Origin: Streptococcus mitis B6
GTDB taxonomy: Bacteria; Bacillota; Bacilli; Lactobacillales; Streptococcaceae
DNA length: 64,000 bases
Assembly: GCF_000027165.1 (NCBI RefSeq)
Contig: NC_013853.1
Span: 806,001 to 870,000 of the forward strand
Direction: 5' to 3'
Shown here: in pieces, positions 1 to 64,000 of the stretch
Numbering within the stretch: the stretch's first letter is position 1
Layout: the number at the start of each line of letters is the position of its first letter
Made by a program: the position numbers and the translations under genes
Notes under the pieces: model-generated
What the model was told of the DNA's origin: nothing
Database searches by the model: none
The model's input: only the letters and a program-made list of their open reading frames with translations

Positions 1-1122
1 GAGATTAAAGATTTAGAGAATGCTACTACAGATACTAGTAAGACTGAGGTGAAACCCAATGTCAGTTCCAACACAGAAGTCATTCTTTTTGATAAGAATT
101 TTACCCAGCTCCTTTCTGGAAATCGATTTTTGGGCTTGGATAAGATTAAGTTAGAGAAAAAAGAACTAGGCCATATCTATCAGATTCAGGTTTTTAATAG
201 CTATGGACAAGAAGAAATCTATCGCATGATATTGATGGAAACGAATATCAGTTCGGTTTCAACCAATATCAAGTATGCTGCTGTCTTGATTAATACCAGC
301 CAGTTGGAGCAGGCCAGTCAAAAGCATGAGAAATTGATTGTGATCGTGATGGCAAGTTTCTGGATTTTGTCTTTGCTTGCCAGTCTCTATCTAGCTAGGG
401 TCAGTGTTCGTCCTCTGCTTGAGAGCATGCAGAAGCAGCAGTCCTTTGTGGAAAATGCCAGTCATGAGTTACGAACTCCTCTTGCAGTTTTGCAAAATCG
501 TTTAGAGACCCTTTTTCGTAAGCCAGAAGCAACCATTATGGATGTGAGCGAAAGCATTGCATCGAGTTTGGAAGAAGTCCGAAATATGCGTTTTTTGACG
601 ACGAACTTGTTGAATTTAGCTCGTAGAGATGATGGGATTAAGCCAGAACTTGCAGAAGTTCCAACCAGTTTTTTCAATACGACGTTTACAAACTATGAGA
701 TGATTGCTTCTGAAAATGACCGTGTCTTCCGTTTTGAAAATCGCATCCATCGAACGATTGTCACAGATCAGCTTTTACTAAAACAACTGATGACCATCCT
801 ATTTGATAATGCTGTCAAGTATACTGAAGAGGATGGTGAAATTGATTTTCTTATCTCGGCGACTGATCGCAATCTGTATTTACTGGTTTCTGATAATGGA
901 GTCGGTATTTCGACAGAAGATAAGAAGAAAATTTTTGATCGTTTTTATCGAGTGGACAAGGCTAGAACTCGTCAAAAAGGTGGTTTTGGTTTAGGATTAT
1001 CTCTGGCCAAGCAAATTGTAGATGCGCTTAAAGGAACCATTACTGTTAAAGATAATAAACCCAAGGGAACAATCTTTGAAGTGAAGATTGCCATCCACAC
1101 ACCATCGAAAAAGAAAAAATAA
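1..1122 (+). CDS. ciaH: sensor histidine kinase CiaH (5' end outside window)
   Basis: This is the C-terminal part of the membrane sensor kinase of the CiaRH two-component system, which in streptococci controls competence, cell-wall stress tolerance and small csRNAs. The reading frame is open to base 1, so the in-frame GTG at 49 is not the start; about 70 N-terminal residues, including the first membrane segment, lie outside. Visible in order: extracytoplasmic sensor region, a membrane helix near bases 335-400, the H-box SHELRTPL near base 465 with the phospho-accepting His, the N-box DNAVKY near 810, then the ATP-lid motifs DNGVGIS and GFGLGLSLAKQ. The sequence matches my memory of pneumococcal CiaH almost residue for residue. 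A strong hairpin terminator follows the stop. Confidence 0.96.
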   Translation, partial: EIKDLENATTDTSKTEVKPNVSSNTEVILFDKNFTQLLSGNRFLGLDKIKLEKKELGHIYQIQVFNSYGQEEIYRMILMETNISSVSTNIKYAAVLINTSQLEQASQKHEKLIVIVMASFWILSLLASLYLARVSVRPLLESMQKQQSFVENASHELRTPLAVLQNRLETLFRKPEATIMDVSESIASSLEEVRNMRFLTTNLLNLARRDDGIKPELAEVPTSFFNTTFTNYEMIASENDRVFRFENRIHRTIVTDQLLLKQLMTILFDNAVKYTEEDGEIDFLISATDRNLYLLVSDNGVGISTEDKKKIFDRFYRVDKARTRQKGGFGLGLSLAKQIVDALKGTITVKDNKPKGTIFEVKIAIHTPSKKKK

Positions 1123-1157
1123 ACATATCGCTCCAGATGGGGCGATATGTTTATTTT
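1121..1157. terminator. bidirectional terminator between ciaH and the DUF3270 gene
   Basis: A 14-bp stem (one G-U pair) with the 4-nt loop AGAT starts right after the ciaH stop and is followed by T residues. On the opposite strand it overlaps the stop codon of the convergent small gene and has an A/T-rich run there too, so it can serve both genes. Confidence 0.85.
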
Positions 1158-1438
1158 TTAAGTTTTCGTTTGATAAGAGAGCGTTGGACTTTTAAAACAA
1201 GTAAGCTGGATCCGATTGCTGCAGCGAAGGCAAGAGCAGTTGAGAATTTTAATGCTAAAAAGATAAAACTAAAGATAGCAATACAGATACAAAAAACAGC
1301 GATATTAACAAAAAATAGGATTTCCTTGAGATTGGCATCAGATTGCGCTTCAGGTGTATAATCTTGATAGCGAGGAATCTGATGGCTTAATTCTTCTTGA
1401 TAGTCTACCTCATAGGATTGTAATTTTCTTACGGGCAT
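1151..1438 (-). CDS. DUF3270-type small membrane protein
   Basis: A 95-residue protein of unknown function, convergent with ciaH. The N-terminal half is hydrophilic (acidic and Gln-rich); residues about 38-82 form two closely spaced membrane helices, and the tail RSLIKRKLKK is strongly basic, so both ends probably face the cytoplasm. An AAGGAGA Shine-Dalgarno lies just upstream of the ATG. The arrangement matches the small DUF3270 family gene next to ciaRH in pneumococci. The assignment is from memory of the family; no function is known to me. Confidence 0.8.
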   Translation of the reverse strand: MPVRKLQSYEVDYQEELSHQIPRYQDYTPEAQSDANLKEILFFVNIAVFCICIAIFSFIFLALKFSTALAFAAAIGSSLLVLKVQRSLIKRKLKK

Positions 1439-1561
1439 TATTCTCTCCTTAACAGTACATACCTATTTTATCATTTTTTCAGCAGAGAATTATTACAGAA
1501 AGATTACAAAAAGAATAAAGTCCCTTTTCATTTTCAAAGAATGGCTGATTTTGGAGAAATA

Positions 1562-1577
1562 TGGTATAATTCTTTTT
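1562..1577 (+). promoter_or_regulatory. extended -10 promoter giving a leaderless U32 mRNA
   Basis: TGGTATAAT (TATAAT at 1565-1570) lies 7 nt before the ATG at 1578. Normal start-site spacing puts the first transcribed base on or next to the A of the ATG, leaving no room for a ribosome binding site. Confidence 0.75.
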
Positions 1578-2507
1578 ATGGAAAAGATTATCATTACAGC
1601 AACTGCTGAAAGTATTGAACAAGTTGAACAACTACTCGAAGCTGGCGTAGACCGTATCTATGTCGGTGAGAAAGATTTTGGCCTTCGTCTGCCAACAACC
1701 TTTAGTTATGACCAATTGCGTGAAATCGCTAAGTTGGTTCATGAAGCTGGTAAGGAATTGATTGTTGCGGTCAATGCCCTCATGCACCAAGATATGATGG
1801 ACCGTATCAAGCCTTTCCTGGACTTCTTGGAAGAAATCAAGATAGACTACATTACGATTGGGGATGCAGGTGTCTTTTACGTAGTCAATCGCGATGGTTA
1901 TTCATTTAAGACCATCTACGATGCTTCGACTATGGTAACTAGCAGTCGTCAGATAAACTTCTGGGGACAAAAAGCTGGCGCATCTGAGGCTGTTTTGGCG
2001 CGTGAAATTCCATCAGCTGAACTTTTCAAAATGCCAGAGATTTTGGAAATTCCTGCTGAAGTTTTGGTTTACGGAGCTAGCGTTATCCATCATTCTAAAC
2101 GTCCGCTCTTGCAAAATTACTATAACTTTACGCACATCGATGATGAAAAGACGCGCAAGCGTGACCTCTTCTTGGCTGAGCCAAGTGACCCTGAGAGCCA
2201 TTACTCTATCTTTGAAGATAATCATGGAACCCACATCTTTGCCAATAACGACCTTGATTTGATGACCAAATTGACAGAATTGGTAGAGCATGGTTTCACT
2301 CACTGGAAACTAGAAGGGCTCTACACACCTGGTCAGAACTTTGTTGAGATTGCAAAACTCTTTATCCAAGCGAGTAGCTTGATTCAAGAGGGCAACTTTA
2401 GCCATGACCAAGCCTTCTTGCTGGATGAAGAAGTTCGTAAACTTCACCCTAAAAACCGATTCCTTGATACAGGATTTTATGATTACGATCCTGACATGGT
2501 TAAATAG
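1578..2507 (+). CDS. U32 family peptidase-like protein (TrhP1/YrrN type)
   Basis: A 309-residue member of the U32 'peptidase' family. In Bacillus and E. coli, U32 proteins of this kind act in prephenate-dependent hydroxylation of tRNA uridine-34 (TrhP), and the length equals the short B. subtilis paralogue YrrN; this functional link is inferred. The N-terminus has the family pattern: strand EKIIITATAES, then LLEAGVDRIYVGEKDFGLR. The start at 1578 is chosen because an in-frame ATG at 1551 lies upstream of the -10 box and could not be transcribed. In Bacillus two U32 genes are adjacent; here there is one alone, followed by its own terminator. Confidence 0.85.
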   Translation: MEKIIITATAESIEQVEQLLEAGVDRIYVGEKDFGLRLPTTFSYDQLREIAKLVHEAGKELIVAVNALMHQDMMDRIKPFLDFLEEIKIDYITIGDAGVFYVVNRDGYSFKTIYDASTMVTSSRQINFWGQKAGASEAVLAREIPSAELFKMPEILEIPAEVLVYGASVIHHSKRPLLQNYYNFTHIDDEKTRKRDLFLAEPSDPESHYSIFEDNHGTHIFANNDLDLMTKLTELVEHGFTHWKLEGLYTPGQNFVEIAKLFIQASSLIQEGNFSHDQAFLLDEEVRKLHPKNRFLDTGFYDYDPDMVK

Positions 2508-2520
2508 AGTAAATGGATAG

Positions 2521-2562
2521 TTGAGAGAAGGAAGATGCAAACATTTCTTCTCTCAATTTTTC
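2521..2562 (+). terminator. terminator of the U32 gene
   Basis: The 10-bp inverted repeat TTGAGAGAAG / CTTCTCTCAA is followed by a T-rich run (TTTTTC). Confidence 0.8.
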
Positions 2563-2690
2563 TTATTCTCCAATATTTTCAAAAAAAATAAGTAGGCTAG
2601 GATGCTCTGTTTGCTGGGATTTTTAAGAAAAGTAACCTTCTTGAGTTTAAAAATTATCCCATGTTTGCAGGTGCCAAATGTCCCTTTTTT

Positions 2691-2707
2691 TGGTATAATT
2701 TTTTATA
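2691..2707 (+). promoter_or_regulatory. extended -10 promoter giving a leaderless helicase mRNA
   Basis: TGGTATAAT (TATAAT at 2694-2699) is 8 nt from the ATG at 2708. No Shine-Dalgarno fits between them; the intervening bases are all A/T. Confidence 0.7.
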
Positions 2708-5158
2708 ATGAAAACGATTGGTAATCGCTATGTTGTGGTGGATTTAGAGGCAACTAGCACAGGTAGTAAGGCTAAAATTATCCAAGTGGGAATTGTAGTG
2801 ATTGAGGATGGAAAAATCGTCGATCACTATACGTCGGATGTCAATCCACATGAACCTTTGGATGCTCATATCAAAGAACTGACAGGACTGACAGACAAAC
2901 GTCTGGCGCAAGCACCTGATTTTTCGCAAGTTGCCAGAAAAATCTTTGACTTGGTGAAGGATGGGATTTTTGTAGCCCATAATGTTCAGTTTGATGCCAA
3001 TCTCTTGGCGGAAAATTTATTTTTTGAAGGCTATGAACTAAGAAATCCTCGTGTTGATACGGTCGAATTGGCTCAGGTCTTTTTCCCTGAACTGGAAAAA
3101 TATAGTTTACCGATTTTGTGTCGAGAATTAGGAATTCCTCTAAAGCACGCTCACACAGCCCTTTCAGATGCCCAAGCTACTGCAGAATTACTCCTTTTTT
3201 TACGGGAAAAGATGGCCCAACTTCCTAAAGGACTCTTGGAACGCTTGCTGGAAATGGCTGATGCTCTCTTATATGAGTCCTACCTGGTTATTGAAGAAAT
3301 TTATCGTAACCAATCTATCCTGAGTTCTCCAGACTTAGTCGAAGTTCAAGGACTGTATTTCAAGAAAACTGCAGCTCTCAATGAGCCAAGAAAATTATCT
3401 CAAGATTTTTCTAAGAATATTTCTCTGTTGAACCTTGAAGTGAGGGAGGAGCAAGAAAATTTTGCTAAAGAGGTTGGTTTGCTATTGGAAGATGAGCCTG
3501 TCTCATTAATTCAAGCGCCGACAGGGATTGGGAAAACCTATGGCTATCTCTTACCCGCTTTATCTCAAGCCAAAGAGTGTCAAATTGTTCTTAGCGTTCC
3601 GACAAAGATTCTTCAAAATCAAATCATGGAAGAAGAAGGTAGACGTCTTAAGGAAGTGTTCCATATAGATATTTATAGTTTAAAGGGGCCTCAAAATTAT
3701 CTGAAGCTGGATGCCTTTTATCGTTCCTTGCAGGAAAATGATGAAAATCGCTTATTTAGACGCTTTAAAATGCAACTCTTGATCTGGCTGACTGAGACAG
3801 AGACAGGAGATTTGGATGAAATTGGGCAACTCTACCGTTACCAACATTTTCTGACAGATATTCGTCATGATGGGAATTTATCATCTAAAAGCTTATTTGT
3901 GACGGAAGATTTTTGGAAACGTAGTCAAGAAAGGTCACAAACCTGCAAGCTTTTAGTGACCAATCATGCCTATCTTGTAACCAGACTTGAAGATAATCCT
4001 GAATTTGTCAGTGACCGTTTATTGATTATTGATGAAGTTCAAAAAGTTTTGTTGGCCCTAGAAAATCTGCTTCAACAGTCCTATGATATCCAGTCTATTA
4101 TTGATTTAGTTGATAAGGCTTTAGTAGGAGAAGAAAACAGGGTTCAACAACGAATACTAGAAAGTATTCGCTTTGAATGCCTCTACTTGATCGAACAATT
4201 TCAGTCTGGCAAATCTAGGAAAAATATCTTAGATTCTCTTGCCAATCTCCATCAGTATTTTTCAGAATTAGAGGTAGAAGGCTTTGGGGAACTGGTCCAC
4301 TATTTTACAGCTGACCGAGACTACTGGCTTGAAGCAACTGAAACGAGTCAGAAGAAAATTCAGATTTCTTCTACAAAATCAGGTCGTATTTTTCTATCTT
4401 CTTTAGTGCCTGATTCATGTCAAGTCTTGGGAGTGTCGGCCACTCTTGAGATTAGTCAGAGGGTTTCTTTGGCAGACCTTTTAGGCTATCCTGAAGCCAA
4501 ATTTGTTAAGATTGAAGCTTGTAAAAAACAGGATCAAGAAGTGGTCTTGGTCAAAGATTTTCCTCTAGTAACAGAAACCTCCTTAGAAGTCTACGTCAAA
4601 GAGGTATCTGATTTGCTGATGGATGTTCAAGCTTTCCAGCAACCGATTTTAGTTCTCTTTACTGCTAAAGAAATGCTTCTAGCAGTATCGGATTTACTTC
4701 CAGTTAGCCATCTGGCCCAGTATAAAAATGGCGATGTTCATCAACTGAAGAAACGCTTTGAAAAAGGAGAACAACAAATCCTGCTTGGTGCAGCAAGTTT
4801 CTGGGAGGGAGTTGATTTTTCAAGTCATCCTTTTGTGATTCAAGTTGTACCAAGACTTCCTTTCCAAAATCCTCAAGAGCCCTTGACGAAAAAGATCAAT
4901 CAGGAACTAATTCAAGAAGGGAAAAATGCCTTTTATGATTATCAATTGCCAATGGCCATTATTCGTTTAAAGCAAGCTTTGGGAAGAAGTATGAGACGTG
5001 AACACCAACGTTCTTTAACCCTTATTTTGGATAGGAGAATTGTCGGAAAGCGATATGGCAAACAGATAGTAGCATCTCTAGCAAAAGAAGCGACTGTTAA
5101 AACAGTCTCTCGATCCGAAGTTGATGAGGCTATTGATAGATTTTTAAATGAACTTTGA
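2708..5158 (+). CDS. dinG: DinG-type fused DnaQ-like exonuclease / ATP-dependent helicase
   Basis: An 816-residue two-domain repair protein of the Gram-positive DinG type. Residues about 1-170 are a DEDDh 3'-5' exonuclease: Exo I VVDLEATS, Exo II FVAHNVQFDANLL, Exo III HTALSDAQATAELL. Residues about 245-810 are an XPD/DinG-like superfamily 2 helicase with Walker A APTGIGKTYGYL, motif III-like GVSATLE and motif VI-like QALGRSMRR. The Walker B/DEAH position reads IIDEVQKV: the DE pair is kept but AH is replaced by VQ. E. coli-type iron-sulphur cysteines are not obvious. Transcribed from its own leaderless-type promoter; rodA follows after 36 nt. Confidence 0.9.
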   Translation: MKTIGNRYVVVDLEATSTGSKAKIIQVGIVVIEDGKIVDHYTSDVNPHEPLDAHIKELTGLTDKRLAQAPDFSQVARKIFDLVKDGIFVAHNVQFDANLLAENLFFEGYELRNPRVDTVELAQVFFPELEKYSLPILCRELGIPLKHAHTALSDAQATAELLLFLREKMAQLPKGLLERLLEMADALLYESYLVIEEIYRNQSILSSPDLVEVQGLYFKKTAALNEPRKLSQDFSKNISLLNLEVREEQENFAKEVGLLLEDEPVSLIQAPTGIGKTYGYLLPALSQAKECQIVLSVPTKILQNQIMEEEGRRLKEVFHIDIYSLKGPQNYLKLDAFYRSLQENDENRLFRRFKMQLLIWLTETETGDLDEIGQLYRYQHFLTDIRHDGNLSSKSLFVTEDFWKRSQERSQTCKLLVTNHAYLVTRLEDNPEFVSDRLLIIDEVQKVLLALENLLQQSYDIQSIIDLVDKALVGEENRVQQRILESIRFECLYLIEQFQSGKSRKNILDSLANLHQYFSELEVEGFGELVHYFTADRDYWLEATETSQKKIQISSTKSGRIFLSSLVPDSCQVLGVSATLEISQRVSLADLLGYPEAKFVKIEACKKQDQEVVLVKDFPLVTETSLEVYVKEVSDLLMDVQAFQQPILVLFTAKEMLLAVSDLLPVSHLAQYKNGDVHQLKKRFEKGEQQILLGAASFWEGVDFSSHPFVIQVVPRLPFQNPQEPLTKKINQELIQEGKNAFYDYQLPMAIIRLKQALGRSMRREHQRSLTLILDRRIVGKRYGKQIVASLAKEATVKTVSRSEVDEAIDRFLNEL

Positions 5159-5194
5159 TAAATAGTATTGTATGAAAGTATAAGGTTAGTGTAT

Positions 5195-6418
5195 ATGAAA
5201 CGTTCTCTCGACTCTAGAGTCGATTATAGTTTGCTATTGCCAGTGTTTTTTCTACTGGTTATTGGCGTGGTGGCTATCTATATAGCTGTTAGTCATGATT
5301 ATCCAAACAATATTCTGCCCATTTTAGGGCAGCAGGTCGCCTGGATCGCCTTGGGGCTTGTGATTGGTTTTATCGTCATGCTCTTTAATACAGAATTTCT
5401 TTGGAAAGTGACCCCCTTTCTGTATATTTTAGGCTTGGGACTTATGGTCTTGCCGATTGTCTTTTATAATCCAAGCTTAGTTGCATCAACGGGTGCCAAA
5501 AACTGGGTATCGGTAAATGGTGTTACCTTGTTCCAACCATCAGAGTTTATGAAGATATCCTACATTCTCATGTTAGCTCGTGTGATTGTCCAGTTTACCA
5601 AAAAACATAAGGAATGGAGACGCACAGTTCCGCTGGACTTCTTGTTGATTTTCTGGATGATTGTCTTTACCATTCCAGTCCTAGTTCTTTTGGCACTTCA
5701 AAGTGACTTGGGGACGGCTTTGGTTTTTGTAGCCATTTTCTCAGGAATCGTCTTGCTATCAGGAGTTTCTTGGAAAATTATTATCCCAGTATTTGTGACT
5801 GCTGTAACAGGAGTTGCTGGTTTCTTAGCCATCTTTATTAGCAAGGACGGACGAGCTTTTCTTCACCAGATTGGAATGCCGACCTACCAAATCAATCGGA
5901 TTTTAGCTTGGCTCAATCCCTTTGAGTTTGCCCAAACAACGACTTACCAGCAGGCTCAAGGGCAGATTGCCATTGGGAGCGGTGGCTTATTTGGTCAAGG
6001 TTTTAATGCTTCTAACCTGCTTATCCCAGTTCGAGAGTCGGATATGATTTTCACGGTCATTGCAGAAGATTTTGGCTTTATTGGCTCTGTCCTTGTTATC
6101 GCCCTTTATCTCATGTTGATTTATCGTATGTTGAAGATTACTCTCAAATCAAATAACCAGTTCTACACCTATATTTCCACAGGTTTGATTATGATGTTGC
6201 TCTTCCACATCTTTGAGAATGTCGGTGCTGTGACGGGCCTGCTTCCTTTGACGGGGATTCCACTGCCCTTCATTTCTCAAGGGGGGTCTGCTATTATCAG
6301 TAATCTGATTGGTGTTGGCTTGCTTTTATCGATGAGTTACCAGACTAATCTAGCTGAAGAAAAGAGTGGAAAAGTCCGATTAAAGCGGAAAAAGGTTGTA
6401 TTAAAACAAATTAAATAA
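5195..6418 (+). CDS. rodA: RodA, SEDS peptidoglycan glycosyltransferase
   Basis: RodA polymerises lipid II into glycan strands for peripheral (elongation) wall growth together with a class B penicillin-binding protein. The 407-residue protein has about ten membrane helices and SEDS hallmarks: the catalytic-region LALQSDLGTALVF with its conserved Asp, FQPSEFMKI, the large extracellular loop around GGLFGQGFNASNLL and the C-terminal GIPLPFISQGGSAII. A longer frame opens at 5168, but MKRSLDSRVDYS at 5195 matches the family start and has AAGG upstream. The tail is basic and cytoplasmic. It lies 36 nt after dinG. Confidence 0.93.
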   Translation: MKRSLDSRVDYSLLLPVFFLLVIGVVAIYIAVSHDYPNNILPILGQQVAWIALGLVIGFIVMLFNTEFLWKVTPFLYILGLGLMVLPIVFYNPSLVASTGAKNWVSVNGVTLFQPSEFMKISYILMLARVIVQFTKKHKEWRRTVPLDFLLIFWMIVFTIPVLVLLALQSDLGTALVFVAIFSGIVLLSGVSWKIIIPVFVTAVTGVAGFLAIFISKDGRAFLHQIGMPTYQINRILAWLNPFEFAQTTTYQQAQGQIAIGSGGLFGQGFNASNLLIPVRESDMIFTVIAEDFGFIGSVLVIALYLMLIYRMLKITLKSNNQFYTYISTGLIMMLLFHIFENVGAVTGLLPLTGIPLPFISQGGSAIISNLIGVGLLLSMSYQTNLAEEKSGKVRLKRKKVVLKQIK

Positions 6419-6428
6419 GGAGAAAATC

Positions 6429-6983
6429 ATGGTAAAAGTAGCCGTTATGTTAGCTCAGGGCTTTGAAGAAATTGAAGCCTTGACAGTTGTAGATGTCTTG
6501 CGTCGCGCCAATATCACTTGTGATATGGTTGGTTTTGAAGAGCAAGTGACGGGTTCGCATGCAATCCAAGTAAGAGCAAATCATGTCTTTGATGGAGATT
6601 TATCAGACTATGATATGATTGTTCTTCCTGGTGGGATGCCTGGTTCTGCACATTTGCGCGATAATCAGGCCTTGATTCAAGAGTTGCAAAGCTTCGAGCA
6701 AGAAGGAAAAAAACTAGCAGCCATTTGTGCTGCGCCAATTGCCCTCAATCAAGCAGGGCTATTGAAAAACAAGCACTACACTTGTTATGACGGCGTTCAA
6801 GAGCAAATCCTTGATGGTCACTACGTCAAGGAAACAGTAGTGGTAGATGGTCATTTGACAACTAGTCGAGGCCCTTCAACAGCCCTTGCTTTTGCCTACG
6901 AGTTGGTAGAGCAATTAGGAGGAGACGCAGAGACTTTACGAACAGGAATGCTCTATCGAGATGTCTTTGGTAAAAATCAGTAA
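6429..6983 (+). CDS. DJ-1/PfpI family protein (ThiJ/YajL type)
   Basis: A 184-residue class I glutamine amidotransferase-like protein of the DJ-1/YajL group. Members act in protection against protein and DNA glycation or oxidative stress; the exact activity here is unproven. Visible: N-terminal strand VAVMLAQGFEEIEALT with the conserved Glu, VLPGGMPGSAHLR, and the nucleophile elbow LAAICAAPIAL with the reactive Cys. It is only 10 nt behind rodA with an AAGGAG site, so the two are co-transcribed. Its terminator is the landing site of the IS30-family element. Confidence 0.9.
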   Translation: MVKVAVMLAQGFEEIEALTVVDVLRRANITCDMVGFEEQVTGSHAIQVRANHVFDGDLSDYDMIVLPGGMPGSAHLRDNQALIQELQSFEQEGKKLAAICAAPIALNQAGLLKNKHYTCYDGVQEQILDGHYVKETVVVDGHLTTSRGPSTALAFAYELVEQLGGDAETLRTGMLYRDVFGKNQ

Positions 6984-7010
6984 AACGGGAGTCAAACTCT
7001 CGTTTTTTTT
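6984..7010 (+). terminator. terminator of the DJ-1 gene, target of the IS insertion
   Basis: Stem AACGGGAG / CTCTCGTT (one G-U), loop TCAAA, then eight T. The right arm plus the T run is duplicated at the far end of the IS. Confidence 0.88.
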
Positions 7011-7011
7011 A
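6999..7011 (+). repeat. left target-site duplication of the IS30-family element (13 bp)
   Basis: CTCGTTTTTTTTA here recurs exactly at 8555-8567 on the other side of the element. Confidence 0.75.
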
Positions 7012-8554
7012 GGTAACTTCTAAAACTAACTTCCAGTTTCCCACAACCTAGCTTTTAGTATGAGAAAAATGCGTGAAATCAGTGGAAATCCGTCTTAGAC
7101 TAACTTCCACTGGTTTTCTTTTTCTTGATATATAAGGGTTCAAAAGCGAAAAGACTCAGAAAAAAGTGCACGACAAATAGCCCTAAAACAGAGTCGTCTT
7201 AGAGTAAATTCCAGTTGCTAGCGTTTAGTGTGAGACTTTTCGATGGTGATAAGATGTGTAGTTAGAGGGGAAAATTCCCTTTATTTCAATAAATCAGGTG
7301 ATAAGTGTGTGTCTTCTGGTTTGACAAATTGGCAACCCAGAAGAGCAGCGATGTCCTCGCCAAAGGTGAAGGTGAAGACGTCGTAAGCAGATTTTCCTTG
7401 AAACTCTTCTCGTTTCAAGGAATTGACATGGGAAATGACTAGATTGACGTCTTTCTGAGTCAGCTGGTCAAAGGAAGTGCCCTTGGGAAGAATGGCTCGC
7501 AAAACCGTATGGTTCTTCTCAATCCGCCCCTTCTGGTCAGGACGGCTAGGGTCGCAGAAGTAGAGGTGAGACTTCCCATCAATGTCTCGCTCAAGCTCCT
7601 CCACATAGGCGAACTCAGATCCGTTGTCTGTGAGAATGACAGGGAACAGCTGATGGAACGCATACCCTCCGTCCATGACTCTTTCTTTCAAAGCTGCGAA
7701 TTTAGTGGCGACTTCCAGAGCAGTCTTGTTGTTCAAAAGCAGGGCGAAGAGGAAGTTGCAGAAGGAAACGTTGAAGGTGAGCAGTAGCTTTCCACCAGGT
7801 CTGCCGATGACCGTGTCCATTTCCAACCATTTGAAGAAATCATCTGTTTCTCGTAACTCTTGGAAATCTTGATAGGTCCGCCCAATTTTCAGCTCTTTAG
7901 GAATAGCTACTTTTCTGGATTTTCTGCGTTCCTTGAACGTGACCATCCGAGGGAAATCAATGGGCTTGGCTGTCAGATAGCCCAGCTTGGCATGCCGATA
8001 CACCGTAGCTTTCGACACAGGTAGGTTATGTGTCTGAATGATATGGTAGATGCTTTGTTTCTTCTGGATGCCTTGGGTTAAGACCTTGTCCATCTGATAA
8101 AAACTTTCCTTGTTTAGGGGAATTCCCTGTCTGGATTCCCTCAACATAGTCTCGTACTGCTCCTGTGCCTTTTTCGCGTAGTAAAGATAGCGGTTAAACC
8201 CACAATCCGTCCTCTTTTTTGGACAGTTGTTACAGACATAAGGAGCTTTTTTGAGAAGAGGGCAATCCGTGCAATCAGATTTGACGGATGTTGGATGCAT
8301 GATGCGATTGCGCTTGATTTCCTTTGAAATCGTTGACGGGTCTTTCCCCATCTTCTCAGCGATGGAACGGAAAGTCTCCTGTTGGCTGATTCCAGTTTGG
8401 ATGTCAATACGGTCTTCTAGAGTGAGATGTTTTTGTTTTTTCGTCATGAGGTACCTCCTCACGAAAAGTCTCAGACTTAATTCTAGCATAATTCATCGTC
8501 TGAGACTAACTTCCAGTTTTGGGAGAGAGATGGAAGTTACTTTGAGAAGTTACG
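7012..8554 (-). mobile_element. IS30-family insertion sequence, about 1.54 kb, apparently intact
   Basis: The element carries one transposase gene (7281-8447, minus) and is bounded by 23-bp inverted repeats, 7013-7035 and 8531-8553, matching at 21 of 23 positions. A second inner inverted repeat of 27 bp with 5 mismatches lies at 7216-7242 and 8462-8488. Short direct copies of CGTCTNAGASTAAMTTCCA occur at 7091, 7195 and 8497, presumably transposase-binding sites. A 13-bp direct repeat flanks it. The roughly 270 bp between the left end and the transposase stop hold only these repeats. IS30 elements usually duplicate 2-3 bp, but some relatives make longer duplications of inverted repeats or terminators. 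Confidence 0.85.
7281..8447 (-). CDS. IS30-family transposase
   Basis: A 388-residue DDE transposase. Residues about 5-45 are the helix-turn-helix with the IS30 signature (HLTLEDRIDIQ, DPSTISKEIKRNR), followed by a Cys-rich stretch (CTDCPLL, CNNCPKKRTDC) that may bind zinc. The catalytic core shows D in LEMDTVIG, D in ILTDNGSEF and E in KGRIEKNHTVLR. The start at 8447 is chosen for GAGGAGGT just upstream; the frame runs 14 codons further but without a ribosome site. No frameshift or stop is seen, so the enzyme could be active. Confidence 0.93.
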   Translation of the reverse strand: MTKKQKHLTLEDRIDIQTGISQQETFRSIAEKMGKDPSTISKEIKRNRIMHPTSVKSDCTDCPLLKKAPYVCNNCPKKRTDCGFNRYLYYAKKAQEQYETMLRESRQGIPLNKESFYQMDKVLTQGIQKKQSIYHIIQTHNLPVSKATVYRHAKLGYLTAKPIDFPRMVTFKERRKSRKVAIPKELKIGRTYQDFQELRETDDFFKWLEMDTVIGRPGGKLLLTFNVSFCNFLFALLLNNKTALEVATKFAALKERVMDGGYAFHQLFPVILTDNGSEFAYVEELERDIDGKSHLYFCDPSRPDQKGRIEKNHTVLRAILPKGTSFDQLTQKDVNLVISHVNSLKREEFQGKSAYDVFTFTFGEDIAALLGCQFVKPEDTHLSPDLLK

Positions 8555-8567
8555 CTCGTTTTTTTTA
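8555..8567 (+). repeat. right target-site duplication of the IS30-family element
   Basis: CTCGTTTTTTTTA, identical to 6999-7011. It restores the end of the DJ-1 terminator on the far side of the element. Confidence 0.75.
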
Positions 8568-8612
8568 TGTGGAAAACTCAGGGGAATCATCGCTTTTTTC
8601 ATAAAAAAATGC

Positions 8613-8625
8613 TATAATGAAGGGT
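8613..8625 (+). promoter_or_regulatory. -10 promoter giving a leaderless HAD mRNA
   Basis: TATAAT at 8613-8618 is 7 nt before the ATG at 8626. An in-frame ATG at 8617 lies inside the -10 box, so it cannot be the start. Confidence 0.7.
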
Positions 8626-11150
<2,525 letters not shown>

Positions 11151-11187
11151 AAAATCGGGAGAAGTAGTTCCCTTGGTCAAAAAAATA

Positions 11188-11200
11188 TGATATAATCATT
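11188..11200 (+). promoter_or_regulatory. -10 box of the ezrA promoter
   Basis: TATAAT at 11191-11196, about 35 nt before the ezrA start, with AAAGGAG between. A good -35 is not obvious. Confidence 0.55.
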
Positions 11201-11231
11201 ACGATTGTTTCAAGTAAAAAAGGAGTTTAAT

Positions 11232-12959
11232 ATGTCTGGTAGACTAGTATTTTATCTTGCAATTGCAGTTGCAGTTTTCTTAGTGATTGCCTATGCTATC
11301 GCAATCTACGTACGAAAACGCAATGAAAGTAAATTAGCAATTTTAGAAGAGAAAAAAGAAGAGCTGTACAATCTTCCAGTAAACGATGAAGTTGAAGCTG
11401 TAAAAAACATGCATTTAATTGGACAAAGTCAAGTGACTTTCCGTGAATGGAACCAAAAATGGGTTGACCTATCTCTTAACTCTTTTGCTGATATTGAAAA
11501 TAATCTTTTTGAAGCAGAAGGCTATAACAACTCATTCCGTTTTTTCAAGGCAAGTCATCAAATCGACCAAATCGAGAGTCAAATTACCTTGATTGAAGAA
11601 GATATTGCGGCAATTCGTAATGCTTTGGCAGATTTGGAGAAACAAGAGTCTAAAAATAGTGGACGTGTTCTTCATACCTTGGACTTGTTTGAAGAGTTGC
11701 AACACCGAGTGGCTGATCATTCTGAAGAATATGGCCAAGGTTTATCAGAAATCGAAAAACAATTGGAAAATATCCAATCAGAGTTTTCTCAGTTTGTTAC
11801 TTTGAACACTTCAGGTGACCCAGTAGAAGCTGCTGTGATTTTGGATAATGCTGAAAATCATATCTTGGCTTTGAGTCACATAGTTGATCGCCTGCCAGCG
11901 ATTGAAAAAACATTATCTAAAGAGCTACCTGATCAATTGGAAGATTTGGAGGATGGTTACCGTAAACTTTTAGATGCTAATTATCATTTTGCTGAAACGG
12001 ATATTGAATCTCGCTTCCAATTGCTTTATGAAGCTTTAAAGAAAAACCACGAAAATATTGCACAATTAGAGTTGGATAATGCTGAGTATGAAAATACTCA
12101 AGTTCAAGAAGAAATCAATGCACTCTATGATATCTTTACACGAGAAATCGCAGCTCAAAAAGTAGTAGAAGGCTTAGTTGCAACCCTTCCTACATATTTG
12201 AAACACATGAAAGATAGTAATGCTGTTTTAGTGGAAGATATTCAACGATTGAGTAACAATTACCTACTATCTGAAACGGATGTTAGTCATGTTCATAGAT
12301 TACAAGCTGAGTTAGAATCTTTAGAAGAATCTGTATTGGAATTAACTTCTGAACAAGAGGAACATTCTGAGCCTTATTCATTGCTTGAAGATCGTTTGGA
12401 AAACTTACAAGCGACTTTGAAGGAAATTGAAGATGAACAAGTTTCGGTTAGTCAACGTCTTGCTCAGATTGAAAAAGATGATATTAATGCTCGCCAGAAG
12501 GCAAATGTTTATGTTAATCGTCTTCACACAATTAAGAGATATATGGAAAAACGTAATCTTCCAGGTATTCCTCAGAATTTCTTACAGTTGTTCTTTACAG
12601 CAAGTAACCATACCGAAGAGTTGATGGCTGAACTAGAAGAAGCTCGGGTCAATATCGAAGCTGTGAACCGGATGCTTGAAATTACAACCAATGATATGGA
12701 AGCACTTGAAGAAGAAACCTATAATATTGTTCAATATGCAACGTTGACAGAACAATTGCTACAGTATTCGAACCGTTACCGCTCATTTGATGAACGAATT
12801 CAAGAAGCCTTTAATGAATCATTAGAAATTTTTGAAAAAGAATTTGATTATCATGCTTCATTTGATAAGATTTCGCAAGCTTTGGAAGTTGCAGAACCAG
12901 GTGTAACCAACCGTTTTGTCACTTCATACGAAAAAACACGTGAGACGATTCGTTTCTAA
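11232..12959 (+). CDS. ezrA: EzrA, septation ring regulator
   Basis: EzrA is a membrane-anchored, spectrin-like division protein that binds FtsZ and coordinates septal and peripheral wall synthesis. One N-terminal membrane helix (residues about 4-25, LVFYLAIAVAVFLVIAYAIAI) is followed by a long, almost wholly coiled-coil cytoplasmic region. The motif LYNLPVNDEVEAVKNM near residue 40 and the conserved tail YHASFDKISQALEVAEPG are typical. The start at 11232 follows AAAGGAG at proper spacing; the frame opens nine codons earlier at 11205. Length is 575 residues, as in pneumococcus. Confidence 0.95.
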   Translation: MSGRLVFYLAIAVAVFLVIAYAIAIYVRKRNESKLAILEEKKEELYNLPVNDEVEAVKNMHLIGQSQVTFREWNQKWVDLSLNSFADIENNLFEAEGYNNSFRFFKASHQIDQIESQITLIEEDIAAIRNALADLEKQESKNSGRVLHTLDLFEELQHRVADHSEEYGQGLSEIEKQLENIQSEFSQFVTLNTSGDPVEAAVILDNAENHILALSHIVDRLPAIEKTLSKELPDQLEDLEDGYRKLLDANYHFAETDIESRFQLLYEALKKNHENIAQLELDNAEYENTQVQEEINALYDIFTREIAAQKVVEGLVATLPTYLKHMKDSNAVLVEDIQRLSNNYLLSETDVSHVHRLQAELESLEESVLELTSEQEEHSEPYSLLEDRLENLQATLKEIEDEQVSVSQRLAQIEKDDINARQKANVYVNRLHTIKRYMEKRNLPGIPQNFLQLFFTASNHTEELMAELEEARVNIEAVNRMLEITTNDMEALEEETYNIVQYATLTEQLLQYSNRYRSFDERIQEAFNESLEIFEKEFDYHASFDKISQALEVAEPGVTNRFVTSYEKTRETIRF

Positions 12960-12965
12960 CATAAT

Positions 12966-13006
12966 AAAAAGATTTGGTTCTGTGATAAGCAGCATCAAAT
13001 CTTTTT
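12966..13006. terminator. bidirectional terminator between ezrA and the GNAT gene
   Basis: AAAAAGATTTG / CAAATCTTTTT with a roughly 19-nt loop. T-rich on one strand and A-rich on the other, placed between converging genes. Confidence 0.8.
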
Positions 13007-13637
13007 ATTTATTTATTGTTTTTAAAAATACCCAGTTACCAATTGATTTTAATCCGTATTCTAAGTCCATATAGTCCAGTAATACATAATCGTTTTTTTC
13101 GTAGAATGAGGCATTTCTAGCTGTACTAGTTATGAGTCCCAAGTGTTTACAGCCTTTTGATTTGACATAAGGTTCAATCCCTTGTGTCAGAAAAGTACTG
13201 CCTATTCCCTGTCCCTTACTTGCTGTATTGACAGCTAAGGCCATCAAATACCAATCAAACTCTCCAAATTCTTCTAAATGTTTTTTGGAACGTTTTACAA
13301 AGTCAAAGTATTTAAGGAGATTTTGTGGTCGAATGTAGCGAAAAATGTTTGTTCCTCCATTTCGTAGATAGGATAGTATACAGAAATCTTTTTGTTGCAA
13401 AAGGGCGACTGCAAGTAAGTCTCCATCCTGTTCCGCAATTAAACAGTTTCCCTTCTTAATATAGACTCTAGTAAGCAGAATTTGCAATGTTTCTACAAAA
13501 GCAGGATAGGAGTCAGGTTTCTTCAAATCATCAGTTATAATCGTTAAAAAAGGATAGTCAAGAAAGGAATTAGCTAATAGTTTTCCAATTTTTTCGCTTT
13601 CTTCAATTCTTGCCTCTCGATATATAATGTCTCCCAT
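13005..13637 (-). CDS. GNAT family N-acetyltransferase
   Basis: A 210-residue acetyl-CoA-dependent acetyltransferase of unknown substrate. The fold's key stretch is MALAVNTASKGQGIGSTFL, with the acyl-CoA-binding Q-x-x-G-x-G pattern near residues 140-150; the C-terminal FYEKNDYVLLDYMDLEYG gives the usual last strand. An AAGGAGA site precedes the ATG. It is separated from the next minus-strand gene by a long hairpin, so it probably has its own promoter. Its substrate cannot be inferred from the sequence. Confidence 0.87.
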   Translation of the reverse strand: MGDIIYREARIEESEKIGKLLANSFLDYPFLTIITDDLKKPDSYPAFVETLQILLTRVYIKKGNCLIAEQDGDLLAVALLQQKDFCILSYLRNGGTNIFRYIRPQNLLKYFDFVKRSKKHLEEFGEFDWYLMALAVNTASKGQGIGSTFLTQGIEPYVKSKGCKHLGLITSTARNASFYEKNDYVLLDYMDLEYGLKSIGNWVFLKTINK

Positions 13638-13687
13638 GCTTGTCTCCTTAATTATCTATAAAATCTTGTATGATAAGATCTTAAGAT

Positions 13688-13774
13688 AAAAAATTGGAGA
13701 TGATCCAAAAAGCAAGTTAGAACCTCGTTTTGTACTATAAGGTCCAAAAAGCTTTTTAAACTCTCCAATTTTTT
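13688..13774 (-). terminator. long nested hairpin terminator behind the DUF1827 gene
   Basis: Outer arms of 13 nt (AAAAAATTGGAGA at 13688-13700 and TCTCCAATTTTTT at 13762-13774) enclose about 60 nt. Inside are GATCCAAAAAGC and GGTCCAAAAAGC as a direct repeat and a second stem GGACCT/AGGTTC. On the minus strand it ends in a T run. It is more elaborate than an ordinary terminator. Confidence 0.65.
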
Positions 13775-14072
13775 ATTTGGTTGGAATCGAAATTCCAATT
13801 AATTTTTCTGAATAGAGGGTTTTGATATTGGCTTCATCAATAGAGTCCTTATCAATTTTACGTTTCAAGAAAAATTCTTGAATAGCTTCGATTTCAGGTT
13901 CGCGAATAGCGCGGTGTTTGTTTGAGATGAGGATTTCATAGTGAAGCGGAGCTTGAGTAAAAATAACATCGGTATTCCCTGCAGAATAGACCTCAACAAG
14001 GGTTGCATCTGTACTTTCTAGTTGGCTTTTAACAAGTTGCGAGTGTGAGTTTGTCGTATTGATTAGCTTCAT
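13773..14072 (-). CDS. DUF1827 family protein
   Basis: A 99-residue protein of the lactic-acid-bacterial DUF1827 family; function unknown. It is predicted cytoplasmic and mixed alpha/beta: the N-terminal KLINTTNSHSQLVKSQLESTDATLVEVYSAG is followed by strands VIFTQAPLHYEILISNKHR and a charged helix. The ATG is preceded by AGGAAA. It sits between clpE/NUDIX and the GNAT gene on the minus strand with its own downstream hairpin. Confidence 0.82.
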   Translation of the reverse strand: MKLINTTNSHSQLVKSQLESTDATLVEVYSAGNTDVIFTQAPLHYEILISNKHRAIREPEIEAIQEFFLKRKIDKDSIDEANIKTLYSEKLIGISIPTK

Positions 14073-14130
14073 AACATTTCCTCCGATTTTCTAATTCTAT
14101 TATAGCACTTTTTGAATAAAGTAGCTTGAT

Positions 14131-14583
14131 TTAGTCAATCTTATGCTGTTTTTTCCAAGATTGGATTGCCCATTTATGACTACCACGTTTGAGATTTTCA
14201 ATAGCCTCGTCAATAGGGAACCAGGCGATATGATTAAAGTCCTCTAGTGGTTTTTGCACTTCTTTGAAAGAAGTCGCTTCATAGAGGTAGGCAGGATTGT
14301 AGTAATAGGTGTCACGATGACGAGAGTAGAAATATTCGTCAGCTTGTCCGTAATAGGTACCAATTTCAGCCGTGAAGCCAAGCTCTTCAATCAATTCACG
14401 TTTTAGGGCTTCTTGATGATTTTCACCTGCTTCAATTTCTCCACCTGGTAAGAACCAAGCGCCATTGGGTGCTTGAACAAGAACAATTTGTTTTTGTTCT
14501 GCATCAGGGATAACTGCATATACGCCATAGCGTGAAACATAGTCTGTATTTGCTTTCTTTTCTCCGAAGGTTGGGTTTGCCAT
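14131..14583 (-). CDS. NUDIX hydrolase
   Basis: A 150-residue MutT/NUDIX pyrophosphohydrolase, cleaving a nucleoside diphosphate linked to another group; the substrate is unknown. The Nudix box is intact: GGEIEAGENHQEALKRELIEELGF fits Gx5Ex7REUxEExGU, with the metal-binding REUxEE at residues about 75-80. The start at 14583 (MANPTFGEKK) is chosen because GAGG lies at the right distance; the frame extends 21 codons upstream through A/T-rich sequence with no ribosome site. It lies downstream of the clpE terminator on the same strand. Confidence 0.9.
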   Translation of the reverse strand: MANPTFGEKKANTDYVSRYGVYAVIPDAEQKQIVLVQAPNGAWFLPGGEIEAGENHQEALKRELIEELGFTAEIGTYYGQADEYFYSRHRDTYYYNPAYLYEATSFKEVQKPLEDFNHIAWFPIDEAIENLKRGSHKWAIQSWKKQHKID

Positions 14584-14664
14584 TGCATTTTCCTCATTAT
14601 CTATTATCTTTATTATTATCTTAATGGACAAAGGCCGAGCTGTCAAGAACTTATAATTATTTTA

Positions 14665-14704
14665 ATAAAAAGGAGCAGAAAATGTTCATTTTCTACTCCT
14701 TTTC
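14665..14704 (-). terminator. clpE terminator
   Basis: A 17-bp near-perfect stem (AAAAGGAGYAGAAAATG and its complement) with a T run on the minus strand, directly behind the clpE stop. Confidence 0.85.
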
Positions 14705-14712
14705 TATAGGAT

Positions 14713-16971
14713 TTATACTTCTTTTTCAGAAGTTTTTACTTCAGCTTTTTTGGCAGACTTAATTTGAATCTTGCCCTTGCTGGTCATAACTGCCTTGAGG
14801 TCTTTTTCGCTTGGATTTTCAAGGTAGAAGTCAGTGATTGCGTCCTCAATATAGTCTTGAATAGTACGACGAAGTGGGCGTGCTCCCATTTTTGGATCAT
14901 AACCGAGGTCAACCAATTTTTCCTTGACCTTTTCAGTTACATCTAAATGAATGTTGTTGCTAGAAAGGCGCTTGTTAACGTCTGATAGCATAAGCTCGAC
15001 AATCTGAAGGAGGTTATCCTTGCTGAGAGCCTTAAATTCGATAATACCATCAAAACGGTTCATAAACTCTGGGCTAAAGAAGTTGCCGAGTTCACCGAGA
15101 ACAGAGTTGGTCCGTCCTTCGCGAGCTGCCCCGAAACCAACGCTGGCTTCGGCCTTACCTGTCCCTGCATTTGAAGTCATGATAATGATGGCATCCTTGA
15201 AGCTAACGGTACGTCCTTGCCCATCTGTCAAACGACCATCGTCCAAGACTTGTAGGAACATATGCATAACATCTGGATGGGCTTTCTCTACTTCATCCAA
15301 GAGAATAAGAGAATATGGATTGCGACGAACTTTTTCAGTTAATTGCCCAGCCTCATCGTAGCCAACATAACCTGGAGGGGCGCCGACCAACTTAGCTACG
15401 CTGTGTTTTTCCATGTATTCGCTCATGTCAAAGCGAATCATGCTATCAGCAGAACCAAAGAGTTCGATAGCTAATTGTTTGGAAAGTTCTGTCTTACCGA
15501 CCCCAGTTGGTCCGACAAAGAGGAAGCTTCCGATTGGGCGGTTAGGCGTACCGAGACCGACACGATTCCGGCGAATAGCCTTGGCAATCTTATCGACAGC
15601 ATCATCTTGTCCAATGACATGAGACTTGAGATCTTCGGCTAGATGGATGAGTTGAGATTGTTCTTTCTCTTTCAAATCGCCAACAGGAATGTTGGTTTTC
15701 TGCTCGATAATGTGCTCAATGGTTTTCTCACTGATGATAGGAGTGTCCTGGTCTGTGACCTTTTTCTTTTGCATTTCCTTATACTTGGCAATCTGGTCAC
15801 GGAAGTAGGCGGCCTTCTCAAAATCTTCCTCTCGTGTAGCTTGAGATTTGAGATTTTCAGCCTCAATCAAGCGCTGGTCAATCACTTTAGGATCTACAAA
15901 ATTCAGGGTCAAGTTCATCTTAGAACCAGCTTCATCTAGGAGGTCAATGGCCTTGTCAGGCAAGAAGCGATCTTGGATGTAACGATTGGAAAGAGTTGCA
16001 GCTGCTTCGATAGCAGCATCGGTATACTGAACGTGGTGGTAGTCTTCGTATTTCTTTTGAATTCCTTTGAGGATAGTGATTGTTTCTTCCACAGTTGGTT
16101 CATCGACCTTAACAGGTTGCATACGACGCTCTAGGGCGGCATCCTTTTCAATGATACGGTATTCATTGAGGGTAGTGGCACCGACCAGTTGCAGTTCCCC
16201 ACGAGCAAGGGCTGGCTTGAGGATATTTCCTGCATCCATATTGCCATCGCCAGCAGAACCTGCACCGACAATTTCATGGATTTCATCTATAAAGAGAATA
16301 ATGTCTTCACGTTTGCGAATTTCTTCCATGAGTTTTTGCATGCGTTCTTCAAATTGTCCTCGGATACCCGTTCCTTGAACCAAGCTAACCACATCCAGAC
16401 GGATGACTTGTTTACCTTGGAGTTTATGTGGAACATCTCCATCAACGATTTTCTGAGCTAGACCTTCGACAACAGCCGTTTTCCCGACACCTGGTTCACC
16501 GATAAGAACAGGATTATTCTTAGTTCTACGATTGAGAATTTCGATGACACGGATAATCTCATCATCGCGCCCAATAACGGGGTCAATATCGCCACGACGG
16601 GCAATTTCAGTTATGTTGATACCAAATTCTTCCAGCAGGCCTTTTTCTTGGCTTGGTGGAGGAGTTTGAGCAGGTCCACGATTTTGGGAACCATAACCGC
16701 CGTTTCCACCGTAACCTCCACCTGATTGGGTTGGGGGAGTAGGAGGAGTGTTGTTAGAAGGTCTGAAATTGTTTAGATCATTGAAGAAATCCCCAAAAGG
16801 ATCAAAGTCACGATTGTTCAGATCTGTCATACCTTTAAAGAGGCTATTGTTAGGATCTGTTTTGATAATCTTGTAGCAGTTTTGACAGAGGTCAATTTGT
16901 TTTTGTTTTCCATTGAGATTGGTGTAAAGATGAATTGTTGAGTCGTTGATTTTACAGTTTTGACAAAGCAT
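14713..16971 (-). CDS. clpE: ClpE, ATP-dependent Clp protease ATPase subunit
   Basis: A Clp/Hsp100 unfoldase (752 residues) that feeds misfolded proteins to ClpP and also serves CtsR-regulated stress recovery. The N-terminal zinc finger is typical of ClpE (CQNC at residues 3-6, CQNC at about 29-32). A Gly/Asn/Gln/Pro-rich linker (about 75-110) leads to AAA domain 1 with Walker [14 protein letters not shown], a UVR-like middle segment ([20 protein letters not shown]), AAA domain 2 with [13 protein letters not shown] and Walker [15 protein letters not shown], and the C-terminal D2-small domain. A CtsR operator lies in its leader. Confidence 0.96.
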
Positions 16972-17010
16972 ACATCTACCTCATTTCTTTCTTTAGCCTG
17001 ACCTGTTTAA

Positions 17011-17046
17011 AGGTCAAAAATAGTCAAATTCTATACTCTCATTATA
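17011..17046 (-). promoter_or_regulatory. clpE promoter with CtsR operator
   Basis: On the minus strand TGTTATAAT (extended -10, TATAAT at 17041-17046) lies 16 nt from a TTGCTT -35. The heptad direct repeat GGTCAAA-AAT-AGTCAAA (17012-17028) fits the CtsR consensus and sits just downstream of the expected start site, where bound CtsR would block transcription until heat stress. Confidence 0.88.
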
Positions 17047-17128
17047 ACAGGATTGGGGTGTAAAGCAAGTAAAAAGATTGCAGCTTTTAGAAGTTGTTAC
17101 AATGAAAATCTTCGTGGATTTGGACTAT

Positions 17129-17163
17129 AAAAAAATCCTATTTGTGAGACAAAAAGGATTTTG
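17129..17163 (-). terminator. terminator of the DUF1797 gene
   Basis: AAAATCC / GGATTTT stem with a T run on the minus strand, 40 nt behind the stop. Confidence 0.75.
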
Positions 17164-17199
17164 GTTAGACATGCAGGGAGTAATCCTGCTTGTTTTAGA

Positions 17200-17430
17200 T
17201 TAGTAGAGAAGTTCGTAAATCTCCATTGCAATCAAGTCAATGCTATCAAACGTATAAGTTTCGCGAGCTTCTACGTCACGAAGGGTAAAGATTGAGCCGT
17301 TTTCTTCGTCGTGGCTGTACGCAACTTCTGCAACAACAACTCCTTCGCGTTCAAAATTACGTTTTAAATTTCCGCCGTCTTTTGCCATTGCTTCAAGGCG
17401 GTTGATGATTCTAACCAAATGTGATTCCAT
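17200..17430 (-). CDS. DUF1797 (YkuJ-type) small protein
   Basis: A 76-residue cytoplasmic protein of the YkuJ/DUF1797 family, widespread in Firmicutes and of unknown function. The predicted fold is a helix (ESHLVRIINRLEAMAKDG), several strands, and the conserved end YTFDSIDLIAMEIYELL, which I recognise from the Bacillus protein. The ATG has AAGGAGA 8 nt upstream. It is a single-gene unit between clpE and the divergent amino-acid transporter. Confidence 0.83.
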   Translation of the reverse strand: MESHLVRIINRLEAMAKDGGNLKRNFEREGVVVAEVAYSHDEENGSIFTLRDVEARETYTFDSIDLIAMEIYELLY

Positions 17431-17558
17431 TCTGATTCTCCTTCATTTCTTATCGTTACTATTTTACCATAAAGCAAGCCAACTTGACTAGGAAAAACTA
17501 AGATTTATCACTAATTATTGTTGCTGAAAGATTTTTAGGAATAAAACAAAGAAAAGTG

Positions 17559-17587
17559 TTGTATTTTAATTCAATACATGTTATAAT
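17559..17587 (+). promoter_or_regulatory. promoter of the amino-acid ABC operon with overlapping inverted repeat
   Basis: TTGTAT (17559-17564), 17-bp spacer, TATAAT (17582-17587). The dyad TGTATT-N7-AATACA (17560-17565, 17573-17578) covers the -35 and half of the spacer and resembles an ARG-box-like operator. The regulator is not identified. Confidence 0.6.
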
Positions 17588-17622
17588 CATACAGTATATT
17601 ATTTTAGAAGGAAGTGTTTAGT

Positions 17623-18306
17623 ATGAATTTTTCTTTTCTACCTAAGTATTTTCCCTATTTTAACTATGGGGCTATTGTTACTATCCTAATTTCTATCTGT
17701 GTTGTTTGCTTAGGGACGATTTTAGGTGTTGTCTTGGCTTTTGTGCAACGCTCGAGATTCAAACCTCTTATTTGGCTTGCCAACTTGTATGTTTGGATTT
17801 TCCGTGGGACACCGATGATGGTTCAGATTATGATTGCCTTTGCTCTTATGCATATCAATGCTCCGACTATTCAGGTTGGGATTTTGGGTGTTGATCTTTC
17901 GCGTCTGATTCCAGGAATTTTGATTATCTCCATGAATAGCGGTGCCTACATATCAGAAACAGTTCGTGCGGGGATTAATGCAGTTCCTAAAGGACAGTTA
18001 GAGGCTGCGTATTCATTAGGAATTCGACCTAAAAATGCCATGCGCTATGTGATTTTGCCACAAGCAATCAAAAATATCTTGCCAGCATTGGGGAACGAAT
18101 TTATCACCATTATCAAGGACAGTTCCCTCTTATCAGCTATCGGTGTGATGGAGTTGTGGAATGGGGCTATAACAGTATCTGCAACAACCTATCTTCCCTT
18201 GACTCCACTCTTATTTGCAGCCTTCTACTACTTAATAATGACCTCTATTTTAACAGTGACTTTGAAGAGTTTTGAAAATTATATGGGACAAGGAGATAAG
18301 AAATAA
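17623..18306 (+). CDS. polar amino acid ABC transporter permease (HisM/GlnP type)
   Basis: A 227-residue membrane permease with five or so helices, pairing with the ATPase that overlaps its stop. The EAA-type loop that docks on the ATPase is visible in [25 protein letters not shown]; the N-terminal helix pair and [12 protein letters not shown] are typical of the family. The start at 17623 is taken because GAAGGAAG lies just upstream; a GTG nine bases earlier is inside that site. No solute-binding protein gene lies next to it, so the operon must borrow one encoded elsewhere. Confidence 0.9.
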
Positions 18307-19040
18307 TGACAGAAACCTTGATAAAAATTGAAAATTTACATAAATCCTTTGGAAAGAATGAAGTATTGAAGGGCATCAACCTCGAGATTAAAAGAGGAGA
18401 AGTTGTCGTTATCATTGGTCCTTCAGGAAGCGGGAAATCTACCTTGCTTCGTTCTATGAATTTGTTGGAAGAAGCGACCAAGGGGAAGGTTATCTTTGAG
18501 GGAGTCGATATTACGGACAAGAAGAATGACCTGTTTGCCATGCGTGAGAAGATGGGGATGGTTTTCCAACAATTTAACCTCTTTCCTAATATGACTGTGA
18601 TGGAAAATATCACCTTGTCTCCTATCAAGACCAAAGGTGAAAGTAAGGCTGTTGCTGAGAAGAGAGCTCAGGAACTTTTGGAAAAAGTTGGTTTACCCGA
18701 TAAGGCAACTGCTTATCCACAGAGTTTGTCAGGTGGTCAGCAACAGCGGATTGCTATTGCACGTGGTTTAGCTATGGAACCTGATGTTTTGCTCTTTGAC
18801 GAGCCAACTTCAGCTTTGGACCCTGAGATGGTGGGAGAAGTTCTGGCTGTTATGCAAGACCTAGCCAAGTCAGGAATGACCATGGTTATCGTAACACATG
18901 AGATGGGATTTGCCCGTGAGGTTGCAGATCGTGTCATCTTTATGGCAGACGGTGTAGTTGTTGAAGATGGAACACCTGAACAGATTTTTGAACAAACCCA
19001 AGAACAACGGACTAAGGACTTCTTGAGTAAGGTTTTATAA
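18306..19040 (+). CDS. polar amino acid ABC transporter ATP-binding protein (GlnQ type)
   Basis: A 244-residue ABC ATPase energising the adjacent permease. Walker A is [15 protein letters not shown], the Q-loop [13 protein letters not shown], the signature [15 protein letters not shown], Walker [15 protein letters not shown] and the H-loop VTHEMGFA. Its ATG overlaps the permease stop (TAATGA), giving coupled translation. Sequence is close to glutamine/glutamate-type transporters, but substrate specificity is set by a binding protein not present here. Confidence 0.93.
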
Positions 19041-19095
19041 GTTAGCTTTGTTTAGCTATTTATATCTAACTTTACATATAAAATATAGATTAATG

Positions 19096-19138
19096 AAAAG
19101 CTCGAACTGAGCTTTTTCTTATAGTTTGAAACTATAAG
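19096..19138 (+). terminator. terminator of the amino-acid ABC operon plus adjoining palindrome
   Basis: AAAAGCTC-GAACT-GAGCTTTTT forms the terminator. It runs straight into a perfect 21-nt inverted repeat, CTTATAGTTT-G-AAACTATAAG (19118-19138), just upstream of the folD promoter; this could be a second hairpin or an operator. Confidence 0.75.
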
Positions 19139-19179
19139 GTTGCCTAAGAAAGAAGTGTTAGAGGGTGCTAGCAGTTTTT

Positions 19180-19187
19180 GGTATAAT
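19180..19187 (+). promoter_or_regulatory. folD promoter -10 (extended)
   Basis: TTGGTATAAT with TATAAT at 19182-19187, about 30 nt before the folD ATG; a weak TTAGAG -35 is 18 nt upstream. Confidence 0.65.
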
Positions 19188-19217
19188 GGAAGATATTTGA
19201 AAGAAAAGAGAAGTGAT

Positions 19218-20075
19218 ATGACACAGATTATTGATGGGAAGGCTCTGGCAGCTAAGTTACAAGGACAGCTGGCTGAAAAGACTGAAAGATTAAAGGAAGA
19301 AACGGGGCTAGTACCTGGTTTGGTAGTGATTTTGGTTGGGAACAACCCTGCCAGCCAAGTCTACGTCCGTAACAAGGAGAGGTCAGCCCTTGCGGCTGGA
19401 TTCCGTAGTGAAGTTGTGCGAGTTCCAGATACCATTACTCAAGAGGAATTGTTAGACTTGATTGCCAAATACAATCAAGATTCAGCTTGGCATGGGATAT
19501 TGGTCCAGTTACCATTACCAAAACATATTGATGAAGAGGCAGTTTTGTTGGCCATTGACCCAGAAAAGGATGTGGATGGTTTTCATCCTCTAAACATGGG
19601 GCGTCTTTGGTCTGGTCATCCAGTCATGATTCCTTCTACACCTGCAGGAATTATGGAAATGTTTCATGAATATGGGATTGACTTGGAAGGGAAAAATGCG
19701 GTCGTCATCGGTCGTTCAAACATTGTTGGAAAACCTATGGCTCAACTTCTTTTGGCCAAGAATGCTACAGTGACTTTGACCCATTCACGTACTCATAATC
19801 TTGCCAAGGTAGCTGCTAAAGCAGATATTCTTGTAGTAGCAATCGGTCGTGCCAAGTTTGTGACTGCTGACTTTGTAAAACCAGGTGCAGTTGTCATCGA
19901 TGTCGGGATGAACCGAGATGAAAATGGGAAGCTCTGTGGGGATGTGGATTATGAGGCAGTTGCCCCACTTGCTAGCCATATTACGCCAGTTCCTGGAGGT
20001 GTCGGTCCTATGACCATTACTATGCTGATGGAGCAAACTTATCAAGCAGCACTCCGGACATTGGATAGAAAATAA
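19218..20075 (+). CDS. folD: FolD, methylenetetrahydrofolate dehydrogenase/cyclohydrolase
   Basis: A bifunctional one-carbon enzyme converting 5,10-methylene-THF to 10-formyl-THF (NADP-linked dehydrogenase, then cyclohydrolase), supplying purine and formyl-Met synthesis. Length is 285 residues, as usual. Visible: catalytic YVRNKE near residue 51, the substrate segment [19 protein letters not shown], and the Rossmann stretch [14 protein letters not shown]. The end motif [11 protein letters not shown] is intact. A TTG-initiated extension to 19140 runs through the promoter and is rejected. A hairpin terminator lies about 90 nt after the stop. Confidence 0.96.
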
Positions 20076-20161
20076 GAGAAAAATTTTCTGAGGAAAGTGT
20101 ATTTTCTATAGCTATATCTAAAATGGCAGAAATGAATATTAAATTTTAGAAATAAGTTTAT

Positions 20162-20196
20162 AAAAGGAGGTATGCGCCTCCTTTTTGTTGTATAAT
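20162..20196 (+). terminator. folD terminator abutting the next promoter
   Basis: AAAAGGAGG-TATGCG-CCTCCTTTTT at 20162-20186, immediately followed by TATAAT at 20191-20196, the -10 of the next gene. Confidence 0.82.
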
Positions 20197-20212
20197 GGAG
20201 TGAGGTGATTAG

Positions 20213-21034
20213 ATGATTTTAAAAATTTATAGTGGGGAATATAGTTTACAATGGGATGGAATATACTACTTAGCACTAATTGATTATCCAAATATTCAAG
20301 AGTGGGAATTAGAAAAAATTGCTAAATTTATAGCTTACGAAAAACTTCATAAACGTCAAACAAGTATTGAGTGTGCTGATTCTTGTTTAAAAAAAGAAAT
20401 TTTAGATTACATCTGTCAGCATCCCTTTCTGCCACCATTTACCCCTACAGATAAAAGAGTAGCCTCGACTTATGATCTACATAAGAGGTTAGTGACTTCA
20501 GACTACTGTAGTCATACTACGACTATAGATGCAGCGATTTCTATCTTTAAAACAGGTCAGCTCTTATCTGCTGTGAAAGCCTTTGGGCGAGATGCTGAGG
20601 AGTTGGTTTTGGATAGTAGAAATGCTGCATCGGATCCGATAGATTATTTTGACTATGTCATGTTAGGGTGGTCAAATACAAGTTCTGGTTATCGATTAGC
20701 GATGGAGCGTTTATTAGGCCGAGCTCCTTCAGAGAAAGAATTACAAGACAAGTTTATTCCTGGAGTGAGTTTTCATTTTATCTATACAGATTTGATTAAA
20801 GTTACTGGTTATATTTTTGATGGCTACCATGTTGCAAAAATTAAGGACATGTTGAATTTATTTAGTGAGTTGTATATTTGTATTATTCCAACTCATAATG
20901 AGAACCAATTTGAAAATATTATTCCAAGTCGATTACTAGATAGGGTGTATTATCTTGACCATGATGGAGAAGGTTTGGAAGAGTGGACTAAGAAAGTCTA
21001 TCAAGTTGTTTTAAAACAATCAGATAAAGGATAG
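20213..21034 (+). CDS. conserved hypothetical protein, possible ADP-ribosyltransferase-like fold
   Basis: I do not recognise this 273-residue soluble protein with certainty. It is preceded by its own promoter and TGAGGTGAT ribosome site and lies 14 nt before nnrD, so the two are co-transcribed. The central stretch CSHTTTIDAAISIFKTGQLLS resembles the His-Thr ... SIL-x-x-G-x-L pattern near the start of DarT/Tpt1-like ADP-ribosyltransferase folds, and the C-terminal part IPSRLLDRVYYLDHDG has strand-turn character. This is a weak similarity seen by eye. Its place between folD and the metabolite-repair gene nnrD could hint at NAD chemistry, but that is speculation. Confidence 0.5.
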   Translation: MILKIYSGEYSLQWDGIYYLALIDYPNIQEWELEKIAKFIAYEKLHKRQTSIECADSCLKKEILDYICQHPFLPPFTPTDKRVASTYDLHKRLVTSDYCSHTTTIDAAISIFKTGQLLSAVKAFGRDAEELVLDSRNAASDPIDYFDYVMLGWSNTSSGYRLAMERLLGRAPSEKELQDKFIPGVSFHFIYTDLIKVTGYIFDGYHVAKIKDMLNLFSELYICIIPTHNENQFENIIPSRLLDRVYYLDHDGEGLEEWTKKVYQVVLKQSDKG

Positions 21035-21048
21035 TTAAGGAAAAAACG

Positions 21049-21900
21049 ATGAAAGTGATTGATCAAACCTTACTAGAAAAAGTCATTATTGAACGTTCTC
21101 GTACCAGTCATAAAGGAGACTATGGTCGTTTGCTGTTGCTGGGTGGGACTTATCCTTATGGTGGTGCCATCATTATGGCTGCTTTGGCAGCTGTTAAAAG
21201 TGGAGCTGGTTTGGTGACTGTTGGAACAGATAGGGAAAATATCCCAGCTTTGCATAGTCATTTACCTGAGGCTATGGCCTTTTCTCTTCAAGACCAGCAA
21301 TTGTTAAAAGAGCAATTGGAGAAGGCAGAAGTTGTCTTGCTGGGGCCTGGTTTACGAGACGATGCTTTTGGAGAACATCTAGTCAAACAGGTTTTTGCTA
21401 GCTTAAGACAAAATCAGATTTTGATTGTAGATGGTGGTGCTCTGACCATTCTTGCTAGGACAAGTTTGTCGTTGCCATCTAACCAGCTTATCTTAACTCC
21501 TCACCAAAAAGAATGGGAAAAGCTGTCTGGTATTGCTATTGAAAAGCAAAAGGAAGATGCAACGGCTAATGCCCTGACTTCCTTTCCTCAAGGAACAATT
21601 TTGGTGGAGAAAGGTCCAGCTACTCGTATTTGGCAAGTTGGCCAATCTGATTATTACCAGTTACAAGTTGGCGGTCCCTATCAGGCGACTGGGGGAATGG
21701 GAGATACTCTGGCTGGGATGATCGCAGGATTTGTAGGCCAATTTCGACAGGCCAGTCTCTACGAACGTGTGGCAGTAGCAACCCATCTTCATTCAGCCAT
21801 AGCCCAAGAACTAGCTCAAGAACATTATGTGGTCTTTCCGACGGAAATCAGCAGTCATCTTCCTAAAATAATGAAAAAAATATCTCAAAAAGGCACCTGA
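21049..21900 (+). CDS. nnrD: ADP/ATP-dependent NAD(P)H-hydrate dehydratase
   Basis: A ribokinase-fold repair enzyme (283 residues) that dehydrates damaged NADHX and NADPHX back to NAD(P)H. Hallmarks: N-terminal HKGDYGRLLLLGGTYPYGGA, the glycine-rich LLGPGLRDD, PHQKEWEKLSG, and the phosphate-binding/catalytic TGGMGDTLAGMIAGF with the conserved Asp. Many bacteria fuse this to an epimerase domain; here, as in other streptococci, only the dehydratase domain is present. Co-transcribed with the unknown gene upstream; the stop lies inside a terminator hairpin. Confidence 0.93.
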   Translation: MKVIDQTLLEKVIIERSRTSHKGDYGRLLLLGGTYPYGGAIIMAALAAVKSGAGLVTVGTDRENIPALHSHLPEAMAFSLQDQQLLKEQLEKAEVVLLGPGLRDDAFGEHLVKQVFASLRQNQILIVDGGALTILARTSLSLPSNQLILTPHQKEWEKLSGIAIEKQKEDATANALTSFPQGTILVEKGPATRIWQVGQSDYYQLQVGGPYQATGGMGDTLAGMIAGFVGQFRQASLYERVAVATHLHSAIAQELAQEHYVVFPTEISSHLPKIMKKISQKGT

Positions 21901-21918
21901 TCGTTTCAGGCGCCTTTA
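21888..21918. terminator. bidirectional terminator after nnrD
   Basis: AAAGGCACCTGA / TCAGGCGCCTTT (one mismatch) spans the nnrD stop and lies just downstream of the convergent small gene. Confidence 0.75.
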
Positions 21919-21924
21919 TATCTT

Positions 21925-22110
21925 TTAGAAAAATCCTTTAATCTTTCCAACGAGGCCATCTAGACCTTCAGAACCAGAAATCAACTGTTGAGCTTGAGAG
22001 AAGTATTCTCCAAGCTGTTCTTGATTTTCTGCAACAAATGTTTTTGCAGATTCGAAATCTTTTGTTTCGATTAATTCTTTTACTTGGTTAAATAAATCTA
22101 ATGGGTTCAT
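21925..22110 (-). CDS. small helical protein of unknown function (61 aa)
   Basis: A 61-residue, mostly helical, acidic protein. The sequence reads as two or three amphipathic helices (LFNQVKELIETKDFESAKTFVAENQEQLGEYFSQAQQLI) followed by a Gly-rich turn and KIKGFF. AAGGAG lies just before the ATG. I recall small proteins of this type at the same place in pneumococcus, but know no function. Monocistronic, convergent with nnrD. Confidence 0.7.
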   Translation of the reverse strand: MNPLDLFNQVKELIETKDFESAKTFVAENQEQLGEYFSQAQQLISGSEGLDGLVGKIKGFF

Positions 22111-22304
22111 CCTATTTCTCCTTTTCTGTACTTAACTATTTAATCATCTTTATGATAAAAAATCAACGGTTGTTGCTTTTGGCTAGAACCTGTTTTTATC
22201 TACAAGTTCTCATAACTAAGATTCTAACTACCAAAACAAGGTAGACATACAAATAAAAATGTTCGGTTTTTTCTAGTGTATCCATGAAATAAAAACGGAC
22301 ACAT

Positions 22305-22312
22305 GTTATAAT
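22305..22312 (+). promoter_or_regulatory. promoter -10 of the rpiA-deoB-punA operon
   Basis: TGTTATAAT (TATAAT at 22307-22312), 30 nt before the rpiA GTG, with GGAGGTG as ribosome site. Confidence 0.65.
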
Positions 22313-22341
22313 AAAAGTAGCTCTCTAATGGAGGTGTTTGA

Positions 22342-23025
22342 GTGGAAAATCTGAAGAAAATGGCAGGTATCAAGGCTGCTGAGTTTGTCAAGGATGGCAT
22401 GGTTGTCGGACTAGGAACAGGTTCTACTGCCTATTATTTTGTAGAAGAAATCGGTCGTCGTATCAAGGAAGAAGGATTGCAGATTACAGCTGTAACGACT
22501 TCCAGTGTGACCAGTAAACAGGCTGAAGGGCTTAATATCCCACTCAAGTCTATTGACCATGTAGACTTTGTCGATGTGACGGTTGATGGGGCAGATGAAG
22601 TGGATAGTCAGTTTAACGGAATCAAAGGCGGTGGTGGTGCCCTTCTGATGGAGAAAGTTGTCGCAACGCCTTCAAAAGAATACATTTGGGTGGTGGATGA
22701 AAGCAAGTTAGTAGAGAAACTAGGTGCTTTTAAATTGCCTGTGGAAGTGGTTCAGTATGGCGCAGAACAAGTCTTTCGTTGTTTTGAACGAGCTGGCTAC
22801 AAACCAAGTTTCCGTGAAAAATCCGGTCAACGTTTTGTGACCGATATGAAGAATTTTATCATCGACCTTGCCTTAGATGTCATTGAAGATCCAATTGCTT
22901 TCGGACAAGAATTAGACCATATCGTTGGTGTCGTGGAGCACGGCTTATTCAACCAAATGGTGGATAAGGTCATCGTTGCTGGACGAGACGGGGTTCAGAT
23001 TTTAACTTCAACAAAAGCAAACTAA
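22342..23025 (+). CDS. rpiA: RpiA, ribose-5-phosphate isomerase A
   Basis: Interconverts ribose-5-phosphate and ribulose-5-phosphate, linking nucleoside-derived ribose phosphate to the pentose phosphate pathway. 227 residues, normal. Visible: [15 protein letters not shown] (phosphate loop), [18 protein letters not shown] with the catalytic acidic residues, and [14 protein letters not shown] with the active-site Lys. The start is a GTG nine bases after GGAGGTG. It heads an operon with deoB (23 nt gap), DUF1697 and punA, a layout that makes sense for ribose-1-phosphate use. Confidence 0.97.
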
Positions 23026-23048
23026 TCAACATAATAAGGAGATACACT

Positions 23049-24260
23049 ATGTCAAAATTTAATCGTATTCACTTGGTGGTACTGGATTCTGTAGGAATCG
23101 GTGCTGCACCAGATGCTAATAACTTTGTCAATACAGGGGTTCCAGATGGTGCCTCTGACACACTGGGACACATTTCCAAAACAGTTGGTTTGAATGTGCC
23201 AAACATGGCTAAAATCGGTCTTGGAAATATTCCTCGCGAAACGCCTTTGAAGACTGTACCGGCAGAAAGCAATCCAACAGGATATGCAACAAAATTAGAA
23301 GAAGTATCTCTTGGTAAGGATACTATGACTGGACACTGGGAAATCATGGGACTCAACATTACGGAGCCTTTTGATACTTTCTGGAATGGATTCCCAGAAG
23401 AAATCTTGACAAAAATCGAAGAATTTTCAGGACGTAAGGTCATTCGTGAAGCCAACAAACCTTACTCAGGTACAGCTGTTATCGATGACTTTGGACCACG
23501 TCAGATGGAAACTGGGGAGTTGATTATCTATACTTCAGCTGACCCTGTTTTGCAAATTGCTGCCCACGAAGACATCATTCCTCTGGATGAATTGTATCGT
23601 ATCTGTGAATACGCTCGTTCAATTACACTTGAGCGTCCGGCCCTTCTCGGTCGCATCATTGCCCGTCCATATGTTGGTGAGCCAGGTAACTTCACTCGTA
23701 CAGCCAACCGTCGTGACTTGGCAGTTTCACCATTTGCTCCAACCGTTCTCGATAAACTCAATGAAGCAGGTATCGATACTTATGCTGTTGGTAAAATCAA
23801 CGACATCTTTAACGGTGCTGGTATCAACCATGACATGGGTCACAACAAGTCAAACAGCCATGGAATTGATACACTATTGAAGACCATGGGCCTTGCTGAG
23901 TTTGAAAAAGGATTCTCATTCACAAACTTAGTTGACTTTGATGCCCTTTACGGCCACCGTCGTAATGCTCATGGTTACCGTGATTGTTTGCATGAGTTTG
24001 ATGAACGCTTACCTGAAATTATCGCAGCTATGAGAGAGAACGACCTTCTCTTGATTACTGCGGACCATGGAAATGACCCAACTTATGCAGGAACAGACCA
24101 CACTCGTGAATATATTCCATTGTTGGCCTATAGCCTTGCCTTTAAAGGAAATGGCGTCATTCCAGTCGGACATTTTGCAGATATTTCAGCGACTGTTGCC
24201 GATAACTTTGGTGTGGAAACTGCTATGATTGGGGAAAGTTTCTTAGATAAATTGGTATAA
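23049..24260 (+). CDS. deoB: DeoB, phosphopentomutase
   Basis: An alkaline-phosphatase-superfamily mutase turning (deoxy)ribose-1-phosphate, produced by nucleoside phosphorylases, into the 5-phosphate. 403 residues. Metal ligands are visible in [14 protein letters not shown] (Asp near residue 11), DTLGH, the phosphorylated Thr in [10 protein letters not shown] (near residue 93), and [19 protein letters not shown]. It has AAGGAGATA upstream. Sits between rpiA, which uses its ribose product, and punA, which supplies its substrate. Confidence 0.97.
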
Positions 24261-24261
24261 G

Positions 24262-24822
24262 ATGACACGCTATGCTTTGCTGGTGAGAGGTATCAATGTT
24301 GGTGGTAAGAATAAGGTCGTCATGGCGGAGCTTCGTCAAGAATTGACAGACTTGGGACTGGAAAAGGTTGAAAGCTGCATCAACAGTGGCAACATTTTCT
24401 TTACTTCGACAGAACCAAAAGCTCGATTGGTTGAAAAATTAGAGACTTTCTTTGCAGTCCATTATCCATTTATTCAGAGCTTTTCTTTACTGAGTCAAGA
24501 AGACTATGAAGCAGCAGTGGAGAATCTACCAGCTTGGTGGAACGAAGACTTGGCACGAAAAGATGTCCTTTTCTACACGGAGGGTTTGGATGTGGAGCAA
24601 GTCATCACGACAGTTGAGAGTTTAGAGCTGAAAGATGAGGTCGTTCATTTTGGAAAACTTGGCATTTTCTGGGGGAAATTCTCTGAAGAATCCTACTCTA
24701 AGACTGCCTATCACAAGTACTTGCTCAAGATGCCTTTCTATCGCCACATTACCATTCGCAATGCAAAAACCTTTGACAAAATCGGTCAAATGCTAAAAAA
24801 TAATAAAGGGGACATACAATGA
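24262..24822 (+). CDS. DUF1697 family protein
   Basis: A 186-residue cytoplasmic protein of the DUF1697 family; function unknown. The N-terminal TRYALLVRGINVGGKNKVVMAELRQEL is the family signature, followed by CINSGNIFFTS; the C-terminal ITIRNAKTFDKIGQML is also conserved. It starts 1 nt after the deoB stop and overlaps punA by 4 nt (ATGA), so it is translationally coupled inside the nucleoside operon. A role in nucleoside metabolism is only suggested by this context. Confidence 0.85.
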   Translation: MTRYALLVRGINVGGKNKVVMAELRQELTDLGLEKVESCINSGNIFFTSTEPKARLVEKLETFFAVHYPFIQSFSLLSQEDYEAAVENLPAWWNEDLARKDVLFYTEGLDVEQVITTVESLELKDEVVHFGKLGIFWGKFSEESYSKTAYHKYLLKMPFYRHITIRNAKTFDKIGQMLKNNKGDIQ

Positions 24823-25628
24823 CATTTTTAGACAAAATCAATGAAACAGCTGCTTTTCTGAAAGACAAGGGAATCCAAGCGCCTGAGTTCGGTCTAATCC
24901 TTGGATCAGGACTGGGAGAACTGGCAGAAGAAATCGAAAATCCAGTTGTAGTAGACTATGCTGAGATTCCAAACTGGGGCCGCTCTACAGTAGTCGGTCA
25001 CGCTGGTAAATTGGTATATGGTGAACTTGTAGGTCGTAAGGTCTTGGCTCTTCAAGGTCGCTTCCATTTCTACGAAGGAAATCCTTTGGAAGTCGTGACT
25101 TTCCCAGTGCGTGTCATGAAAGTTCTTGGATGTGAAGGTGTTATTGTAACCAATGCAGCTGGTGGTATTGGTTATGGCCCTGGTACCTTGATGACTATCT
25201 CAGACCATATCAATATGACGGGGCAGAACCCATTGATGGGTGAAAACTTGGATGAATTTGGTCCACGTTTCCCAGATATGTCCAAGGCCTACACACCAGA
25301 ATACCGTGCTACTGCCCATGAAGTGGCTAAAAAACTTGGTATCAGGCTTGATGAAGGTGTCTATATCGGTGTTACTGGTCCAACTTATGAAACACCAGCA
25401 GAAATTCGTGCCTATAAGACACTGGGAGCAGATGCAGTTGGTATGTCTACGGTTCCTGAAGTTATTGTGGCAGCCCACTCAGGTTTGAAAGTTCTAGGTA
25501 TTTCATGTATCACTAACCATGCTGCAGGCTTCCAAGAAGAACTTAATCACGAAGAAGTTGTAGAAGTGACTGAACGTGTTAAAGGTGATTTCAAAGGCTT
25601 GCTTAAAGCAATTCTTGCTGAATTGTAA
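24819..25628 (+). CDS. punA: purine nucleoside phosphorylase (trimeric, PunA type)
   Basis: Phosphorolyses guanosine- and inosine-type nucleosides to base plus (deoxy)ribose-1-phosphate, the DeoB substrate. 269 residues of the PNP/MTAP family: GLILGSGLGELAEE (phosphate loop), GRFHFYEG, VTNAAGGIGYG, and AVGMSTVPEVIVAAHSGL with the conserved Met. The start overlaps the DUF1697 stop. A second, hexameric-type phosphorylase (deoD) is encoded at 28192, so the strain has both families. Confidence 0.95.
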   Translation: MTFLDKINETAAFLKDKGIQAPEFGLILGSGLGELAEEIENPVVVDYAEIPNWGRSTVVGHAGKLVYGELVGRKVLALQGRFHFYEGNPLEVVTFPVRVMKVLGCEGVIVTNAAGGIGYGPGTLMTISDHINMTGQNPLMGENLDEFGPRFPDMSKAYTPEYRATAHEVAKKLGIRLDEGVYIGVTGPTYETPAEIRAYKTLGADAVGMSTVPEVIVAAHSGLKVLGISCITNHAAGFQEELNHEEVVEVTERVKGDFKGLLKAILAEL

Positions 25629-25630
25629 TC

Positions 25631-26914
25631 ATGTTAATAGAATTGAGGAGTATTTTTCGAAAAATCCCTTATAATTTTAGATTATTCATAGCAGTTATTC
25701 TACAAGGAATAGTTTCAGGTTTATCTGGTATATTTCTCCATTATCTTTTAGAGATGGTGGAGGGGCTAGCTTTTGGTCAGTCAGAGCATCATAGTGGATT
25801 TTTGACAGATGGAGTTTCCTCGTTACGGATAGGACTAAGTTTAATGATCGTGGGTCTTGGCTCATCCTTGGCCTGGTATTTCTTGCAAAAAGGGTCGAAG
25901 ATTTTTTCCATCAAAGCTCAGATGAAGGGTGAGACTTTACAATACAAGCTTCATTTTCTAAAACAGCTATTTCATTCAATTTGGCAGATCATTGCAGTTG
26001 GAGGGGGAGCCCCTATTGGCAAAGAGGCTGCGCCACGAGAGATTGGGACTCTATTTGCAGGACCAATTGGAAAAATATGTTCTCTCTCTAAGAAGGATCA
26101 AATATTTCTCCTTGCTTGTGGTGCTGGTGCTGGTTTAGCGGCTGTTTATCAGGTTCCATTAACAAGTGTCTTCTTTGTTTTTGAAACCCTAGGAATTGCT
26201 CTATCTATTGAACGATTTGTCTTAGTCGGTTTGACTACCTATGTTTCAACCTATATAGCAGGCTTGGTTATTTCAGATCAGGCTCTCTACCAGATTCCAG
26301 CTATCACATGGTCATTAAAGGAAATATGGATTATTCCCTTATTACTTCTTTTCTTAACCCCACTAGCTTGGCTTTTTGGTCGCTTAAGTAAGACAGCGTC
26401 TTCAAACAGAATAAAAGATAAACGAATACTTCTCACATTGCCCTCAGCTTTTCTTTTTCTTGCTGGTCTTGCAAGTTCCTTTCCACATCTACTTGGAAAT
26501 GGACGTATGATGGCTCAGGAAGTATTGAATGGTAGCAATGGCAAAACAGTATTCCTCTTGTTTATCCTAAAAGCATTAGTCGTTATTATTATTCTGTGGG
26601 CAGGGGCCTATGGTGGTACTCTTACGCCATCTTTTGCCTTGGGGATGGCTGGAGCTGCTCTCTTGGGAATGATTCTAAATGGGAATAGCCAGCCAAGCAT
26701 TTTATTTTTGGGATCGGTTTGCTTTTTGTCTGTGACCTTGAGGGCGCCCATTTCTGCAACCGGATTAGTTATAGGTTTCACTGGGCTAGGTATAGATTCT
26801 CTTCCGTATCTATTAGTAACGGCTGTTTTAGCCTATAAATTTGCAGAAATATTAGACCGTTTTTCTTGGGCTAACATACTGTGTCAGAAGTCAAAGAATA
26901 GAGTAATAAGATAG
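25631..26914 (+). CDS. ClC family chloride channel / Cl-/H+ antiporter
   Basis: A 427-residue polytopic membrane protein of the ClC family. The anion-path motifs are recognisable: GGGAPIGKEAAPREIG in place of GxGxPxGREGP, keeping the gating Glu after GK; ACGAGAGLAAVYQVPLTSVFFVFE; and AYGGTLTPSFALG. The central Tyr region is less clear. It starts 2 nt behind punA without a good ribosome site, so it may be translated by coupling. The functional class (channel or exchanger) cannot be told from sequence alone. Followed by about 230 bp of noncoding A/T-rich DNA. Confidence 0.85.
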   Translation: MLIELRSIFRKIPYNFRLFIAVILQGIVSGLSGIFLHYLLEMVEGLAFGQSEHHSGFLTDGVSSLRIGLSLMIVGLGSSLAWYFLQKGSKIFSIKAQMKGETLQYKLHFLKQLFHSIWQIIAVGGGAPIGKEAAPREIGTLFAGPIGKICSLSKKDQIFLLACGAGAGLAAVYQVPLTSVFFVFETLGIALSIERFVLVGLTTYVSTYIAGLVISDQALYQIPAITWSLKEIWIIPLLLLFLTPLAWLFGRLSKTASSNRIKDKRILLTLPSAFLFLAGLASSFPHLLGNGRMMAQEVLNGSNGKTVFLLFILKALVVIIILWAGAYGGTLTPSFALGMAGAALLGMILNGNSQPSILFLGSVCFLSVTLRAPISATGLVIGFTGLGIDSLPYLLVTAVLAYKFAEILDRFSWANILCQKSKNRVIR

Positions 26915-27063
26915 AGAACGACTGTTTCTTCTAATCAAGGATTTATCTAAAAAGATTAAAAACTATTGTCAATTTATCAATAACTGTTTAAAATAAAAAA
27001 GAAGTAGGCTTATCGGAGTCATGATTGAATCTGATTTTTCTTAGCTACGAAATAAAAAAGTAA

Positions 27064-27120
27064 AAAGAAAGTTAGAGCGTGTGTTTTTATTTGAACACGA
27101 GTGGAAAACTGTTCTAAACA
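27064..27120 (+). ncRNA. structured RNA repeat, copy A (5' half only)
   Basis: Starts with AAGAAAGTTAGAG and continues to the paired CGTGT/ACACG hairpin and GAGTGGAAAACT. Its first 45 bases align with copy B at 27911, but the 3' half (central hairpin and CCTATTTT box) is missing. It sits just upstream of the amidotransferase gene. See copies B-E. Confidence 0.4.
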
Positions 27121-27142
27121 CTTAGAAAGGTAAACTATAGAA

Positions 27143-27853
27143 ATGAAAGTGCATTTTATACTACATGAGAGTTTTGAAATCCCAGGTGCTTATCTAACTT
27201 GGGCTCAATCAAGAGGTCATGACATTGGAATAACAAAGGTTTATAAGGAAGAAGCTTTACCCCAAACAGTTTCTGATATTGATTTTCTTATCATTATGGG
27301 AGGTCCTCAATCTCCTGATGAAGATAAAGAACATTTCCCTTATTATCATCCAAAAGAAGAAATTAGACTTATTCGACAAGCAATAGAAGAAGATAAATAT
27401 ATTGTAGGTGTATGCTTGGGGGCGCAACTACTATCTGTAGCTTATGGGGGACAATATGAGCACAGTCCCGAAAGAGAAATAGGTGTATTCCCTATTAGGA
27501 TGACTAGTCAAGGACTAGCAGATAAACACCTCAAACATTTTGGTAGCGAGCTTTTAGTTGGTCACTGGCATGGTGATATGCCGGGCTTGACAGACGAAGC
27601 GGTAATCCTTGCTACCAGTCAAGGTTGTCCACGACAGATCGTTCGCTTTAGCCCTAAACATTATGCTTTTCAAGTGCATTTAGAGTTTGATTTAGAAGCG
27701 ATTGATTTATTGGTTGCTGCGGATAGTGAAGAACGATTGATAGAACAACATCAAACATTATCTTTTGTTCAATCACCTGAAGAATTGCGTGGTAACGATT
27801 ATTCTGAAATGAATGCAAAATTGCATAATTTTTTAGATTCGCTTACAAATTAG
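27143..27853 (+). CDS. class I glutamine amidotransferase (GMP synthase-like domain)
   Basis: A 236-residue stand-alone glutaminase domain of the GATase1 family. The oxyanion strand FLIIMGGPQSP, the nucleophile elbow IVGVCLGAQLLS (Cys) and the His of YAFQVHLEFD are visible; the catalytic Glu probably lies in the same segment. The acceptor is unknown: such proteins act on gamma-glutamyl compounds or small amines. AGAAAGG is 12 nt from the ATG, a long spacing. The ATG follows a truncated structured-RNA copy. Located between purine salvage genes, which may be coincidental. Confidence 0.87.
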   Translation: MKVHFILHESFEIPGAYLTWAQSRGHDIGITKVYKEEALPQTVSDIDFLIIMGGPQSPDEDKEHFPYYHPKEEIRLIRQAIEEDKYIVGVCLGAQLLSVAYGGQYEHSPEREIGVFPIRMTSQGLADKHLKHFGSELLVGHWHGDMPGLTDEAVILATSQGCPRQIVRFSPKHYAFQVHLEFDLEAIDLLVAADSEERLIEQHQTLSFVQSPEELRGNDYSEMNAKLHNFLDSLTN

Positions 27854-27910
27854 AATTACAGACAAACTAGATAATTTAATTTGTGCTAGTTTTTACAAAA
27901 TATCAAAAAT

Positions 27911-28042
27911 AAGAAAGGTAGAGTGAAGTGTTCTGATTTGAACATAAGAGGAAAACTTGGAAAATAGATAATCTGACTGAGAAATCATGATTTCTCGTCA
28001 GATTCCTAATTTTCAGTCGTTTTCTTGTCGCTCTCTAATCTT
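27911..28042 (+). ncRNA. structured RNA repeat, copy B
   Basis: Begins AGAAAGGTAGAG; hairpin TGTTC/GAACA; outer helix GAAAAC/GTTTTC; central hairpin AATCTGAC-...-GTCAGATT around the perfect palindrome GAGAAATCATGATTTCTC; then CCTAATTTT and a closing CTCT...ATCTT that can pair with AAGGTAGAG. It is followed by copy C with no open frame between. Helix positions match C and D with different sequences. Confidence 0.6.
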
Positions 28043-28052
28043 CATAAAATAA

Positions 28053-28187
28053 AGAAAGGATGGGTTAACTGTATTCATTGAACTGAATACGGGCGGAGAA
28101 CTGTGTAAAAAAGATAAACTGTCTAGCATCTGCGATGCGTCGTCAGTTTCCTATTTTTACTTTGTTCTCTGTCGCCCTTTATATCTT
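28053..28187 (+). ncRNA. structured RNA repeat, copy C, in front of deoD
   Basis: Begins with the anti-Shine-Dalgarno complement AGAAAGGA; hairpin GTATTC/GAATAC; helices GGGCG/CGCCC and GAGAAC/GTTCTC; central hairpin AAACTG/CAGTTT capped by GCATC...GATGC; box CCTATTTTTAC; closing ATATCTT that can pair with AGGAT. The deoD ATG is 4 nt after the element and has no ribosome site of its own. The 338-bp interval 27854-28191 is fully taken up by copies B and C and short linkers. Confidence 0.65.
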
Positions 28188-28191
28188 AATT

Positions 28192-28902
28192 ATGTCTATC
28201 CATATTGCTGCTCAGCAGGGTGAAATTGCTGATAAAATTCTTCTTCCTGGGGATCCTCTTCGTGCTAAGTTTATTGCGGAGAATTTCCTTGAAGATGCTG
28301 TTTGTTTTAACGAAGTGCGTAACATGTTTGGTTACACTGGTACTTACAAGGGTCACCGTGTATCTGTCATGGGAACTGGGATGGGAATGCCATCTATTTC
28401 GATTTATGCGCGTGAGTTGATTGTTGACTACGGTGTGAAAAAATTGATTCGTGTGGGGACTGCGGGTTCTTTGAATGAAGATGTCCACGTTCGTGAATTG
28501 GTTTTGGCGCAGGCAGCGGCAACCAACTCTAACATCATCCGTAATGACTGGCCACAGTACGATTTCCCACAAATAGCTAGCTTTGATTTGTTAGATAAGG
28601 CCTACCATATCGCCAAAGAACTCGGTATGACCACCCACGTTGGGAACGTTTTGTCTTCTGATGTCTTTTATTCAAACTACTTTGAAAAGAACATCGAGCT
28701 TGGTAAATGGGGAGTCAAGGCTGTGGAAATGGAAGCAGCAGCCCTTTACTATCTGGCAGCCCAACACCATGTTGACGCGCTAGCTATCATGACAATTTCT
28801 GATAGCTTGGTTAATCCAGATGAAGACACAACTGCAGAAGAACGTCAAAACACCTTCACTGATATGATGAAGGTTGGTTTGGAAACATTGATTGCTGACT
28901 AA
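28192..28902 (+). CDS. deoD: DeoD, purine nucleoside phosphorylase (hexameric type)
   Basis: Phosphorolysis of adenosine, inosine and guanosine and their deoxy forms. 236 residues, PNP/UDP family: [51 protein letters not shown] and [12 protein letters not shown], plus the catalytic Asp in TISDSL. A frame from 28135 adds 19 residues, but MSIHIAAQ at 28192 is the family start. No Shine-Dalgarno lies within 60 nt of it; instead a folded RNA element separates it from AGAAAGGA at 28053. It complements PunA. Confidence 0.95.
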
Positions 28903-29059
28903 AGGTAGGCTATATTCAGAATGATTTCTCTTGTTCTTAAAATGATAACCACCAACAATGAATCAATCCTGAAATAGGCAAGAATAAGGAAATTGAAGGA
29001 AGCCTAATTGTGTCAAAGGACCGAGACTAGTCAGTTTAATATCTAAATCATAATCAAAT

Positions 29060-29108
29060 AAAGTTGGAAGCCAAGTTGACAAGAAGTCAAGACTTTCAAC
29101 TTTTTAAC
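29060..29108 (+). terminator. hairpin with T run upstream of the Sir2 gene
   Basis: AAAGTTG / CAACTTT outer stem with a second stem around AAGTTGAC-AAGA-GTCAAGA, ending in TTTTT, only 13 nt before the AGGAG of the next gene. It may end the deoD transcript or attenuate the Sir2 transcript. The rest of the interval 28903-29059 shows nothing I can name. Confidence 0.55.
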
Positions 29109-29131
29109 TTGAAAATTCCTAGGAGTACAAA

Positions 29132-29863
29132 ATGGATAAGATTGAACAATTACAAGGTATTATTGATCAAAGTCAGAGAATTGTCTTTTTCGGTGGTGCA
29201 GGGGTTTCTACAGAGTCTAATATTCCAGATTTTCGTAGTTCAGATGGTATATATAGTCTGAAACTAGGTCGCCATTTTACTGCCGAGCAACTGGTTTCAC
29301 GCACTATGTTTGAGCGCTATCCAGAGGATTTTTTTGATTTCTACAAAAAGTATCTGCTCTATCCTGATGCCAAGCCGAATTTAGCACATGATTATCTAGC
29401 GTCGTTGGAAAAAACAGGTAAATTAAAGGCGATTGTGACGCAAAATATCGATAGTCTCCATGAAATGGCAGGATCTCAGAAAATTTTGAAACTGCATGGT
29501 AGTGCAGATCGTAATTATTGTTTGGGCTGTCATCGCTTTTATGATTTGACTGCCTTTTTGGCACTTGAAGGTCCAGTTCCCTACTGCTTAGATTGTGGCA
29601 AGGTGGTCAAACCTGACGTAACCCTTTATGAGGAAGAGCTAGATATGGATGTATTTAGTCGCGCAGCCCAAGTCATTCAGCAAGCAGATTTGTTGATTAT
29701 TGGTGGCACTTCCTTAGTTGTTTACCCTGCAGCTAGCCTAATCAATTATTTTTCAGGGTCAAATCTTGTCGTTATCAACAAGTCCAGCACTCCTCAAGAC
29801 AGCCAAGCTGATTTAGTTATCGAAGGTAAGATTGGAGAAGTTTTTTCTAAATTGAGACAATAA
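29132..29863 (+). CDS. Sir2-family NAD-dependent protein deacylase
   Basis: A 243-residue sirtuin consuming NAD to remove acyl groups (or transfer ADP-ribose). Visible: NAD loop FFGGAGVSTESNIPDFRS, the TQNIDSLHEMAG segment, the catalytic His in KLHGSADRNY and two Cys pairs for structural zinc (CLGC and CLDC). GAGVSTES replaces the common GAGISxxSGIP, as in low-GC class U and M-type sirtuins. AGGAG is at correct spacing from the ATG. Monocistronic, with a terminator after it. The target proteins are unknown. Confidence 0.9.
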   Translation: MDKIEQLQGIIDQSQRIVFFGGAGVSTESNIPDFRSSDGIYSLKLGRHFTAEQLVSRTMFERYPEDFFDFYKKYLLYPDAKPNLAHDYLASLEKTGKLKAIVTQNIDSLHEMAGSQKILKLHGSADRNYCLGCHRFYDLTAFLALEGPVPYCLDCGKVVKPDVTLYEEELDMDVFSRAAQVIQQADLLIIGGTSLVVYPAASLINYFSGSNLVVINKSSTPQDSQADLVIEGKIGEVFSKLRQ

Positions 29864-29906
29864 AAAAACTGAAAGAAGTAGGACTATACTTCCTTCAGTT
29901 TTTTTG
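29862..29906 (+). terminator. terminator of the Sir2 gene
   Basis: AAAAAACTGAAaGAAGTA / TACTTCcTTCAGTTTTTTT, a strong stem with seven T. Confidence 0.88.
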
Positions 29907-29987
29907 TATCACGAACTCAGAAACTATGAACAAGATTCTCTTCCTTTTTTAGTCATTCACTACATACTGACCTTAATGAATGTTACT

Positions 29988-30506
29988 CTATTGTCTATTT
30001 TTTAAAGATCGCAAAAAACAATCAATCTCTGCTTGAGAATGGAGAATATGCATCTTTTCTGGATAAGTATTGTTTAAGTATTGGTATCTATCCTTAGCAT
30101 TTTTTATTCGACCATCCCTGAGAATCCATCTGATAAACTCCCAATTAAATTGTTCTTCACATCCAGCTGCCATACTTTCTCTGACCTTGCCTCGGTATGT
30201 GAGATAACGTTTAAAGGCTCGTAGCAGACAATTCCAGCGAGAAAAATTAAGAAAGATAATTTGGTCAGCTTCCTGCATTCTTTCCTCATAGAAACACCAA
30301 GAATAATTACCATCGATGACCCAAGCTTCATGCTTGGTGAGAAATTTTTTCATCTCATCCAACATCCAATCGCGATCACTATCTTGCCAACCAGGTTGAA
30401 ATTGGAGTGTGTCCATGTGAAGTTTTGGGATGGAGTAGTAGTTAGATAACTTTTCGGCTAGCGTTGACTTACCAGCACCAGAATATCCGATAATTGCGAT
30501 TTTCAT
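29988..30506 (-). CDS. P-loop kinase, adenylate kinase-like (topology modulation protein family)
   Basis: A 172-residue small P-loop NTPase of the family annotated 'DNA topology modulation protein FlaR', which are really adenylate- or shikimate-kinase-like enzymes of unknown substrate. Walker A is IGYSGAGKSTLAEKLS at the N-terminus; HMDTLQFQPGW and WVIDGNYSW follow in the substrate region, and a lid-like RWNCLLRAFKRYL is Arg-rich. It is divergent in position from Sir2 and transcribed toward it. Function is unproven. Confidence 0.82.
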   Translation of the reverse strand: MKIAIIGYSGAGKSTLAEKLSNYYSIPKLHMDTLQFQPGWQDSDRDWMLDEMKKFLTKHEAWVIDGNYSWCFYEERMQEADQIIFLNFSRWNCLLRAFKRYLTYRGKVRESMAAGCEEQFNWEFIRWILRDGRIKNAKDRYQYLNNTYPEKMHILHSQAEIDCFLRSLKNRQ

Positions 30507-30531
30507 TTTCTACCTTTTCCTATTTGGAGAC

Positions 30532-30557
30532 AAAAAAACAGCCTCTATGGACTGTTT
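30532..30557 (-). terminator. rpsT terminator
   Basis: On the minus strand AAACAGTC-CATAGA-GGCTGTTTTTTT directly behind the rpsT stop. Confidence 0.85.
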
Positions 30558-30558
30558 C

Positions 30559-30795
30559 TTATTTAGCAAGTTTAGCTGAAAGACGAGCTTTGTCGCGACT
30601 TGCTTTGTTTTTGTGAATCAAACCTTTAGTTTCTGCTTTATCGATAGCTGAGCTAGCAGCACGGAAAAGTTCTTCAGATGGGTTTGCTTCGAAAGCTTTG
30701 ATAGCAGTACGCATAGCTGATTTTTGAGCTGAGTTCTTTTCGTTTTGTTTAACGTTCAATTCAGCGCGTTTGATAGCTGATTTAATGTTTGCCAA
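30559..30795 (-). CDS. rpsT: 30S ribosomal protein S20
   Basis: S20 binds 16S rRNA early in small-subunit assembly. The 78-residue protein is helical and very Lys/Arg/Ala-rich ([20 protein letters not shown] at the start). Start choice matters: an in-frame ATG at 30810 lies within ATGGAGGT, so that ATG is part of the ribosome site, and the real start is the TTG 15 bases later (30795), giving the standard N-terminus. E. coli rpsT also uses a UUG start and is autoregulated through it; a similar control here is an inference. Confidence 0.93.
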
Positions 30796-30862
30796 TGTTC
30801 TTACCTCCATATTTACTAACTATACCATTATATCTGAAAACTTACGTTTTGACAAGGGGAAA

Positions 30863-31783
30863 TTATTTTTTTAAGTAAATTTCATCGATTTCATGGTTCT
30901 TTGTTTTATGAAGAATCACTTCTGCACGATTTCTGGTTGGTTCAATATAATTTTGTAGATTTGTGAGATTGATACTGGTCCAGACCTGATGGGCAAAGGA
31001 TTCCACTTCCCCAATCGGCATTTGAGTAAAGTGATAGTAATAGCTATCAGGGTCATTTTGGGCTAGACTCAGCATCTTCAAGAAACGGTCCAGATACCAA
31101 CTCTCGATGTCATCGACTGCAGCATCAACATAGATGGAAAAGTCAAAGAAGTCAGTAATGTAGAGACGCTCGTTTTGTGGATTTTGAAAGACATTTATTC
31201 CCTCAACAATGACAAAATCAGCAGCTTTAACGCTTTGCTTTTCCTCAGGAACAATATCGTAGACTTCATGAGAATAGACAGGAATATCTACATCTTGTCC
31301 ATTTTTGATGTGGTCCAAGAAGTTGAGAAGAGCTTCCATATCATAGCTTTCAGGAAATCCCTTACGATTTAGAATCCCTTGCTCAATCAAGGTCTGGTTG
31401 GGATAGAGAAAGCCGTCAGTTGTTACCAACTCAACCGTAGCATCTGTAAGTGTACGGGACAGTAGGATTTGAAGTAGGCGACTGGTTGTGGATTTTCCAA
31501 CGGCAACACTCCCGGAAACACCAATGATGAAAGGCTGGGATTTGCTTTCACGTTGAAGGAAAATCCCTTTTGAAAAGGCCAAATCATCCTTGGTACGCTT
31601 GTAAATCTGGATGAGATGAGCTAGGGGGAGATAGACATCGGTAACATCCTGCAAGCTAATCTGGTCATTAAAACTCTTGATGGATTCTAATTCCTCTTCT
31701 GTCAACGGAGGTGTTGTCTTTCGATGTAAAGATTGCCAAGTCTGGCGACTGATTTTTTCAAAATGTAAAAATTCGTTGGTCAT
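30863..31783 (-). CDS. coaA: CoaA, type I pantothenate kinase
   Basis: Phosphorylates pantothenate, the first committed step of coenzyme A synthesis. 306 residues. The N-terminal region ([16 protein letters not shown]) precedes the P-loop [35 protein letters not shown], and [11 protein letters not shown] are family motifs. The start at 31783 is taken because AGGGGAAA is just upstream, and the frame above it (to 31897) lies in the promoter region. It lies upstream of rpsT on the same strand and may share its transcript. Confidence 0.95.
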
Positions 31784-31845
31784 GTGTTTTCCCCTAGATA
31801 TTTTGTTTATCATACCATAAAAAGATAAAAAAATAAAGCGGTTTC

Positions 31846-31874
31846 TTGATGATAGTAAGCCAATATCGTATAAT
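31846..31874 (+). promoter_or_regulatory. promoter of the small membrane protein gene
   Basis: TTGATG (31846-31851), 17-bp spacer, TATAAT (31869-31874). The transcript would have a leader of about 100 nt. Confidence 0.6.
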
Positions 31875-31880
31875 AGAGGT

Positions 31881-31983
31881 AGATAGAGGTTGAACAATTT
31901 ATTGATGAAGTAGGAGCTACCTTCTCCTGATTTATAAGCTTATAAAGGGCGCTTTTCGGTTCACAACTTATAGGAGGTGTGTC
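31881..31983 (+). promoter_or_regulatory. structured 5' leader, possible translational switch
   Basis: Contains GTTGAAC ... GTTCACAAC as outer pairing, AGGAG...CTCCT hairpin, the 16-nt palindrome TTTATAAGCTTATAAA (31931-31946), and CTTATA at 31967-31972 right before GGAGG, which could pair with TATAAG of the palindrome. The ribosome site could thus be hidden or free. It does not match any riboswitch consensus I know. Confidence 0.4.
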
Positions 31984-32388
31984 ATGAAAATCTTAAAAAG
32001 TTATTTATTGGAACTCTGTTTTATTTTAAGTTTTGCACTACCTTTTTTAAAAGGAGCGAATGCGGATAATGGTAGACGTTTTGTGGAAACCTATTACGGT
32101 TTTACTTTTTTGATGGAACATGCCATTGTAACAGCTGTCTTTATCTGTTCGCTCTTGATTGCTTTCTTCCTAAAAAAACGGTGGACGAAATGGCTTGCTG
32201 CTGGTAGTTATTTCTTTTTAGTTCTATGGCTTGCTACAGAGGGTTATTTCTTCCGCATGTCACTAGAAGATTTGATACGACTTTGGACAAGTTTGGAATT
32301 CCTGACAAAAACGTATCAGTTGGGCTTTTATCTAAACATCTTGTTGGGAACTCTCTTGATAATAAAGTATTTGAAGGTTAAGCAATAG
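31984..32388 (+). CDS. small four-helix membrane protein, unknown function
   Basis: A 134-residue integral membrane protein. Four hydrophobic segments can be seen at residues about 5-23, 42-64, 70-90 and 112-130; loops are short and basic (KKRWTKW on the inside). GGAGGT precedes the ATG at good spacing. I do not recognise the family. It has its own promoter with a structured leader, and lies just before the acquired mercury genes, so it marks the left edge of the core chromosome there. Confidence 0.7.
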   Translation: MKILKSYLLELCFILSFALPFLKGANADNGRRFVETYYGFTFLMEHAIVTAVFICSLLIAFFLKKRWTKWLAAGSYFFLVLWLATEGYFFRMSLEDLIRLWTSLEFLTKTYQLGFYLNILLGTLLIIKYLKVKQ

Positions 32389-32640
32389 TCATAAAAATGC
32401 GCTTGATTATAGACAATAAATTTGTTGTTTTATCTTGACTGTGATATTTCTAGTTCTAAATGGCTTATTATTTATGGGTCTTCGGAATATATAGTGGAAT
32501 TACTTTCTTAATAGTTTAAAAACAACTGGTGTTTAAATCGGATTTTCTGGTGGGATGTTAGGATAATCAATAGTATTATATAAAAGTATCAATCACATAC
32601 GAGTGATACTTTGGGAAAAAAATAAAATAGTCCAATTTAC
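32389..32640. other. noncoding A/T-rich interval left of the mer genes
   Basis: Within about 300 bp without a gene, only one structure is evident: AAAGTATCA / TGATACTTT (32583-32612), a stem without a T run. No insertion-sequence end or direct repeat that would mark the insertion point of the mer module was found. Confidence 0.5.
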
Positions 32641-32672
32641 TTGACCGTGTACTATGGTACATGGTTTATAAT
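32641..32672 (+). promoter_or_regulatory. mer operator/promoter
   Basis: TTGACC (32641-32646) and TATAAT (32667-32672) are separated by 20 bp, longer than optimal, with a dyad ACCGTGTAC ... GTACATGGT filling the spacer. This is the classic MerR-type arrangement in which Hg-loaded MerR untwists DNA to activate transcription. Confidence 0.9.
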
Positions 32673-32691
32673 ATTCAGGGGGTGAAATAAG

Positions 32692-33084
32692 ATGATTTAT
32701 CGCATTAGTGAGTTTGCAGATAAATGTGGAGTTAATAAAGAAACGATCAGATATTACGAGCGAAAAAATTTATTACAAGAACCTCACCGAACGGAAGCTG
32801 GTTATCGGATATATTCATATGATGACGTTAAGCGTGTTGGGTTTATTAAACGAATACAGGAACTTGGTTTCTCTTTAAGCGAGATTTATAAATTACTTGG
32901 TGTTGTAGATAAAGATGAAGTTCGTTGTCAAGATATGTTCGAATGTGTTTCTAAAAAACAAAAGGAAGTGCAAAAACAAATAGAGGATTTAAAACGAATT
33001 GAAACTATGTTAGACGACTTAAAACAACGATGTCCAGATGAAAAGAAATTACATTCGTGTCCAATAATAGAAACATTAATATGA
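32692..33084 (+). CDS. merR: MerR, mercury-responsive transcriptional regulator
   Basis: A 130-residue MerR-family activator/repressor. The winged helix-turn-helix is residues about 1-70 ([24 protein letters not shown]). A long dimerisation helix follows. The three cysteines Cys79, Cys114 and Cys123 fall at the exact Hg(II)-binding positions of Bacillus-type MerR. GGGGGTG precedes the ATG. It is the first gene of its own operon with merA, as in Gram-positive mer operons. No merT, merP, merB or other transport genes are present. Confidence 0.96.
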
Positions 33085-33112
33085 GAGATTAATTAACGAA
33101 AGGAGCTTTTTT

Positions 33113-34753
33113 ATGAATAAATTTAAGGTAAACATTTCAGGAATGACTTGTACGGGTTGTGAAAAACACGTAGAATCAGCACTTGAAAAGATAGGTGCTA
33201 AAAATATTGAGTCTAGTTATCGTCGTGGTGAAGCAGTATTTGAACTGCCCGATGATATTGAGGTTGAAAGTGCAATAAAGGCGATTGATGAAGCAAATTA
33301 CCAAGCCGGAGAAATTGAAGAAGTATCATCACTAGAAAACGTGGCGTTAATTAATGAAGACAATTATGACCTTCTTATTATTGGTTCTGGCGCTGCTGCC
33401 TTTTCTTCGGCAATTAAAGCTATAGAATACGGTGCAAAAGTTGGAATGATTGAGCGTGGAACGGTTGGGGGAACCTGTGTGAATATTGGCTGTGTTCCGT
33501 CAAAAACTCTTCTTAGGGCAGGGGAAATCAATCATTTATCAAAAGACAATCCGTTTATAGGTTTACAAACATCCGCTGGAGAAGTGGATTTAGCTAGTTT
33601 AATCACGCAAAAGGATAAATTGGTGAGCGAACTTCGGAATCAAAAATATATGGATTTAATTGATGAATATAATTTTGATTTAATTAAAGGTGAAGCAAAA
33701 TTCGTTGATGCTAGTACGGTTGAGGTCAATGGGACAAAGTTATCTGCAAAACGCTTTTTAATTGCAACAGGTGCATCGCCTTCGTTGCCCCAAATTTCAG
33801 GACTTGAAAAAATGGACTATTTAACTAGTACAACACTTCTTGAGTTAAAGAAAATACCAAAACGATTAACTGTAATTGGTTCAGGATACATTGGAATGGA
33901 GCTTGGACAACTATTTCATCATTTAGGTTCAGAAATAACGCTTATGCAAAGAAGTGAGCGACTTTTAAAGGAGTATGATCCTGAGATTTCAGAGTCAGTT
34001 GAAAAAGCGTTAATTGAACAGGGTATAAACCTTGTCAAAGGGGCAACTTTTGAGCGTGTTGAACAAAGTGGAGAGATAAAAAGGGTTTACGTAACAGTAA
34101 ATGGCAGTAGAGAAGTCATTGAATCAGATCAGTTACTTGTTGCCACTGGAAGAAAACCAAATACGGATTCTTTAAATTTAAGTGCAGCAGGTGTTGAAAC
34201 TGGAAAAAATAATGAAATCCTGATCAATGATTTTGGTCAAACAAGTAATGAAAAGATTTATGCAGCAGGAGATGTGACTTTAGGACCACAATTTGTATAT
34301 GTAGCAGCCTATGAAGGTGGAATTATTACTGATAATGCTATTGGTGGATTAAACAAAAAAATAGATTTATCGGTAGTTCCTGCTGTTACGTTTACGAATC
34401 CGACGGTTGCAACGGTTGGTTTAACAGAAGAACAAGCAAAAGAGAAAGGGTATGATGTGAAGACATCTGTATTACCTTTAGATGCTGTTCCAAGAGCAAT
34501 TGTAAACCGTGAAACAACCGGTGTATTTAAACTAGTAGCAGATGCAGAAACACTAAAAGTATTAGGGGTTCATATTGTATCTGAAAATGCAGGAGATGTC
34601 ATCTATGCAGCATCATTAGCTGTTAAATTTGGCTTAACGATAGAAGATTTAACAGAAACCCTAGCACCATATTTAACAATGGCTGAAGGGCTAAAATTAG
34701 TTGCACTTACGTTCGATAAAGATATTTCGAAATTATCTTGTTGTGCAGGCTAA
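33113..34753 (+). CDS. merA: MerA, mercury(II) reductase
   Basis: A flavoenzyme reducing Hg(II) to volatile Hg(0) with NADPH. 546 residues. A single N-terminal heavy-metal-associated domain with GMTCTGC (Cys13, Cys16) delivers Hg; then FAD-binding [10 protein letters not shown], the redox pair [13 protein letters not shown] (Cys122, Cys127), NADPH-binding [11 protein letters not shown], the second FAD motif [10 protein letters not shown] and YAAGDVTLG. The C-terminal vicinal cysteines SCCAG (543-544), which bind Hg, are intact. All needed residues are present, so detoxification of inorganic mercury is likely. 28 nt after merR. Confidence 0.97.
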
Positions 34754-34903
34754 GGGAACTTTTTTACAACTCCCTATTCAAGTGAACCAGCTAATGCTTT
34801 AAGGGATTTTCTAAGTGCATTTGTGGTCACAAAAATAATTTAACACTGATGATTTCGACATCAAATCTATAATTGATACCTTAACCCCGCAGAGTAATAA
34901 AGG
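34754..34903. other. short interval between merA and the ISL3-family transposase
   Basis: 150 bp with no recognisable terminator. It probably holds the left end of the ISL3-type element, but I could not find a convincing inverted repeat partner near 36236-36260. Confidence 0.35.
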
Positions 34904-36240
34904 ATGAATAATATGTCAGACTTATTATCCTTACCAGACATTAAAACAATAGAACCGCCACAAGAAAATGAAACCGATATGATGTTTAAAGTTGAAGCAG
35001 TCGGACCACCTGAATGTTGTCCTGAATGTGGTTTTGACAAGTTGTACAAACACAGTTCAAGAAATCAACTAATTATGGATTTGCCCATTCGTTTAAAGCG
35101 AGTGGGCTTACAATTGAACCGTAGACGATACAAGTGTCGTGAATGCGGATCTACCTTCTGGGAACGCCTAATATCTGTAGATGAAAAGCGTAGTATGACC
35201 AAAAGGCTTTTAAAGTCCATTCAAGAGCAATCCATGTCTAAGACCTTTGTAGAAGTCGCAGAAAGCGTTGGTGTTGACGAAAAAACCATTAGGAACGTTT
35301 TTAAGGACTATGTGGCACTCAAAGAACGTGAATACCAGTTTGAAACTCCTAAGTGGCTTGGGATAGACGAGATACATATTATCCGTAGACCTCGGCTTGT
35401 ATTGACTAATATTGAACGCAGGACTATTTATGACATCAAGCCTAACCGTAATAAGGAAACAGTCATCCAACGTCTTTCAGAAATCAGTGACAGGACTTAC
35501 ATTGAGTACGTCACAATGGATATGTGGAAGCCCTACAAAGACGCAGTGAACACTATCCTTCCACAAGCTAAAGTTGTCGTAGATAAGTTTCATGTAGTTA
35601 GAATGGCTAATCAAGCCTTAGATAACGTCAGAAAGTCTTTGAAAGCCCATATGAGCCAAAAAGAAAGACGTACCCTTATGCGTGAAAGGTTTATCCTTCT
35701 AAAGCGTAAACACGATCTAAATGAACATGAATCATTCCTCTTAGATACTTGGTTAGGTAATCTTCCTGCTTTAAAAGAAGCCTATGAACTCAAAGAAGAG
35801 TTTTACTGGATATGGGATACTCCTGATCCAGATGAAGGTCATCTTCGTTATAGTCAATGGAGACACCGTTGTATGTCTAGCAACTCTAAAGACGCATATA
35901 AAGACCTCGTGAGAGCCGTAGACAACTGGCATGTTGAAATATTCAACTACTTTGATAAAAGGCTCACTAATGCTTATACGGAGTCAATTAACAGCATTAT
36001 TAGGTAGGTAGAGCGAATGGGTAGAGGTTACTCGTTTGATGCCTTACGAGCCAAAATCCTTTTCAATGAGAAGCTCCATAAAAAGCGTAAGCCACGATTT
36101 AATTCAAGTGCTTTCAATAAAGCTATGTTATACGATACTTTCAATTGGTATGAAGTGAATGATCACGACATTACAGACAACTTAGGTGTCGATTTTTCCA
36201 CACTTATTAAGAATTTGGAGAAGGGTGATTTATAAGCCCT
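34904..36240 (+). mobile_element. ISL3-family insertion sequence remnant
   Basis: Essentially a full-length transposase frame with one stop. Terminal inverted repeats were not identified with confidence, so the limits given are those of the gene. Next to merA, it may have helped bring in the module. Confidence 0.65.
34913..36235 (+). pseudogene. ISL3-family transposase, interrupted by one amber codon
   Basis: The product resembles IS1193/IS1167-type transposases of streptococci. The N-terminal zinc-binding domain (CCPECGFDKLY, CRECGSTFWERLI) is followed by a helix-turn-helix and the DDE core: D in GIDEIHI, D in VTMDMWKPYKDA and E in NAYTESINSIIR. A TAG at 36005-36007 cuts the frame 76 codons before the end; reading continues in the same frame with VERMGRGYSFDALRAKILF, and Gln would be expected at the stop (CAG to TAG). 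AAGGA supports the ATG at 34913. The truncated enzyme is probably inactive, since the stop lies close behind the catalytic Glu and removes the terminal helix. Confidence 0.9.
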
Positions 36241-36286
36241 TTTCCACCATAAAATCCGAATACCCTTATTTATAAGTGTTTAAAGA

Positions 36287-36330
36287 GATTGAAGAAAAGG
36301 TCTTCTTGACTAGCTTTCTTCAGTCTTTTT
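36287..36330 (+). terminator. terminator upstream of the methyltransferase operon
   Basis: GATTGAAGAAA / TTTCTTCAGTC (G-U tolerated) with TTTTT after it. Likely belongs to the original gene left of the mer insertion. Confidence 0.7.
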
Positions 36331-36345
36331 CGTTTCATTATCAAT

Positions 36346-36391
36346 TTGTAAACGATTTACAATTTAAGTCAAATTATGGTAAAATAGTTTC
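36346..36391 (+). promoter_or_regulatory. promoter of the pdp operon with a perfect palindromic operator; leaderless start
   Basis: TTGTAAA-CGA-TTTACAA (36346-36362) is a perfect dyad whose right arm contains the -35 TTACAA (36357-36362). After 17 bp comes TGGTAAAAT (-10 at 36380-36385), 6 nt from the ATG at 36392. The dyad resembles a CcpA cre or other LacI-type operator with one extra base in the centre. Confidence 0.65.
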
Positions 36392-36982
36392 ATGAGTAAA
36401 ATGTATTATGCAGAAAATCCTGACGCGGCTCACGACATTCATGAGTTGAGAGTAGAATTGTTGGGAGAAAAAATGGCCTTTCTGACGGATGCGGGTGTTT
36501 TTAGCAAGAAGATGGTTGACTTTGGAAGTCAGCTTTTGCTCAAGTGTCTGGATGTCAACCAAGGAGAGACAGTCCTAGATGTCGGCTGTGGTTATGGTCC
36601 ATTAGGTTTGTCCTTAGCTAAGGCTTATGAAGTTCAGTCGACCATGGTTGATATCAATAATCGTGCCTTGGATTTGGCGCGACAAAATGCTGAACGAAAT
36701 AAAGTAGAAGCGACGATTTTCCAGTCCAACATCTATGAACAAGTTAAAGGCACATTTGACCATGTCATTTCCAATCCTCCTATCCGTGCGGGCAAGCAAG
36801 TGGTTCATGAAATCATTGAGAAAAGTAAAGATTTTTTGGAAACTAGTGGGGATTTAACAATCGTTATCCAGAAAAAACAAGGGGCTCCAAGTGCCAAGTC
36901 CAAGATGGAAGATGTGTTTGGCAATTGTGAAGTCGTCAAAAAAGACAAGGGATACTATATCCTTAGAAGTGTGAAAGAATGA
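36392..36982 (+). CDS. class I SAM-dependent methyltransferase (RsmC-like)
   Basis: A 196-residue methyltransferase resembling the C-terminal half of RsmC, the 16S rRNA G1207 N2-methyltransferase. The SAM motif is VLDVGCGYGPLGLSLA; the catalytic NPPIR motif (usually NPPFH) appears in VISNPPIRAGK; ISNPP is diagnostic of N-methyltransferases. It starts directly at the promoter (6 nt behind the -10), so it is expected to be leaderless, and overlaps pdp by 4 nt, heading the pdp-deoC-cdd operon. Confidence 0.87.
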   Translation: MSKMYYAENPDAAHDIHELRVELLGEKMAFLTDAGVFSKKMVDFGSQLLLKCLDVNQGETVLDVGCGYGPLGLSLAKAYEVQSTMVDINNRALDLARQNAERNKVEATIFQSNIYEQVKGTFDHVISNPPIRAGKQVVHEIIEKSKDFLETSGDLTIVIQKKQGAPSAKSKMEDVFGNCEVVKKDKGYYILRSVKE

Positions 36983-38256
36983 GAGCAGTTGATTTAATCC
37001 AAAAAAAACGTGATGGTCAAGAACTGACTTCGAGTGAAATTGAATGGCTAGTTGAAGGCTATGTGTCAGGAACTGTTCCTGATTATCAGATGTCTGCCTT
37101 TGCTATGGCTGTTTATTTCAAAGGAATGACGACTCGAGAAATATCTGATTTGACCATGAAAATGGTTCAGACAGGCCAAGAATTTGATTTATCAGCTATT
37201 GATGGGGTTAAGGTTGACAAGCATTCTACTGGGGGTGTTGGTGACAAGGTGACCTTGATTTTAGCTCCTTTAGTAGCGAGTTTTGGAGTTCCAGTCGCGA
37301 AAATGAGTGGTCGTGGTCTCGGCCATACGGGTGGAACAATTGATAAATTGGAGTCCATTAAGGGCTATCAAGTAGAGCGTAGTCAAGAAGATTTTATTCG
37401 TCAGGTTCAGGATATTGGTGTATCTGTCATTGGGCAATCAGACCAGCTGGTCAAAGCAGATAAGCTTCTCTATGCCCTTCGTGATGTGACCACAACTGTT
37501 GACACAATTCCTTTGATTGCGAGTTCGGTGATGAGCAAGAAAATCGCGGCAGGGGCGGATGCTATTTTGCTAGACGTGACTGTCGGTGAGGGTGCCTTCA
37601 TGAAGACGGTTGATGAGGCGCGTGAATTGGCTCAAACCATGGTAGAACTTGGTAAGGCAGTTGGTCGGAAGACGGTAGCAGTGATTACCGATATGAGCCA
37701 GCCCTTGGGACGAGCGATTGGGAATCGTCTGGAGATTCTTGAAGCATTGGAGATTTTACAAGGTCAAGGCCGTCAGGATATTACCCACTTCATCTGTGAA
37801 TTGGCTCAAATTATGCTTGACCTGGCAAATGTAAATAAAACAGTTGAAGAAGTTCGCCAACATCTTGAGAATGGTCAAGCACTGGCTAAGTTTGAGGAGA
37901 TGGTCCAAGCCCAAGGTGGAGACTTGGAAGACCTCTATCGTCCTGTAAATGTAGCCCATGTGGTGGAAATCCCTGCTCAGGAAACAGGTGTCATTTCAGC
38001 TCTCCCAGCTATGGAATTTGGCCTCTATGCTATGAGACTTGGTGCTGGCCGTGCAGTCAAGACTGATGATTTGGACTATGAAACAGGAATTGTTTTTGAA
38101 AAGAAAGTTGGAGATTCCGTTCAAAATGGAGAAATTGTTGCAAAAGTATACACAAATGGAAAAATTTCTCCTCAGCTAGTTACAGATTTTCAAAAATATG
38201 TTAAAATAAATGATAGGGTGCAAAGTTTACGAGAAATTATAGAAATTATCTCATAA
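36979..38256 (+). CDS. pdp: pyrimidine-nucleoside phosphorylase
   Basis: Splits uridine, deoxyuridine and thymidine into base and (deoxy)ribose-1-phosphate. 425 residues, thymidine phosphorylase family. The signature [18 protein letters not shown] (16-residue family motif) is exact; the phosphate loop [10 protein letters not shown] is present as well. The ATG overlaps the methyltransferase stop in ATGA. The products feed DeoC (via DeoB) two genes later. I see no frameshift or deviation from normal length. Confidence 0.96.
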
Positions 38257-38275
38257 ACCGCAGGAGAATCCGTAT

Positions 38276-38938
38276 ATGAAATTAAATAAATATATCGATC
38301 ATACGCTTTTAAAACAAGATGCAACAGAAAATCAAATTGATTGTTTGTTGTCTGAGGCTAGGGAGTATGATTTTGCCAGTGTTTGCGTCAATCCGACCTG
38401 GATTAAATATGCTAAAAAAAGGCTTGAAGGAACAGATGTCAAGGTCTGCACAGTAGTTGGTTTCCCCTTGGGAGCAACAACTTCAGCTGTGAAAGCATTT
38501 GAAACCAAAGAAGCTATCCAAAATGGTGCAGATGAGATTGATATGGTGATCAATGTTGGGGCTCTCAAATCAGGCAATTTATCCTTTGTTGAATCGGACA
38601 TCCGTGCGGTTGTAGAAGCAAGTGGTGACAAGTTAGTGAAAGTCATTATTGAAGCGTGTCTGCTGACAAACCAAGAAAAAGTTGTGGCTTGCCAATTAGC
38701 CCAAAAAGCGGGAGCTGATTTTGTTAAAACATCTACTGGCTTTTCAACTGGTGGTGCGACGGTAGCAGATGTTAGATTAATGCGTGAAACAGTTGGACCT
38801 GATATGGGAGTCAAGGCTGCTGGCGGAGCTCGTTCTTATGCAGATGCTCTTGCCTTTGTGGAAGCTGGGGCGACCCGTATTGGAACGTCAGCTGGGGTAG
38901 CCATTTTAAAAGGAGAATTGGCTGATGGCGACTACTGA
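38276..38938 (+). CDS. deoC: DeoC, deoxyribose-phosphate aldolase
   Basis: Cleaves deoxyribose-5-phosphate to glyceraldehyde-3-phosphate and acetaldehyde, ending deoxynucleoside catabolism. 220 residues, TIM barrel. Schiff-base Lys sits in [15 protein letters not shown]; the proton-relay Lys in VKAAGGARS and Asp near [10 protein letters not shown] are visible. GGAGAAT-like ribosome site. Its 3' end overlaps cdd by 14 nt. Confidence 0.96.
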
Positions 38939-39314
38939 GTTGATTGAACTAGCAATTGAAACCAGCAAGAAAGCCTATGTGCCCTATTCTCATTTTCCAG
39001 TCGGAGCTGTTTTAGTGGCGAAAGATGGGAACACTTATACAGGTGTCAATATTGAGAATGCTAGTTATTCTTTGACTAACTGTGGAGAACGTACAGCGAT
39101 TTTTAAAGCAGTTTCTGAAGGCCAAAGAGAATTTTCAGAATTGATTGTCTATGGTCAGACTGAAAAACCAATTTCACCATGTGGTGCTTGTCGCCAAGTG
39201 ATGGCTGAATTTTTTGAACAAGATCTAAAAGTGACCTTAGTCGCAAAAGATAAATCGACGGTCGAGATGACGGTCGGGGAGTTACTTCCATACTCTTTTA
39301 CAGACTTAAGCTAG
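38925..39314 (+). CDS. cdd: cytidine deaminase
   Basis: Deaminates cytidine and deoxycytidine to uridines, feeding the upstream phosphorylase. 129 residues, tetrameric type. The zinc site is Cys in [11 protein letters not shown] (with the catalytic Glu) and PCGACRQ; N-terminal [14 protein letters not shown] and NIENASY bind the nucleoside. It begins inside deoC with AAAGGAG as ribosome site, so the two are tightly coupled. Followed by the nucleoside-binding lipoprotein. Confidence 0.95.
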
Positions 39315-39403
39315 TCTGAGTCGCTCTCTGAGTGGCACGGTCCTTGTGACCAACAAATCCATACTTGCAACATCGTTGCACATCTTATTTAGGAGGTTCA
39401 GTA

Positions 39404-40456
39404 ATGAACAAGAAACAATGGCTAGGCCTTGGTCTAGTTGCAGTGGCAGCAGTTGGACTTGCTGCATGTGGTAACCGCTCTTCTCGTAACGCAGCTTCAT
39501 CTTCTGATGTGAAGACAAAAGCAGCAATCGTCACTGATACTGGTGGTGTTGATGACAAATCATTCAACCAATCAGCTTGGGAAGGTTTGCAAGACTGGGG
39601 TAAAGAACACAATCTTTCAAAAGATAAAGGTTTCACTTACTTCCAATCAACAAGTGAAGCTGACTATGCTAACAACTTGCAACAAGCGGCTGGAAGTTAC
39701 AACCTAATCTTCGGTGTTGGTTTTGCCCTTCACAATGCGGTTGAAGAAGCAGCAAAAGACCACTCTGACTTGAACTATGTCTTGATTGATGATGTGATTA
39801 AAGATCAAAAGAATGTTGCTAGCGTAACATTTGCTGATAACGAAGCTGCTTACCTTGCGGGTGTTGCAGCGGCTAAAACAACTAAAACAAAACAAGTTGG
39901 TTTTGTAGGTGGTATTGAGTCTGAAGTTATCTCACGTTTTGCAGCTGGATTTAAAGCTGGTGTTGAGTCAGTAGATCCATCTATCAAAGTACAAGTTGAC
40001 TATGCTGGTTCATTTGGTGATGCTGCTAAAGGTAAAACAATTGCAGCAGCACAATACGCAGCTGGTGCAGACGTTGTTTATCAAGCAGCAGGTGGAACAG
40101 GTGCTGGTGTCTTTGCAGAAGCAAAATCACTCAATGAAAGCCGTTCTGAAAGTGAAAAAGTTTGGGTTATCGGTGTTGACCGTGACCAAGTAGCAGAAGG
40201 TAAGTACACTTCTAAAGATGGTAAAGAATCAAACTTCGTTCTTGTATCTACTTTGAAACAAGTTGGTACAACTGTAAAAGATATTGCTAACAAAGCAGAA
40301 AAAGGTGAATTCCCTGGCGGTCAAGTGATCGTTTACTCATTGAAAGATAAAGGGGTTGACTTGGCAGTAACAAACCTTTCAGAAGAAGGTAAAAAAGCTG
40401 TCGAAGATGCAAAAGCTAAAATCCTTGATGGAAGCGTAAAAGTTCCTGAAAAATAA
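39404..40456 (+). CDS. BMP-family nucleoside-binding lipoprotein (PnrA/TmpC type)
   Basis: The surface receptor of the nucleoside ABC importer encoded just downstream. The signal peptide (KKQWLGLGLVAVAAVGLAAC) ends in a lipobox whose Cys anchors the protein. The mature part shows the BMP family patterns TDTGGVDDKSFNQSAWEGL, GVGFALHNAVEEA, and GVDRDQ. The start at 39404 follows AGGAGG. In 39315-39403 there is a 15-nt dyad TGCAAC-ATC-GTTGCA. Relatives bind purine and pyrimidine nucleosides; the exact ligand is inferred from context. Confidence 0.95.
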   Translation: MNKKQWLGLGLVAVAAVGLAACGNRSSRNAASSSDVKTKAAIVTDTGGVDDKSFNQSAWEGLQDWGKEHNLSKDKGFTYFQSTSEADYANNLQQAAGSYNLIFGVGFALHNAVEEAAKDHSDLNYVLIDDVIKDQKNVASVTFADNEAAYLAGVAAAKTTKTKQVGFVGGIESEVISRFAAGFKAGVESVDPSIKVQVDYAGSFGDAAKGKTIAAAQYAAGADVVYQAAGGTGAGVFAEAKSLNESRSESEKVWVIGVDRDQVAEGKYTSKDGKESNFVLVSTLKQVGTTVKDIANKAEKGEFPGGQVIVYSLKDKGVDLAVTNLSEEGKKAVEDAKAKILDGSVKVPEK

Positions 40457-40478
40457 TGGATGGAAGTCATTTCTTAGG

Positions 40479-40566
40479 AAGCGGCCCTCGGCCGCTTTTT
40501 TAAGAGTTGAGACAAAGTCATTTTGTCTCAGTAAAGCTTGCTACTAGATAAACTAGCAAGTTTTAT
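40479..40566 (+). terminator. three consecutive hairpins between lipoprotein and ABC genes
   Basis: AAGCGGCC-CTC-GGCCGCTTTTTT (40479-40501), TGAGACAAA/TTTGTCTCA (40508-40530) and CTTGCTA/TAGCAAG with a following TTTT (40533-40566). The first is a strong terminator; together they may cause partial termination or protect the 3' end of the lipoprotein message. Confidence 0.75.
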
Positions 40567-40599
40567 TGAAATAAAATAAGACTCTGAAAGGAAGAGCAC

Positions 40600-42135
40600 A
40601 TGGCACACGAAAATGTCATTGAGATGCGTGATATTACCAAGGTGTTTGGTGAATTTGTTGCCAACGACAAAATCAACCTGCACCTACGAAAAGGTGAAAT
40701 TCATGCACTTTTAGGAGAAAATGGGGCTGGAAAGTCCACGCTCATGAACATGTTAGCAGGGCTTCTTGAACCAACCAGTGGTGAAATTGCGGTCAACGGA
40801 CAAGTTGTTAACCTCGACTCCCCATCTAAAGCAGCTAGCTTGGGAATCGGAATGGTTCACCAGCACTTTATGTTGGTAGAAGCCTTCACAGTGGCTGAAA
40901 ACATTATTTTAGGAAGTGAATTGACTAAAAATGGTGTGCTAGATATCGCTGGAGCTAGCAAAGAAATCAAGGATCTTTCTGAACGTTACGGCTTAGCTGT
41001 TGATCCTTCTGCTAAGGTGGCAGACATCTCAGTTGGAGCCCAACAACGTGTAGAAATTTTAAAAACCCTTTATCGGGGGGCTGATATCCTTATCTTTGAT
41101 GAACCAACGGCTGTTTTGACTCCATCAGAAATTGATGAGTTGATGGCTATTTTGAAAAATCTTGTCAAAGAAGGAAAATCAATTATCTTGATTACCCACA
41201 AGTTGGACGAGATTCGAGCAGTTTCTGACCGCGTTACAGTTATCCGTCGTGGGAAATCAATTGAAACCGTCGAAATCGCAGGGGCTACTAATGCTGATTT
41301 GGCAGAAATGATGGTAGGTCGTTCTGTTTCCTTTAAAACAGAGAAGCAAGCCTCTCAACCAAAAGAAGTGGTCTTGTCTATTAAAGACTTGGTGGTCAAT
41401 GAAAACCGTGGTGTTCCAGCTGTTAAAAATCTGTCCTTGGATGTTCGTGCTGGAGAGATTGTTGGTATTGCGGGGATTGATGGAAATGGTCAGTCTGAAC
41501 TGATTCAAGCCATTACAGGTCTTCGCAAGGTTGAATCTGGTAGCATTGAGCTAAAAGGAGATTCAATTGTAGGCTTGCACCCACGTCAGATTACAGAGTT
41601 GAGTGTTGGGCACGTTCCAGAAGACCGTCACCGTGATGGTTTGATTTTGGAAATGATGATTTCTGAAAATATTGCCCTTCAAACCTACTATAAAGAACCA
41701 CATAGTAAAAATGGGATTTTGAACTATTCAAATATTACTTCTTATGCTAAAAAGCTAATGGAAGAGTTTGATGTTCGTGCTGCCAGTGAATTTGTTCCAG
41801 CAGCGGCTCTTTCAGGAGGAAATCAACAAAAAGCAATTATTGCTCGTGAAATTGATCGTGATCCTGATCTCCTTATCGTTAGCCAACCAACTCGTGGGTT
41901 GGATGTCGGTGCTATTGAATATATCCACAAGCGCTTGATTGAAGAGCGTGATAATGGCAAGGCTGTCCTTGTTGTCAGCTTTGAATTGGATGAGATTTTA
42001 AACGTCTCAGACCGTATTGCCGTTATCCACGATGGTAAAATTCAAGGTATTGTATCACCAGAAACAACCAATAAGCAAGAACTTGGTGTCTTGATGGCTG
42101 GTGGAAACTTGGGAAAGGAGAAGAGTGATGTCTAA
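40600..42135 (+). CDS. nucleoside ABC transporter ATP-binding protein
   Basis: A 511-residue double ABC ATPase of the sugar/nucleoside (CUT2-like) type. Domain 1 (about 1-240): Walker A LLGENGAGKSTLMNM, signature-like ISVGAQQRVEILK, Walker B LIFDEPTAVLTP. Domain 2 (about 255-500): a degenerate P-loop GIDGNGQSELIQ, signature LSGGNQQKAIIARE, and Walker B IVSQPTRGLD, where the usual DEP is replaced by SQP, as is common in the second half of this family. AAGGAAG site. The permease that follows overlaps by 8 nt. Confidence 0.93.
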   Translation: MAHENVIEMRDITKVFGEFVANDKINLHLRKGEIHALLGENGAGKSTLMNMLAGLLEPTSGEIAVNGQVVNLDSPSKAASLGIGMVHQHFMLVEAFTVAENIILGSELTKNGVLDIAGASKEIKDLSERYGLAVDPSAKVADISVGAQQRVEILKTLYRGADILIFDEPTAVLTPSEIDELMAILKNLVKEGKSIILITHKLDEIRAVSDRVTVIRRGKSIETVEIAGATNADLAEMMVGRSVSFKTEKQASQPKEVVLSIKDLVVNENRGVPAVKNLSLDVRAGEIVGIAGIDGNGQSELIQAITGLRKVESGSIELKGDSIVGLHPRQITELSVGHVPEDRHRDGLILEMMISENIALQTYYKEPHSKNGILNYSNITSYAKKLMEEFDVRAASEFVPAAALSGGNQQKAIIAREIDRDPDLLIVSQPTRGLDVGAIEYIHKRLIEERDNGKAVLVVSFELDEILNVSDRIAVIHDGKIQGIVSPETTNKQELGVLMAGGNLGKEKSDV

Positions 42136-43186
42136 AAAATTACAACAAATTTCGGTTCCCTTGATTTCTGTATTCCTAGGAATTTTACTCGGAGCCATTG
42201 TCATGTGGATCTTCGGTTATGATGCTATTTGGGGCTACGAAGAATTGTTCTATACAGCCTTTGGCAGTCTGCGTGGGATTGGAGAAATCTTCCGTGCTAT
42301 GGGTCCTCTGGTCTTGATTGGTCTTGGTTTTGCCGTTGCCAGTCGAGCTGGTTTCTTTAACGTCGGACTTCCTGGTCAGGCTTTGGCCGGTTGGATTCTC
42401 AGTGGTTGGTTTGCCTTGTCGCATCCAGATATGCCACGTCCCTTGATGATTCTAGCAACCATCGTGATTGCCTTGATTGCTGGTGGGATTGTCGGAGCGA
42501 TTCCGGGTATTCTTAGAGCTTATCTGGGGACGTCAGAGGTTATCGTAACCATCATGATGAACTACATTGTCTTGTATGTAGGGAATGCCTTGATTCATGC
42601 TTTCCCTAAAGACTTTATGCAAAGTACAGATTCGACGATTCGTGTTGGGGCTAATGCAACCTACCAGACACCTTGGTTGTCTGAGTTGACTGGTAACTCG
42701 CGGATGAATATTGGTATTTTCTTTGCCATCATTGCCGTTGCAGTTATTTGGTTCATGCTCAAGAAAACAACCCTTGGTTTTGAAATCCGTGCGGTTGGTC
42801 TTAATCCTCACGCATCAGAATACGCTGGTATTTCTGCAAAACGGACGATTATCCTATCAATGATTATTTCAGGTGCTTTGGCTGGTCTTGGTGGAGCTGT
42901 TGAAGGTCTAGGAACCTTCCAGAACGTTTATGTTCAGGGATCGTCATTAGCTGTCGGATTTAACGGAATGGCGGTTAGTCTGCTTGCGGCCAACTCACCA
43001 ATTGGTATTCTCTTTGCAGCCTTCCTATTTGGTGTTCTCCAAGTTGGAGCCCCTGGTATGAATGCGGCGCAGGTACCGTCTGAGCTTGTCAGCATTGTAA
43101 CAGCGTCTATTATCTTCTTTGTCAGTGTTCATTACCTTATCGAACGCTTTGTCAAACCGAAAAAACAAGTTAAAGGAGGTAAGTAA
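42128..43186 (+). CDS. nucleoside ABC transporter permease 1
   Basis: A 352-residue membrane subunit of the nucleoside importer (BPD_transp_2 family). About ten membrane helices; typical stretches are ASRAGFFNVGLPGQALAG and TSEVIVTIMMNYIVLY, and GLNPHASEYAGIS near the C-terminal half (the cytoplasmic coupling region). The start at 42128 lies within the ATPase gene and follows GGAGAAG; an upstream in-frame ATG (42101) lacks a site. Functions with the next gene as a heterodimer. Confidence 0.92.
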   Translation: MSKKLQQISVPLISVFLGILLGAIVMWIFGYDAIWGYEELFYTAFGSLRGIGEIFRAMGPLVLIGLGFAVASRAGFFNVGLPGQALAGWILSGWFALSHPDMPRPLMILATIVIALIAGGIVGAIPGILRAYLGTSEVIVTIMMNYIVLYVGNALIHAFPKDFMQSTDSTIRVGANATYQTPWLSELTGNSRMNIGIFFAIIAVAVIWFMLKKTTLGFEIRAVGLNPHASEYAGISAKRTIILSMIISGALAGLGGAVEGLGTFQNVYVQGSSLAVGFNGMAVSLLAANSPIGILFAAFLFGVLQVGAPGMNAAQVPSELVSIVTASIIFFVSVHYLIERFVKPKKQVKGGK

Positions 43187-43188
43187 AG

Positions 43189-44145
43189 ATGTCTATTACA
43201 ACCTTGCTCACCCTCTTGGTGTCTTCTATGCTGATTTACTCAGCGCCCCTCATCTTTACAAGTATTGGTGGTGTTTTCTCTGAACGTGGTGGCGTGGTAA
43301 ACGTTGGCCTTGAAGGAATTATGGTTATGGGTGCCTTTTCTGGAGTTGTCTTTAACCTTGAATTTGCAGAACAATTTGGAGCAGCAACTCCATGGCTATC
43401 CTTGCTTGTAGCAGGATTGGTTGGTGGTCTCTTCTCTATCATCCACGCAGCAGCGACGGTTCATTTCCGTGCAGACCATGTTGTCAGCGGTACGGTATTG
43501 AACTTGATGGCGCCAGCCTTGGCTGTTTTCTTGGTGAAAGTTCTTTATAACAAAGGACAAACCGACAACCTAAGTCAAACTTTTGGACGCTTTGACTTCC
43601 CAGTCTTGGCAAATATCCCAGTGATTGGTGATATCTTCTTCAAGTCAACTAGTCTGCTTGGTTATATCGCGATTGCCTTCTCATTCCTTGCTTGGTTTAT
43701 CCTCTTCAAGACCCGCTTTGGTCTGCGTCTCCGCTCTGTCGGTGAACACCCTCAAGCAGCGGACACTTTGGGAATCAATGTCTACAAGATGAGATATTTA
43801 GGGGTTATTATTTCAGGTTTCCTAGGTGGAATTGGCGGAGCGATTTATGCTCAATCCATCTCAGTTAACTTCTCAGTGACAACTATTGTTGGACCTGGAT
43901 TTATCGCCCTTGCTGCGATGATTTTTGGGAAATGGAATCCAATCGGAGCCATGCTATCTAGTCTCTTCTTTGGACTTTCACAAAGTTTGGCTGTTATCGG
44001 ATCTCAATTGCCGTTCCTGCAAGGAGTGCCTGCGGTTTACCTTCAAATCGCACCTTACGTTTTGACAATTCTTGTCTTGGCAGCCTTCTTTGGAAAAGCA
44101 GTTGCACCAAAAGCAGACGGTATCAACTATATCAAATCAAAATAA
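43189..44145 (+). CDS. nucleoside ABC transporter permease 2
   Basis: A 318-residue partner permease of the same family. Motifs in common with its neighbour: GGVFSERGGVVNVGLEGIMVMGA and HFRADHVVSGTVLNLMAPAL, and VGEHPQAADTLGINVYKMR (coupling loop). It starts two bases after the previous stop, with AAGGAGG upstream. A terminator follows the stop. The operon (lipoprotein, ATPase, two permeases) is complete, so nucleoside import into the adjacent catabolic enzymes is likely. Confidence 0.93.
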   Translation: MSITTLLTLLVSSMLIYSAPLIFTSIGGVFSERGGVVNVGLEGIMVMGAFSGVVFNLEFAEQFGAATPWLSLLVAGLVGGLFSIIHAAATVHFRADHVVSGTVLNLMAPALAVFLVKVLYNKGQTDNLSQTFGRFDFPVLANIPVIGDIFFKSTSLLGYIAIAFSFLAWFILFKTRFGLRLRSVGEHPQAADTLGINVYKMRYLGVIISGFLGGIGGAIYAQSISVNFSVTTIVGPGFIALAAMIFGKWNPIGAMLSSLFFGLSQSLAVIGSQLPFLQGVPAVYLQIAPYVLTILVLAAFFGKAVAPKADGINYIKSK

Positions 44146-44151
44146 GCATAC

Positions 44152-44188
44152 AAAAAAACGTCAGTATAGAACTGGCGTTTTATTTTTT
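44152..44188. terminator. bidirectional terminator between the nucleoside transporter and plsY
   Basis: AAAACGTCAGT-ATAGA-ACTGGCGTTTT with T-rich and A-rich flanks, between convergent genes. Confidence 0.85.
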
Positions 44189-44821
44189 AGGATTTTGATG
44201 GGTTAGGTTCAATCCCCAAGGGACCAAATTTTCAGTTTTATTTTTGATGCGTGTGATATTGTCCTTATGGCGAATGATGATCAAACTAGCAAGAGCTAGG
44301 ATAATAGCGATGAAGAGAGGGTCATAGTGATTCAGGATAAAACTAAAAAGTGGAAAGAGTAGAACTCCGATGACGGCTGCGATAGATGCTGTGACACTAG
44401 ATAGTGAAATCATACTACCAAGATAGAGGGTTCCAAAGAAAACAACTGCAAGGTAGAGACAGAAAACAGGCGCAAATCCGAAAATCACTCCAGCACTGGT
44501 AGCGACAGCCTTGCCACCCTTAAATCCTGCAAAGATAGGGAAGGTATGACCAATAACAGCCAAAAGTCCAAAGATAAGAGGTGAAACACCTTGCAGATGA
44601 AAAATAATCGGAAGAAGCGTTGCTAGGGTTCCTTTGAAAAAATCAATTACAAAGGTCGCCATACCTGCTTTTTTGCCTAAAATGCGAAAGGTATTGGTCG
44701 TTCCAGTGTTACCAGAACCATGCTCGCGTAGATTGATTTGAAAGAATACTTGTCCAATCCAGAGACCAGACGGAATCGAACCCAGCAGATAGGCTAGGAT
44801 TAATAAAACTATTGTAATCAT
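44180..44821 (-). CDS. plsY: PlsY, acyl-phosphate glycerol-3-phosphate acyltransferase
   Basis: Integral membrane enzyme making lysophosphatidic acid, the first phospholipid-specific step. 213 residues with about five helices. Three conserved loops are visible: [28 protein letters not shown] (glycerol-phosphate binding), and [11 protein letters not shown] (acyl-phosphate). A -10 box (TATAAT on the minus strand, 44828-44833) lies 6 nt before the ATG with AGGAGT filling the gap, so the apparent ribosome site may not be transcribed. Confidence 0.94.
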
Positions 44822-44833
44822 ACTCCTATTATA
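44822..44833 (-). promoter_or_regulatory. plsY -10 box, 6 nt from the start codon
   Basis: GATATAAT-AGGAGT-ATG on the minus strand; the message should begin at or within two bases of the ATG. Confidence 0.55.
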
Positions 44834-44898
44834 TCATGAATTGGGAAAGAAAGGCAGAGAATCTCTTCTGAAATTGTCACACCGGAGAAAGAAAAATT

Positions 44899-44927
44899 TT
44901 GCAAAATCCTTGGAAAACTTGTAGAAT
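44899..44927 (+). promoter_or_regulatory. parE promoter
   Basis: TTGCAA (44899-44904), 17-bp spacer, TAGAAT (44922-44927), 30 nt before the GTG start. Confidence 0.65.
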
Positions 44928-44956
44928 AGTAAAGATGAACGAATAGGAGGTTCCTT

Positions 44957-46906
44957 GTGTCAAAAAAGGAAATCAATATTAACAATTATAATGATGATGC
45001 CATTCAGGTGCTAGAAGGGTTGGATGCGGTCCGTAAACGTCCAGGGATGTATATCGGATCGACCGATGGTGCTGGTCTCCACCACCTAGTCTGGGAAATC
45101 GTCGATAATGCTGTCGATGAGGCCTTGTCTGGATTTGGTGACCGTATTGATGTGACCATTAATAAAGACGGCAGTTTAACAGTTAAAGACCATGGTCGTG
45201 GGATGCCGACAGGTATGCACGCTATGGGTATTCCAACCGTTGAGGTTATCTTTACCATTCTTCACGCCGGAGGGAAATTCGGTCAGGGGGGCTACAAGAC
45301 ATCTGGTGGTCTCCACGGGGTTGGTTCTTCCGTTGTTAACGCTCTTTCAAGTTGGCTGGAAGTTGAAATTACCCGTGATGGCGCAGTTTACAAGCAACGT
45401 TTTGAAAATGGTGGAAAACCTGTCACGACTTTAAAGAAAATCGGTACAGCGCCCAAGTCTAAAACAGGTACCAAAGTCACCTTCATGCCTGATGCGACCA
45501 TCTTTTCTACGACAGACTTCAAGTACAATACCATTTCAGAACGCCTCAATGAGTCAGCCTTTCTCTTGAAAAATGTGACCTTGTCCTTGACGGACAAGCG
45601 AACAGATGAAGCGATTGAGTTTCATTATGAAAACGGAGTTCAGGACTTTGTTTCTTACCTCAACGAAGACAAGGAAATCTTGACACCAGTTCTCTACTTT
45701 GAGGGGGAAGATAATGGTTTCCAAGTGGAAGTTGCTCTCCAGTACAATGATGGATTTTCAGATAACATTCTGTCCTTTGTCAATAATGTTCGTACCAAGG
45801 ACGGTGGAACGCATGAGACAGGACTCAAGTCTGCCATTACCAAGGTTATGAATGACTATGCACGTAAGACGGGGCTTCTCAAGGAAAAAGATAAAAACCT
45901 TGAAGGGTCAGATTACCGTGAAGGGTTAGCAGCGGTTCTTTCTATCTTGGTTCCTGAAGAACACCTCCAGTTTGAAGGTCAGACCAAGGACAAATTAGGC
46001 AGTCCACTAGCTCGTCCCGTTGTGGATGGAATTGTGGCGGATAAGTTGACCTTCTTCCTTATGGAAAATGGGGAATTGGCTTCTAACCTCATCCGCAAGG
46101 CTATCAAGGCGCGTGATGCTCGTGAAGCAGCACGTAAGGCGCGTGATGAGAGCCGAAATGGCAAGAAAAACAAGAAAGACAAGGGCTTGTTGTCGGGTAA
46201 ATTGACACCTGCTCAGTCTAAGAATCCTGCTAAGAATGAACTCTATCTAGTCGAGGGAGACTCTGCCGGTGGTTCTGCTAAGCAAGGTCGTGACCGCAAG
46301 TTCCAGGCTATCTTGCCTCTTCGTGGTAAGGTTATCAATACAGCCAAGGCCAAGATGGCGGATATCCTCAAAAATGAGGAAATCAATACCATGATTTATA
46401 CCATTGGTGCGGGTGTGGGTGCAGACTTCTCCCTTGAAGATGCTAACTATGATAAGATCATTATCATGACCGATGCGGATACTGATGGTGCTCATATCCA
46501 GACCTTGCTTTTGACATTTTTCTACCGCTACATGCGTCCGCTAGTTGAGGCAGGCCATGTCTACATCGCCCTTCCACCTCTTTACAAGATGTCTAAAGGA
46601 AAAGGAAAGAAAGAAGAAGTGGCCTATGCTTGGACGGACGGAGAATTAGAAGAACTCCGCAAGCAGTTTGGTAAAGGAGCTACCCTCCAACGCTACAAGG
46701 GACTTGGTGAGATGAATGCGGACCAGCTCTGGGAAACAACTATGAACCCAGAAACGCGTACCCTTATCCGTGTCACAATCGAAGACCTAGCCCGCGCCGA
46801 ACGTCGCGTCAATGTCCTCATGGGAGACAAGGTTGAACCACGACGTAAGTGGATTGAAGACAATGTCAAGTTTACGTTGGAAGAGAGTGGGGAGCTTATA
46901 TTTTGA
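44957..46906 (+). CDS. parE: ParE, topoisomerase IV subunit B
   Basis: ATPase/TOPRIM subunit of the chromosome-decatenating topoisomerase IV (649 residues). [73 protein letters not shown] and the metal motif MTDADTDGAHI identify ParE rather than GyrB. The start is GTG after AGGAGG. It normally pairs with parC, but here the two genes are about 4.8 kb apart. The DUF262 gene begins 28 nt after its stop and probably shares the transcript. Confidence 0.97.
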   Translation: MSKKEININNYNDDAIQVLEGLDAVRKRPGMYIGSTDGAGLHHLVWEIVDNAVDEALSGFGDRIDVTINKDGSLTVKDHGRGMPTGMHAMGIPTVEVIFTILHAGGKFGQGGYKTSGGLHGVGSSVVNALSSWLEVEITRDGAVYKQRFENGGKPVTTLKKIGTAPKSKTGTKVTFMPDATIFSTTDFKYNTISERLNESAFLLKNVTLSLTDKRTDEAIEFHYENGVQDFVSYLNEDKEILTPVLYFEGEDNGFQVEVALQYNDGFSDNILSFVNNVRTKDGGTHETGLKSAITKVMNDYARKTGLLKEKDKNLEGSDYREGLAAVLSILVPEEHLQFEGQTKDKLGSPLARPVVDGIVADKLTFFLMENGELASNLIRKAIKARDAREAARKARDESRNGKKNKKDKGLLSGKLTPAQSKNPAKNELYLVEGDSAGGSAKQGRDRKFQAILPLRGKVINTAKAKMADILKNEEINTMIYTIGAGVGADFSLEDANYDKIIIMTDADTDGAHIQTLLLTFFYRYMRPLVEAGHVYIALPPLYKMSKGKGKKEEVAYAWTDGELEELRKQFGKGATLQRYKGLGEMNADQLWETTMNPETRTLIRVTIEDLARAERRVNVLMGDKVEPRRKWIEDNVKFTLEESGELIF

Positions 46907-46934
46907 AAGAAATATAGAAAAAGGAGAAAAATGA

Positions 46935-48151
46935 ATGAAAAATAAAGTTTATTATGGCGAATATTCCCTGGAGCATTGGATTAAGTTAATTTTAAAGAAG
47001 AATATTGTATTACCTGATTATCAGCGTTATTATGTTTGGAATCAAGAAAAAGTAAGAACATTAATTGAGAGTTTTAACAAGCACGAATTTGTTCCTCCGG
47101 TTACTATTGGAGCTTTCATGGATGGTGAGGAACAGAAAAATTTGATTTTAGATGGTCAACAACGTTTAACGTCGATATTCCTTGCTTACTTAAGTATATT
47201 TCCAAATAAGGAGTGTGAAGATTGGGCACCGAAGAGTTTTATTCCTTTAGCTGACACTAATGATGATTCTGAAAATGATGATGAATTTTATAAAGGTTTA
47301 GATTGGAATTTTAATAAGCTCATATCAATTGGAAATACAAAAAAAGTTATAAAACAGGAAGTGAAAATTCCAGAACAATATCTTGAAATGGATATAGAAA
47401 TCAGTGAAGATTTTTTTAAAAACAATTTTTTAGGTTTCTCTTTCTTAGTGCCAAGTTATGATGGCGAGAAAAATGAGAGCGATGGGGAAAAAACTGATAA
47501 TTTTAAAAAAATCAAATTAAATTTTATTCTTCTGTTTTTAGGCATATCAATATACAAGGAGAAGGCTTATCAAATTTAGAGAGTAGACGTTCACTTTACT
47601 TTTTAAATAAAGACTTGGAACATTTTTTTGACCCTAAATATTTTAAAAGTGTAAAAATAAAAGATAAAAAACTTGATTTTGTACGCTACTTGGCTCTTTT
47701 AGATGCCTATGAAGAAAATGAACAAAATGAATATAAAGTTGCAGTTGGTAAAAAGAGGCAAGATAAGTTAGAACAATTCTTTGTTGATTATGTATATAAA
47801 ATCGTTGGTGATGGAAATTTCATAGTTTCACAAAAACTTTCAGTACTTGAAAAAAATTTAGACTTTTTAAAAGATTTAAATGTAGCTTTTTTTACTAAAA
47901 ATTTTCAATCAATTATTGATGCGGATGTTTACTTATTCGGGTGGATATATTTTTCAATATTTCAGCAAAAGGAAATTAATTCAAAAAAATGTACTGATGT
48001 AAATTTTGAATCACTTCAAAAAGAACTTGATTTGGCAATCAAAGACTTTAAAACAGATAAAGAACATCAAAAGAGTCCGAGTGCTTTAAAATATCTAAGA
48101 AATCGGTTGAAAACTTCAATTAACTTGTATAAGGAGTATTTTAGTGAGTAA
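46935..48151 (+). pseudogene. DUF262-domain protein, split by a frameshift at a poly-A run
   Basis: A GmrSD/SspE-like DUF262 protein. The N-terminal part (46935-47579) has the family hallmarks LPDYQRYYVWNQEKVRTLIESF and LILDGQQRLTSIFLAYL (the DGQQR nucleotide-binding/hydrolysis motif). At seven A (47505-47511) the frame is lost: an eighth A would read on as KFYSSVFRHINIQGEGLSNLESRRSLYFLN, the usual DUF262 middle, into the C-terminal frame ending at 48151. So one base is missing, or the run varies in length or slips. Ribosome site AAAGGAG, 28 nt behind parE. Coding is very A/T-rich compared with parE and parC, suggesting transfer. If the two halves can still be joined, it would be a nuclease or NTPase module. 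Confidence 0.85.
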
Positions 48152-48989
48152 GCATACAGATTTTATTTTAACTCCTATAACTACTATTTTGGAAGAAGCA
48201 GTTGCTGCAACTTCTAGTATTGGTGATGGAATTGAAACCTACCCTTTGTGTGATTATATTTTACAAGCTGTATTTCTGAAAATGACAGGTTTTCAAGAGC
48301 AAAAGATGAAATGTATTGCTTGGGAATTGGGAACAAATGATTTCGAGTTTCGATATTGGTGGTTAAAAGAAACTAAGTTAGGAACCTATTCATCATATGA
48401 CCAGAAAAATAGTATTTATAAAGAATTTTGTCAGGCACTTAAGAGAATAAATATAGATTTTGGTATAAATGAAATTAATAAACAGATTTTATTAGAGAAT
48501 ACTACTCAAAAGATTAATGAAATATTTAAAGATTCAAACCTAATTTCTTGGGTTCGTGCCGATTTTTCTTATTTTGTATCAGATGATTGGACTGATACTG
48601 ATCAATTTTTGAAAGATGAAAAAAATATGTTTGTGTCAATGCCAAACGAAAATAATAGACCTAAGAAGCCAGATAGAAAAGAAGGAGATAGTGAGCAAGG
48701 ATATGAAGATAAACTTAAGGACTATAATAGGAAATATACTAGTTACATTAAAAATAAAAAGCATAATTTAAAATGTAAGTATGAGAATGTTTTTAATCAA
48801 CGTAATCGATTGGCACATAATACTTTATCTTATCAGCAAAACTTACCGACATTAACTAAATTAGTTAATGAAACTCAAGAATCTAGAAATTATTTTATTT
48901 GGTTTGGACTGTTAACTTTAATTGATAATATTTTTATGGAATTGTATCGACTATATCAAGACGGATTGGAAGATAAGCTTGATTATTAA
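48144..48989 (+). CDS. HEPN-motif protein (MAE_28990-like), partner of the DUF262 gene
   Basis: A 281-residue protein of unknown function. Near residues 219-226 it has QRNRLAHN, fitting the HEPN ribonuclease motif R-x4-H (Arg220, His225) preceded by Asn/Gln; the C-terminal helices end at residue 281. The N-terminal PLCDYILQAVFLKMTGFQEQKMKCIAWEL is the kind of helical start seen in HEPN proteins annotated MAE_28990/MAE_18760-like, which frequently neighbour DUF262 genes. It starts with GTG inside the upstream gene (8-nt overlap), after AAGGAG, so it is translationally coupled. A role in RNA cleavage in phage defence is inference. Confidence 0.6.
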   Translation: MSKHTDFILTPITTILEEAVAATSSIGDGIETYPLCDYILQAVFLKMTGFQEQKMKCIAWELGTNDFEFRYWWLKETKLGTYSSYDQKNSIYKEFCQALKRINIDFGINEINKQILLENTTQKINEIFKDSNLISWVRADFSYFVSDDWTDTDQFLKDEKNMFVSMPNENNRPKKPDRKEGDSEQGYEDKLKDYNRKYTSYIKNKKHNLKCKYENVFNQRNRLAHNTLSYQQNLPTLTKLVNETQESRNYFIWFGLLTLIDNIFMELYRLYQDGLEDKLDY

Positions 48990-48991
48990 AA

Positions 48992-49108
48992 GAATAACTC
49001 ATCCCACACGAATAATCGTCTTTCCCAGTTTTAAAACAAGAAATCACACCTGAAGAATATCTTGTCTGGGGGAATAACTCAAAACACACATGTGTGTTTT
49101 GAGTTATT
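48992..49108 (+). repeat. 36-bp perfect palindrome and related repeat behind the HEPN gene
   Basis: At 49073-49108 AATAACTCAAAACACACA is followed at once by its exact complement, with no spacer. GAATAACTCA also occurs at 48992-49001, 80 bp earlier, and CCCAG...CTGGG with an inner ACAAGA/TCTTGT stem lies between. No T run follows, so it is not a standard terminator. It may be a transcription stop, an operator, or the scar of a mobile element. Confidence 0.65.
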
Positions 49109-49190
49109 GGAGTAAAATACGAGTATTTAGATATGTTCTGAATTATTTTAGGTCAAAAAATTAAAAATACATCATTGAAGGAGGAGTTTT

Positions 49191-49937
49191 ATGAAAAAAG
49201 AATATGGAATCACGAGTTTAACTGTACGCAATTTAGAAAACAACGAATTCTTCTAACTTCTATCTGAGAGCAAGGACGAGTCAGGGGCTTTTACAAAAGC
49301 CAATAAATCTGAGCAGGTTTATGTAACGAAGCTTAGGGATATGGAAAAACTTCTTGAGACCTTGCAAGTTGGTTTACACCGTTCCAAGGCCAGTCAAATG
49401 GTGGCTAGTCTGGAAGCCTCTGATCGTGAGCGTGATGATGCGCTTTCTACCTTGACAGACTTGGTCAAGGCCTTCTCTCGTGTCAAAGAGGCAGGTAGCA
49501 AGGAAGCTTACGACAAACTCAGCAAACTTTTCAAAAATTATGCTTGGTTAACGAGTATAAGCTGCGAAAAGGAGACAGAAGCTATTAACCATTTACTCAA
49601 GGAGCTAAAAGATACGGACTATCAAACTGCTCTTGCAACCCTACATTTGACAACTCATATAGAAACCTTGACAAAAGCGCAGTCTTAGTTTGAAAAAGCA
49701 TATAAGGAGCGCTTGGCTGAGCAAAAAGGCAAGGCACCTAGTCAAAACAAGGAAGTCCGTGCAAAACTACAAGAAATCTATGACTTCCTTGTGGATTTTA
49801 CTGAAATCAACGCCTACGCTTATCCTGAAAGAACTCATGTGGTCAATCTCCGCGATCACCTCAACACCATCCGCAGCCGCTACAAAAAACGCAAACCTGC
49901 TATGAAGGTAACGGAAGCAGTGGGGAGTGTTAATTAA
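49191..49937 (+). pseudogene. DUF6261-like helical protein with two in-frame stops
   Basis: A frame of about 248 codons begins at ATG 49191 behind GAAGGAGGAG. It is broken by TAA at 49254-49256 and TAG at 49686-49688, without frame change; after each stop the protein continues (LLSESKDESGAFTKANK; FEKAYKERLAEQKGKAP). The product is helical and charged, resembling DUF6261 proteins of unknown function. Gln would fit both stops (FFQLLSES and AQSQFEKAYKER), i.e. CAA to TAA and CAG to TAG. An in-frame ATG at 49341 could restart synthesis of a 115-residue middle piece. Confidence 0.75.
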
Positions 49938-49963
49938 GTCTGATAGATTTGGAGGAATAGAAG

Positions 49964-50338
49964 ATGATTATCAGACCTGCAAGCAGAAAAGATTGTCAAG
50001 CTATTTATAGCCTTTATCAAAGTGAAAAATGGCTTTCTTTTACAGAGGAAAAAGTGACATCTCTATTTTCAACAAATCTGTCTCATTACTTGGTGCTTGA
50101 AGAGGACCAGAAAATTCTTGGCTTTGCCCGTTATCTGACGGATGAAGTGATGACGACCTTTTTAGCTGAAATAATTATTGATAAATCCCACCGCAGAAAA
50201 GGACTGGGACAGCAGCTGATTGAGGAGATCCACAAAAAATATCCTTTGACACGGATTGAATTAATATCTGAAGCAGATGGATTTTATCGGTCAATAAGTT
50301 TTAAGCCTGTTGGTACAGGATTTAGAAAATCTGAATGA
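49964..50338 (+). CDS. GNAT family acetyltransferase
   Basis: A compact 124-residue GNAT protein; substrate unknown. The start MIIRPASRKDCQAIYSLYQSEKWLSF, the core FLAEIIIDKSHRRKGLGQQLIEEI (acyl-CoA-binding R-R-K-G-x-G) and the end GFYRSISFKPVG are all family-like. GGAGGAATAG precedes the ATG. Its stop overlaps the remnant frame that follows. It appears intact, unlike its neighbours. Confidence 0.87.
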   Translation: MIIRPASRKDCQAIYSLYQSEKWLSFTEEKVTSLFSTNLSHYLVLEEDQKILGFARYLTDEVMTTFLAEIIIDKSHRRKGLGQQLIEEIHKKYPLTRIELISEADGFYRSISFKPVGTGFRKSE

Positions 50339-50547
50339 AAGGAGACAGCCAAGCCTGTCTAGACTTTGCTTTTCAGCAAGCTGGCTTGTCAGAAGTTTAC
50401 TCTTTTACATTCTTACTCAATCAACTTTCGCAAAAAGTCATGCAAAAACTGAGCATGGAATTTGTCAAAGAATTTGATAATGAAAAAGTTCCAGCAGACA
50501 GTCCACTTTATAGACATGTCCTCTACAGAATCAAGAGTTTCCACTAA
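50335..50547 (+). pseudogene. C-terminal remnant of a RimJ/RimL-type acetyltransferase
   Basis: A 70-codon frame that looks like the last third of a GNAT enzyme: ACLDFAFQQAGLSEVYSFTFLLN-x-SQKVMQKLSMEFV matches the end of RimJ/RimL proteins (NxxSxxVxxKLGM), but the N-terminal two thirds and the acetyl-CoA loop are missing. Its ATG lies in the stop of the previous GNAT gene (ATGA), as if a deletion joined the two. Not expected to be active. Confidence 0.7.
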
Positions 50548-50563
50548 AAAGGCAGGTATCAAC

Positions 50564-51385
50564 ATGAGAACTGAAACAGAAATGCTCGATGTAATTTTAA
50601 AGACTGCTGAAACCTTACAAGTTGCGGCTGTCGCCATGTCTGGTTCACGGACTGATACAAAAGCCTCAAAAGATGAATTTCAAGATTATGACGTAGTCTA
50701 TGTTGTAGAGAATCTGGACGAGCTGATTACAGATTTATCTTGGTTGGACCAGTTTGGCAAACGCATTATCGAGCAAGAAGTTGATCTTGGTCAACGTCGT
50801 CTATACCTCATGCTCTTTGAAGATGGAAATCGAATTGATCTAACCCTCTGTCCAAAACAACAAATTTAAGAGTGGGTAGATAGCGAAGCGGAATTCATAG
50901 TTTTAGAAGATAAGAAGGGCTTATTTGAGTACTATTCTCCCAGTCCTCAGCGTTTCTGGATGAGTTCAACTAGTGAGACAGATTTTAAAAATTCCTGCAA
51001 TGAATTTTGGTGGGTGTCGGCCTACGTGGTTAAAGGAATTTGTCGTAATCAGCTCATCTACGCGATAGACCATCTCTATGGCATTTGTCAACAAGAACTC
51101 CTAAAAGTCTTAGCTTGGCGGGTAGCAAGTGATAGGGGAGCAGTTGACATCGGTAAAAATTACAAGTACCTCTTTAACTATTTGCCTGCTGAGAAAGAGA
51201 AGGAATTCTCGAATATGCTTGATTTTTCAAGTTTAGATAAAATAACTCAGTCTTTGTTTATTACGATGAAATTTTTCCACCAAGAGGCTCAGTTTCTTGC
51301 TCAAAAAATGGGCTTTGCTTACGATAAAGAAGTGGCTGAGAAAATGATGAGATATGCTGAGGAAAGACTTCAAAACACTATGTAA
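50564..51385 (+). pseudogene. ANT(6)-like aminoglycoside adenylyltransferase, interrupted by one ochre codon
   Basis: Resembles streptococcal/AadK-type 6-adenylyltransferases. The first part has the nucleotidyltransferase motif MSGSRTDTKASKDEFQDYDVVYVV (GSR then D-x-D) and DGNRIDLTLCP; a TAA at 50867-50869 follows, then the frame continues as EWVDSEAEFIVLEDKKGLF, NEFWWVSAYVVKGI and the helical C-terminal domain. Gln would fit the stop. The family's normal length (about 280) is recovered when read through. I recall an 'ant' gene in the parE-parC gap of viridans streptococci; here it is broken, so aminoglycoside modification is unlikely. Confidence 0.82.
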
Positions 51386-51416
51386 ATAAAGAACCTAAAT
51401 TATAACTTTAAACTAC

Positions 51417-51565
51417 AGAAAGGATAGTTTGGTTACTTATCGTAACTGAATACGGGACGAATTCTTAGGAAAAGAGAGAAATCGTCTTGGGTTCATAGAA
51501 CCTTACATCGATTTCCTATTTTTCTACAGAAATTTTCGGCAAGCCAAATCGTCCCTTTGTATCTT
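51417..51565 (+). ncRNA. structured RNA repeat, copy D
   Basis: Begins AGAAAGGATA; hairpin GTTAC-TTATC-GTAAC; the string ACTGAATACGGG (identical in copy C); helix GGGACG/CGTCCC; central hairpin AAATCG/CGATTT with an inner GGTTC/GAACC; box CCTATTTTTC; closing TATCTT that can pair with AGGATA. No ATG follows; copy E comes next. Confidence 0.62.
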
Positions 51566-51605
51566 AACTGAACACCTTTTCTGTAAAAACCTACTCTACA
51601 TTCTT

Positions 51606-51720
51606 TGAAAGGAGTTGAACACGCCCTAGATACTGTGTGAAAAAGATAAATTCTCTTGTGAGCATCGCTAACTGCAAGAATTTTCTATTTTCACTTGATA
51701 TTTTACGGGCTCTGTATCCT
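51606..51720 (+). ncRNA. structured RNA repeat, copy E, in front of parC
   Basis: Begins GAAAGGAG, then TTGAACACG; helix GCCC/GGGC; GTGTGAAAAAGAT pairing with TTTTCAC; central hairpin AAATTCT/AGAATTT; box CTATTTTCAC; closing TATCCT that can pair with AGGA of the first line. The parC ATG is two bases on, with no ribosome site between. The 337-bp interval 51386-51722 is filled by D and E. Confidence 0.6.
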
Positions 51721-51722
51721 AT

Positions 51723-54194
51723 ATGAGTAACATTCAAAATATGTCCCTGGAGGACATTATGGGAGAGCGCTTTGGTCGCTACTCCAAATATATTATTCAA
51801 GACCGGGCTTTGCCAGACATTCGGGATGGATTGAAGCCGGTTCAGCGCCGCATTCTTTATTCGATGAATAAGGATGGCAATACCTTTGACAAGAGCTACC
51901 GCAAGTCGGCCAAGTCTGTCGGGAACATCATGGGGAATTTCCATCCACACGGTGATAGTTCTATCTATGATGCTATGGTTCGTATGTCTCAGGATTGGAA
52001 AAATCGTGAGATTTTGGTCGAAATGCACGGTAATAACGGTTCTATGGACGGAGATCCACCTGCGGCTATGCGTTATACCGAGGCTCGCTTGTCTGAGATT
52101 GCTGGTTATCTTCTTCAGGATATCGAGAAAAAGACCGTTCCTTTTGCTTGGAACTTTGACGATACCGAGAAAGAGCCGACTGTTTTACCAGCAGCCTTTC
52201 CAAACCTTTTGGTTAATGGTTCGACTGGGATTTCAGCTGGATATGCGACAGATATTCCACCGCATAATTTAGCTGAGGTCATTGATGCTGCGGTTTACAT
52301 GATTGACCACCCAACTGCCAAGGTTGATAAACTCATGGAATTCTTGCCTGGACCAGACTTCCCGACTGGAGGGATTATCCAGGGTCGTGATGAAATCAAG
52401 AAGGCTTACGAAACTGGTAAGGGGCGCGTGGTTGTTCGTTCCAAGACTGAGGTTGAAAAGCTAAAAGGTGGTAAGGAACAAATCGTTATTACTGAGATTC
52501 CTTATGAAATCAACAAGGCCAATCTGGTTAAGAAAATCGATGATGTTCGTGTCAATAATAAGGTAGCTGGTATTGCTGAAGTTCGTGATGAGTCTGACCG
52601 TGACGGTCTTCGTATCGCTATTGAACTTAAGAAAGACGCTAATACGGAGCTTGTTCTCAACTACCTATTTAAGTACACCGACCTACAAATCAACTACAAC
52701 TTTAATATGGTGGCGATTGACAATTTCACCCCTCGTCAGGTTGGGATTGTTCCAATTCTGTCTAGCTACATCGCCCACCGTCGCGAAGTGATTTTGGCGC
52801 GTTCCCGCTTTGACAAGGAAAAGGCTGAGAAACGTCTCCATATTGTCGAAGGTTTGATTCGCGTGATTTCAATTTTGGATGAAGTCATTGCCCTTATCCG
52901 TGCTTCTGAGAATAAGGCGGACGCCAAGGAAAATCTCAAAGTTAGCTATGATTTTACGGAAGAACAGGCTGAGGCTATCGTAACCTTGCAACTGTACCGT
53001 TTGACCAATACAGATGTCGTTGTCTTGCAGGAAGAAGAAGCAGAACTTCGTGAAAAGATTGCCATGCTTGCGGCGATTATCGGTGATGAACGGACCATGT
53101 ACAATCTCATGAAGAAAGAACTTCGTGAGGTTAAGAAGAAATTTGCCACTCCGCGTTTGAGTAGCTTGGAAGACACTGCGAAAGTAATCGAGATTGATAC
53201 AGCTAGTCTGATTGCCGAGGAAGATACCTATGTCAGCGTGACCAAGGCAGGTTACATCAAGCGTACCAGCACACGTTCCTTTGCGGCATCCACTCTGGAA
53301 GAAATTGGCAAACGTGATGATGACCGTTTGATCTTTGTACAAGCTGCTAAGACAACACAGCATCTTTTGATGTTCACGACTCTTGGAAATGTCATCTATC
53401 GACCAATACATGAGTTGGCAGATACTCGCTGGAAGGACATTGGAGAGCATCTGAGCCAGACCATTACAAACTTCGAAACGAACGAAGAAATCCTCTATGT
53501 GGAAGTCGTGGATCAGTTTGATGATGCGACAACCTACTTTGCGGCGACTCGTCTCGGTCAAATCAAGCGTGTAGAACGCAAAGAATTCTCTCCATGGCGA
53601 ACCTACAAGTCTAAGTCTGTCAAGTATGCCAAGTTGAAAGATGATACGGACCAGATTGTAGCAGTGGCTCCAATTAAACTGGATGATGTTCTTTTGATTA
53701 GCCAAAATGGTTATGCCCTGCGTTTCAATATCGAAGAGGTTCCAGTTGTCGGTGCTAAGGCTGCAGGTGTCAAGACTATGAATTTGAAAGAAGATGATGT
53801 CCTCCAATCTGCCTTTATCTGTAATACCTCATCCTTCTACCTCTTGACCCAACGTGGAAGTTTGAAACGTGTTTCTATTGACGAAATTCCGGCAACCAGC
53901 CGTGCCAAACGTGGGTTACAAGTTTTGCGTGAGCTAAAAAATAAACCGCATCGTGTCTTCTTGGCAGGAGCAGTTGCAGAGCAAGGATTTATAGGTGATC
54001 TCTTCAGTACAGATATGGAAGAGAACGACCAAACTCTGCTTGTTCAATCAAACAAAGGAACAATCTATGAAAGCCGATTGCAAGACTTGAACCTGTCAGA
54101 ACGCACTAGCAACGGAAGCTTTATTTCTGATACTATTTCTGATGAAGAAGTTTTTGACGCTTATCTTAAAGAAGTATTTACAGAAGCCAAATAA
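51723..54194 (+). CDS. parC: ParC, topoisomerase IV subunit A
   Basis: DNA-breaking subunit of topoisomerase IV (823 residues). The quinolone-resistance region reads HPHGDSSIYDAMVRM with wild-type Ser79 and Asp83, and the catalytic Tyr is Tyr118 in AMRYTEARL; Lys137 is unchanged. Residues 52 and 91 are Gly and Asp, which I recall as commensal-type alleles where pneumococci have Ser and Asn. The C-terminal half has the six-bladed pinwheel repeats (for example TKAGYIKRTS, TRLGQIKRVERKEF, QRGSLKRVS). No ribosome site lies near the ATG. A terminator follows. Confidence 0.97.
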   Translation: MSNIQNMSLEDIMGERFGRYSKYIIQDRALPDIRDGLKPVQRRILYSMNKDGNTFDKSYRKSAKSVGNIMGNFHPHGDSSIYDAMVRMSQDWKNREILVEMHGNNGSMDGDPPAAMRYTEARLSEIAGYLLQDIEKKTVPFAWNFDDTEKEPTVLPAAFPNLLVNGSTGISAGYATDIPPHNLAEVIDAAVYMIDHPTAKVDKLMEFLPGPDFPTGGIIQGRDEIKKAYETGKGRVVVRSKTEVEKLKGGKEQIVITEIPYEINKANLVKKIDDVRVNNKVAGIAEVRDESDRDGLRIAIELKKDANTELVLNYLFKYTDLQINYNFNMVAIDNFTPRQVGIVPILSSYIAHRREVILARSRFDKEKAEKRLHIVEGLIRVISILDEVIALIRASENKADAKENLKVSYDFTEEQAEAIVTLQLYRLTNTDVVVLQEEEAELREKIAMLAAIIGDERTMYNLMKKELREVKKKFATPRLSSLEDTAKVIEIDTASLIAEEDTYVSVTKAGYIKRTSTRSFAASTLEEIGKRDDDRLIFVQAAKTTQHLLMFTTLGNVIYRPIHELADTRWKDIGEHLSQTITNFETNEEILYVEVVDQFDDATTYFAATRLGQIKRVERKEFSPWRTYKSKSVKYAKLKDDTDQIVAVAPIKLDDVLLISQNGYALRFNIEEVPVVGAKAAGVKTMNLKEDDVLQSAFICNTSSFYLLTQRGSLKRVSIDEIPATSRAKRGLQVLRELKNKPHRVFLAGAVAEQGFIGDLFSTDMEENDQTLLVQSNKGTIYESRLQDLNLSERTSNGSFISDTISDEEVFDAYLKEVFTEAK

Positions 54195-54202
54195 GTGAAA
54201 TG

Positions 54203-54233
54203 AAGAATCAGTTCTAAGAGCTGGTTCTTTTTT
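54203..54233 (+). terminator. parC terminator
   Basis: AAGAATCAGTTCT-AAG-AGCTGGTTCTTTTTT, a stem with one or two wobble pairs and six T. Confidence 0.83.
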
Positions 54234-54241
54234 ATTGAAGA

Positions 54242-54295
54242 AATTTTCTGAAAATTACAAAATATACTTGCTATTTTAGAAAAATAGTGTAGAAT
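54242..54295 (+). promoter_or_regulatory. ilvE promoter with a perfect CodY box
   Basis: AATTTTCTGAAAATT (54242-54256) matches the CodY consensus AATTTTCWGAAAATT at all 15 positions. It is followed by TTGCTA (54268-54273), 16 bp, and TAGAAT (54290-54295). CodY bound with branched-chain amino acids would repress ilvE. Confidence 0.88.
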
Positions 54296-54329
54296 AAAAG
54301 AAATAGGTTTTTAGAATAAGGAGTGGAAT

Positions 54330-55352
54330 ATGACAGTAACGATTGATTGGGAAAACCTTGGTTTCTCCTATATGAAATTACCTTATCGCTATATTGCTCA
54401 TTTTAAAAATGGACAATGGAATCAAGGAGAACTTACAGAAGATGCAACCTTGCATATTTCAGAGTCTTCTCCAAGTCTTCACTATGGTCAACAAGCCTTT
54501 GAAGGTTTGAAAGCTTACCGTACTAAGGATGGCAGTGTTCAACTGTTCCGTCCTGACGAAAATGCCAAACGCCTCCAACGTACTTGTGATCGTCTCTTGA
54601 TGCCACAAGTTTCAACAGAAATGTTTGTAGAAGCTTGTAAGGCAGTTGTTCGTGCGAATGAAGAATACGTACCACCATACGGAACAGGTGGGACCCTATA
54701 TCTTCGCCCTCTTTTGATTGGTGTTGGAGATATTATTGGGGTTAAACCAGCAGAAGAGTATATTTTCACCATCTTTGCCATGCCAGTTGGAAATTACTTT
54801 AAGGGTGGTTTGGTCCCAACCAACTTCTTGATTCAGGATGAATACGACCGTGCCGCTCCAAATGGTACTGGTGCGGCTAAGGTTGGTGGGAACTATGCTG
54901 CCAGTCTCTTGCCAGGGAAATTGGCTAAGTCACGTCATTTCTCAGATGTTATCTATCTAGACCCATCAACTCATACAAAGATTGAAGAAGTCGGATCAGC
55001 TAACTTCTTTGGAATTACAGCTGATAATGAATTTGTAACACCATTGAGTCCATCTATCTTGCCATCTATTACCAAGTACTCTTTGCTTTATTTGGCAGAA
55101 CATCGCTTGGGCTTAACTCCTATTGAAGGAGATGTTCCAATTGATAACCTTGACCGTTTTGTAGAGGCAGGTGCCTGTGGAACAGCAGCGGTTATTTCTC
55201 CAATTGGAGGCATTCAGCACGGTGAGGATTTCCATGTATTCTATAGTGAAACAGAAGTAGGACCTGTGACTCGCAAACTCTATGATGAATTGACAGGTAT
55301 TCAGTTTGGTGATATTGAAGCGCCAGAAGGTTGGATTGTAAAAGTAGATTAA
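54330..55352 (+). CDS. ilvE: IlvE, branched-chain amino acid aminotransferase
   Basis: PLP-dependent class IV transaminase for the last step of Leu, Ile and Val synthesis (and the first of breakdown). 340 residues. HYGQQAFEGLKAYRT at the start, the PLP Lys in AAKVGGNYAASL, KIEEVGSANFFGI, and ACGTAAVISPIG (phosphate cup) are seen. AAGGAGTGG gives the ribosome site. It is under CodY control. A lipoprotein gene of the oligopeptide family follows after 22 nt and may be co-transcribed, so amino-acid supply and peptide uptake would go together. Confidence 0.96.
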   Translation: MTVTIDWENLGFSYMKLPYRYIAHFKNGQWNQGELTEDATLHISESSPSLHYGQQAFEGLKAYRTKDGSVQLFRPDENAKRLQRTCDRLLMPQVSTEMFVEACKAVVRANEEYVPPYGTGGTLYLRPLLIGVGDIIGVKPAEEYIFTIFAMPVGNYFKGGLVPTNFLIQDEYDRAAPNGTGAAKVGGNYAASLLPGKLAKSRHFSDVIYLDPSTHTKIEEVGSANFFGITADNEFVTPLSPSILPSITKYSLLYLAEHRLGLTPIEGDVPIDNLDRFVEAGACGTAAVISPIGGIQHGEDFHVFYSETEVGPVTRKLYDELTGIQFGDIEAPEGWIVKVD

Positions 55353-55374
55353 AATAAACAAAAGGAGATTTTTG

Positions 55375-57342
55375 ATGAAATCGAAAAAGTGGCTCTTAAC
55401 AGCAGGAGTGGTCCTGAGTACAACAGCTCTTTTAGTGGCTTGTGGAAAAGCTGATAAAGAAGCAGATGCACCGACAACATTTTCATATGTCTATGCAGTA
55501 GATCCAGCATCTTTGGACTATAGTATAGCGACTCGTACATCTACAACAGATGTCATCGGGAACGTGGTTGATGGTTTGATGGAAAATGACCAATACGGAA
55601 ATGTTATTCCTTCCTTGGCTGAAGATTGGTCTGTCTCAAAAGATGGTTTGACTTATACCTACAAACTACGTAAAGGAGTTAAATGGTACACTTCTGAAGG
55701 TGAAGAATATGCAGAAGTAACAGCCCATGACTTTGTAACAGGATTGAAACACGTAGCTGACGGTAAGTCAGACGGTGTCTCTCTCATCCAAAATTCAATC
55801 AAGGGCTTGGATGCCTACATGACTGGTGAGACCAATGATTTCTCTACAGTTGGTGTTAAGGCCTTGGACGATTATACAGTTGAATATACCCTAAACAAAC
55901 CAGAAAGCTTCTGGAACTCTAAAGTCACCACAGCAACGATGTTGCCTGTAAATGAAGAGTTTTTGAAGGCGTCAGGTAAAGATTATGGAGCAGTTACTCC
56001 AGCAGGAATTCTCTACAATGGTCCTTATATCTTGAAGACCTTGACTTCTAAATCGTTAATTGAATACGAGAAAAACCCAAATTACTGGGATAAAGAAAAG
56101 GTAAAAATCGAGAAGATTAAATTGACTTACTACGATGGTTCTGATCAGGAATCGTTGATTCGTAGTTTCTCTTCTGGTGCCTATACGACAGCCCGTCTCT
56201 TCCCAAGTAGCTCAAACTTTGCTTCTACTTTAGAGCAATACGGAGATAAAATCACTTATAGCCCACAGGACTCAAGTAGTTATTACTTCACCTTTAACGT
56301 AAATCGTCAGTCATACAATAAAACTGCGAAAACAAGTGAGGAGCAAAAGACTTCTACAAAAGAAGCGATGCTTAATAAGGACTTCCGTCAAGCTATCAAT
56401 TTTGCCTTCAACCGCCATTCTTATGCTGCTCAGTTAAATGGTGAAGATGGGGCGGACAAGATTATTCGTAACAGTTTAGTTCCAGATAACTTCGTGCAAG
56501 CAGGTGGTAAGAACTTTGGTCAAATCGCTCAAGCAGAGTTGGTGAACTACGGTGACCAATGGAAAGGTGTTGAGCTAGTTGACGGTAAGGATTCTATCTA
56601 CAACCCTGACAAGGCTAAAGCTGCTTTCGAAAAAGCTAAGAAAGACTTGGAATCTAAAGGGGGAACATTCCCAATTCACTTGGATGTCCCAGTTGAACAA
56701 ACAGATACCATCGCCGTTCAACAAAGCAACTCTTTCAAACAGTCTATCGAATCAACTCTTGGTGCTGAAAATGTTGTCATCGACGTTCTTCAAATGACAG
56801 ATAATGAAAAGGAAACAATCACTTCTCAAGCGCGTGTTCCTTCTCAAAAAGACTATGATTTGAATAGTACAGGATGGGCTCCAAGTTATCAAGACCCAGC
56901 ATCTTATTTAACTATCATGGATCCTAAATCAGGTTCTGCTATGAAACACCTAGGTATCACTAAAGGAAAAGACAAGGATGTCGTAGCGAAACTTGGTTTG
57001 GATCAGTATAAGAAATTATTAGATGATGCGGATTCAGAAACTACGAATCTTGAAGAGCGTTATGAAAAATATGCCAAGGCTCAAGCTTGGTTGACAGATA
57101 GTTCATTATTGATGCCGACAGCCTCATCTGGTGGTTCACCAGTTGTAAGTAATGTCGTGCCATTCTCAAAACCATACTCACAAGTTGGTATTAAAGGTGA
57201 CCCATATATCTTTAAAGGAATGAAATTGCAAAAAGATATTGTTACAACAAAAGAATACGAAGAAGCACTGAAAAAATGGCAAAAAGAAAAATTGGAATCA
57301 AACGGTAAGTACCAAAAAGAACTAGAAAAACACATTAAGTAA
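55375..57342 (+). CDS. oligopeptide-binding lipoprotein (AmiA/AliA/AliB family)
   Basis: A 655-residue extracellular peptide receptor that hands peptides to the Ami permease encoded elsewhere. Signal peptide KSKKWLLTAGVVLSTTALLVAC ends in a lipobox. The SBP_bac_5 domain is clear: SLDYSIATRTSTTDVIGNVVDGLMEND, PSLAEDWSVSKDGLTYTYKLRKGVKW, YNGPYILKTLTSKSLIEYEKNPNYWD. The annotated TTG at 55372 is ignored in favour of ATG 55375 behind AAAGGAG. Closest to AliB in my memory, but which paralogue it is cannot be settled here. No permease or ATPase genes follow. Confidence 0.93.
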   Translation: MKSKKWLLTAGVVLSTTALLVACGKADKEADAPTTFSYVYAVDPASLDYSIATRTSTTDVIGNVVDGLMENDQYGNVIPSLAEDWSVSKDGLTYTYKLRKGVKWYTSEGEEYAEVTAHDFVTGLKHVADGKSDGVSLIQNSIKGLDAYMTGETNDFSTVGVKALDDYTVEYTLNKPESFWNSKVTTATMLPVNEEFLKASGKDYGAVTPAGILYNGPYILKTLTSKSLIEYEKNPNYWDKEKVKIEKIKLTYYDGSDQESLIRSFSSGAYTTARLFPSSSNFASTLEQYGDKITYSPQDSSSYYFTFNVNRQSYNKTAKTSEEQKTSTKEAMLNKDFRQAINFAFNRHSYAAQLNGEDGADKIIRNSLVPDNFVQAGGKNFGQIAQAELVNYGDQWKGVELVDGKDSIYNPDKAKAAFEKAKKDLESKGGTFPIHLDVPVEQTDTIAVQQSNSFKQSIESTLGAENVVIDVLQMTDNEKETITSQARVPSQKDYDLNSTGWAPSYQDPASYLTIMDPKSGSAMKHLGITKGKDKDVVAKLGLDQYKKLLDDADSETTNLEERYEKYAKAQAWLTDSSLLMPTASSGGSPVVSNVVPFSKPYSQVGIKGDPYIFKGMKLQKDIVTTKEYEEALKKWQKEKLESNGKYQKELEKHIK

Positions 57343-57347
57343 AGCAG

Positions 57348-57387
57348 AAAACTCTATATCAGACATGGAATGATATAGAGTTTTTTC
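57348..57387 (+). terminator. terminator of the peptide-binding lipoprotein gene
   Basis: AAAACTCTATATC / GATATAGAGTTTTTT, a strong 11-bp stem with six T. Confidence 0.88.
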
Positions 57388-57440
57388 TTGCTAGTTTTTG
57401 GATTTTCTTGTAAAATAGAAAAAGTGAAGAGAGGTATGAA

Positions 57441-57671
57441 ATGAGCAAGAAAGATAAAAAAATTGAAATTCAAATAGCAGATGCCAAGGTTAATGTAGGA
57501 AAAGACAGTTTTGAAGGTTATACATTGACTATCGGTAAAAAAGTTATCGGAGAAATTGCCGAATTAGATGGACAATTTGCCATTATAAAGAATGGGAATG
57601 TCGATAGTTTTTATAAAAAATTGGAAAAAGCTGTGGAAATTTTGATTGAAAATTATAATTTAGCAAAATAA
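57441..57671 (+). CDS. DUF2969 family small protein
   Basis: A 76-residue cytoplasmic protein of the DUF2969 family found in streptococci and lactobacilli; function unknown. It is rich in Lys and beta-strand forming: IEIQIADAKVNVGKDSFEGYTLTIGKKVIGEIAELDGQFAIIKNG, then a helix FYKKLEKAVEILIENYNLA. AGAGG precedes the ATG. It lies just before the tRNA pair. Predicted one beta-sheet domain, no membrane segment. Confidence 0.82.
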   Translation: MSKKDKKIEIQIADAKVNVGKDSFEGYTLTIGKKVIGEIAELDGQFAIIKNGNVDSFYKKLEKAVEILIENYNLAK

Positions 57672-57674
57672 GTC

Positions 57675-57703
57675 TTGTTTTTTTGAAATTTTCATGATAT
57701 AAT
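57675..57703 (+). promoter_or_regulatory. tRNA promoter
   Basis: TTGTTT, 17-bp spacer, TATAAT (57698-57703), ending 17 nt before the tRNA-Tyr 5' end. Confidence 0.6.
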
Positions 57704-57720
57704 AGTCCATGTTGATTGTA

Positions 57721-57801
57721 GGAGAGATAGCGAAGAGGCTAAACGCGGCGGACTGTAAATCCGCTCCTTCGGGTTCGGGGGTTCGAATCCCTCTCTCTCC
57801 A
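57721..57801 (+). tRNA. tRNA-Tyr (GTA)
   Basis: 81 nt. Acceptor GGAGAGA pairs with TCTCTCC, discriminator A at 57801; anticodon loop ACTGTAAAT with GTA; a long variable arm (about 13 nt, CCTTCGGG), as expected for Tyr in bacteria; T-loop GGTTCGAATCC. No CCA is encoded. Confidence 0.97.
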
Positions 57802-57810
57802 TTTCATCAA

Positions 57811-57882
57811 TGGGGTATAGCCAAGCGGTAAGGCAAGGGACTTTGACTCCCTCATGCGTTGGTTCGAATCCAGCTACCCCAG
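57811..57882 (+). tRNA. tRNA-Gln (TTG)
   Basis: 72 nt. Acceptor TGGGGTA pairs with TACCCCA, discriminator G at 57882; anticodon loop CTTTGAC with TTG, a standard glutamine anticodon and not a suppressor; T-loop GGTTCGAATCC. It is 9 nt from tRNA-Tyr, so they are co-transcribed. No CCA is encoded. Confidence 0.97.
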
Positions 57883-57910
57883 TTCTTAGGTAATAATCAA
57901 GATAAAAAGC

Positions 57911-57937
57911 AAAATATCTTAGGGTATTTTATTTTTA
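57911..57937 (+). terminator. probable tRNA terminator
   Basis: AAAATA-TCTTAGGG-TATTTTATTTTT, a short weak stem with a T-rich tail behind the tRNA pair. The remaining 57938-58043 leads into rpsA and holds no recognised element. Confidence 0.5.
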
Positions 57938-58043
57938 TAATTGAAAGACGTGAATGATATGAACATGTCCTTGCGGGTGCTTAGGAAAAAAATTATAAGT
58001 ATGTCAAGTTTAAGAAAAACTTGATTGTTGGAGGATTTTTTAG

Positions 58044-59246
58044 ATGAACGAATTTGAAGATTTGCTAAATAGCGTTAGCCAAGTTGAGACTGGTGATGTT
58101 GTTAGTGCTGAAGTATTGACAGTTGATGCGACTCAAGCTAACGTTGCAATCTCTGGAACTGGTGTTGAAGGTGTCTTGACTCTTCGCGAATTGACAAACG
58201 ATCGCGATGCAGATATCAATGACTTTGTTAAAGTAGGAGAAGTATTGGATGTTCTTGTACTTCGTCAAGTAGTTGGTAAAGATACTGATACAGTTACATA
58301 CCTTGTATCTAAAAAACGCCTTGAAGCTCGCAAAGCATGGGACAAACTTGTTGGCCGCGAAGAAGAAGTTGTTACTGTTAAAGGAACTCGTGCCGTTAAA
58401 GGTGGACTTTCAGTAGAATTTGAAGGTGTTCGTGGGTTTATCCCAGCTTCAATGTTGGATACTCGTTTCGTACGTAACACTGAGCGTTTTGTAGGTCAAG
58501 AATTTGATGCTAAAATCAAAGAAGTTGACGCTAAAGAAAACCGCTTCATCCTTTCACGTCGTGAAGTTGTTGAAGCAGCTACAGCAGCAGCTCGCGCTGA
58601 AGTATTCGGTAAATTGGCTGTTGGTGATGTAGTAACTGGTAAAGTTGCACGTATTACAAGCTTCGGTGCTTTCATCGACCTTGGTGGTGTTGATGGATTG
58701 GTTCACTTGACTGAATTGTCACATGAACGTAACGTATCACCAAAATCAGTTGTAACTGTTGGTGAAGAAATTGAAGTGAAAATCCTTGATCTTAACGAAG
58801 AAGAAGGACGTGTATCACTTTCACTTAAAGCAACAACACCTGGACCATGGGATGGCGTTGAGCAAAAATTGGCTAAAGGTGATGTAGTAGAAGGAACAGT
58901 TAAACGTTTGACTGACTTCGGTGCATTTGTTGAAGTATTGCCAGGTATCGATGGACTTGTTCATGTATCACAAATTTCACACAAACGTATTGAAAATCCA
59001 AAAGAAGCTCTTAAAGTTGGTCAAGAAGTTCAAGTTAAAGTTCTTGAAGTTAATGCAGATGCAGAGCGCGTATCACTTTCTATCAAAGCTCTTGAAGAGC
59101 GTCCAGCTCAAGAAGAAGGACAAAAAGAAGAAAAACGTGCTGCTCGTCCACGTCGTCCAAAACGTCAAGAAAAACGTGATTTCGAACTTCCAGAAACACA
59201 AACAGGATTCTCAATGGCTGACTTGTTCGGTGATATCGAACTTTAA
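58044..59246 (+). CDS. rpsA: 30S ribosomal protein S1
   Basis: RNA-binding ribosomal protein that helps recruit mRNAs with structured or weak starts. 400 residues with four S1 OB-fold domains (about 15-85, 105-170, 190-260, 275-345), shorter than the six-domain E. coli form, normal for Firmicutes. Typical motifs are ITSFGAFIDLGGVDGLVHLTELSH and LTDFGAFVEVLPGIDGLVHVSQISH. The acidic/basic tail EERPAQEEGQKEEKRAARPRRPKR ends it. GGAGG precedes the ATG. Strong terminator after the stop. Confidence 0.96.
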   Translation: MNEFEDLLNSVSQVETGDVVSAEVLTVDATQANVAISGTGVEGVLTLRELTNDRDADINDFVKVGEVLDVLVLRQVVGKDTDTVTYLVSKKRLEARKAWDKLVGREEEVVTVKGTRAVKGGLSVEFEGVRGFIPASMLDTRFVRNTERFVGQEFDAKIKEVDAKENRFILSRREVVEAATAAARAEVFGKLAVGDVVTGKVARITSFGAFIDLGGVDGLVHLTELSHERNVSPKSVVTVGEEIEVKILDLNEEEGRVSLSLKATTPGPWDGVEQKLAKGDVVEGTVKRLTDFGAFVEVLPGIDGLVHVSQISHKRIENPKEALKVGQEVQVKVLEVNADAERVSLSIKALEERPAQEEGQKEEKRAARPRRPKRQEKRDFELPETQTGFSMADLFGDIEL

Positions 59247-59263
59247 TCAAATTGAAAATTCAC

Positions 59264-59306
59264 AAAATCCTTTGTTTACTAAACAAGGGATTTTTCTTTT
59301 TTCTGT
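59264..59306 (+). terminator. rpsA terminator
   Basis: AAAATCCTTTGTTT-ACT-AAACAAGGGATTTTT followed by a T-rich run. Confidence 0.87.
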
Positions 59307-59319
59307 AAACCTTTTTTGA

Positions 59320-59331
59320 TATAATAGTTCT
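59320..59331 (+). promoter_or_regulatory. -10 box giving a leaderless fRMsr-dnaX mRNA
   Basis: GATATAAT (TATAAT at 59320-59325) is 6 nt before the ATG at 59332. Confidence 0.7.
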
Positions 59332-59829
59332 ATGTTAGAATCAGAAAAACAATCACGTTATCAAATGTTAAATGAAGAGCTCTCTTTTTTATTGGAAGGC
59401 GAAACCAATGTTTTGGCTAATCTTTCCAATGCCAGTGCTCTTCTAAAATCACGCTTTCCTAATACCGTATTTGCAGGCTTTTATCTGTTCGATGGAAAGG
59501 AATTGGTTTTAGGTCCTTTCCAAGGAGGTGTTTCCTGCATCCGTATTGCACTAGGCAAGGGTGTTTGTGGTGAGGCAGCCTACTTTCAGGAAACTGTTCT
59601 GGTTGGTGATGTAACAACTTATCCCAACTATATTTCTTGTGATAGTCGAGCTAAAAGTGAAATTGTTGTGCCGATGGTAAAGAATGGTCAATTACTTGGA
59701 GTTCTGGATTTGGATTCTTCAGAGATTGATGATTATGATGCTATGGACCGAGATTATTTGGAACAATTTGTCGCTATTTTGCTTGAAAAGACAGAATGGG
59801 ACTTTACAATGTTTGGGGAGAAAGCCTAA
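59332..59829 (+). CDS. free methionine-(R)-sulfoxide reductase (GAF domain)
   Basis: A 165-residue GAF-domain enzyme reducing free Met-R-sulfoxide with thioredoxin, protecting against oxidants such as the peroxide streptococci make. The signature is [49 protein letters not shown], with the three catalytic/resolving cysteines in SCIRI, GVCGEA and ISCDS. Starts at an ATG 6 nt after a -10 box (leaderless). The stop overlaps the dnaX start, so it heads that operon. Confidence 0.92.
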
Positions 59830-61484
59830 TGTATCAAGCACTTTATCGAAAATATAGAAGTCAAAATTTCTCCCAGTTGGTTGGTCAAGAAGTTGTGGCT
59901 AAGACTCTTAAACAAGCGGTGGAGCAAGAGAAAATAAGTCATGCCTATCTTTTTTCTGGTCCACGTGGAACGGGAAAAACCAGTGTAGCTAAGATTTTTG
60001 CCAAAGCTATGAACTGTCCAAATCAAGTGGGGGGGGAACCTTGTAATAACTGTTATATTTGTCAAGCAGTGACAGATGGTAGTTTAGAAGATGTCATTGA
60101 AATGGATGCGGCTTCTAATAATGGGGTAGATGAAATTCGTGAAATTCGTGATAAATCTACCTACGCCCCTAGTCTTGCCCGTTATAAGGTTTATATCATA
60201 GACGAGGTTCACATGCTGTCTACAGGGGCTTTTAATGCCCTCCTAAAGACGCTGGAAGAACCAACACAGAATGTAGTCTTTATTTTGGCTACTACTGAAT
60301 TGCACAAGATTCCTGCTACTATTCTATCTCGTGTGCAACGTTTTGAGTTTAAATCAATTAAGACACAGGATATTAAGGAACATATCCACTATATCTTAGA
60401 AAAAGAAAATATCAGTTCTGAACCAGAGGCTGTGGAAATCATTGCCAGACGGGCTGAAGGTGGAATGCGGGACGCCTTGTCTATTTTGGATCAAGCCCTG
60501 AGTTTGACACAGGGAAATGAATTGACGACTGCCATCTCTGAAGAAATTACTGGCACCATTAGCCTATCAGCCTTGGATGATTATGTGGCTGCCTTGTCTC
60601 AACAGGATGTTACCAAGGCCTTGTCTTGCTTAAATCTTCTTTTTGATAATGGTAAGAGCATGACCCGTTTTGTGACCGATCTTTTGCACTATTTAAGAGA
60701 CTTGTTAATTGTTCAAACAGGTGGAGAAAACACTCATCATAGTCCAGTCTTTGTAGAAAATTTGGCACTTCCTCAAGAAAATCTGTTTGAAATGATTCGC
60801 TTAGCGACAGTGAGTTTAGCAGATATTAAGTCTAGTTTGCAGCCCAAGATTTATGCTGAGATGATGACTATTCGTTTGACGGAAATTAAACCTGAACCAG
60901 CTCTTTCAGGAGCGGTTGAACATGAAATTGCTTCGTTGAGACAGGAAATTGCCCGTCTCAAACAAGAACTTGCAAATGTGGGAACTGTAGCCAAGCCAAC
61001 AAGTCCAGTACCTACCCGCCCAGCAGCAGGCCAGACAGTCTATCGTGTGGATCGCAATAAAGTGCAATCTATCTTGCAAGAGGCTGTCGAAAATCCTGAT
61101 TTAGCACGTCAAAATCTGATTCGCTTACAGAATGCCTGGGGAGAGGTGATTGAAAGTCTAGGAGGCCCTGATAAGGCTTTGCTAGTTGGTTCTCAACCGG
61201 TTGCGGCCAATGAACACCATGCTATTCTTGCTTTTGAGTCTAACTTCAATGCTGGTCAAACCATGAAACGAGACAATCTCAACACCATGTTTGGCAATAT
61301 CCTCAGTCAGGCAGCAGGTTTTTCACCTGAGATTTTAGCCATTTCCATGGAGGAATGGAAAGAAGTTCGCGCAGCCTTTTCAGCCAAAGCCAAATCTTCT
61401 CAAACTGAAAAAGAAGCAGAAGAAAACCTGATTCCAGAAGGATTTGAATTTTTGGCTGATAAAGTGAAGGTAGAGGAAGACTAA
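59829..61484 (+). CDS. dnaX: DnaX, DNA polymerase III subunit gamma/tau
   Basis: Clamp-loader ATPase of the replisome (551 residues). Walker A SGPRGTGKTSVAKIFAKAMNC, four zinc-binding cysteines in CPNQVGGEPCNNCYIC, Walker B VYIIDEVHML, sensor LATTELHKIPATI and the RFC-box SRVQRF are visible; the C-terminal third is variable and charged. The ATG at 59829 overlaps the previous stop by one base; an in-frame ATG at 59796 lies inside the upstream gene. No A-run slippage site was evident, so tau alone may be made. Confidence 0.95.
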   Translation: MYQALYRKYRSQNFSQLVGQEVVAKTLKQAVEQEKISHAYLFSGPRGTGKTSVAKIFAKAMNCPNQVGGEPCNNCYICQAVTDGSLEDVIEMDAASNNGVDEIREIRDKSTYAPSLARYKVYIIDEVHMLSTGAFNALLKTLEEPTQNVVFILATTELHKIPATILSRVQRFEFKSIKTQDIKEHIHYILEKENISSEPEAVEIIARRAEGGMRDALSILDQALSLTQGNELTTAISEEITGTISLSALDDYVAALSQQDVTKALSCLNLLFDNGKSMTRFVTDLLHYLRDLLIVQTGGENTHHSPVFVENLALPQENLFEMIRLATVSLADIKSSLQPKIYAEMMTIRLTEIKPEPALSGAVEHEIASLRQEIARLKQELANVGTVAKPTSPVPTRPAAGQTVYRVDRNKVQSILQEAVENPDLARQNLIRLQNAWGEVIESLGGPDKALLVGSQPVAANEHHAILAFESNFNAGQTMKRDNLNTMFGNILSQAAGFSPEILAISMEEWKEVRAAFSAKAKSSQTEKEAEENLIPEGFEFLADKVKVEED

Positions 61485-61499
61485 AGAAAGATTTCATGA

Positions 61500-61511
61500 T
61501 ACAATAAGTTT
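61500..61511 (+). promoter_or_regulatory. -10 box 6 nt before the DUF3272 start
   Basis: GATACAAT (TACAAT at 61500-61505) lies 6 nt before ATG 61512; no ribosome site fits. It could also be read from the dnaX transcript. Confidence 0.45.
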
Positions 61512-61706
61512 ATGAATAGACAACAATTTATTATTATGGCGCTGTTTACAGCTGCTGAGACCTATTTTTTCAATGAAGCCTGGATGACGGGGCGCTATAT
61601 TATGGCAGCCTTTTGGGCCATTTTGCTCTTCAGAAATTTTCGAGTCAGTTATGTGATGGGCAAAATCGTCGATGTCATTGACCAACATTTAAAAGGAAAA
61701 GACTAG
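61512..61706 (+). CDS. DUF3272-type small membrane protein
   Basis: A 64-residue protein with two close membrane helices (residues about 5-22 and 27-44; FIIMALFTAAETYFF and GRYIMAAFWAILLF) and a cytoplasmic, amphipathic tail (GKIVDVIDQHLKGKD). It belongs to the streptococcal DUF3272 type found between dnaX and suf in pneumococcus, as far as I recall. Function unknown. Its start lies just after a -10-like box. Confidence 0.78.
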   Translation: MNRQQFIIMALFTAAETYFFNEAWMTGRYIMAAFWAILLFRNFRVSYVMGKIVDVIDQHLKGKD

Positions 61707-61729
61707 CCCTCAGCTTCCAGACAAAATCA

Positions 61730-61750
61730 AAGCCTTTTAGGCTTTTTTTT
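61730..61750 (+). terminator. terminator before the suf operon
   Basis: AAAGCC-TTTTA-GGCTTTTTTTT, followed within a few bases by the probable suf promoter (TATACT). Confidence 0.8.
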
Positions 61751-61855
61751 GTTATACTATAAAAGTATATTTATTGACCTTTTACTCTATTTCTGGGGAA
61801 ATCAGACGTTTTTCTAGTAAGTACTGTAAAGGTCTTGAAAAAGAAAGGAACTATC

Positions 61856-62626
61856 ATGTCAGTATTAGAGATCAAAGATCTTCACGTTGAGATTGAAGGA
61901 AAAGAAATTTTAAAAGGGGTTAACCTGACCCTGAAAACAGGCGAAATTGCCGCTATCATGGGACCAAATGGTACTGGTAAATCGACTCTTTCTGCCGCTA
62001 TCATGGGAAATCCAAACTATGAAGTAACCAAAGGTGAAGTCTTGTTTGATGGCGTAAACATCCTTGAGTTGGAAGTGGACGAGCGTGCGCGTATGGGACT
62101 TTTCCTTGCTATGCAATACCCATCAGAAATTCCTGGAATTACTAACGCTGAATTTCTTCGTGCAGCCATGAATGCTGGTAAAGAAGATGATGAAAAGACT
62201 TCAGTTCGTGAGTTCATCACTAAACTAGACGAGAAGATGGAATTGCTCAACATGAAAGAAGAAATGGCAGAGCGTTACCTCAACGAAGGTTTCTCTGGTG
62301 GTGAGAAAAAACGTAATGAGATTCTTCAACTTTTGATGTTGGAACCAACATTCGCTCTTCTTGATGAGATTGACTCTGGCCTTGATATTGATGCCCTTAA
62401 AGTTGTTTCTAAAGGTGTTAATGCCATGCGTGGTGAAGGCTTTGGTGCTATGATTATCACTCACTACCAACGTCTTTTGAACTACATCACACCAGATGTG
62501 GTACACGTGATGATGGAAGGTCGTGTTGTTCTTTCTGGCGGTCCAGAATTGGCTGCGCGTTTGGAACGTGAAGGATACGCAAAACTAGCTGAAGAACTTG
62601 GCTACGACTACAAGGAAGAATTGTAA
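61856..62626 (+). CDS. sufC: SufC, Fe-S cluster assembly ATPase
   Basis: Soluble ABC-type ATPase of the SufBCD scaffold. 256 residues. Walker A MGPNGTGKSTLSAAIMG, a Q-loop variant AMQYPSEIPG, signature FSGGEKKRNEILQLL and Walker B FALLDEIDSGLDIDALK are typical of SufC. The start at 61856 follows GAAAGGA; a longer frame begins at 61835 without a site. It is the first gene of the suf operon: sufD follows after 27 nt. Confidence 0.96.
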   Translation: MSVLEIKDLHVEIEGKEILKGVNLTLKTGEIAAIMGPNGTGKSTLSAAIMGNPNYEVTKGEVLFDGVNILELEVDERARMGLFLAMQYPSEIPGITNAEFLRAAMNAGKEDDEKTSVREFITKLDEKMELLNMKEEMAERYLNEGFSGGEKKRNEILQLLMLEPTFALLDEIDSGLDIDALKVVSKGVNAMRGEGFGAMIITHYQRLLNYITPDVVHVMMEGRVVLSGGPELAARLEREGYAKLAEELGYDYKEEL

Positions 62627-62653
62627 TTCCCTCGTGTCTTTTAGGAGAAGTAA

Positions 62654-63916
62654 ATGACTAAAGAAAATATTAAACTTTTTTCAGAAATGCACGCTGAACC
62701 AAGCTGGTTGGCTGATCTCCGTCAAAAAGCTTTTGACAAGATTGATACTTTGGAATTACCAGATATTGAGCGTGTCAAATTCCACCGTTGGAATCTGGGT
62801 GATGGAACGATTACAGAAAGTGAGCCCTCAGCAAATGTCCCAGATTTCACTGCACTAGATAATCACTTGAAGTTGGTGCAAGTAGGAACTCAAACTGTTT
62901 TTGAGCAAATTCCAGTTGAGTTGGCTGAACAGGGTGTCGTCTTTACAGATTTTCACTCAGCTTTAGAAGAAATTCCAGAGCTTATTGAGGAATTCTTCAT
63001 GTCATCTGTCAAGTATGACGATGATAAGTTGGCAGCCTACCATACAGCTTATTTCAATAGTGGTGCCGTTCTCTACATTCCTGATAATGTTGAGATTAAA
63101 GAACCAATCGAAGGAATTTTCTATCAAGACAGCGATAGCGATGTGCCGTTTAACAAGCATATTATGATTATCGCTGGTAAAAATTCTAAGATTAGTTATC
63201 TGGAGCGTTTAGAGTCACGCGGTGAAGGAAGTGCCAAAGCAACTGCTAATATCACAGTAGAAGTAATAGCACGTTCTGGAGCTCAAGTCAAATTTGCTGC
63301 GATCGACCGTCTAGGTGAAAACGTCACTGCCTACATTAGCCGTCGTGGTAAATTAGGTAACGATGCAAGCATTGACTGGGCAATTGGTGTCATGAACGAA
63401 GGGAATGTCGTTGCGGATTTTGATAGCGACTTGATTGGTAACGGTAGCCATGCCGACCTTAAAGTTGTAGCTCTTTCAAGTGGCCGTCAGGTACAAGGGA
63501 TTGATACCCGAGTAACTAACTATGGTTGCAACTCAATCGGAAATATCCTCCAACATGGGGTTATTCTTGAAAAAGCAACCTTGACATTCAATGGTATTGG
63601 CCACATTATCAAGGGAGCTAAGGGAGCAGATGCGCAACAAGAGAGCCGTGTTCTCATGCTTTCAGACCAAGCGCGTTCAGATGCCAATCCAATTCTTTTG
63701 ATTGATGAAAATGACGTAACTGCAGGACACGCGGCTTCTATCGGTCAGGTAGATCCAGAAGACATGTACTACCTCATGAGCCGTGGCTTGGATAAGGCAA
63801 CTGCAGAACGTTTGGTTGTTCGTGGTTTCCTTGGATCTGTTATCGTTGAGATTCCAGTCAAGGAAGTTCGTGATGAAATGATTGCAACTATCGAAGAAAA
63901 ATTGTCAAAACGCTAA
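62654..63916 (+). CDS. sufD: SufD, Fe-S cluster assembly scaffold protein
   Basis: Beta-helix scaffold subunit that pairs with SufB and SufC. 420 residues. The start is a helical N-terminal domain (AEPSWLADLRQKAFDKIDTLELP), then a repetitive beta-helix core, ending in the SufBD motif ESRVLMLSDQARSDANPILLIDENDVTAGHAASIGQVDPEDMYYLMSRGL with the conserved His. Ribosome site AGGAG at 62642. sufS follows after 10 nt. No frame damage. Confidence 0.95.
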   Translation: MTKENIKLFSEMHAEPSWLADLRQKAFDKIDTLELPDIERVKFHRWNLGDGTITESEPSANVPDFTALDNHLKLVQVGTQTVFEQIPVELAEQGVVFTDFHSALEEIPELIEEFFMSSVKYDDDKLAAYHTAYFNSGAVLYIPDNVEIKEPIEGIFYQDSDSDVPFNKHIMIIAGKNSKISYLERLESRGEGSAKATANITVEVIARSGAQVKFAAIDRLGENVTAYISRRGKLGNDASIDWAIGVMNEGNVVADFDSDLIGNGSHADLKVVALSSGRQVQGIDTRVTNYGCNSIGNILQHGVILEKATLTFNGIGHIIKGAKGADAQQESRVLMLSDQARSDANPILLIDENDVTAGHAASIGQVDPEDMYYLMSRGLDKATAERLVVRGFLGSVIVEIPVKEVRDEMIATIEEKLSKR

Positions 63917-63926
63917 GGGGTAGCCT

Positions 63927-64000
63927 ATGTTAGATGTAGAAGTGATTCGCAAGGATTTTCCAATTTTGGACCAGATTGTCAACGATGAACCATTGGTCTA
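63927..64000 (+). CDS. sufS: SufS cysteine desulfurase (3' part outside window)
   Basis: The first 24 codons of the PLP-dependent cysteine desulfurase that supplies sulphur to the SUF scaffold. The visible start reads MLDVEVIRKDFPILDQIVNDEPLV, with the family pattern of an N-terminal RKDFPIL before the YLDNAAT strand that would follow outside. GGGGTAG lies ahead of the ATG. It is identified by similarity and by its place in the suf operon; the rest is beyond the window. Confidence 0.9.
   Translation, partial: MLDVEVIRKDFPILDQIVNDEPLV

Follow-up and report, generated by a model that had tools for sequence, protein, structure and literature searches.

Folded elements upstream of deoD and parC

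The window analysed here, a 64,000-nt stretch of Streptococcus mitis B6 (NC_013853.1), carries copies B and C of a short folded element upstream of a purine nucleoside phosphorylase gene, copies D and E upstream of the gene for topoisomerase IV subunit A, and a relic, copy A, before an amidotransferase gene (Table 1). We take the two former genes to be deoD and parC, the names given in the initial annotation. That annotation had recognised five copies built of a common set of parts, and the sequence agrees with both the positions and the parts. In copy C these comprise an outer helix, a central hairpin with an AGAT/CCTA internal loop, and a closing TATCTT. Copy A had been described as truncated and indeed consists of the 5′ half only, with 83% identity to copy B across 30 nt and no match to the covariance model R1 described below; it is followed by an ordinary AGAAAGG (27124-27130) and then by the amidotransferase ATG (27143). 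Truncated units resembling copy A were also found 5′ of deoD in other strains. In S. mitis B6 copy E lies between copy D and the parC ATG; in G002, G009, G017 and G024 a D-type copy lies 0-2 nt 5′ of that ATG, as judged by eye.

Table 1. Elements, Shine-Dalgarno motifs and adjoining genes in the S. mitis B6 window.
Feature	Position	Strand	Remarks
Copy A, 5′-half relic	27064..27111	+	AGAAAG-type start, hairpin 1, GAACACG string
AGAAAGG, Shine-Dalgarno-like motif at 5′ edge of copy B	27912..27918	+
Copy B core	27938..28042	+	R1 63.3 bits
AGAAAGGA, sole strong Shine-Dalgarno for deoD	28053..28060	+	131-nt spacer to ATG
Copy C core	28083..28187	+	R1 105.5 bits
deoD (purine nucleoside phosphorylase)	28192..28902	+	ATG 4 nt 3′ of copy C
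AGAAAGGA, 5′ edge of copy D	51417..51424	+
Copy D core	51446..51565	+	R1 88.7 bits
GAAAGGA, Shine-Dalgarno for parC, 5′ edge of copy E	51607..51613	+
Copy E core	51615..51720	+	R1 98 bits; ends TATCCT, parC ATG 2 nt on
parC (topoisomerase IV subunit A)	51723..54194	+

The copies form one family with covarying helices

The model R1 was seeded with 13 copies from S. mitis B6, including copies B-E. Since these four sit in the seed, their scores of 63-106 bits are obtained by construction, and independent support for the family comes from the other copies that R1 finds. The sole further match in the window, up to an E-value of 5, was to copy B on the opposite strand (E 0.055).

Copies B-E belong to a single family, as had been proposed, and its helices covary strongly. 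In a MAFFT alignment of the 13 copies, read against the structure of copy C, 80.9% of the cells were paired compared to 64.6% after shuffling, and 77 cells compared to 32 had changed on both sides; none of 500 shuffles reached any of five covariation measures, and slid controls gave 37-62%. An alignment-free test used the 95 of 115 copies from five genomes that could be anchored, cut to 51 non-redundant ones. The inner stem was 81% paired (shuffled 59%, maximum 65%) and the outer stem 94% (shuffled 76%, maximum 81%), so that the covarying, conserved helices already noted for these copies exceed shuffles in both tests. The AGAT/CCTA internal loops are likewise conserved, and the elements measure about 105-160 nt with a GC content of 30-48%. 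The first line of the element had also been thought to pair with the closing TATCTT. We found no compensatory change that keeps a AGAAAGGA/TATCTT helix, and since the 3′ end varies (TATCTT, TATCAT or TATCCT) while AGAAAGG is constant (by eye), this pairing is unsupported.

A genus-wide interspersed repeat

The family is a genus-wide interspersed repeat, probably of a REP/MITE-like kind. Matches were found in 143 of the 147 Streptococcus genomes sampled, with a maximum of 94 copies. They lie in both orientations at sites that include ribosomal-protein operons, rRNA spacers and tandem arrays, often directly adjoin gene ends, and differ from strain to strain in presence, type and copy number. Five genomes were used for counting: 131 copies were listed, 17 in further, repeated rRNA operons being left out, and 127 matches came down to 115 once 11 second views of the same place and the weak, long match L259 2327-2523 were dropped. 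From G010 and G021 part of the listed copies was taken. Thirty-four of the 115 copies are antisense to their own transcription unit, and in 18 of these 34 the end lies within -2 to +4 nt of a stop codon.

The label 'structured RNA family' in the initial annotation therefore stands as regards the conserved covarying structure but is too narrow for what behaves as an interspersed repeat, because the copies lie on either strand, show no strand dependence and occur in rRNA operons. At the loci examined (parC, prmA and rpsN-rpsH) we saw no clean empty site that bore a target duplication. The rpsN-rpsH gap is 62-66 nt in G005 and G004, too short for a copy; in other genomes it holds copies whose direction varies (by eye). 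The element ends, AAGGAT and ATCTT, were looked at with the MITE terminal-repeat criterion in mind and are weakly complementary by eye. A single blastn query each against plasmids and phages gave no match to close relatives of copy C at E 1e-5.

No Rfam family matched a copy at its gathering threshold, and Rfam membership was rejected; weak matches over copies were FIE3 and SNORD27 (24 of 40 and 23.1 of 52 bits; other strand of copy B), SpF43_sRNA (18.1 of 70 bits) and Spy490380c (19 of 65 bits). REP/BIME and other transcribed palindromic repeats occur in orientation pairs and arrays and fold on both strands; unlike these, the present element is longer and its position is tied to gene ends. 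EFAR is said to be a comparable repeat, alongside Efa-1. The latter, an intergenic Lactobacillales repeat of about 163 nt in Enterococcus faecalis with two adjacent hairpins, resembles our family by description, but the available text describes no split ribosome site for it (PMC2267715).

BOX, RUP and SPRITE of S. pneumoniae are likewise short, folded, intergenic and probably parasitic streptococcal repeats, and are described as scarcely occurring beyond pneumococcus and S. mitis, with BOX relatives in S. suis (PMC3049150). RUP is given there as about 107 bp with 27.5% GC, whereas our family is found across the genus and has a higher GC content; SPRITE is given as an 18-bp duplex with a long U-rich tract and 28.1% GC, whereas our copies end in TATCTT without such a tract (by eye) and have 30-48% GC. 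As far as these published descriptions go, the family is thus neither RUP nor SPRITE, as the initial annotation had suggested. The BOX-like copy of S. mitis B6, recognised by eye, differs from it in sequence. ScRE and sanguinis-hairpin are also candidate structured elements of Streptococcus, both ambiguous as RNA and ScRE marked as probably cis-regulatory (PMC2864571); either may be the present family. Apart from these two names, the listings and passages covered by the literature searches contained no description of the present family, nor of a repeat that splits ribosome sites.

The element splits the ribosome-binding site

In the five genomes an open reading frame starts 0-8 nt 3′ of the element in 40 of the 115 copies, and all 40 of these start-proximal sense copies carry an AGAAAGG-type Shine-Dalgarno at the 5′ edge, scored as [AG]AAAGG no more than 75 nt 5′ of the core. 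The duplex energy of this motif with the 16S tail, a sequence checked against two genomes, averaged -10.9 kcal/mol, compared to -1.6 for the 20 nt before the start, where 3 of the 40 were at or below -5. A hand-picked comparison set of 32 other open reading frames in the window averaged -6.15, with 21 at or below -5. The motif was absent from all 34 antisense copies and present in 9 of the remaining 41. Two further genomes gave 101 matches, of which 97 were kept after removal of three second views and a partial match. The motif stood at the 5′ edge in 6/6 of their start-proximal sense copies, 0/15 antisense copies at a stop codon and 1/76 of the others, the single case belonging to an array upstream of dnaJ. 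The pooled counts are 46/46, 0/49 and 10/117.

A strong Shine-Dalgarno on the far side in all 46 start-proximal copies, with no good one near the AUG in 43, is the arrangement of the T4 type, and the ribosome-binding site is therefore split by the element. Some copies were said to replace the ribosome sites of deoD and parC, which is partly correct: the Shine-Dalgarno is present, but on the far 5′ side, and copies C and E split the site rather than replace it. The spacing from Shine-Dalgarno to AUG across the inserts is 107-152 nt. Where relatives lack the insert, an ordinary Shine-Dalgarno precedes that same AUG (prmA in G019, deoD in G010, parC in G004). A short leader peptide behind AGAAAGG was considered by eye and rejected.

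This arrangement points to a folded insert that ribosomes have to bridge before they can make proteins such as ParC, DeoD and DnaJ. We consider it probable that a mobile folded element has lodged between the Shine-Dalgarno and the AUG and is bridged like T4 genes 25 and 38, in which a folded RNA parts the two at spacings of 22 and 27 nt (PMC3014915); unlike these, the distance here is 107-152 nt, at many genes, and the insert is apparently mobile. The element would have entered, or been recombined into, the gap, and may be kept because its fold allows the 30S subunit to bind AGAAAGGA and the AUG at once, like the folds of the T4 genes. Retention may then become locked in, because imprecise loss of the insert would break the ribosome site.

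Ribosome stands of the STAB-SD type stabilise mRNAs. AGAAAGG could serve as such a stand, with initiation at the AUG coming about differently, for instance on a leaderless message from a promoter in the element, and TATCTT loosely resembles a -10 box by eye. This is highly improbable: the 3′ end is variable (TATCAT, TATCCT), and the 0-6 nt between it and the AUG leave too little room for transcription to begin 5′ of that codon.

Fold strength is independent of the transcribed strand

When the Shine-Dalgarno and AUG were held open in folding, the effective spacing of 23 non-redundant inserts had a median of 14 nt (7-25). However, dinucleotide-shuffled inserts gave an equal mean (14.7 versus 14.6), so these foldings give no sign of a specially short bridge, and shortened spacing fails as proof of bridging. 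No bias of G-U over A-C wobble pairs by transcription strand was found in the 51 non-redundant copies. Seven of 34 non-redundant sense-transcribed copies and 24 of 26 antisense-transcribed ones folded better on the transcribed strand; both groups thus favour the (-) strand, with no difference in fold strength (p 0.13; z-scores p 0.95). Selection on the RNA only was rejected, given the lack of wobble bias and the shared strand preference. Since there is no strand difference, fold strength gives no demonstration of selection on the mRNA fold, and a regulatory RNA accounts for the data no better than a palindromic REP/MITE-like element does.

This independence of fold and wobble pairs from the transcribed strand would also suit a purely selfish DNA repeat, folded for single-strand recognition in transposition, with the motif and AUG positions reflecting tolerated insertion and with initiation free of a Shine-Dalgarno. 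Tandem arrays in another family and the 18 of 34 antisense copies ending at stop codons point the same way. We nevertheless regard it as unlikely, as the distribution of AGAAAGG among sense, antisense and other copies would be unexpected if the motif were unused.

A cis-regulatory RNA family, in which the fold is a switch or a protein- or ribosome-binding leader toggling translation, would account for the strong covariation, the conserved AGAT/CCTA loops and the position of sense copies before housekeeping genes. This we judge distinctly unlikely: many copies are antisense (34/115) or in rRNA spacers, and the downstream genes, which we take to be deoD, parC, carA, carB, prmA, dnaJ, alaS, proS, uvrA and prfA, share no common pathway. 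Furthermore, the type adjacent to deoD is interchangeable and relics have lost the core.

Probable cassette exchange upstream of deoD, and relics at parC

Across 80 strains, four cassette types occur 5′ of deoD in 30 arrangements. The type proximal to deoD requires 34 changes on the deoD tree, no better than chance (mean of 37 and minimum of 32 after shuffling). The cassettes are probably swapped by recombination between AGAAAGG...TATCTT units. We hold as evenly balanced the broader proposal that mobile folded elements sit genus-wide in ribosome-binding sites, that the fold bridges more than 100 nt and that variable cassette arrays can retune housekeeping translation.

If ribosomes do bridge the inserts, split sites would be no mere phage curiosity: mobile elements would have created them time and again at the housekeeping genes of a major bacterial genus. 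This would account for genes that lack a Shine-Dalgarno under ordinary annotation, reveal a way for a repeat to lock itself in place, and supply many natural inserts with which to investigate how the 30S subunit copes with structure between Shine-Dalgarno and AUG.

Reduced relics at parC in G010, G022 and G016 keep both arms with the core gone, the one in G010 retaining 27 unpaired nt. Unrelated hairpins occupy the same gap before deoD in G021 and G018 and before parC in G018.

A covarying fold with a conserved core

The strings that the initial annotation described for copies A-E were found in the sequence at the window positions it assigned to them, and copy A proved truncated, as claimed, being a 5′-half relic. 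A covariance model of the element (R1) was seeded with 13 copies from this genome, comprising the window's four (B-E) and others found elsewhere; in the window it scored C at 105.5, E at 98, D at 88.7 and B at 63.3 bits, all four being seed members. The helices proposed to covary did so strongly by two separate routes. In the common fold, an outer helix is followed by a seven-pair stem and an AGAT/CCTA internal loop, then by a six-pair stem, another loop and an apical hairpin; the internal loop is conserved, the apical hairpin varies among copies, and a small hairpin (hairpin 1) precedes the element in many sense copies. Of 23 non-redundant inserts, all but one (z −0.9) fold far more stably than their shuffled versions, with z from −3.0 to −8.1.

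The element separates the Shine-Dalgarno sequence from the start codon

Flanks were read for the copies of this genome and four relatives (n = 115 once repeats were removed), leaving out ORFs shorter than 90 codons, which hides copies at rpsN. Forty copies are followed by an ORF start at 0-8 nt, with an actual gap of 0-6 nt, and among the 34 antisense copies 18 have their end at −2 to +4 nt relative to a stop codon. The motif [AG]AAAGG lies at most 75 nt 5′ of the core in all 40 start-proximal copies, which are not independent, as orthologous genes of several genomes are among them (23 are non-redundant); it accompanies none of the 34 antisense copies and 9 of the 41 that are neither. The 20 nt before the start average −1.6 kcal/mol in start-proximal copies and reach −5 or lower in 3/40, so a Shine-Dalgarno is rare there; for 32 hand-picked other ORFs of the window the mean is −6.15 kcal/mol, with 21/32 at or below −5. 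The element splits the ribosome site. In two further genomes, picked for high copy number and classified by slightly different rules, the motif occurred in 6/6 start-proximal copies, 0/15 antisense copies and 1/76 of the rest; many sense copies there instead precede an ordinary Shine-Dalgarno. Gene names beyond those of the initial annotation (e.g. prmA, dnaJ-like, rpsN, rpsH, purE-like) are presumptive, assigned from protein starts. A sense copy stands at the start of the dnaJ-like gene in all seven genomes read in this way (this genome, G007, G014, G022, G023, G010 and G021). In insert-free relatives an ordinary site precedes the same AUG, as seen at prmA (G019), deoD (G010) and parC (G004).

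Selection on the mRNA fold would be expected to bias wobble pairs towards the transcribed strand; the copies showed no such bias. Only 7/34 sense-transcribed copies fold better on the transcribed strand, against 24/26 antisense-transcribed copies; the preferred strand is the same in the two groups, with no difference between them (p 0.13). Nor, among the 23 non-redundant inserts, was the effective spacing after folding shorter than in shuffled inserts. The split site is thus established, and bridging of the fold by the 30S subunit is inferred. PMC3014915 describes a precedent in T4 genes 25 and 38, where folded RNA separates Shine-Dalgarno and AUG and the spacing goes from 22 to 5 and from 27 to 11 nt.

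In G018 and G021, unrelated hairpins take up the gap between Shine-Dalgarno and AUG, so split sites may extend wider than this element family. Such hairpins, between a GAAAGG-type Shine-Dalgarno and the AUG and no more than about 110 nt upstream of the ATG, were seen at loci L159, L163 (deoD) and L197 (parC).

Distribution and turnover

R1 finds 21 copies in this genome (2,146,611 bases) and matches 143 of 147 sampled Streptococcus genomes at E 1e-3, with at most 26 candidates scored per genome. A separate search at E 0.1 gave matches in 30/41 genomes, this one included, with the highest copy numbers in G021 (94) and G010 (83). Beyond Streptococcaceae, copies occur in a second family of the same order (two genera, G025 and G033) and in a third (one genus, G035). 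Those of G033 are mostly tandem arrays; at L061 and other G033 loci the arrays are near-identical, with about 118-122 nt per unit, and the L061 array follows a stop codon. One query each of plasmids and phages returned no match to the element.

Each of 80 named strains, taken as the best 80 out of 463, has a copy (assigned by motif) at the deoD AUG: 37 are B, 23 C, 13 T3 and 7 T4. Counting truncated units, 30 different arrangements precede deoD. On a quick tree of this one 708-base gene from recombining species, 34 changes of the proximal type are counted (shuffles: mean 37, minimum 32). Reduced relics that have lost the core retain AGAAAGGA and TATCTT along with an outer helix. By eye, G005 and G004 have 62-66 nt between rpsN and rpsH, and in other genomes this gap contains copies differing in number and direction. 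A different structured repeat begins directly after the rpsN stop codon in this gap at L334 and L342; by eye, the G017 and G016 versions are similar.

The element is present within rRNA operons as well. The sense and antisense copies of G014 bracket 23S and could pair within the processing stem.

Element copies in rRNA operons (two listings, by genome and by locus)
Genome or locus	Coordinates (strand)	Copies and placement
G014		one between tRNA (Ala by eye) and 23S
G014		one antisense, beginning 3 nt past 23S
G022		one antisense, ending 6 nt ahead of 23S
G023		three, between tRNA and 23S
L277	4421-4538 (+)	flanking 23S
L277	7591-7699 (−)	flanking 23S
L289	4600-4707 (−)	flanking 23S
L298		flanking 23S

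Relation to described repeats

BOX, RUP and SPRITE are described in PMC3049150, and for S. mitis B6 both BOX and RUP are listed as intergenic repeats (PMC2828477). PMC2267715 presents the Efa-1 repeat, and PMC2864571 names ScRE and sanguinis-hairpin in Streptococcus. One of the last two could be part of this element family; the element would then already have been noted, and the split-site finding would not. A BOX-like repeat was recognised by eye in this genome (L011, about 1370-1490). At L377 1634-1725 (−), a match to Rfam SSRC8_2 (Streptococcus sRNA 8; 48.6 bits, below the threshold of 72) adjoins the element upstream of the presumed purE-like gene.
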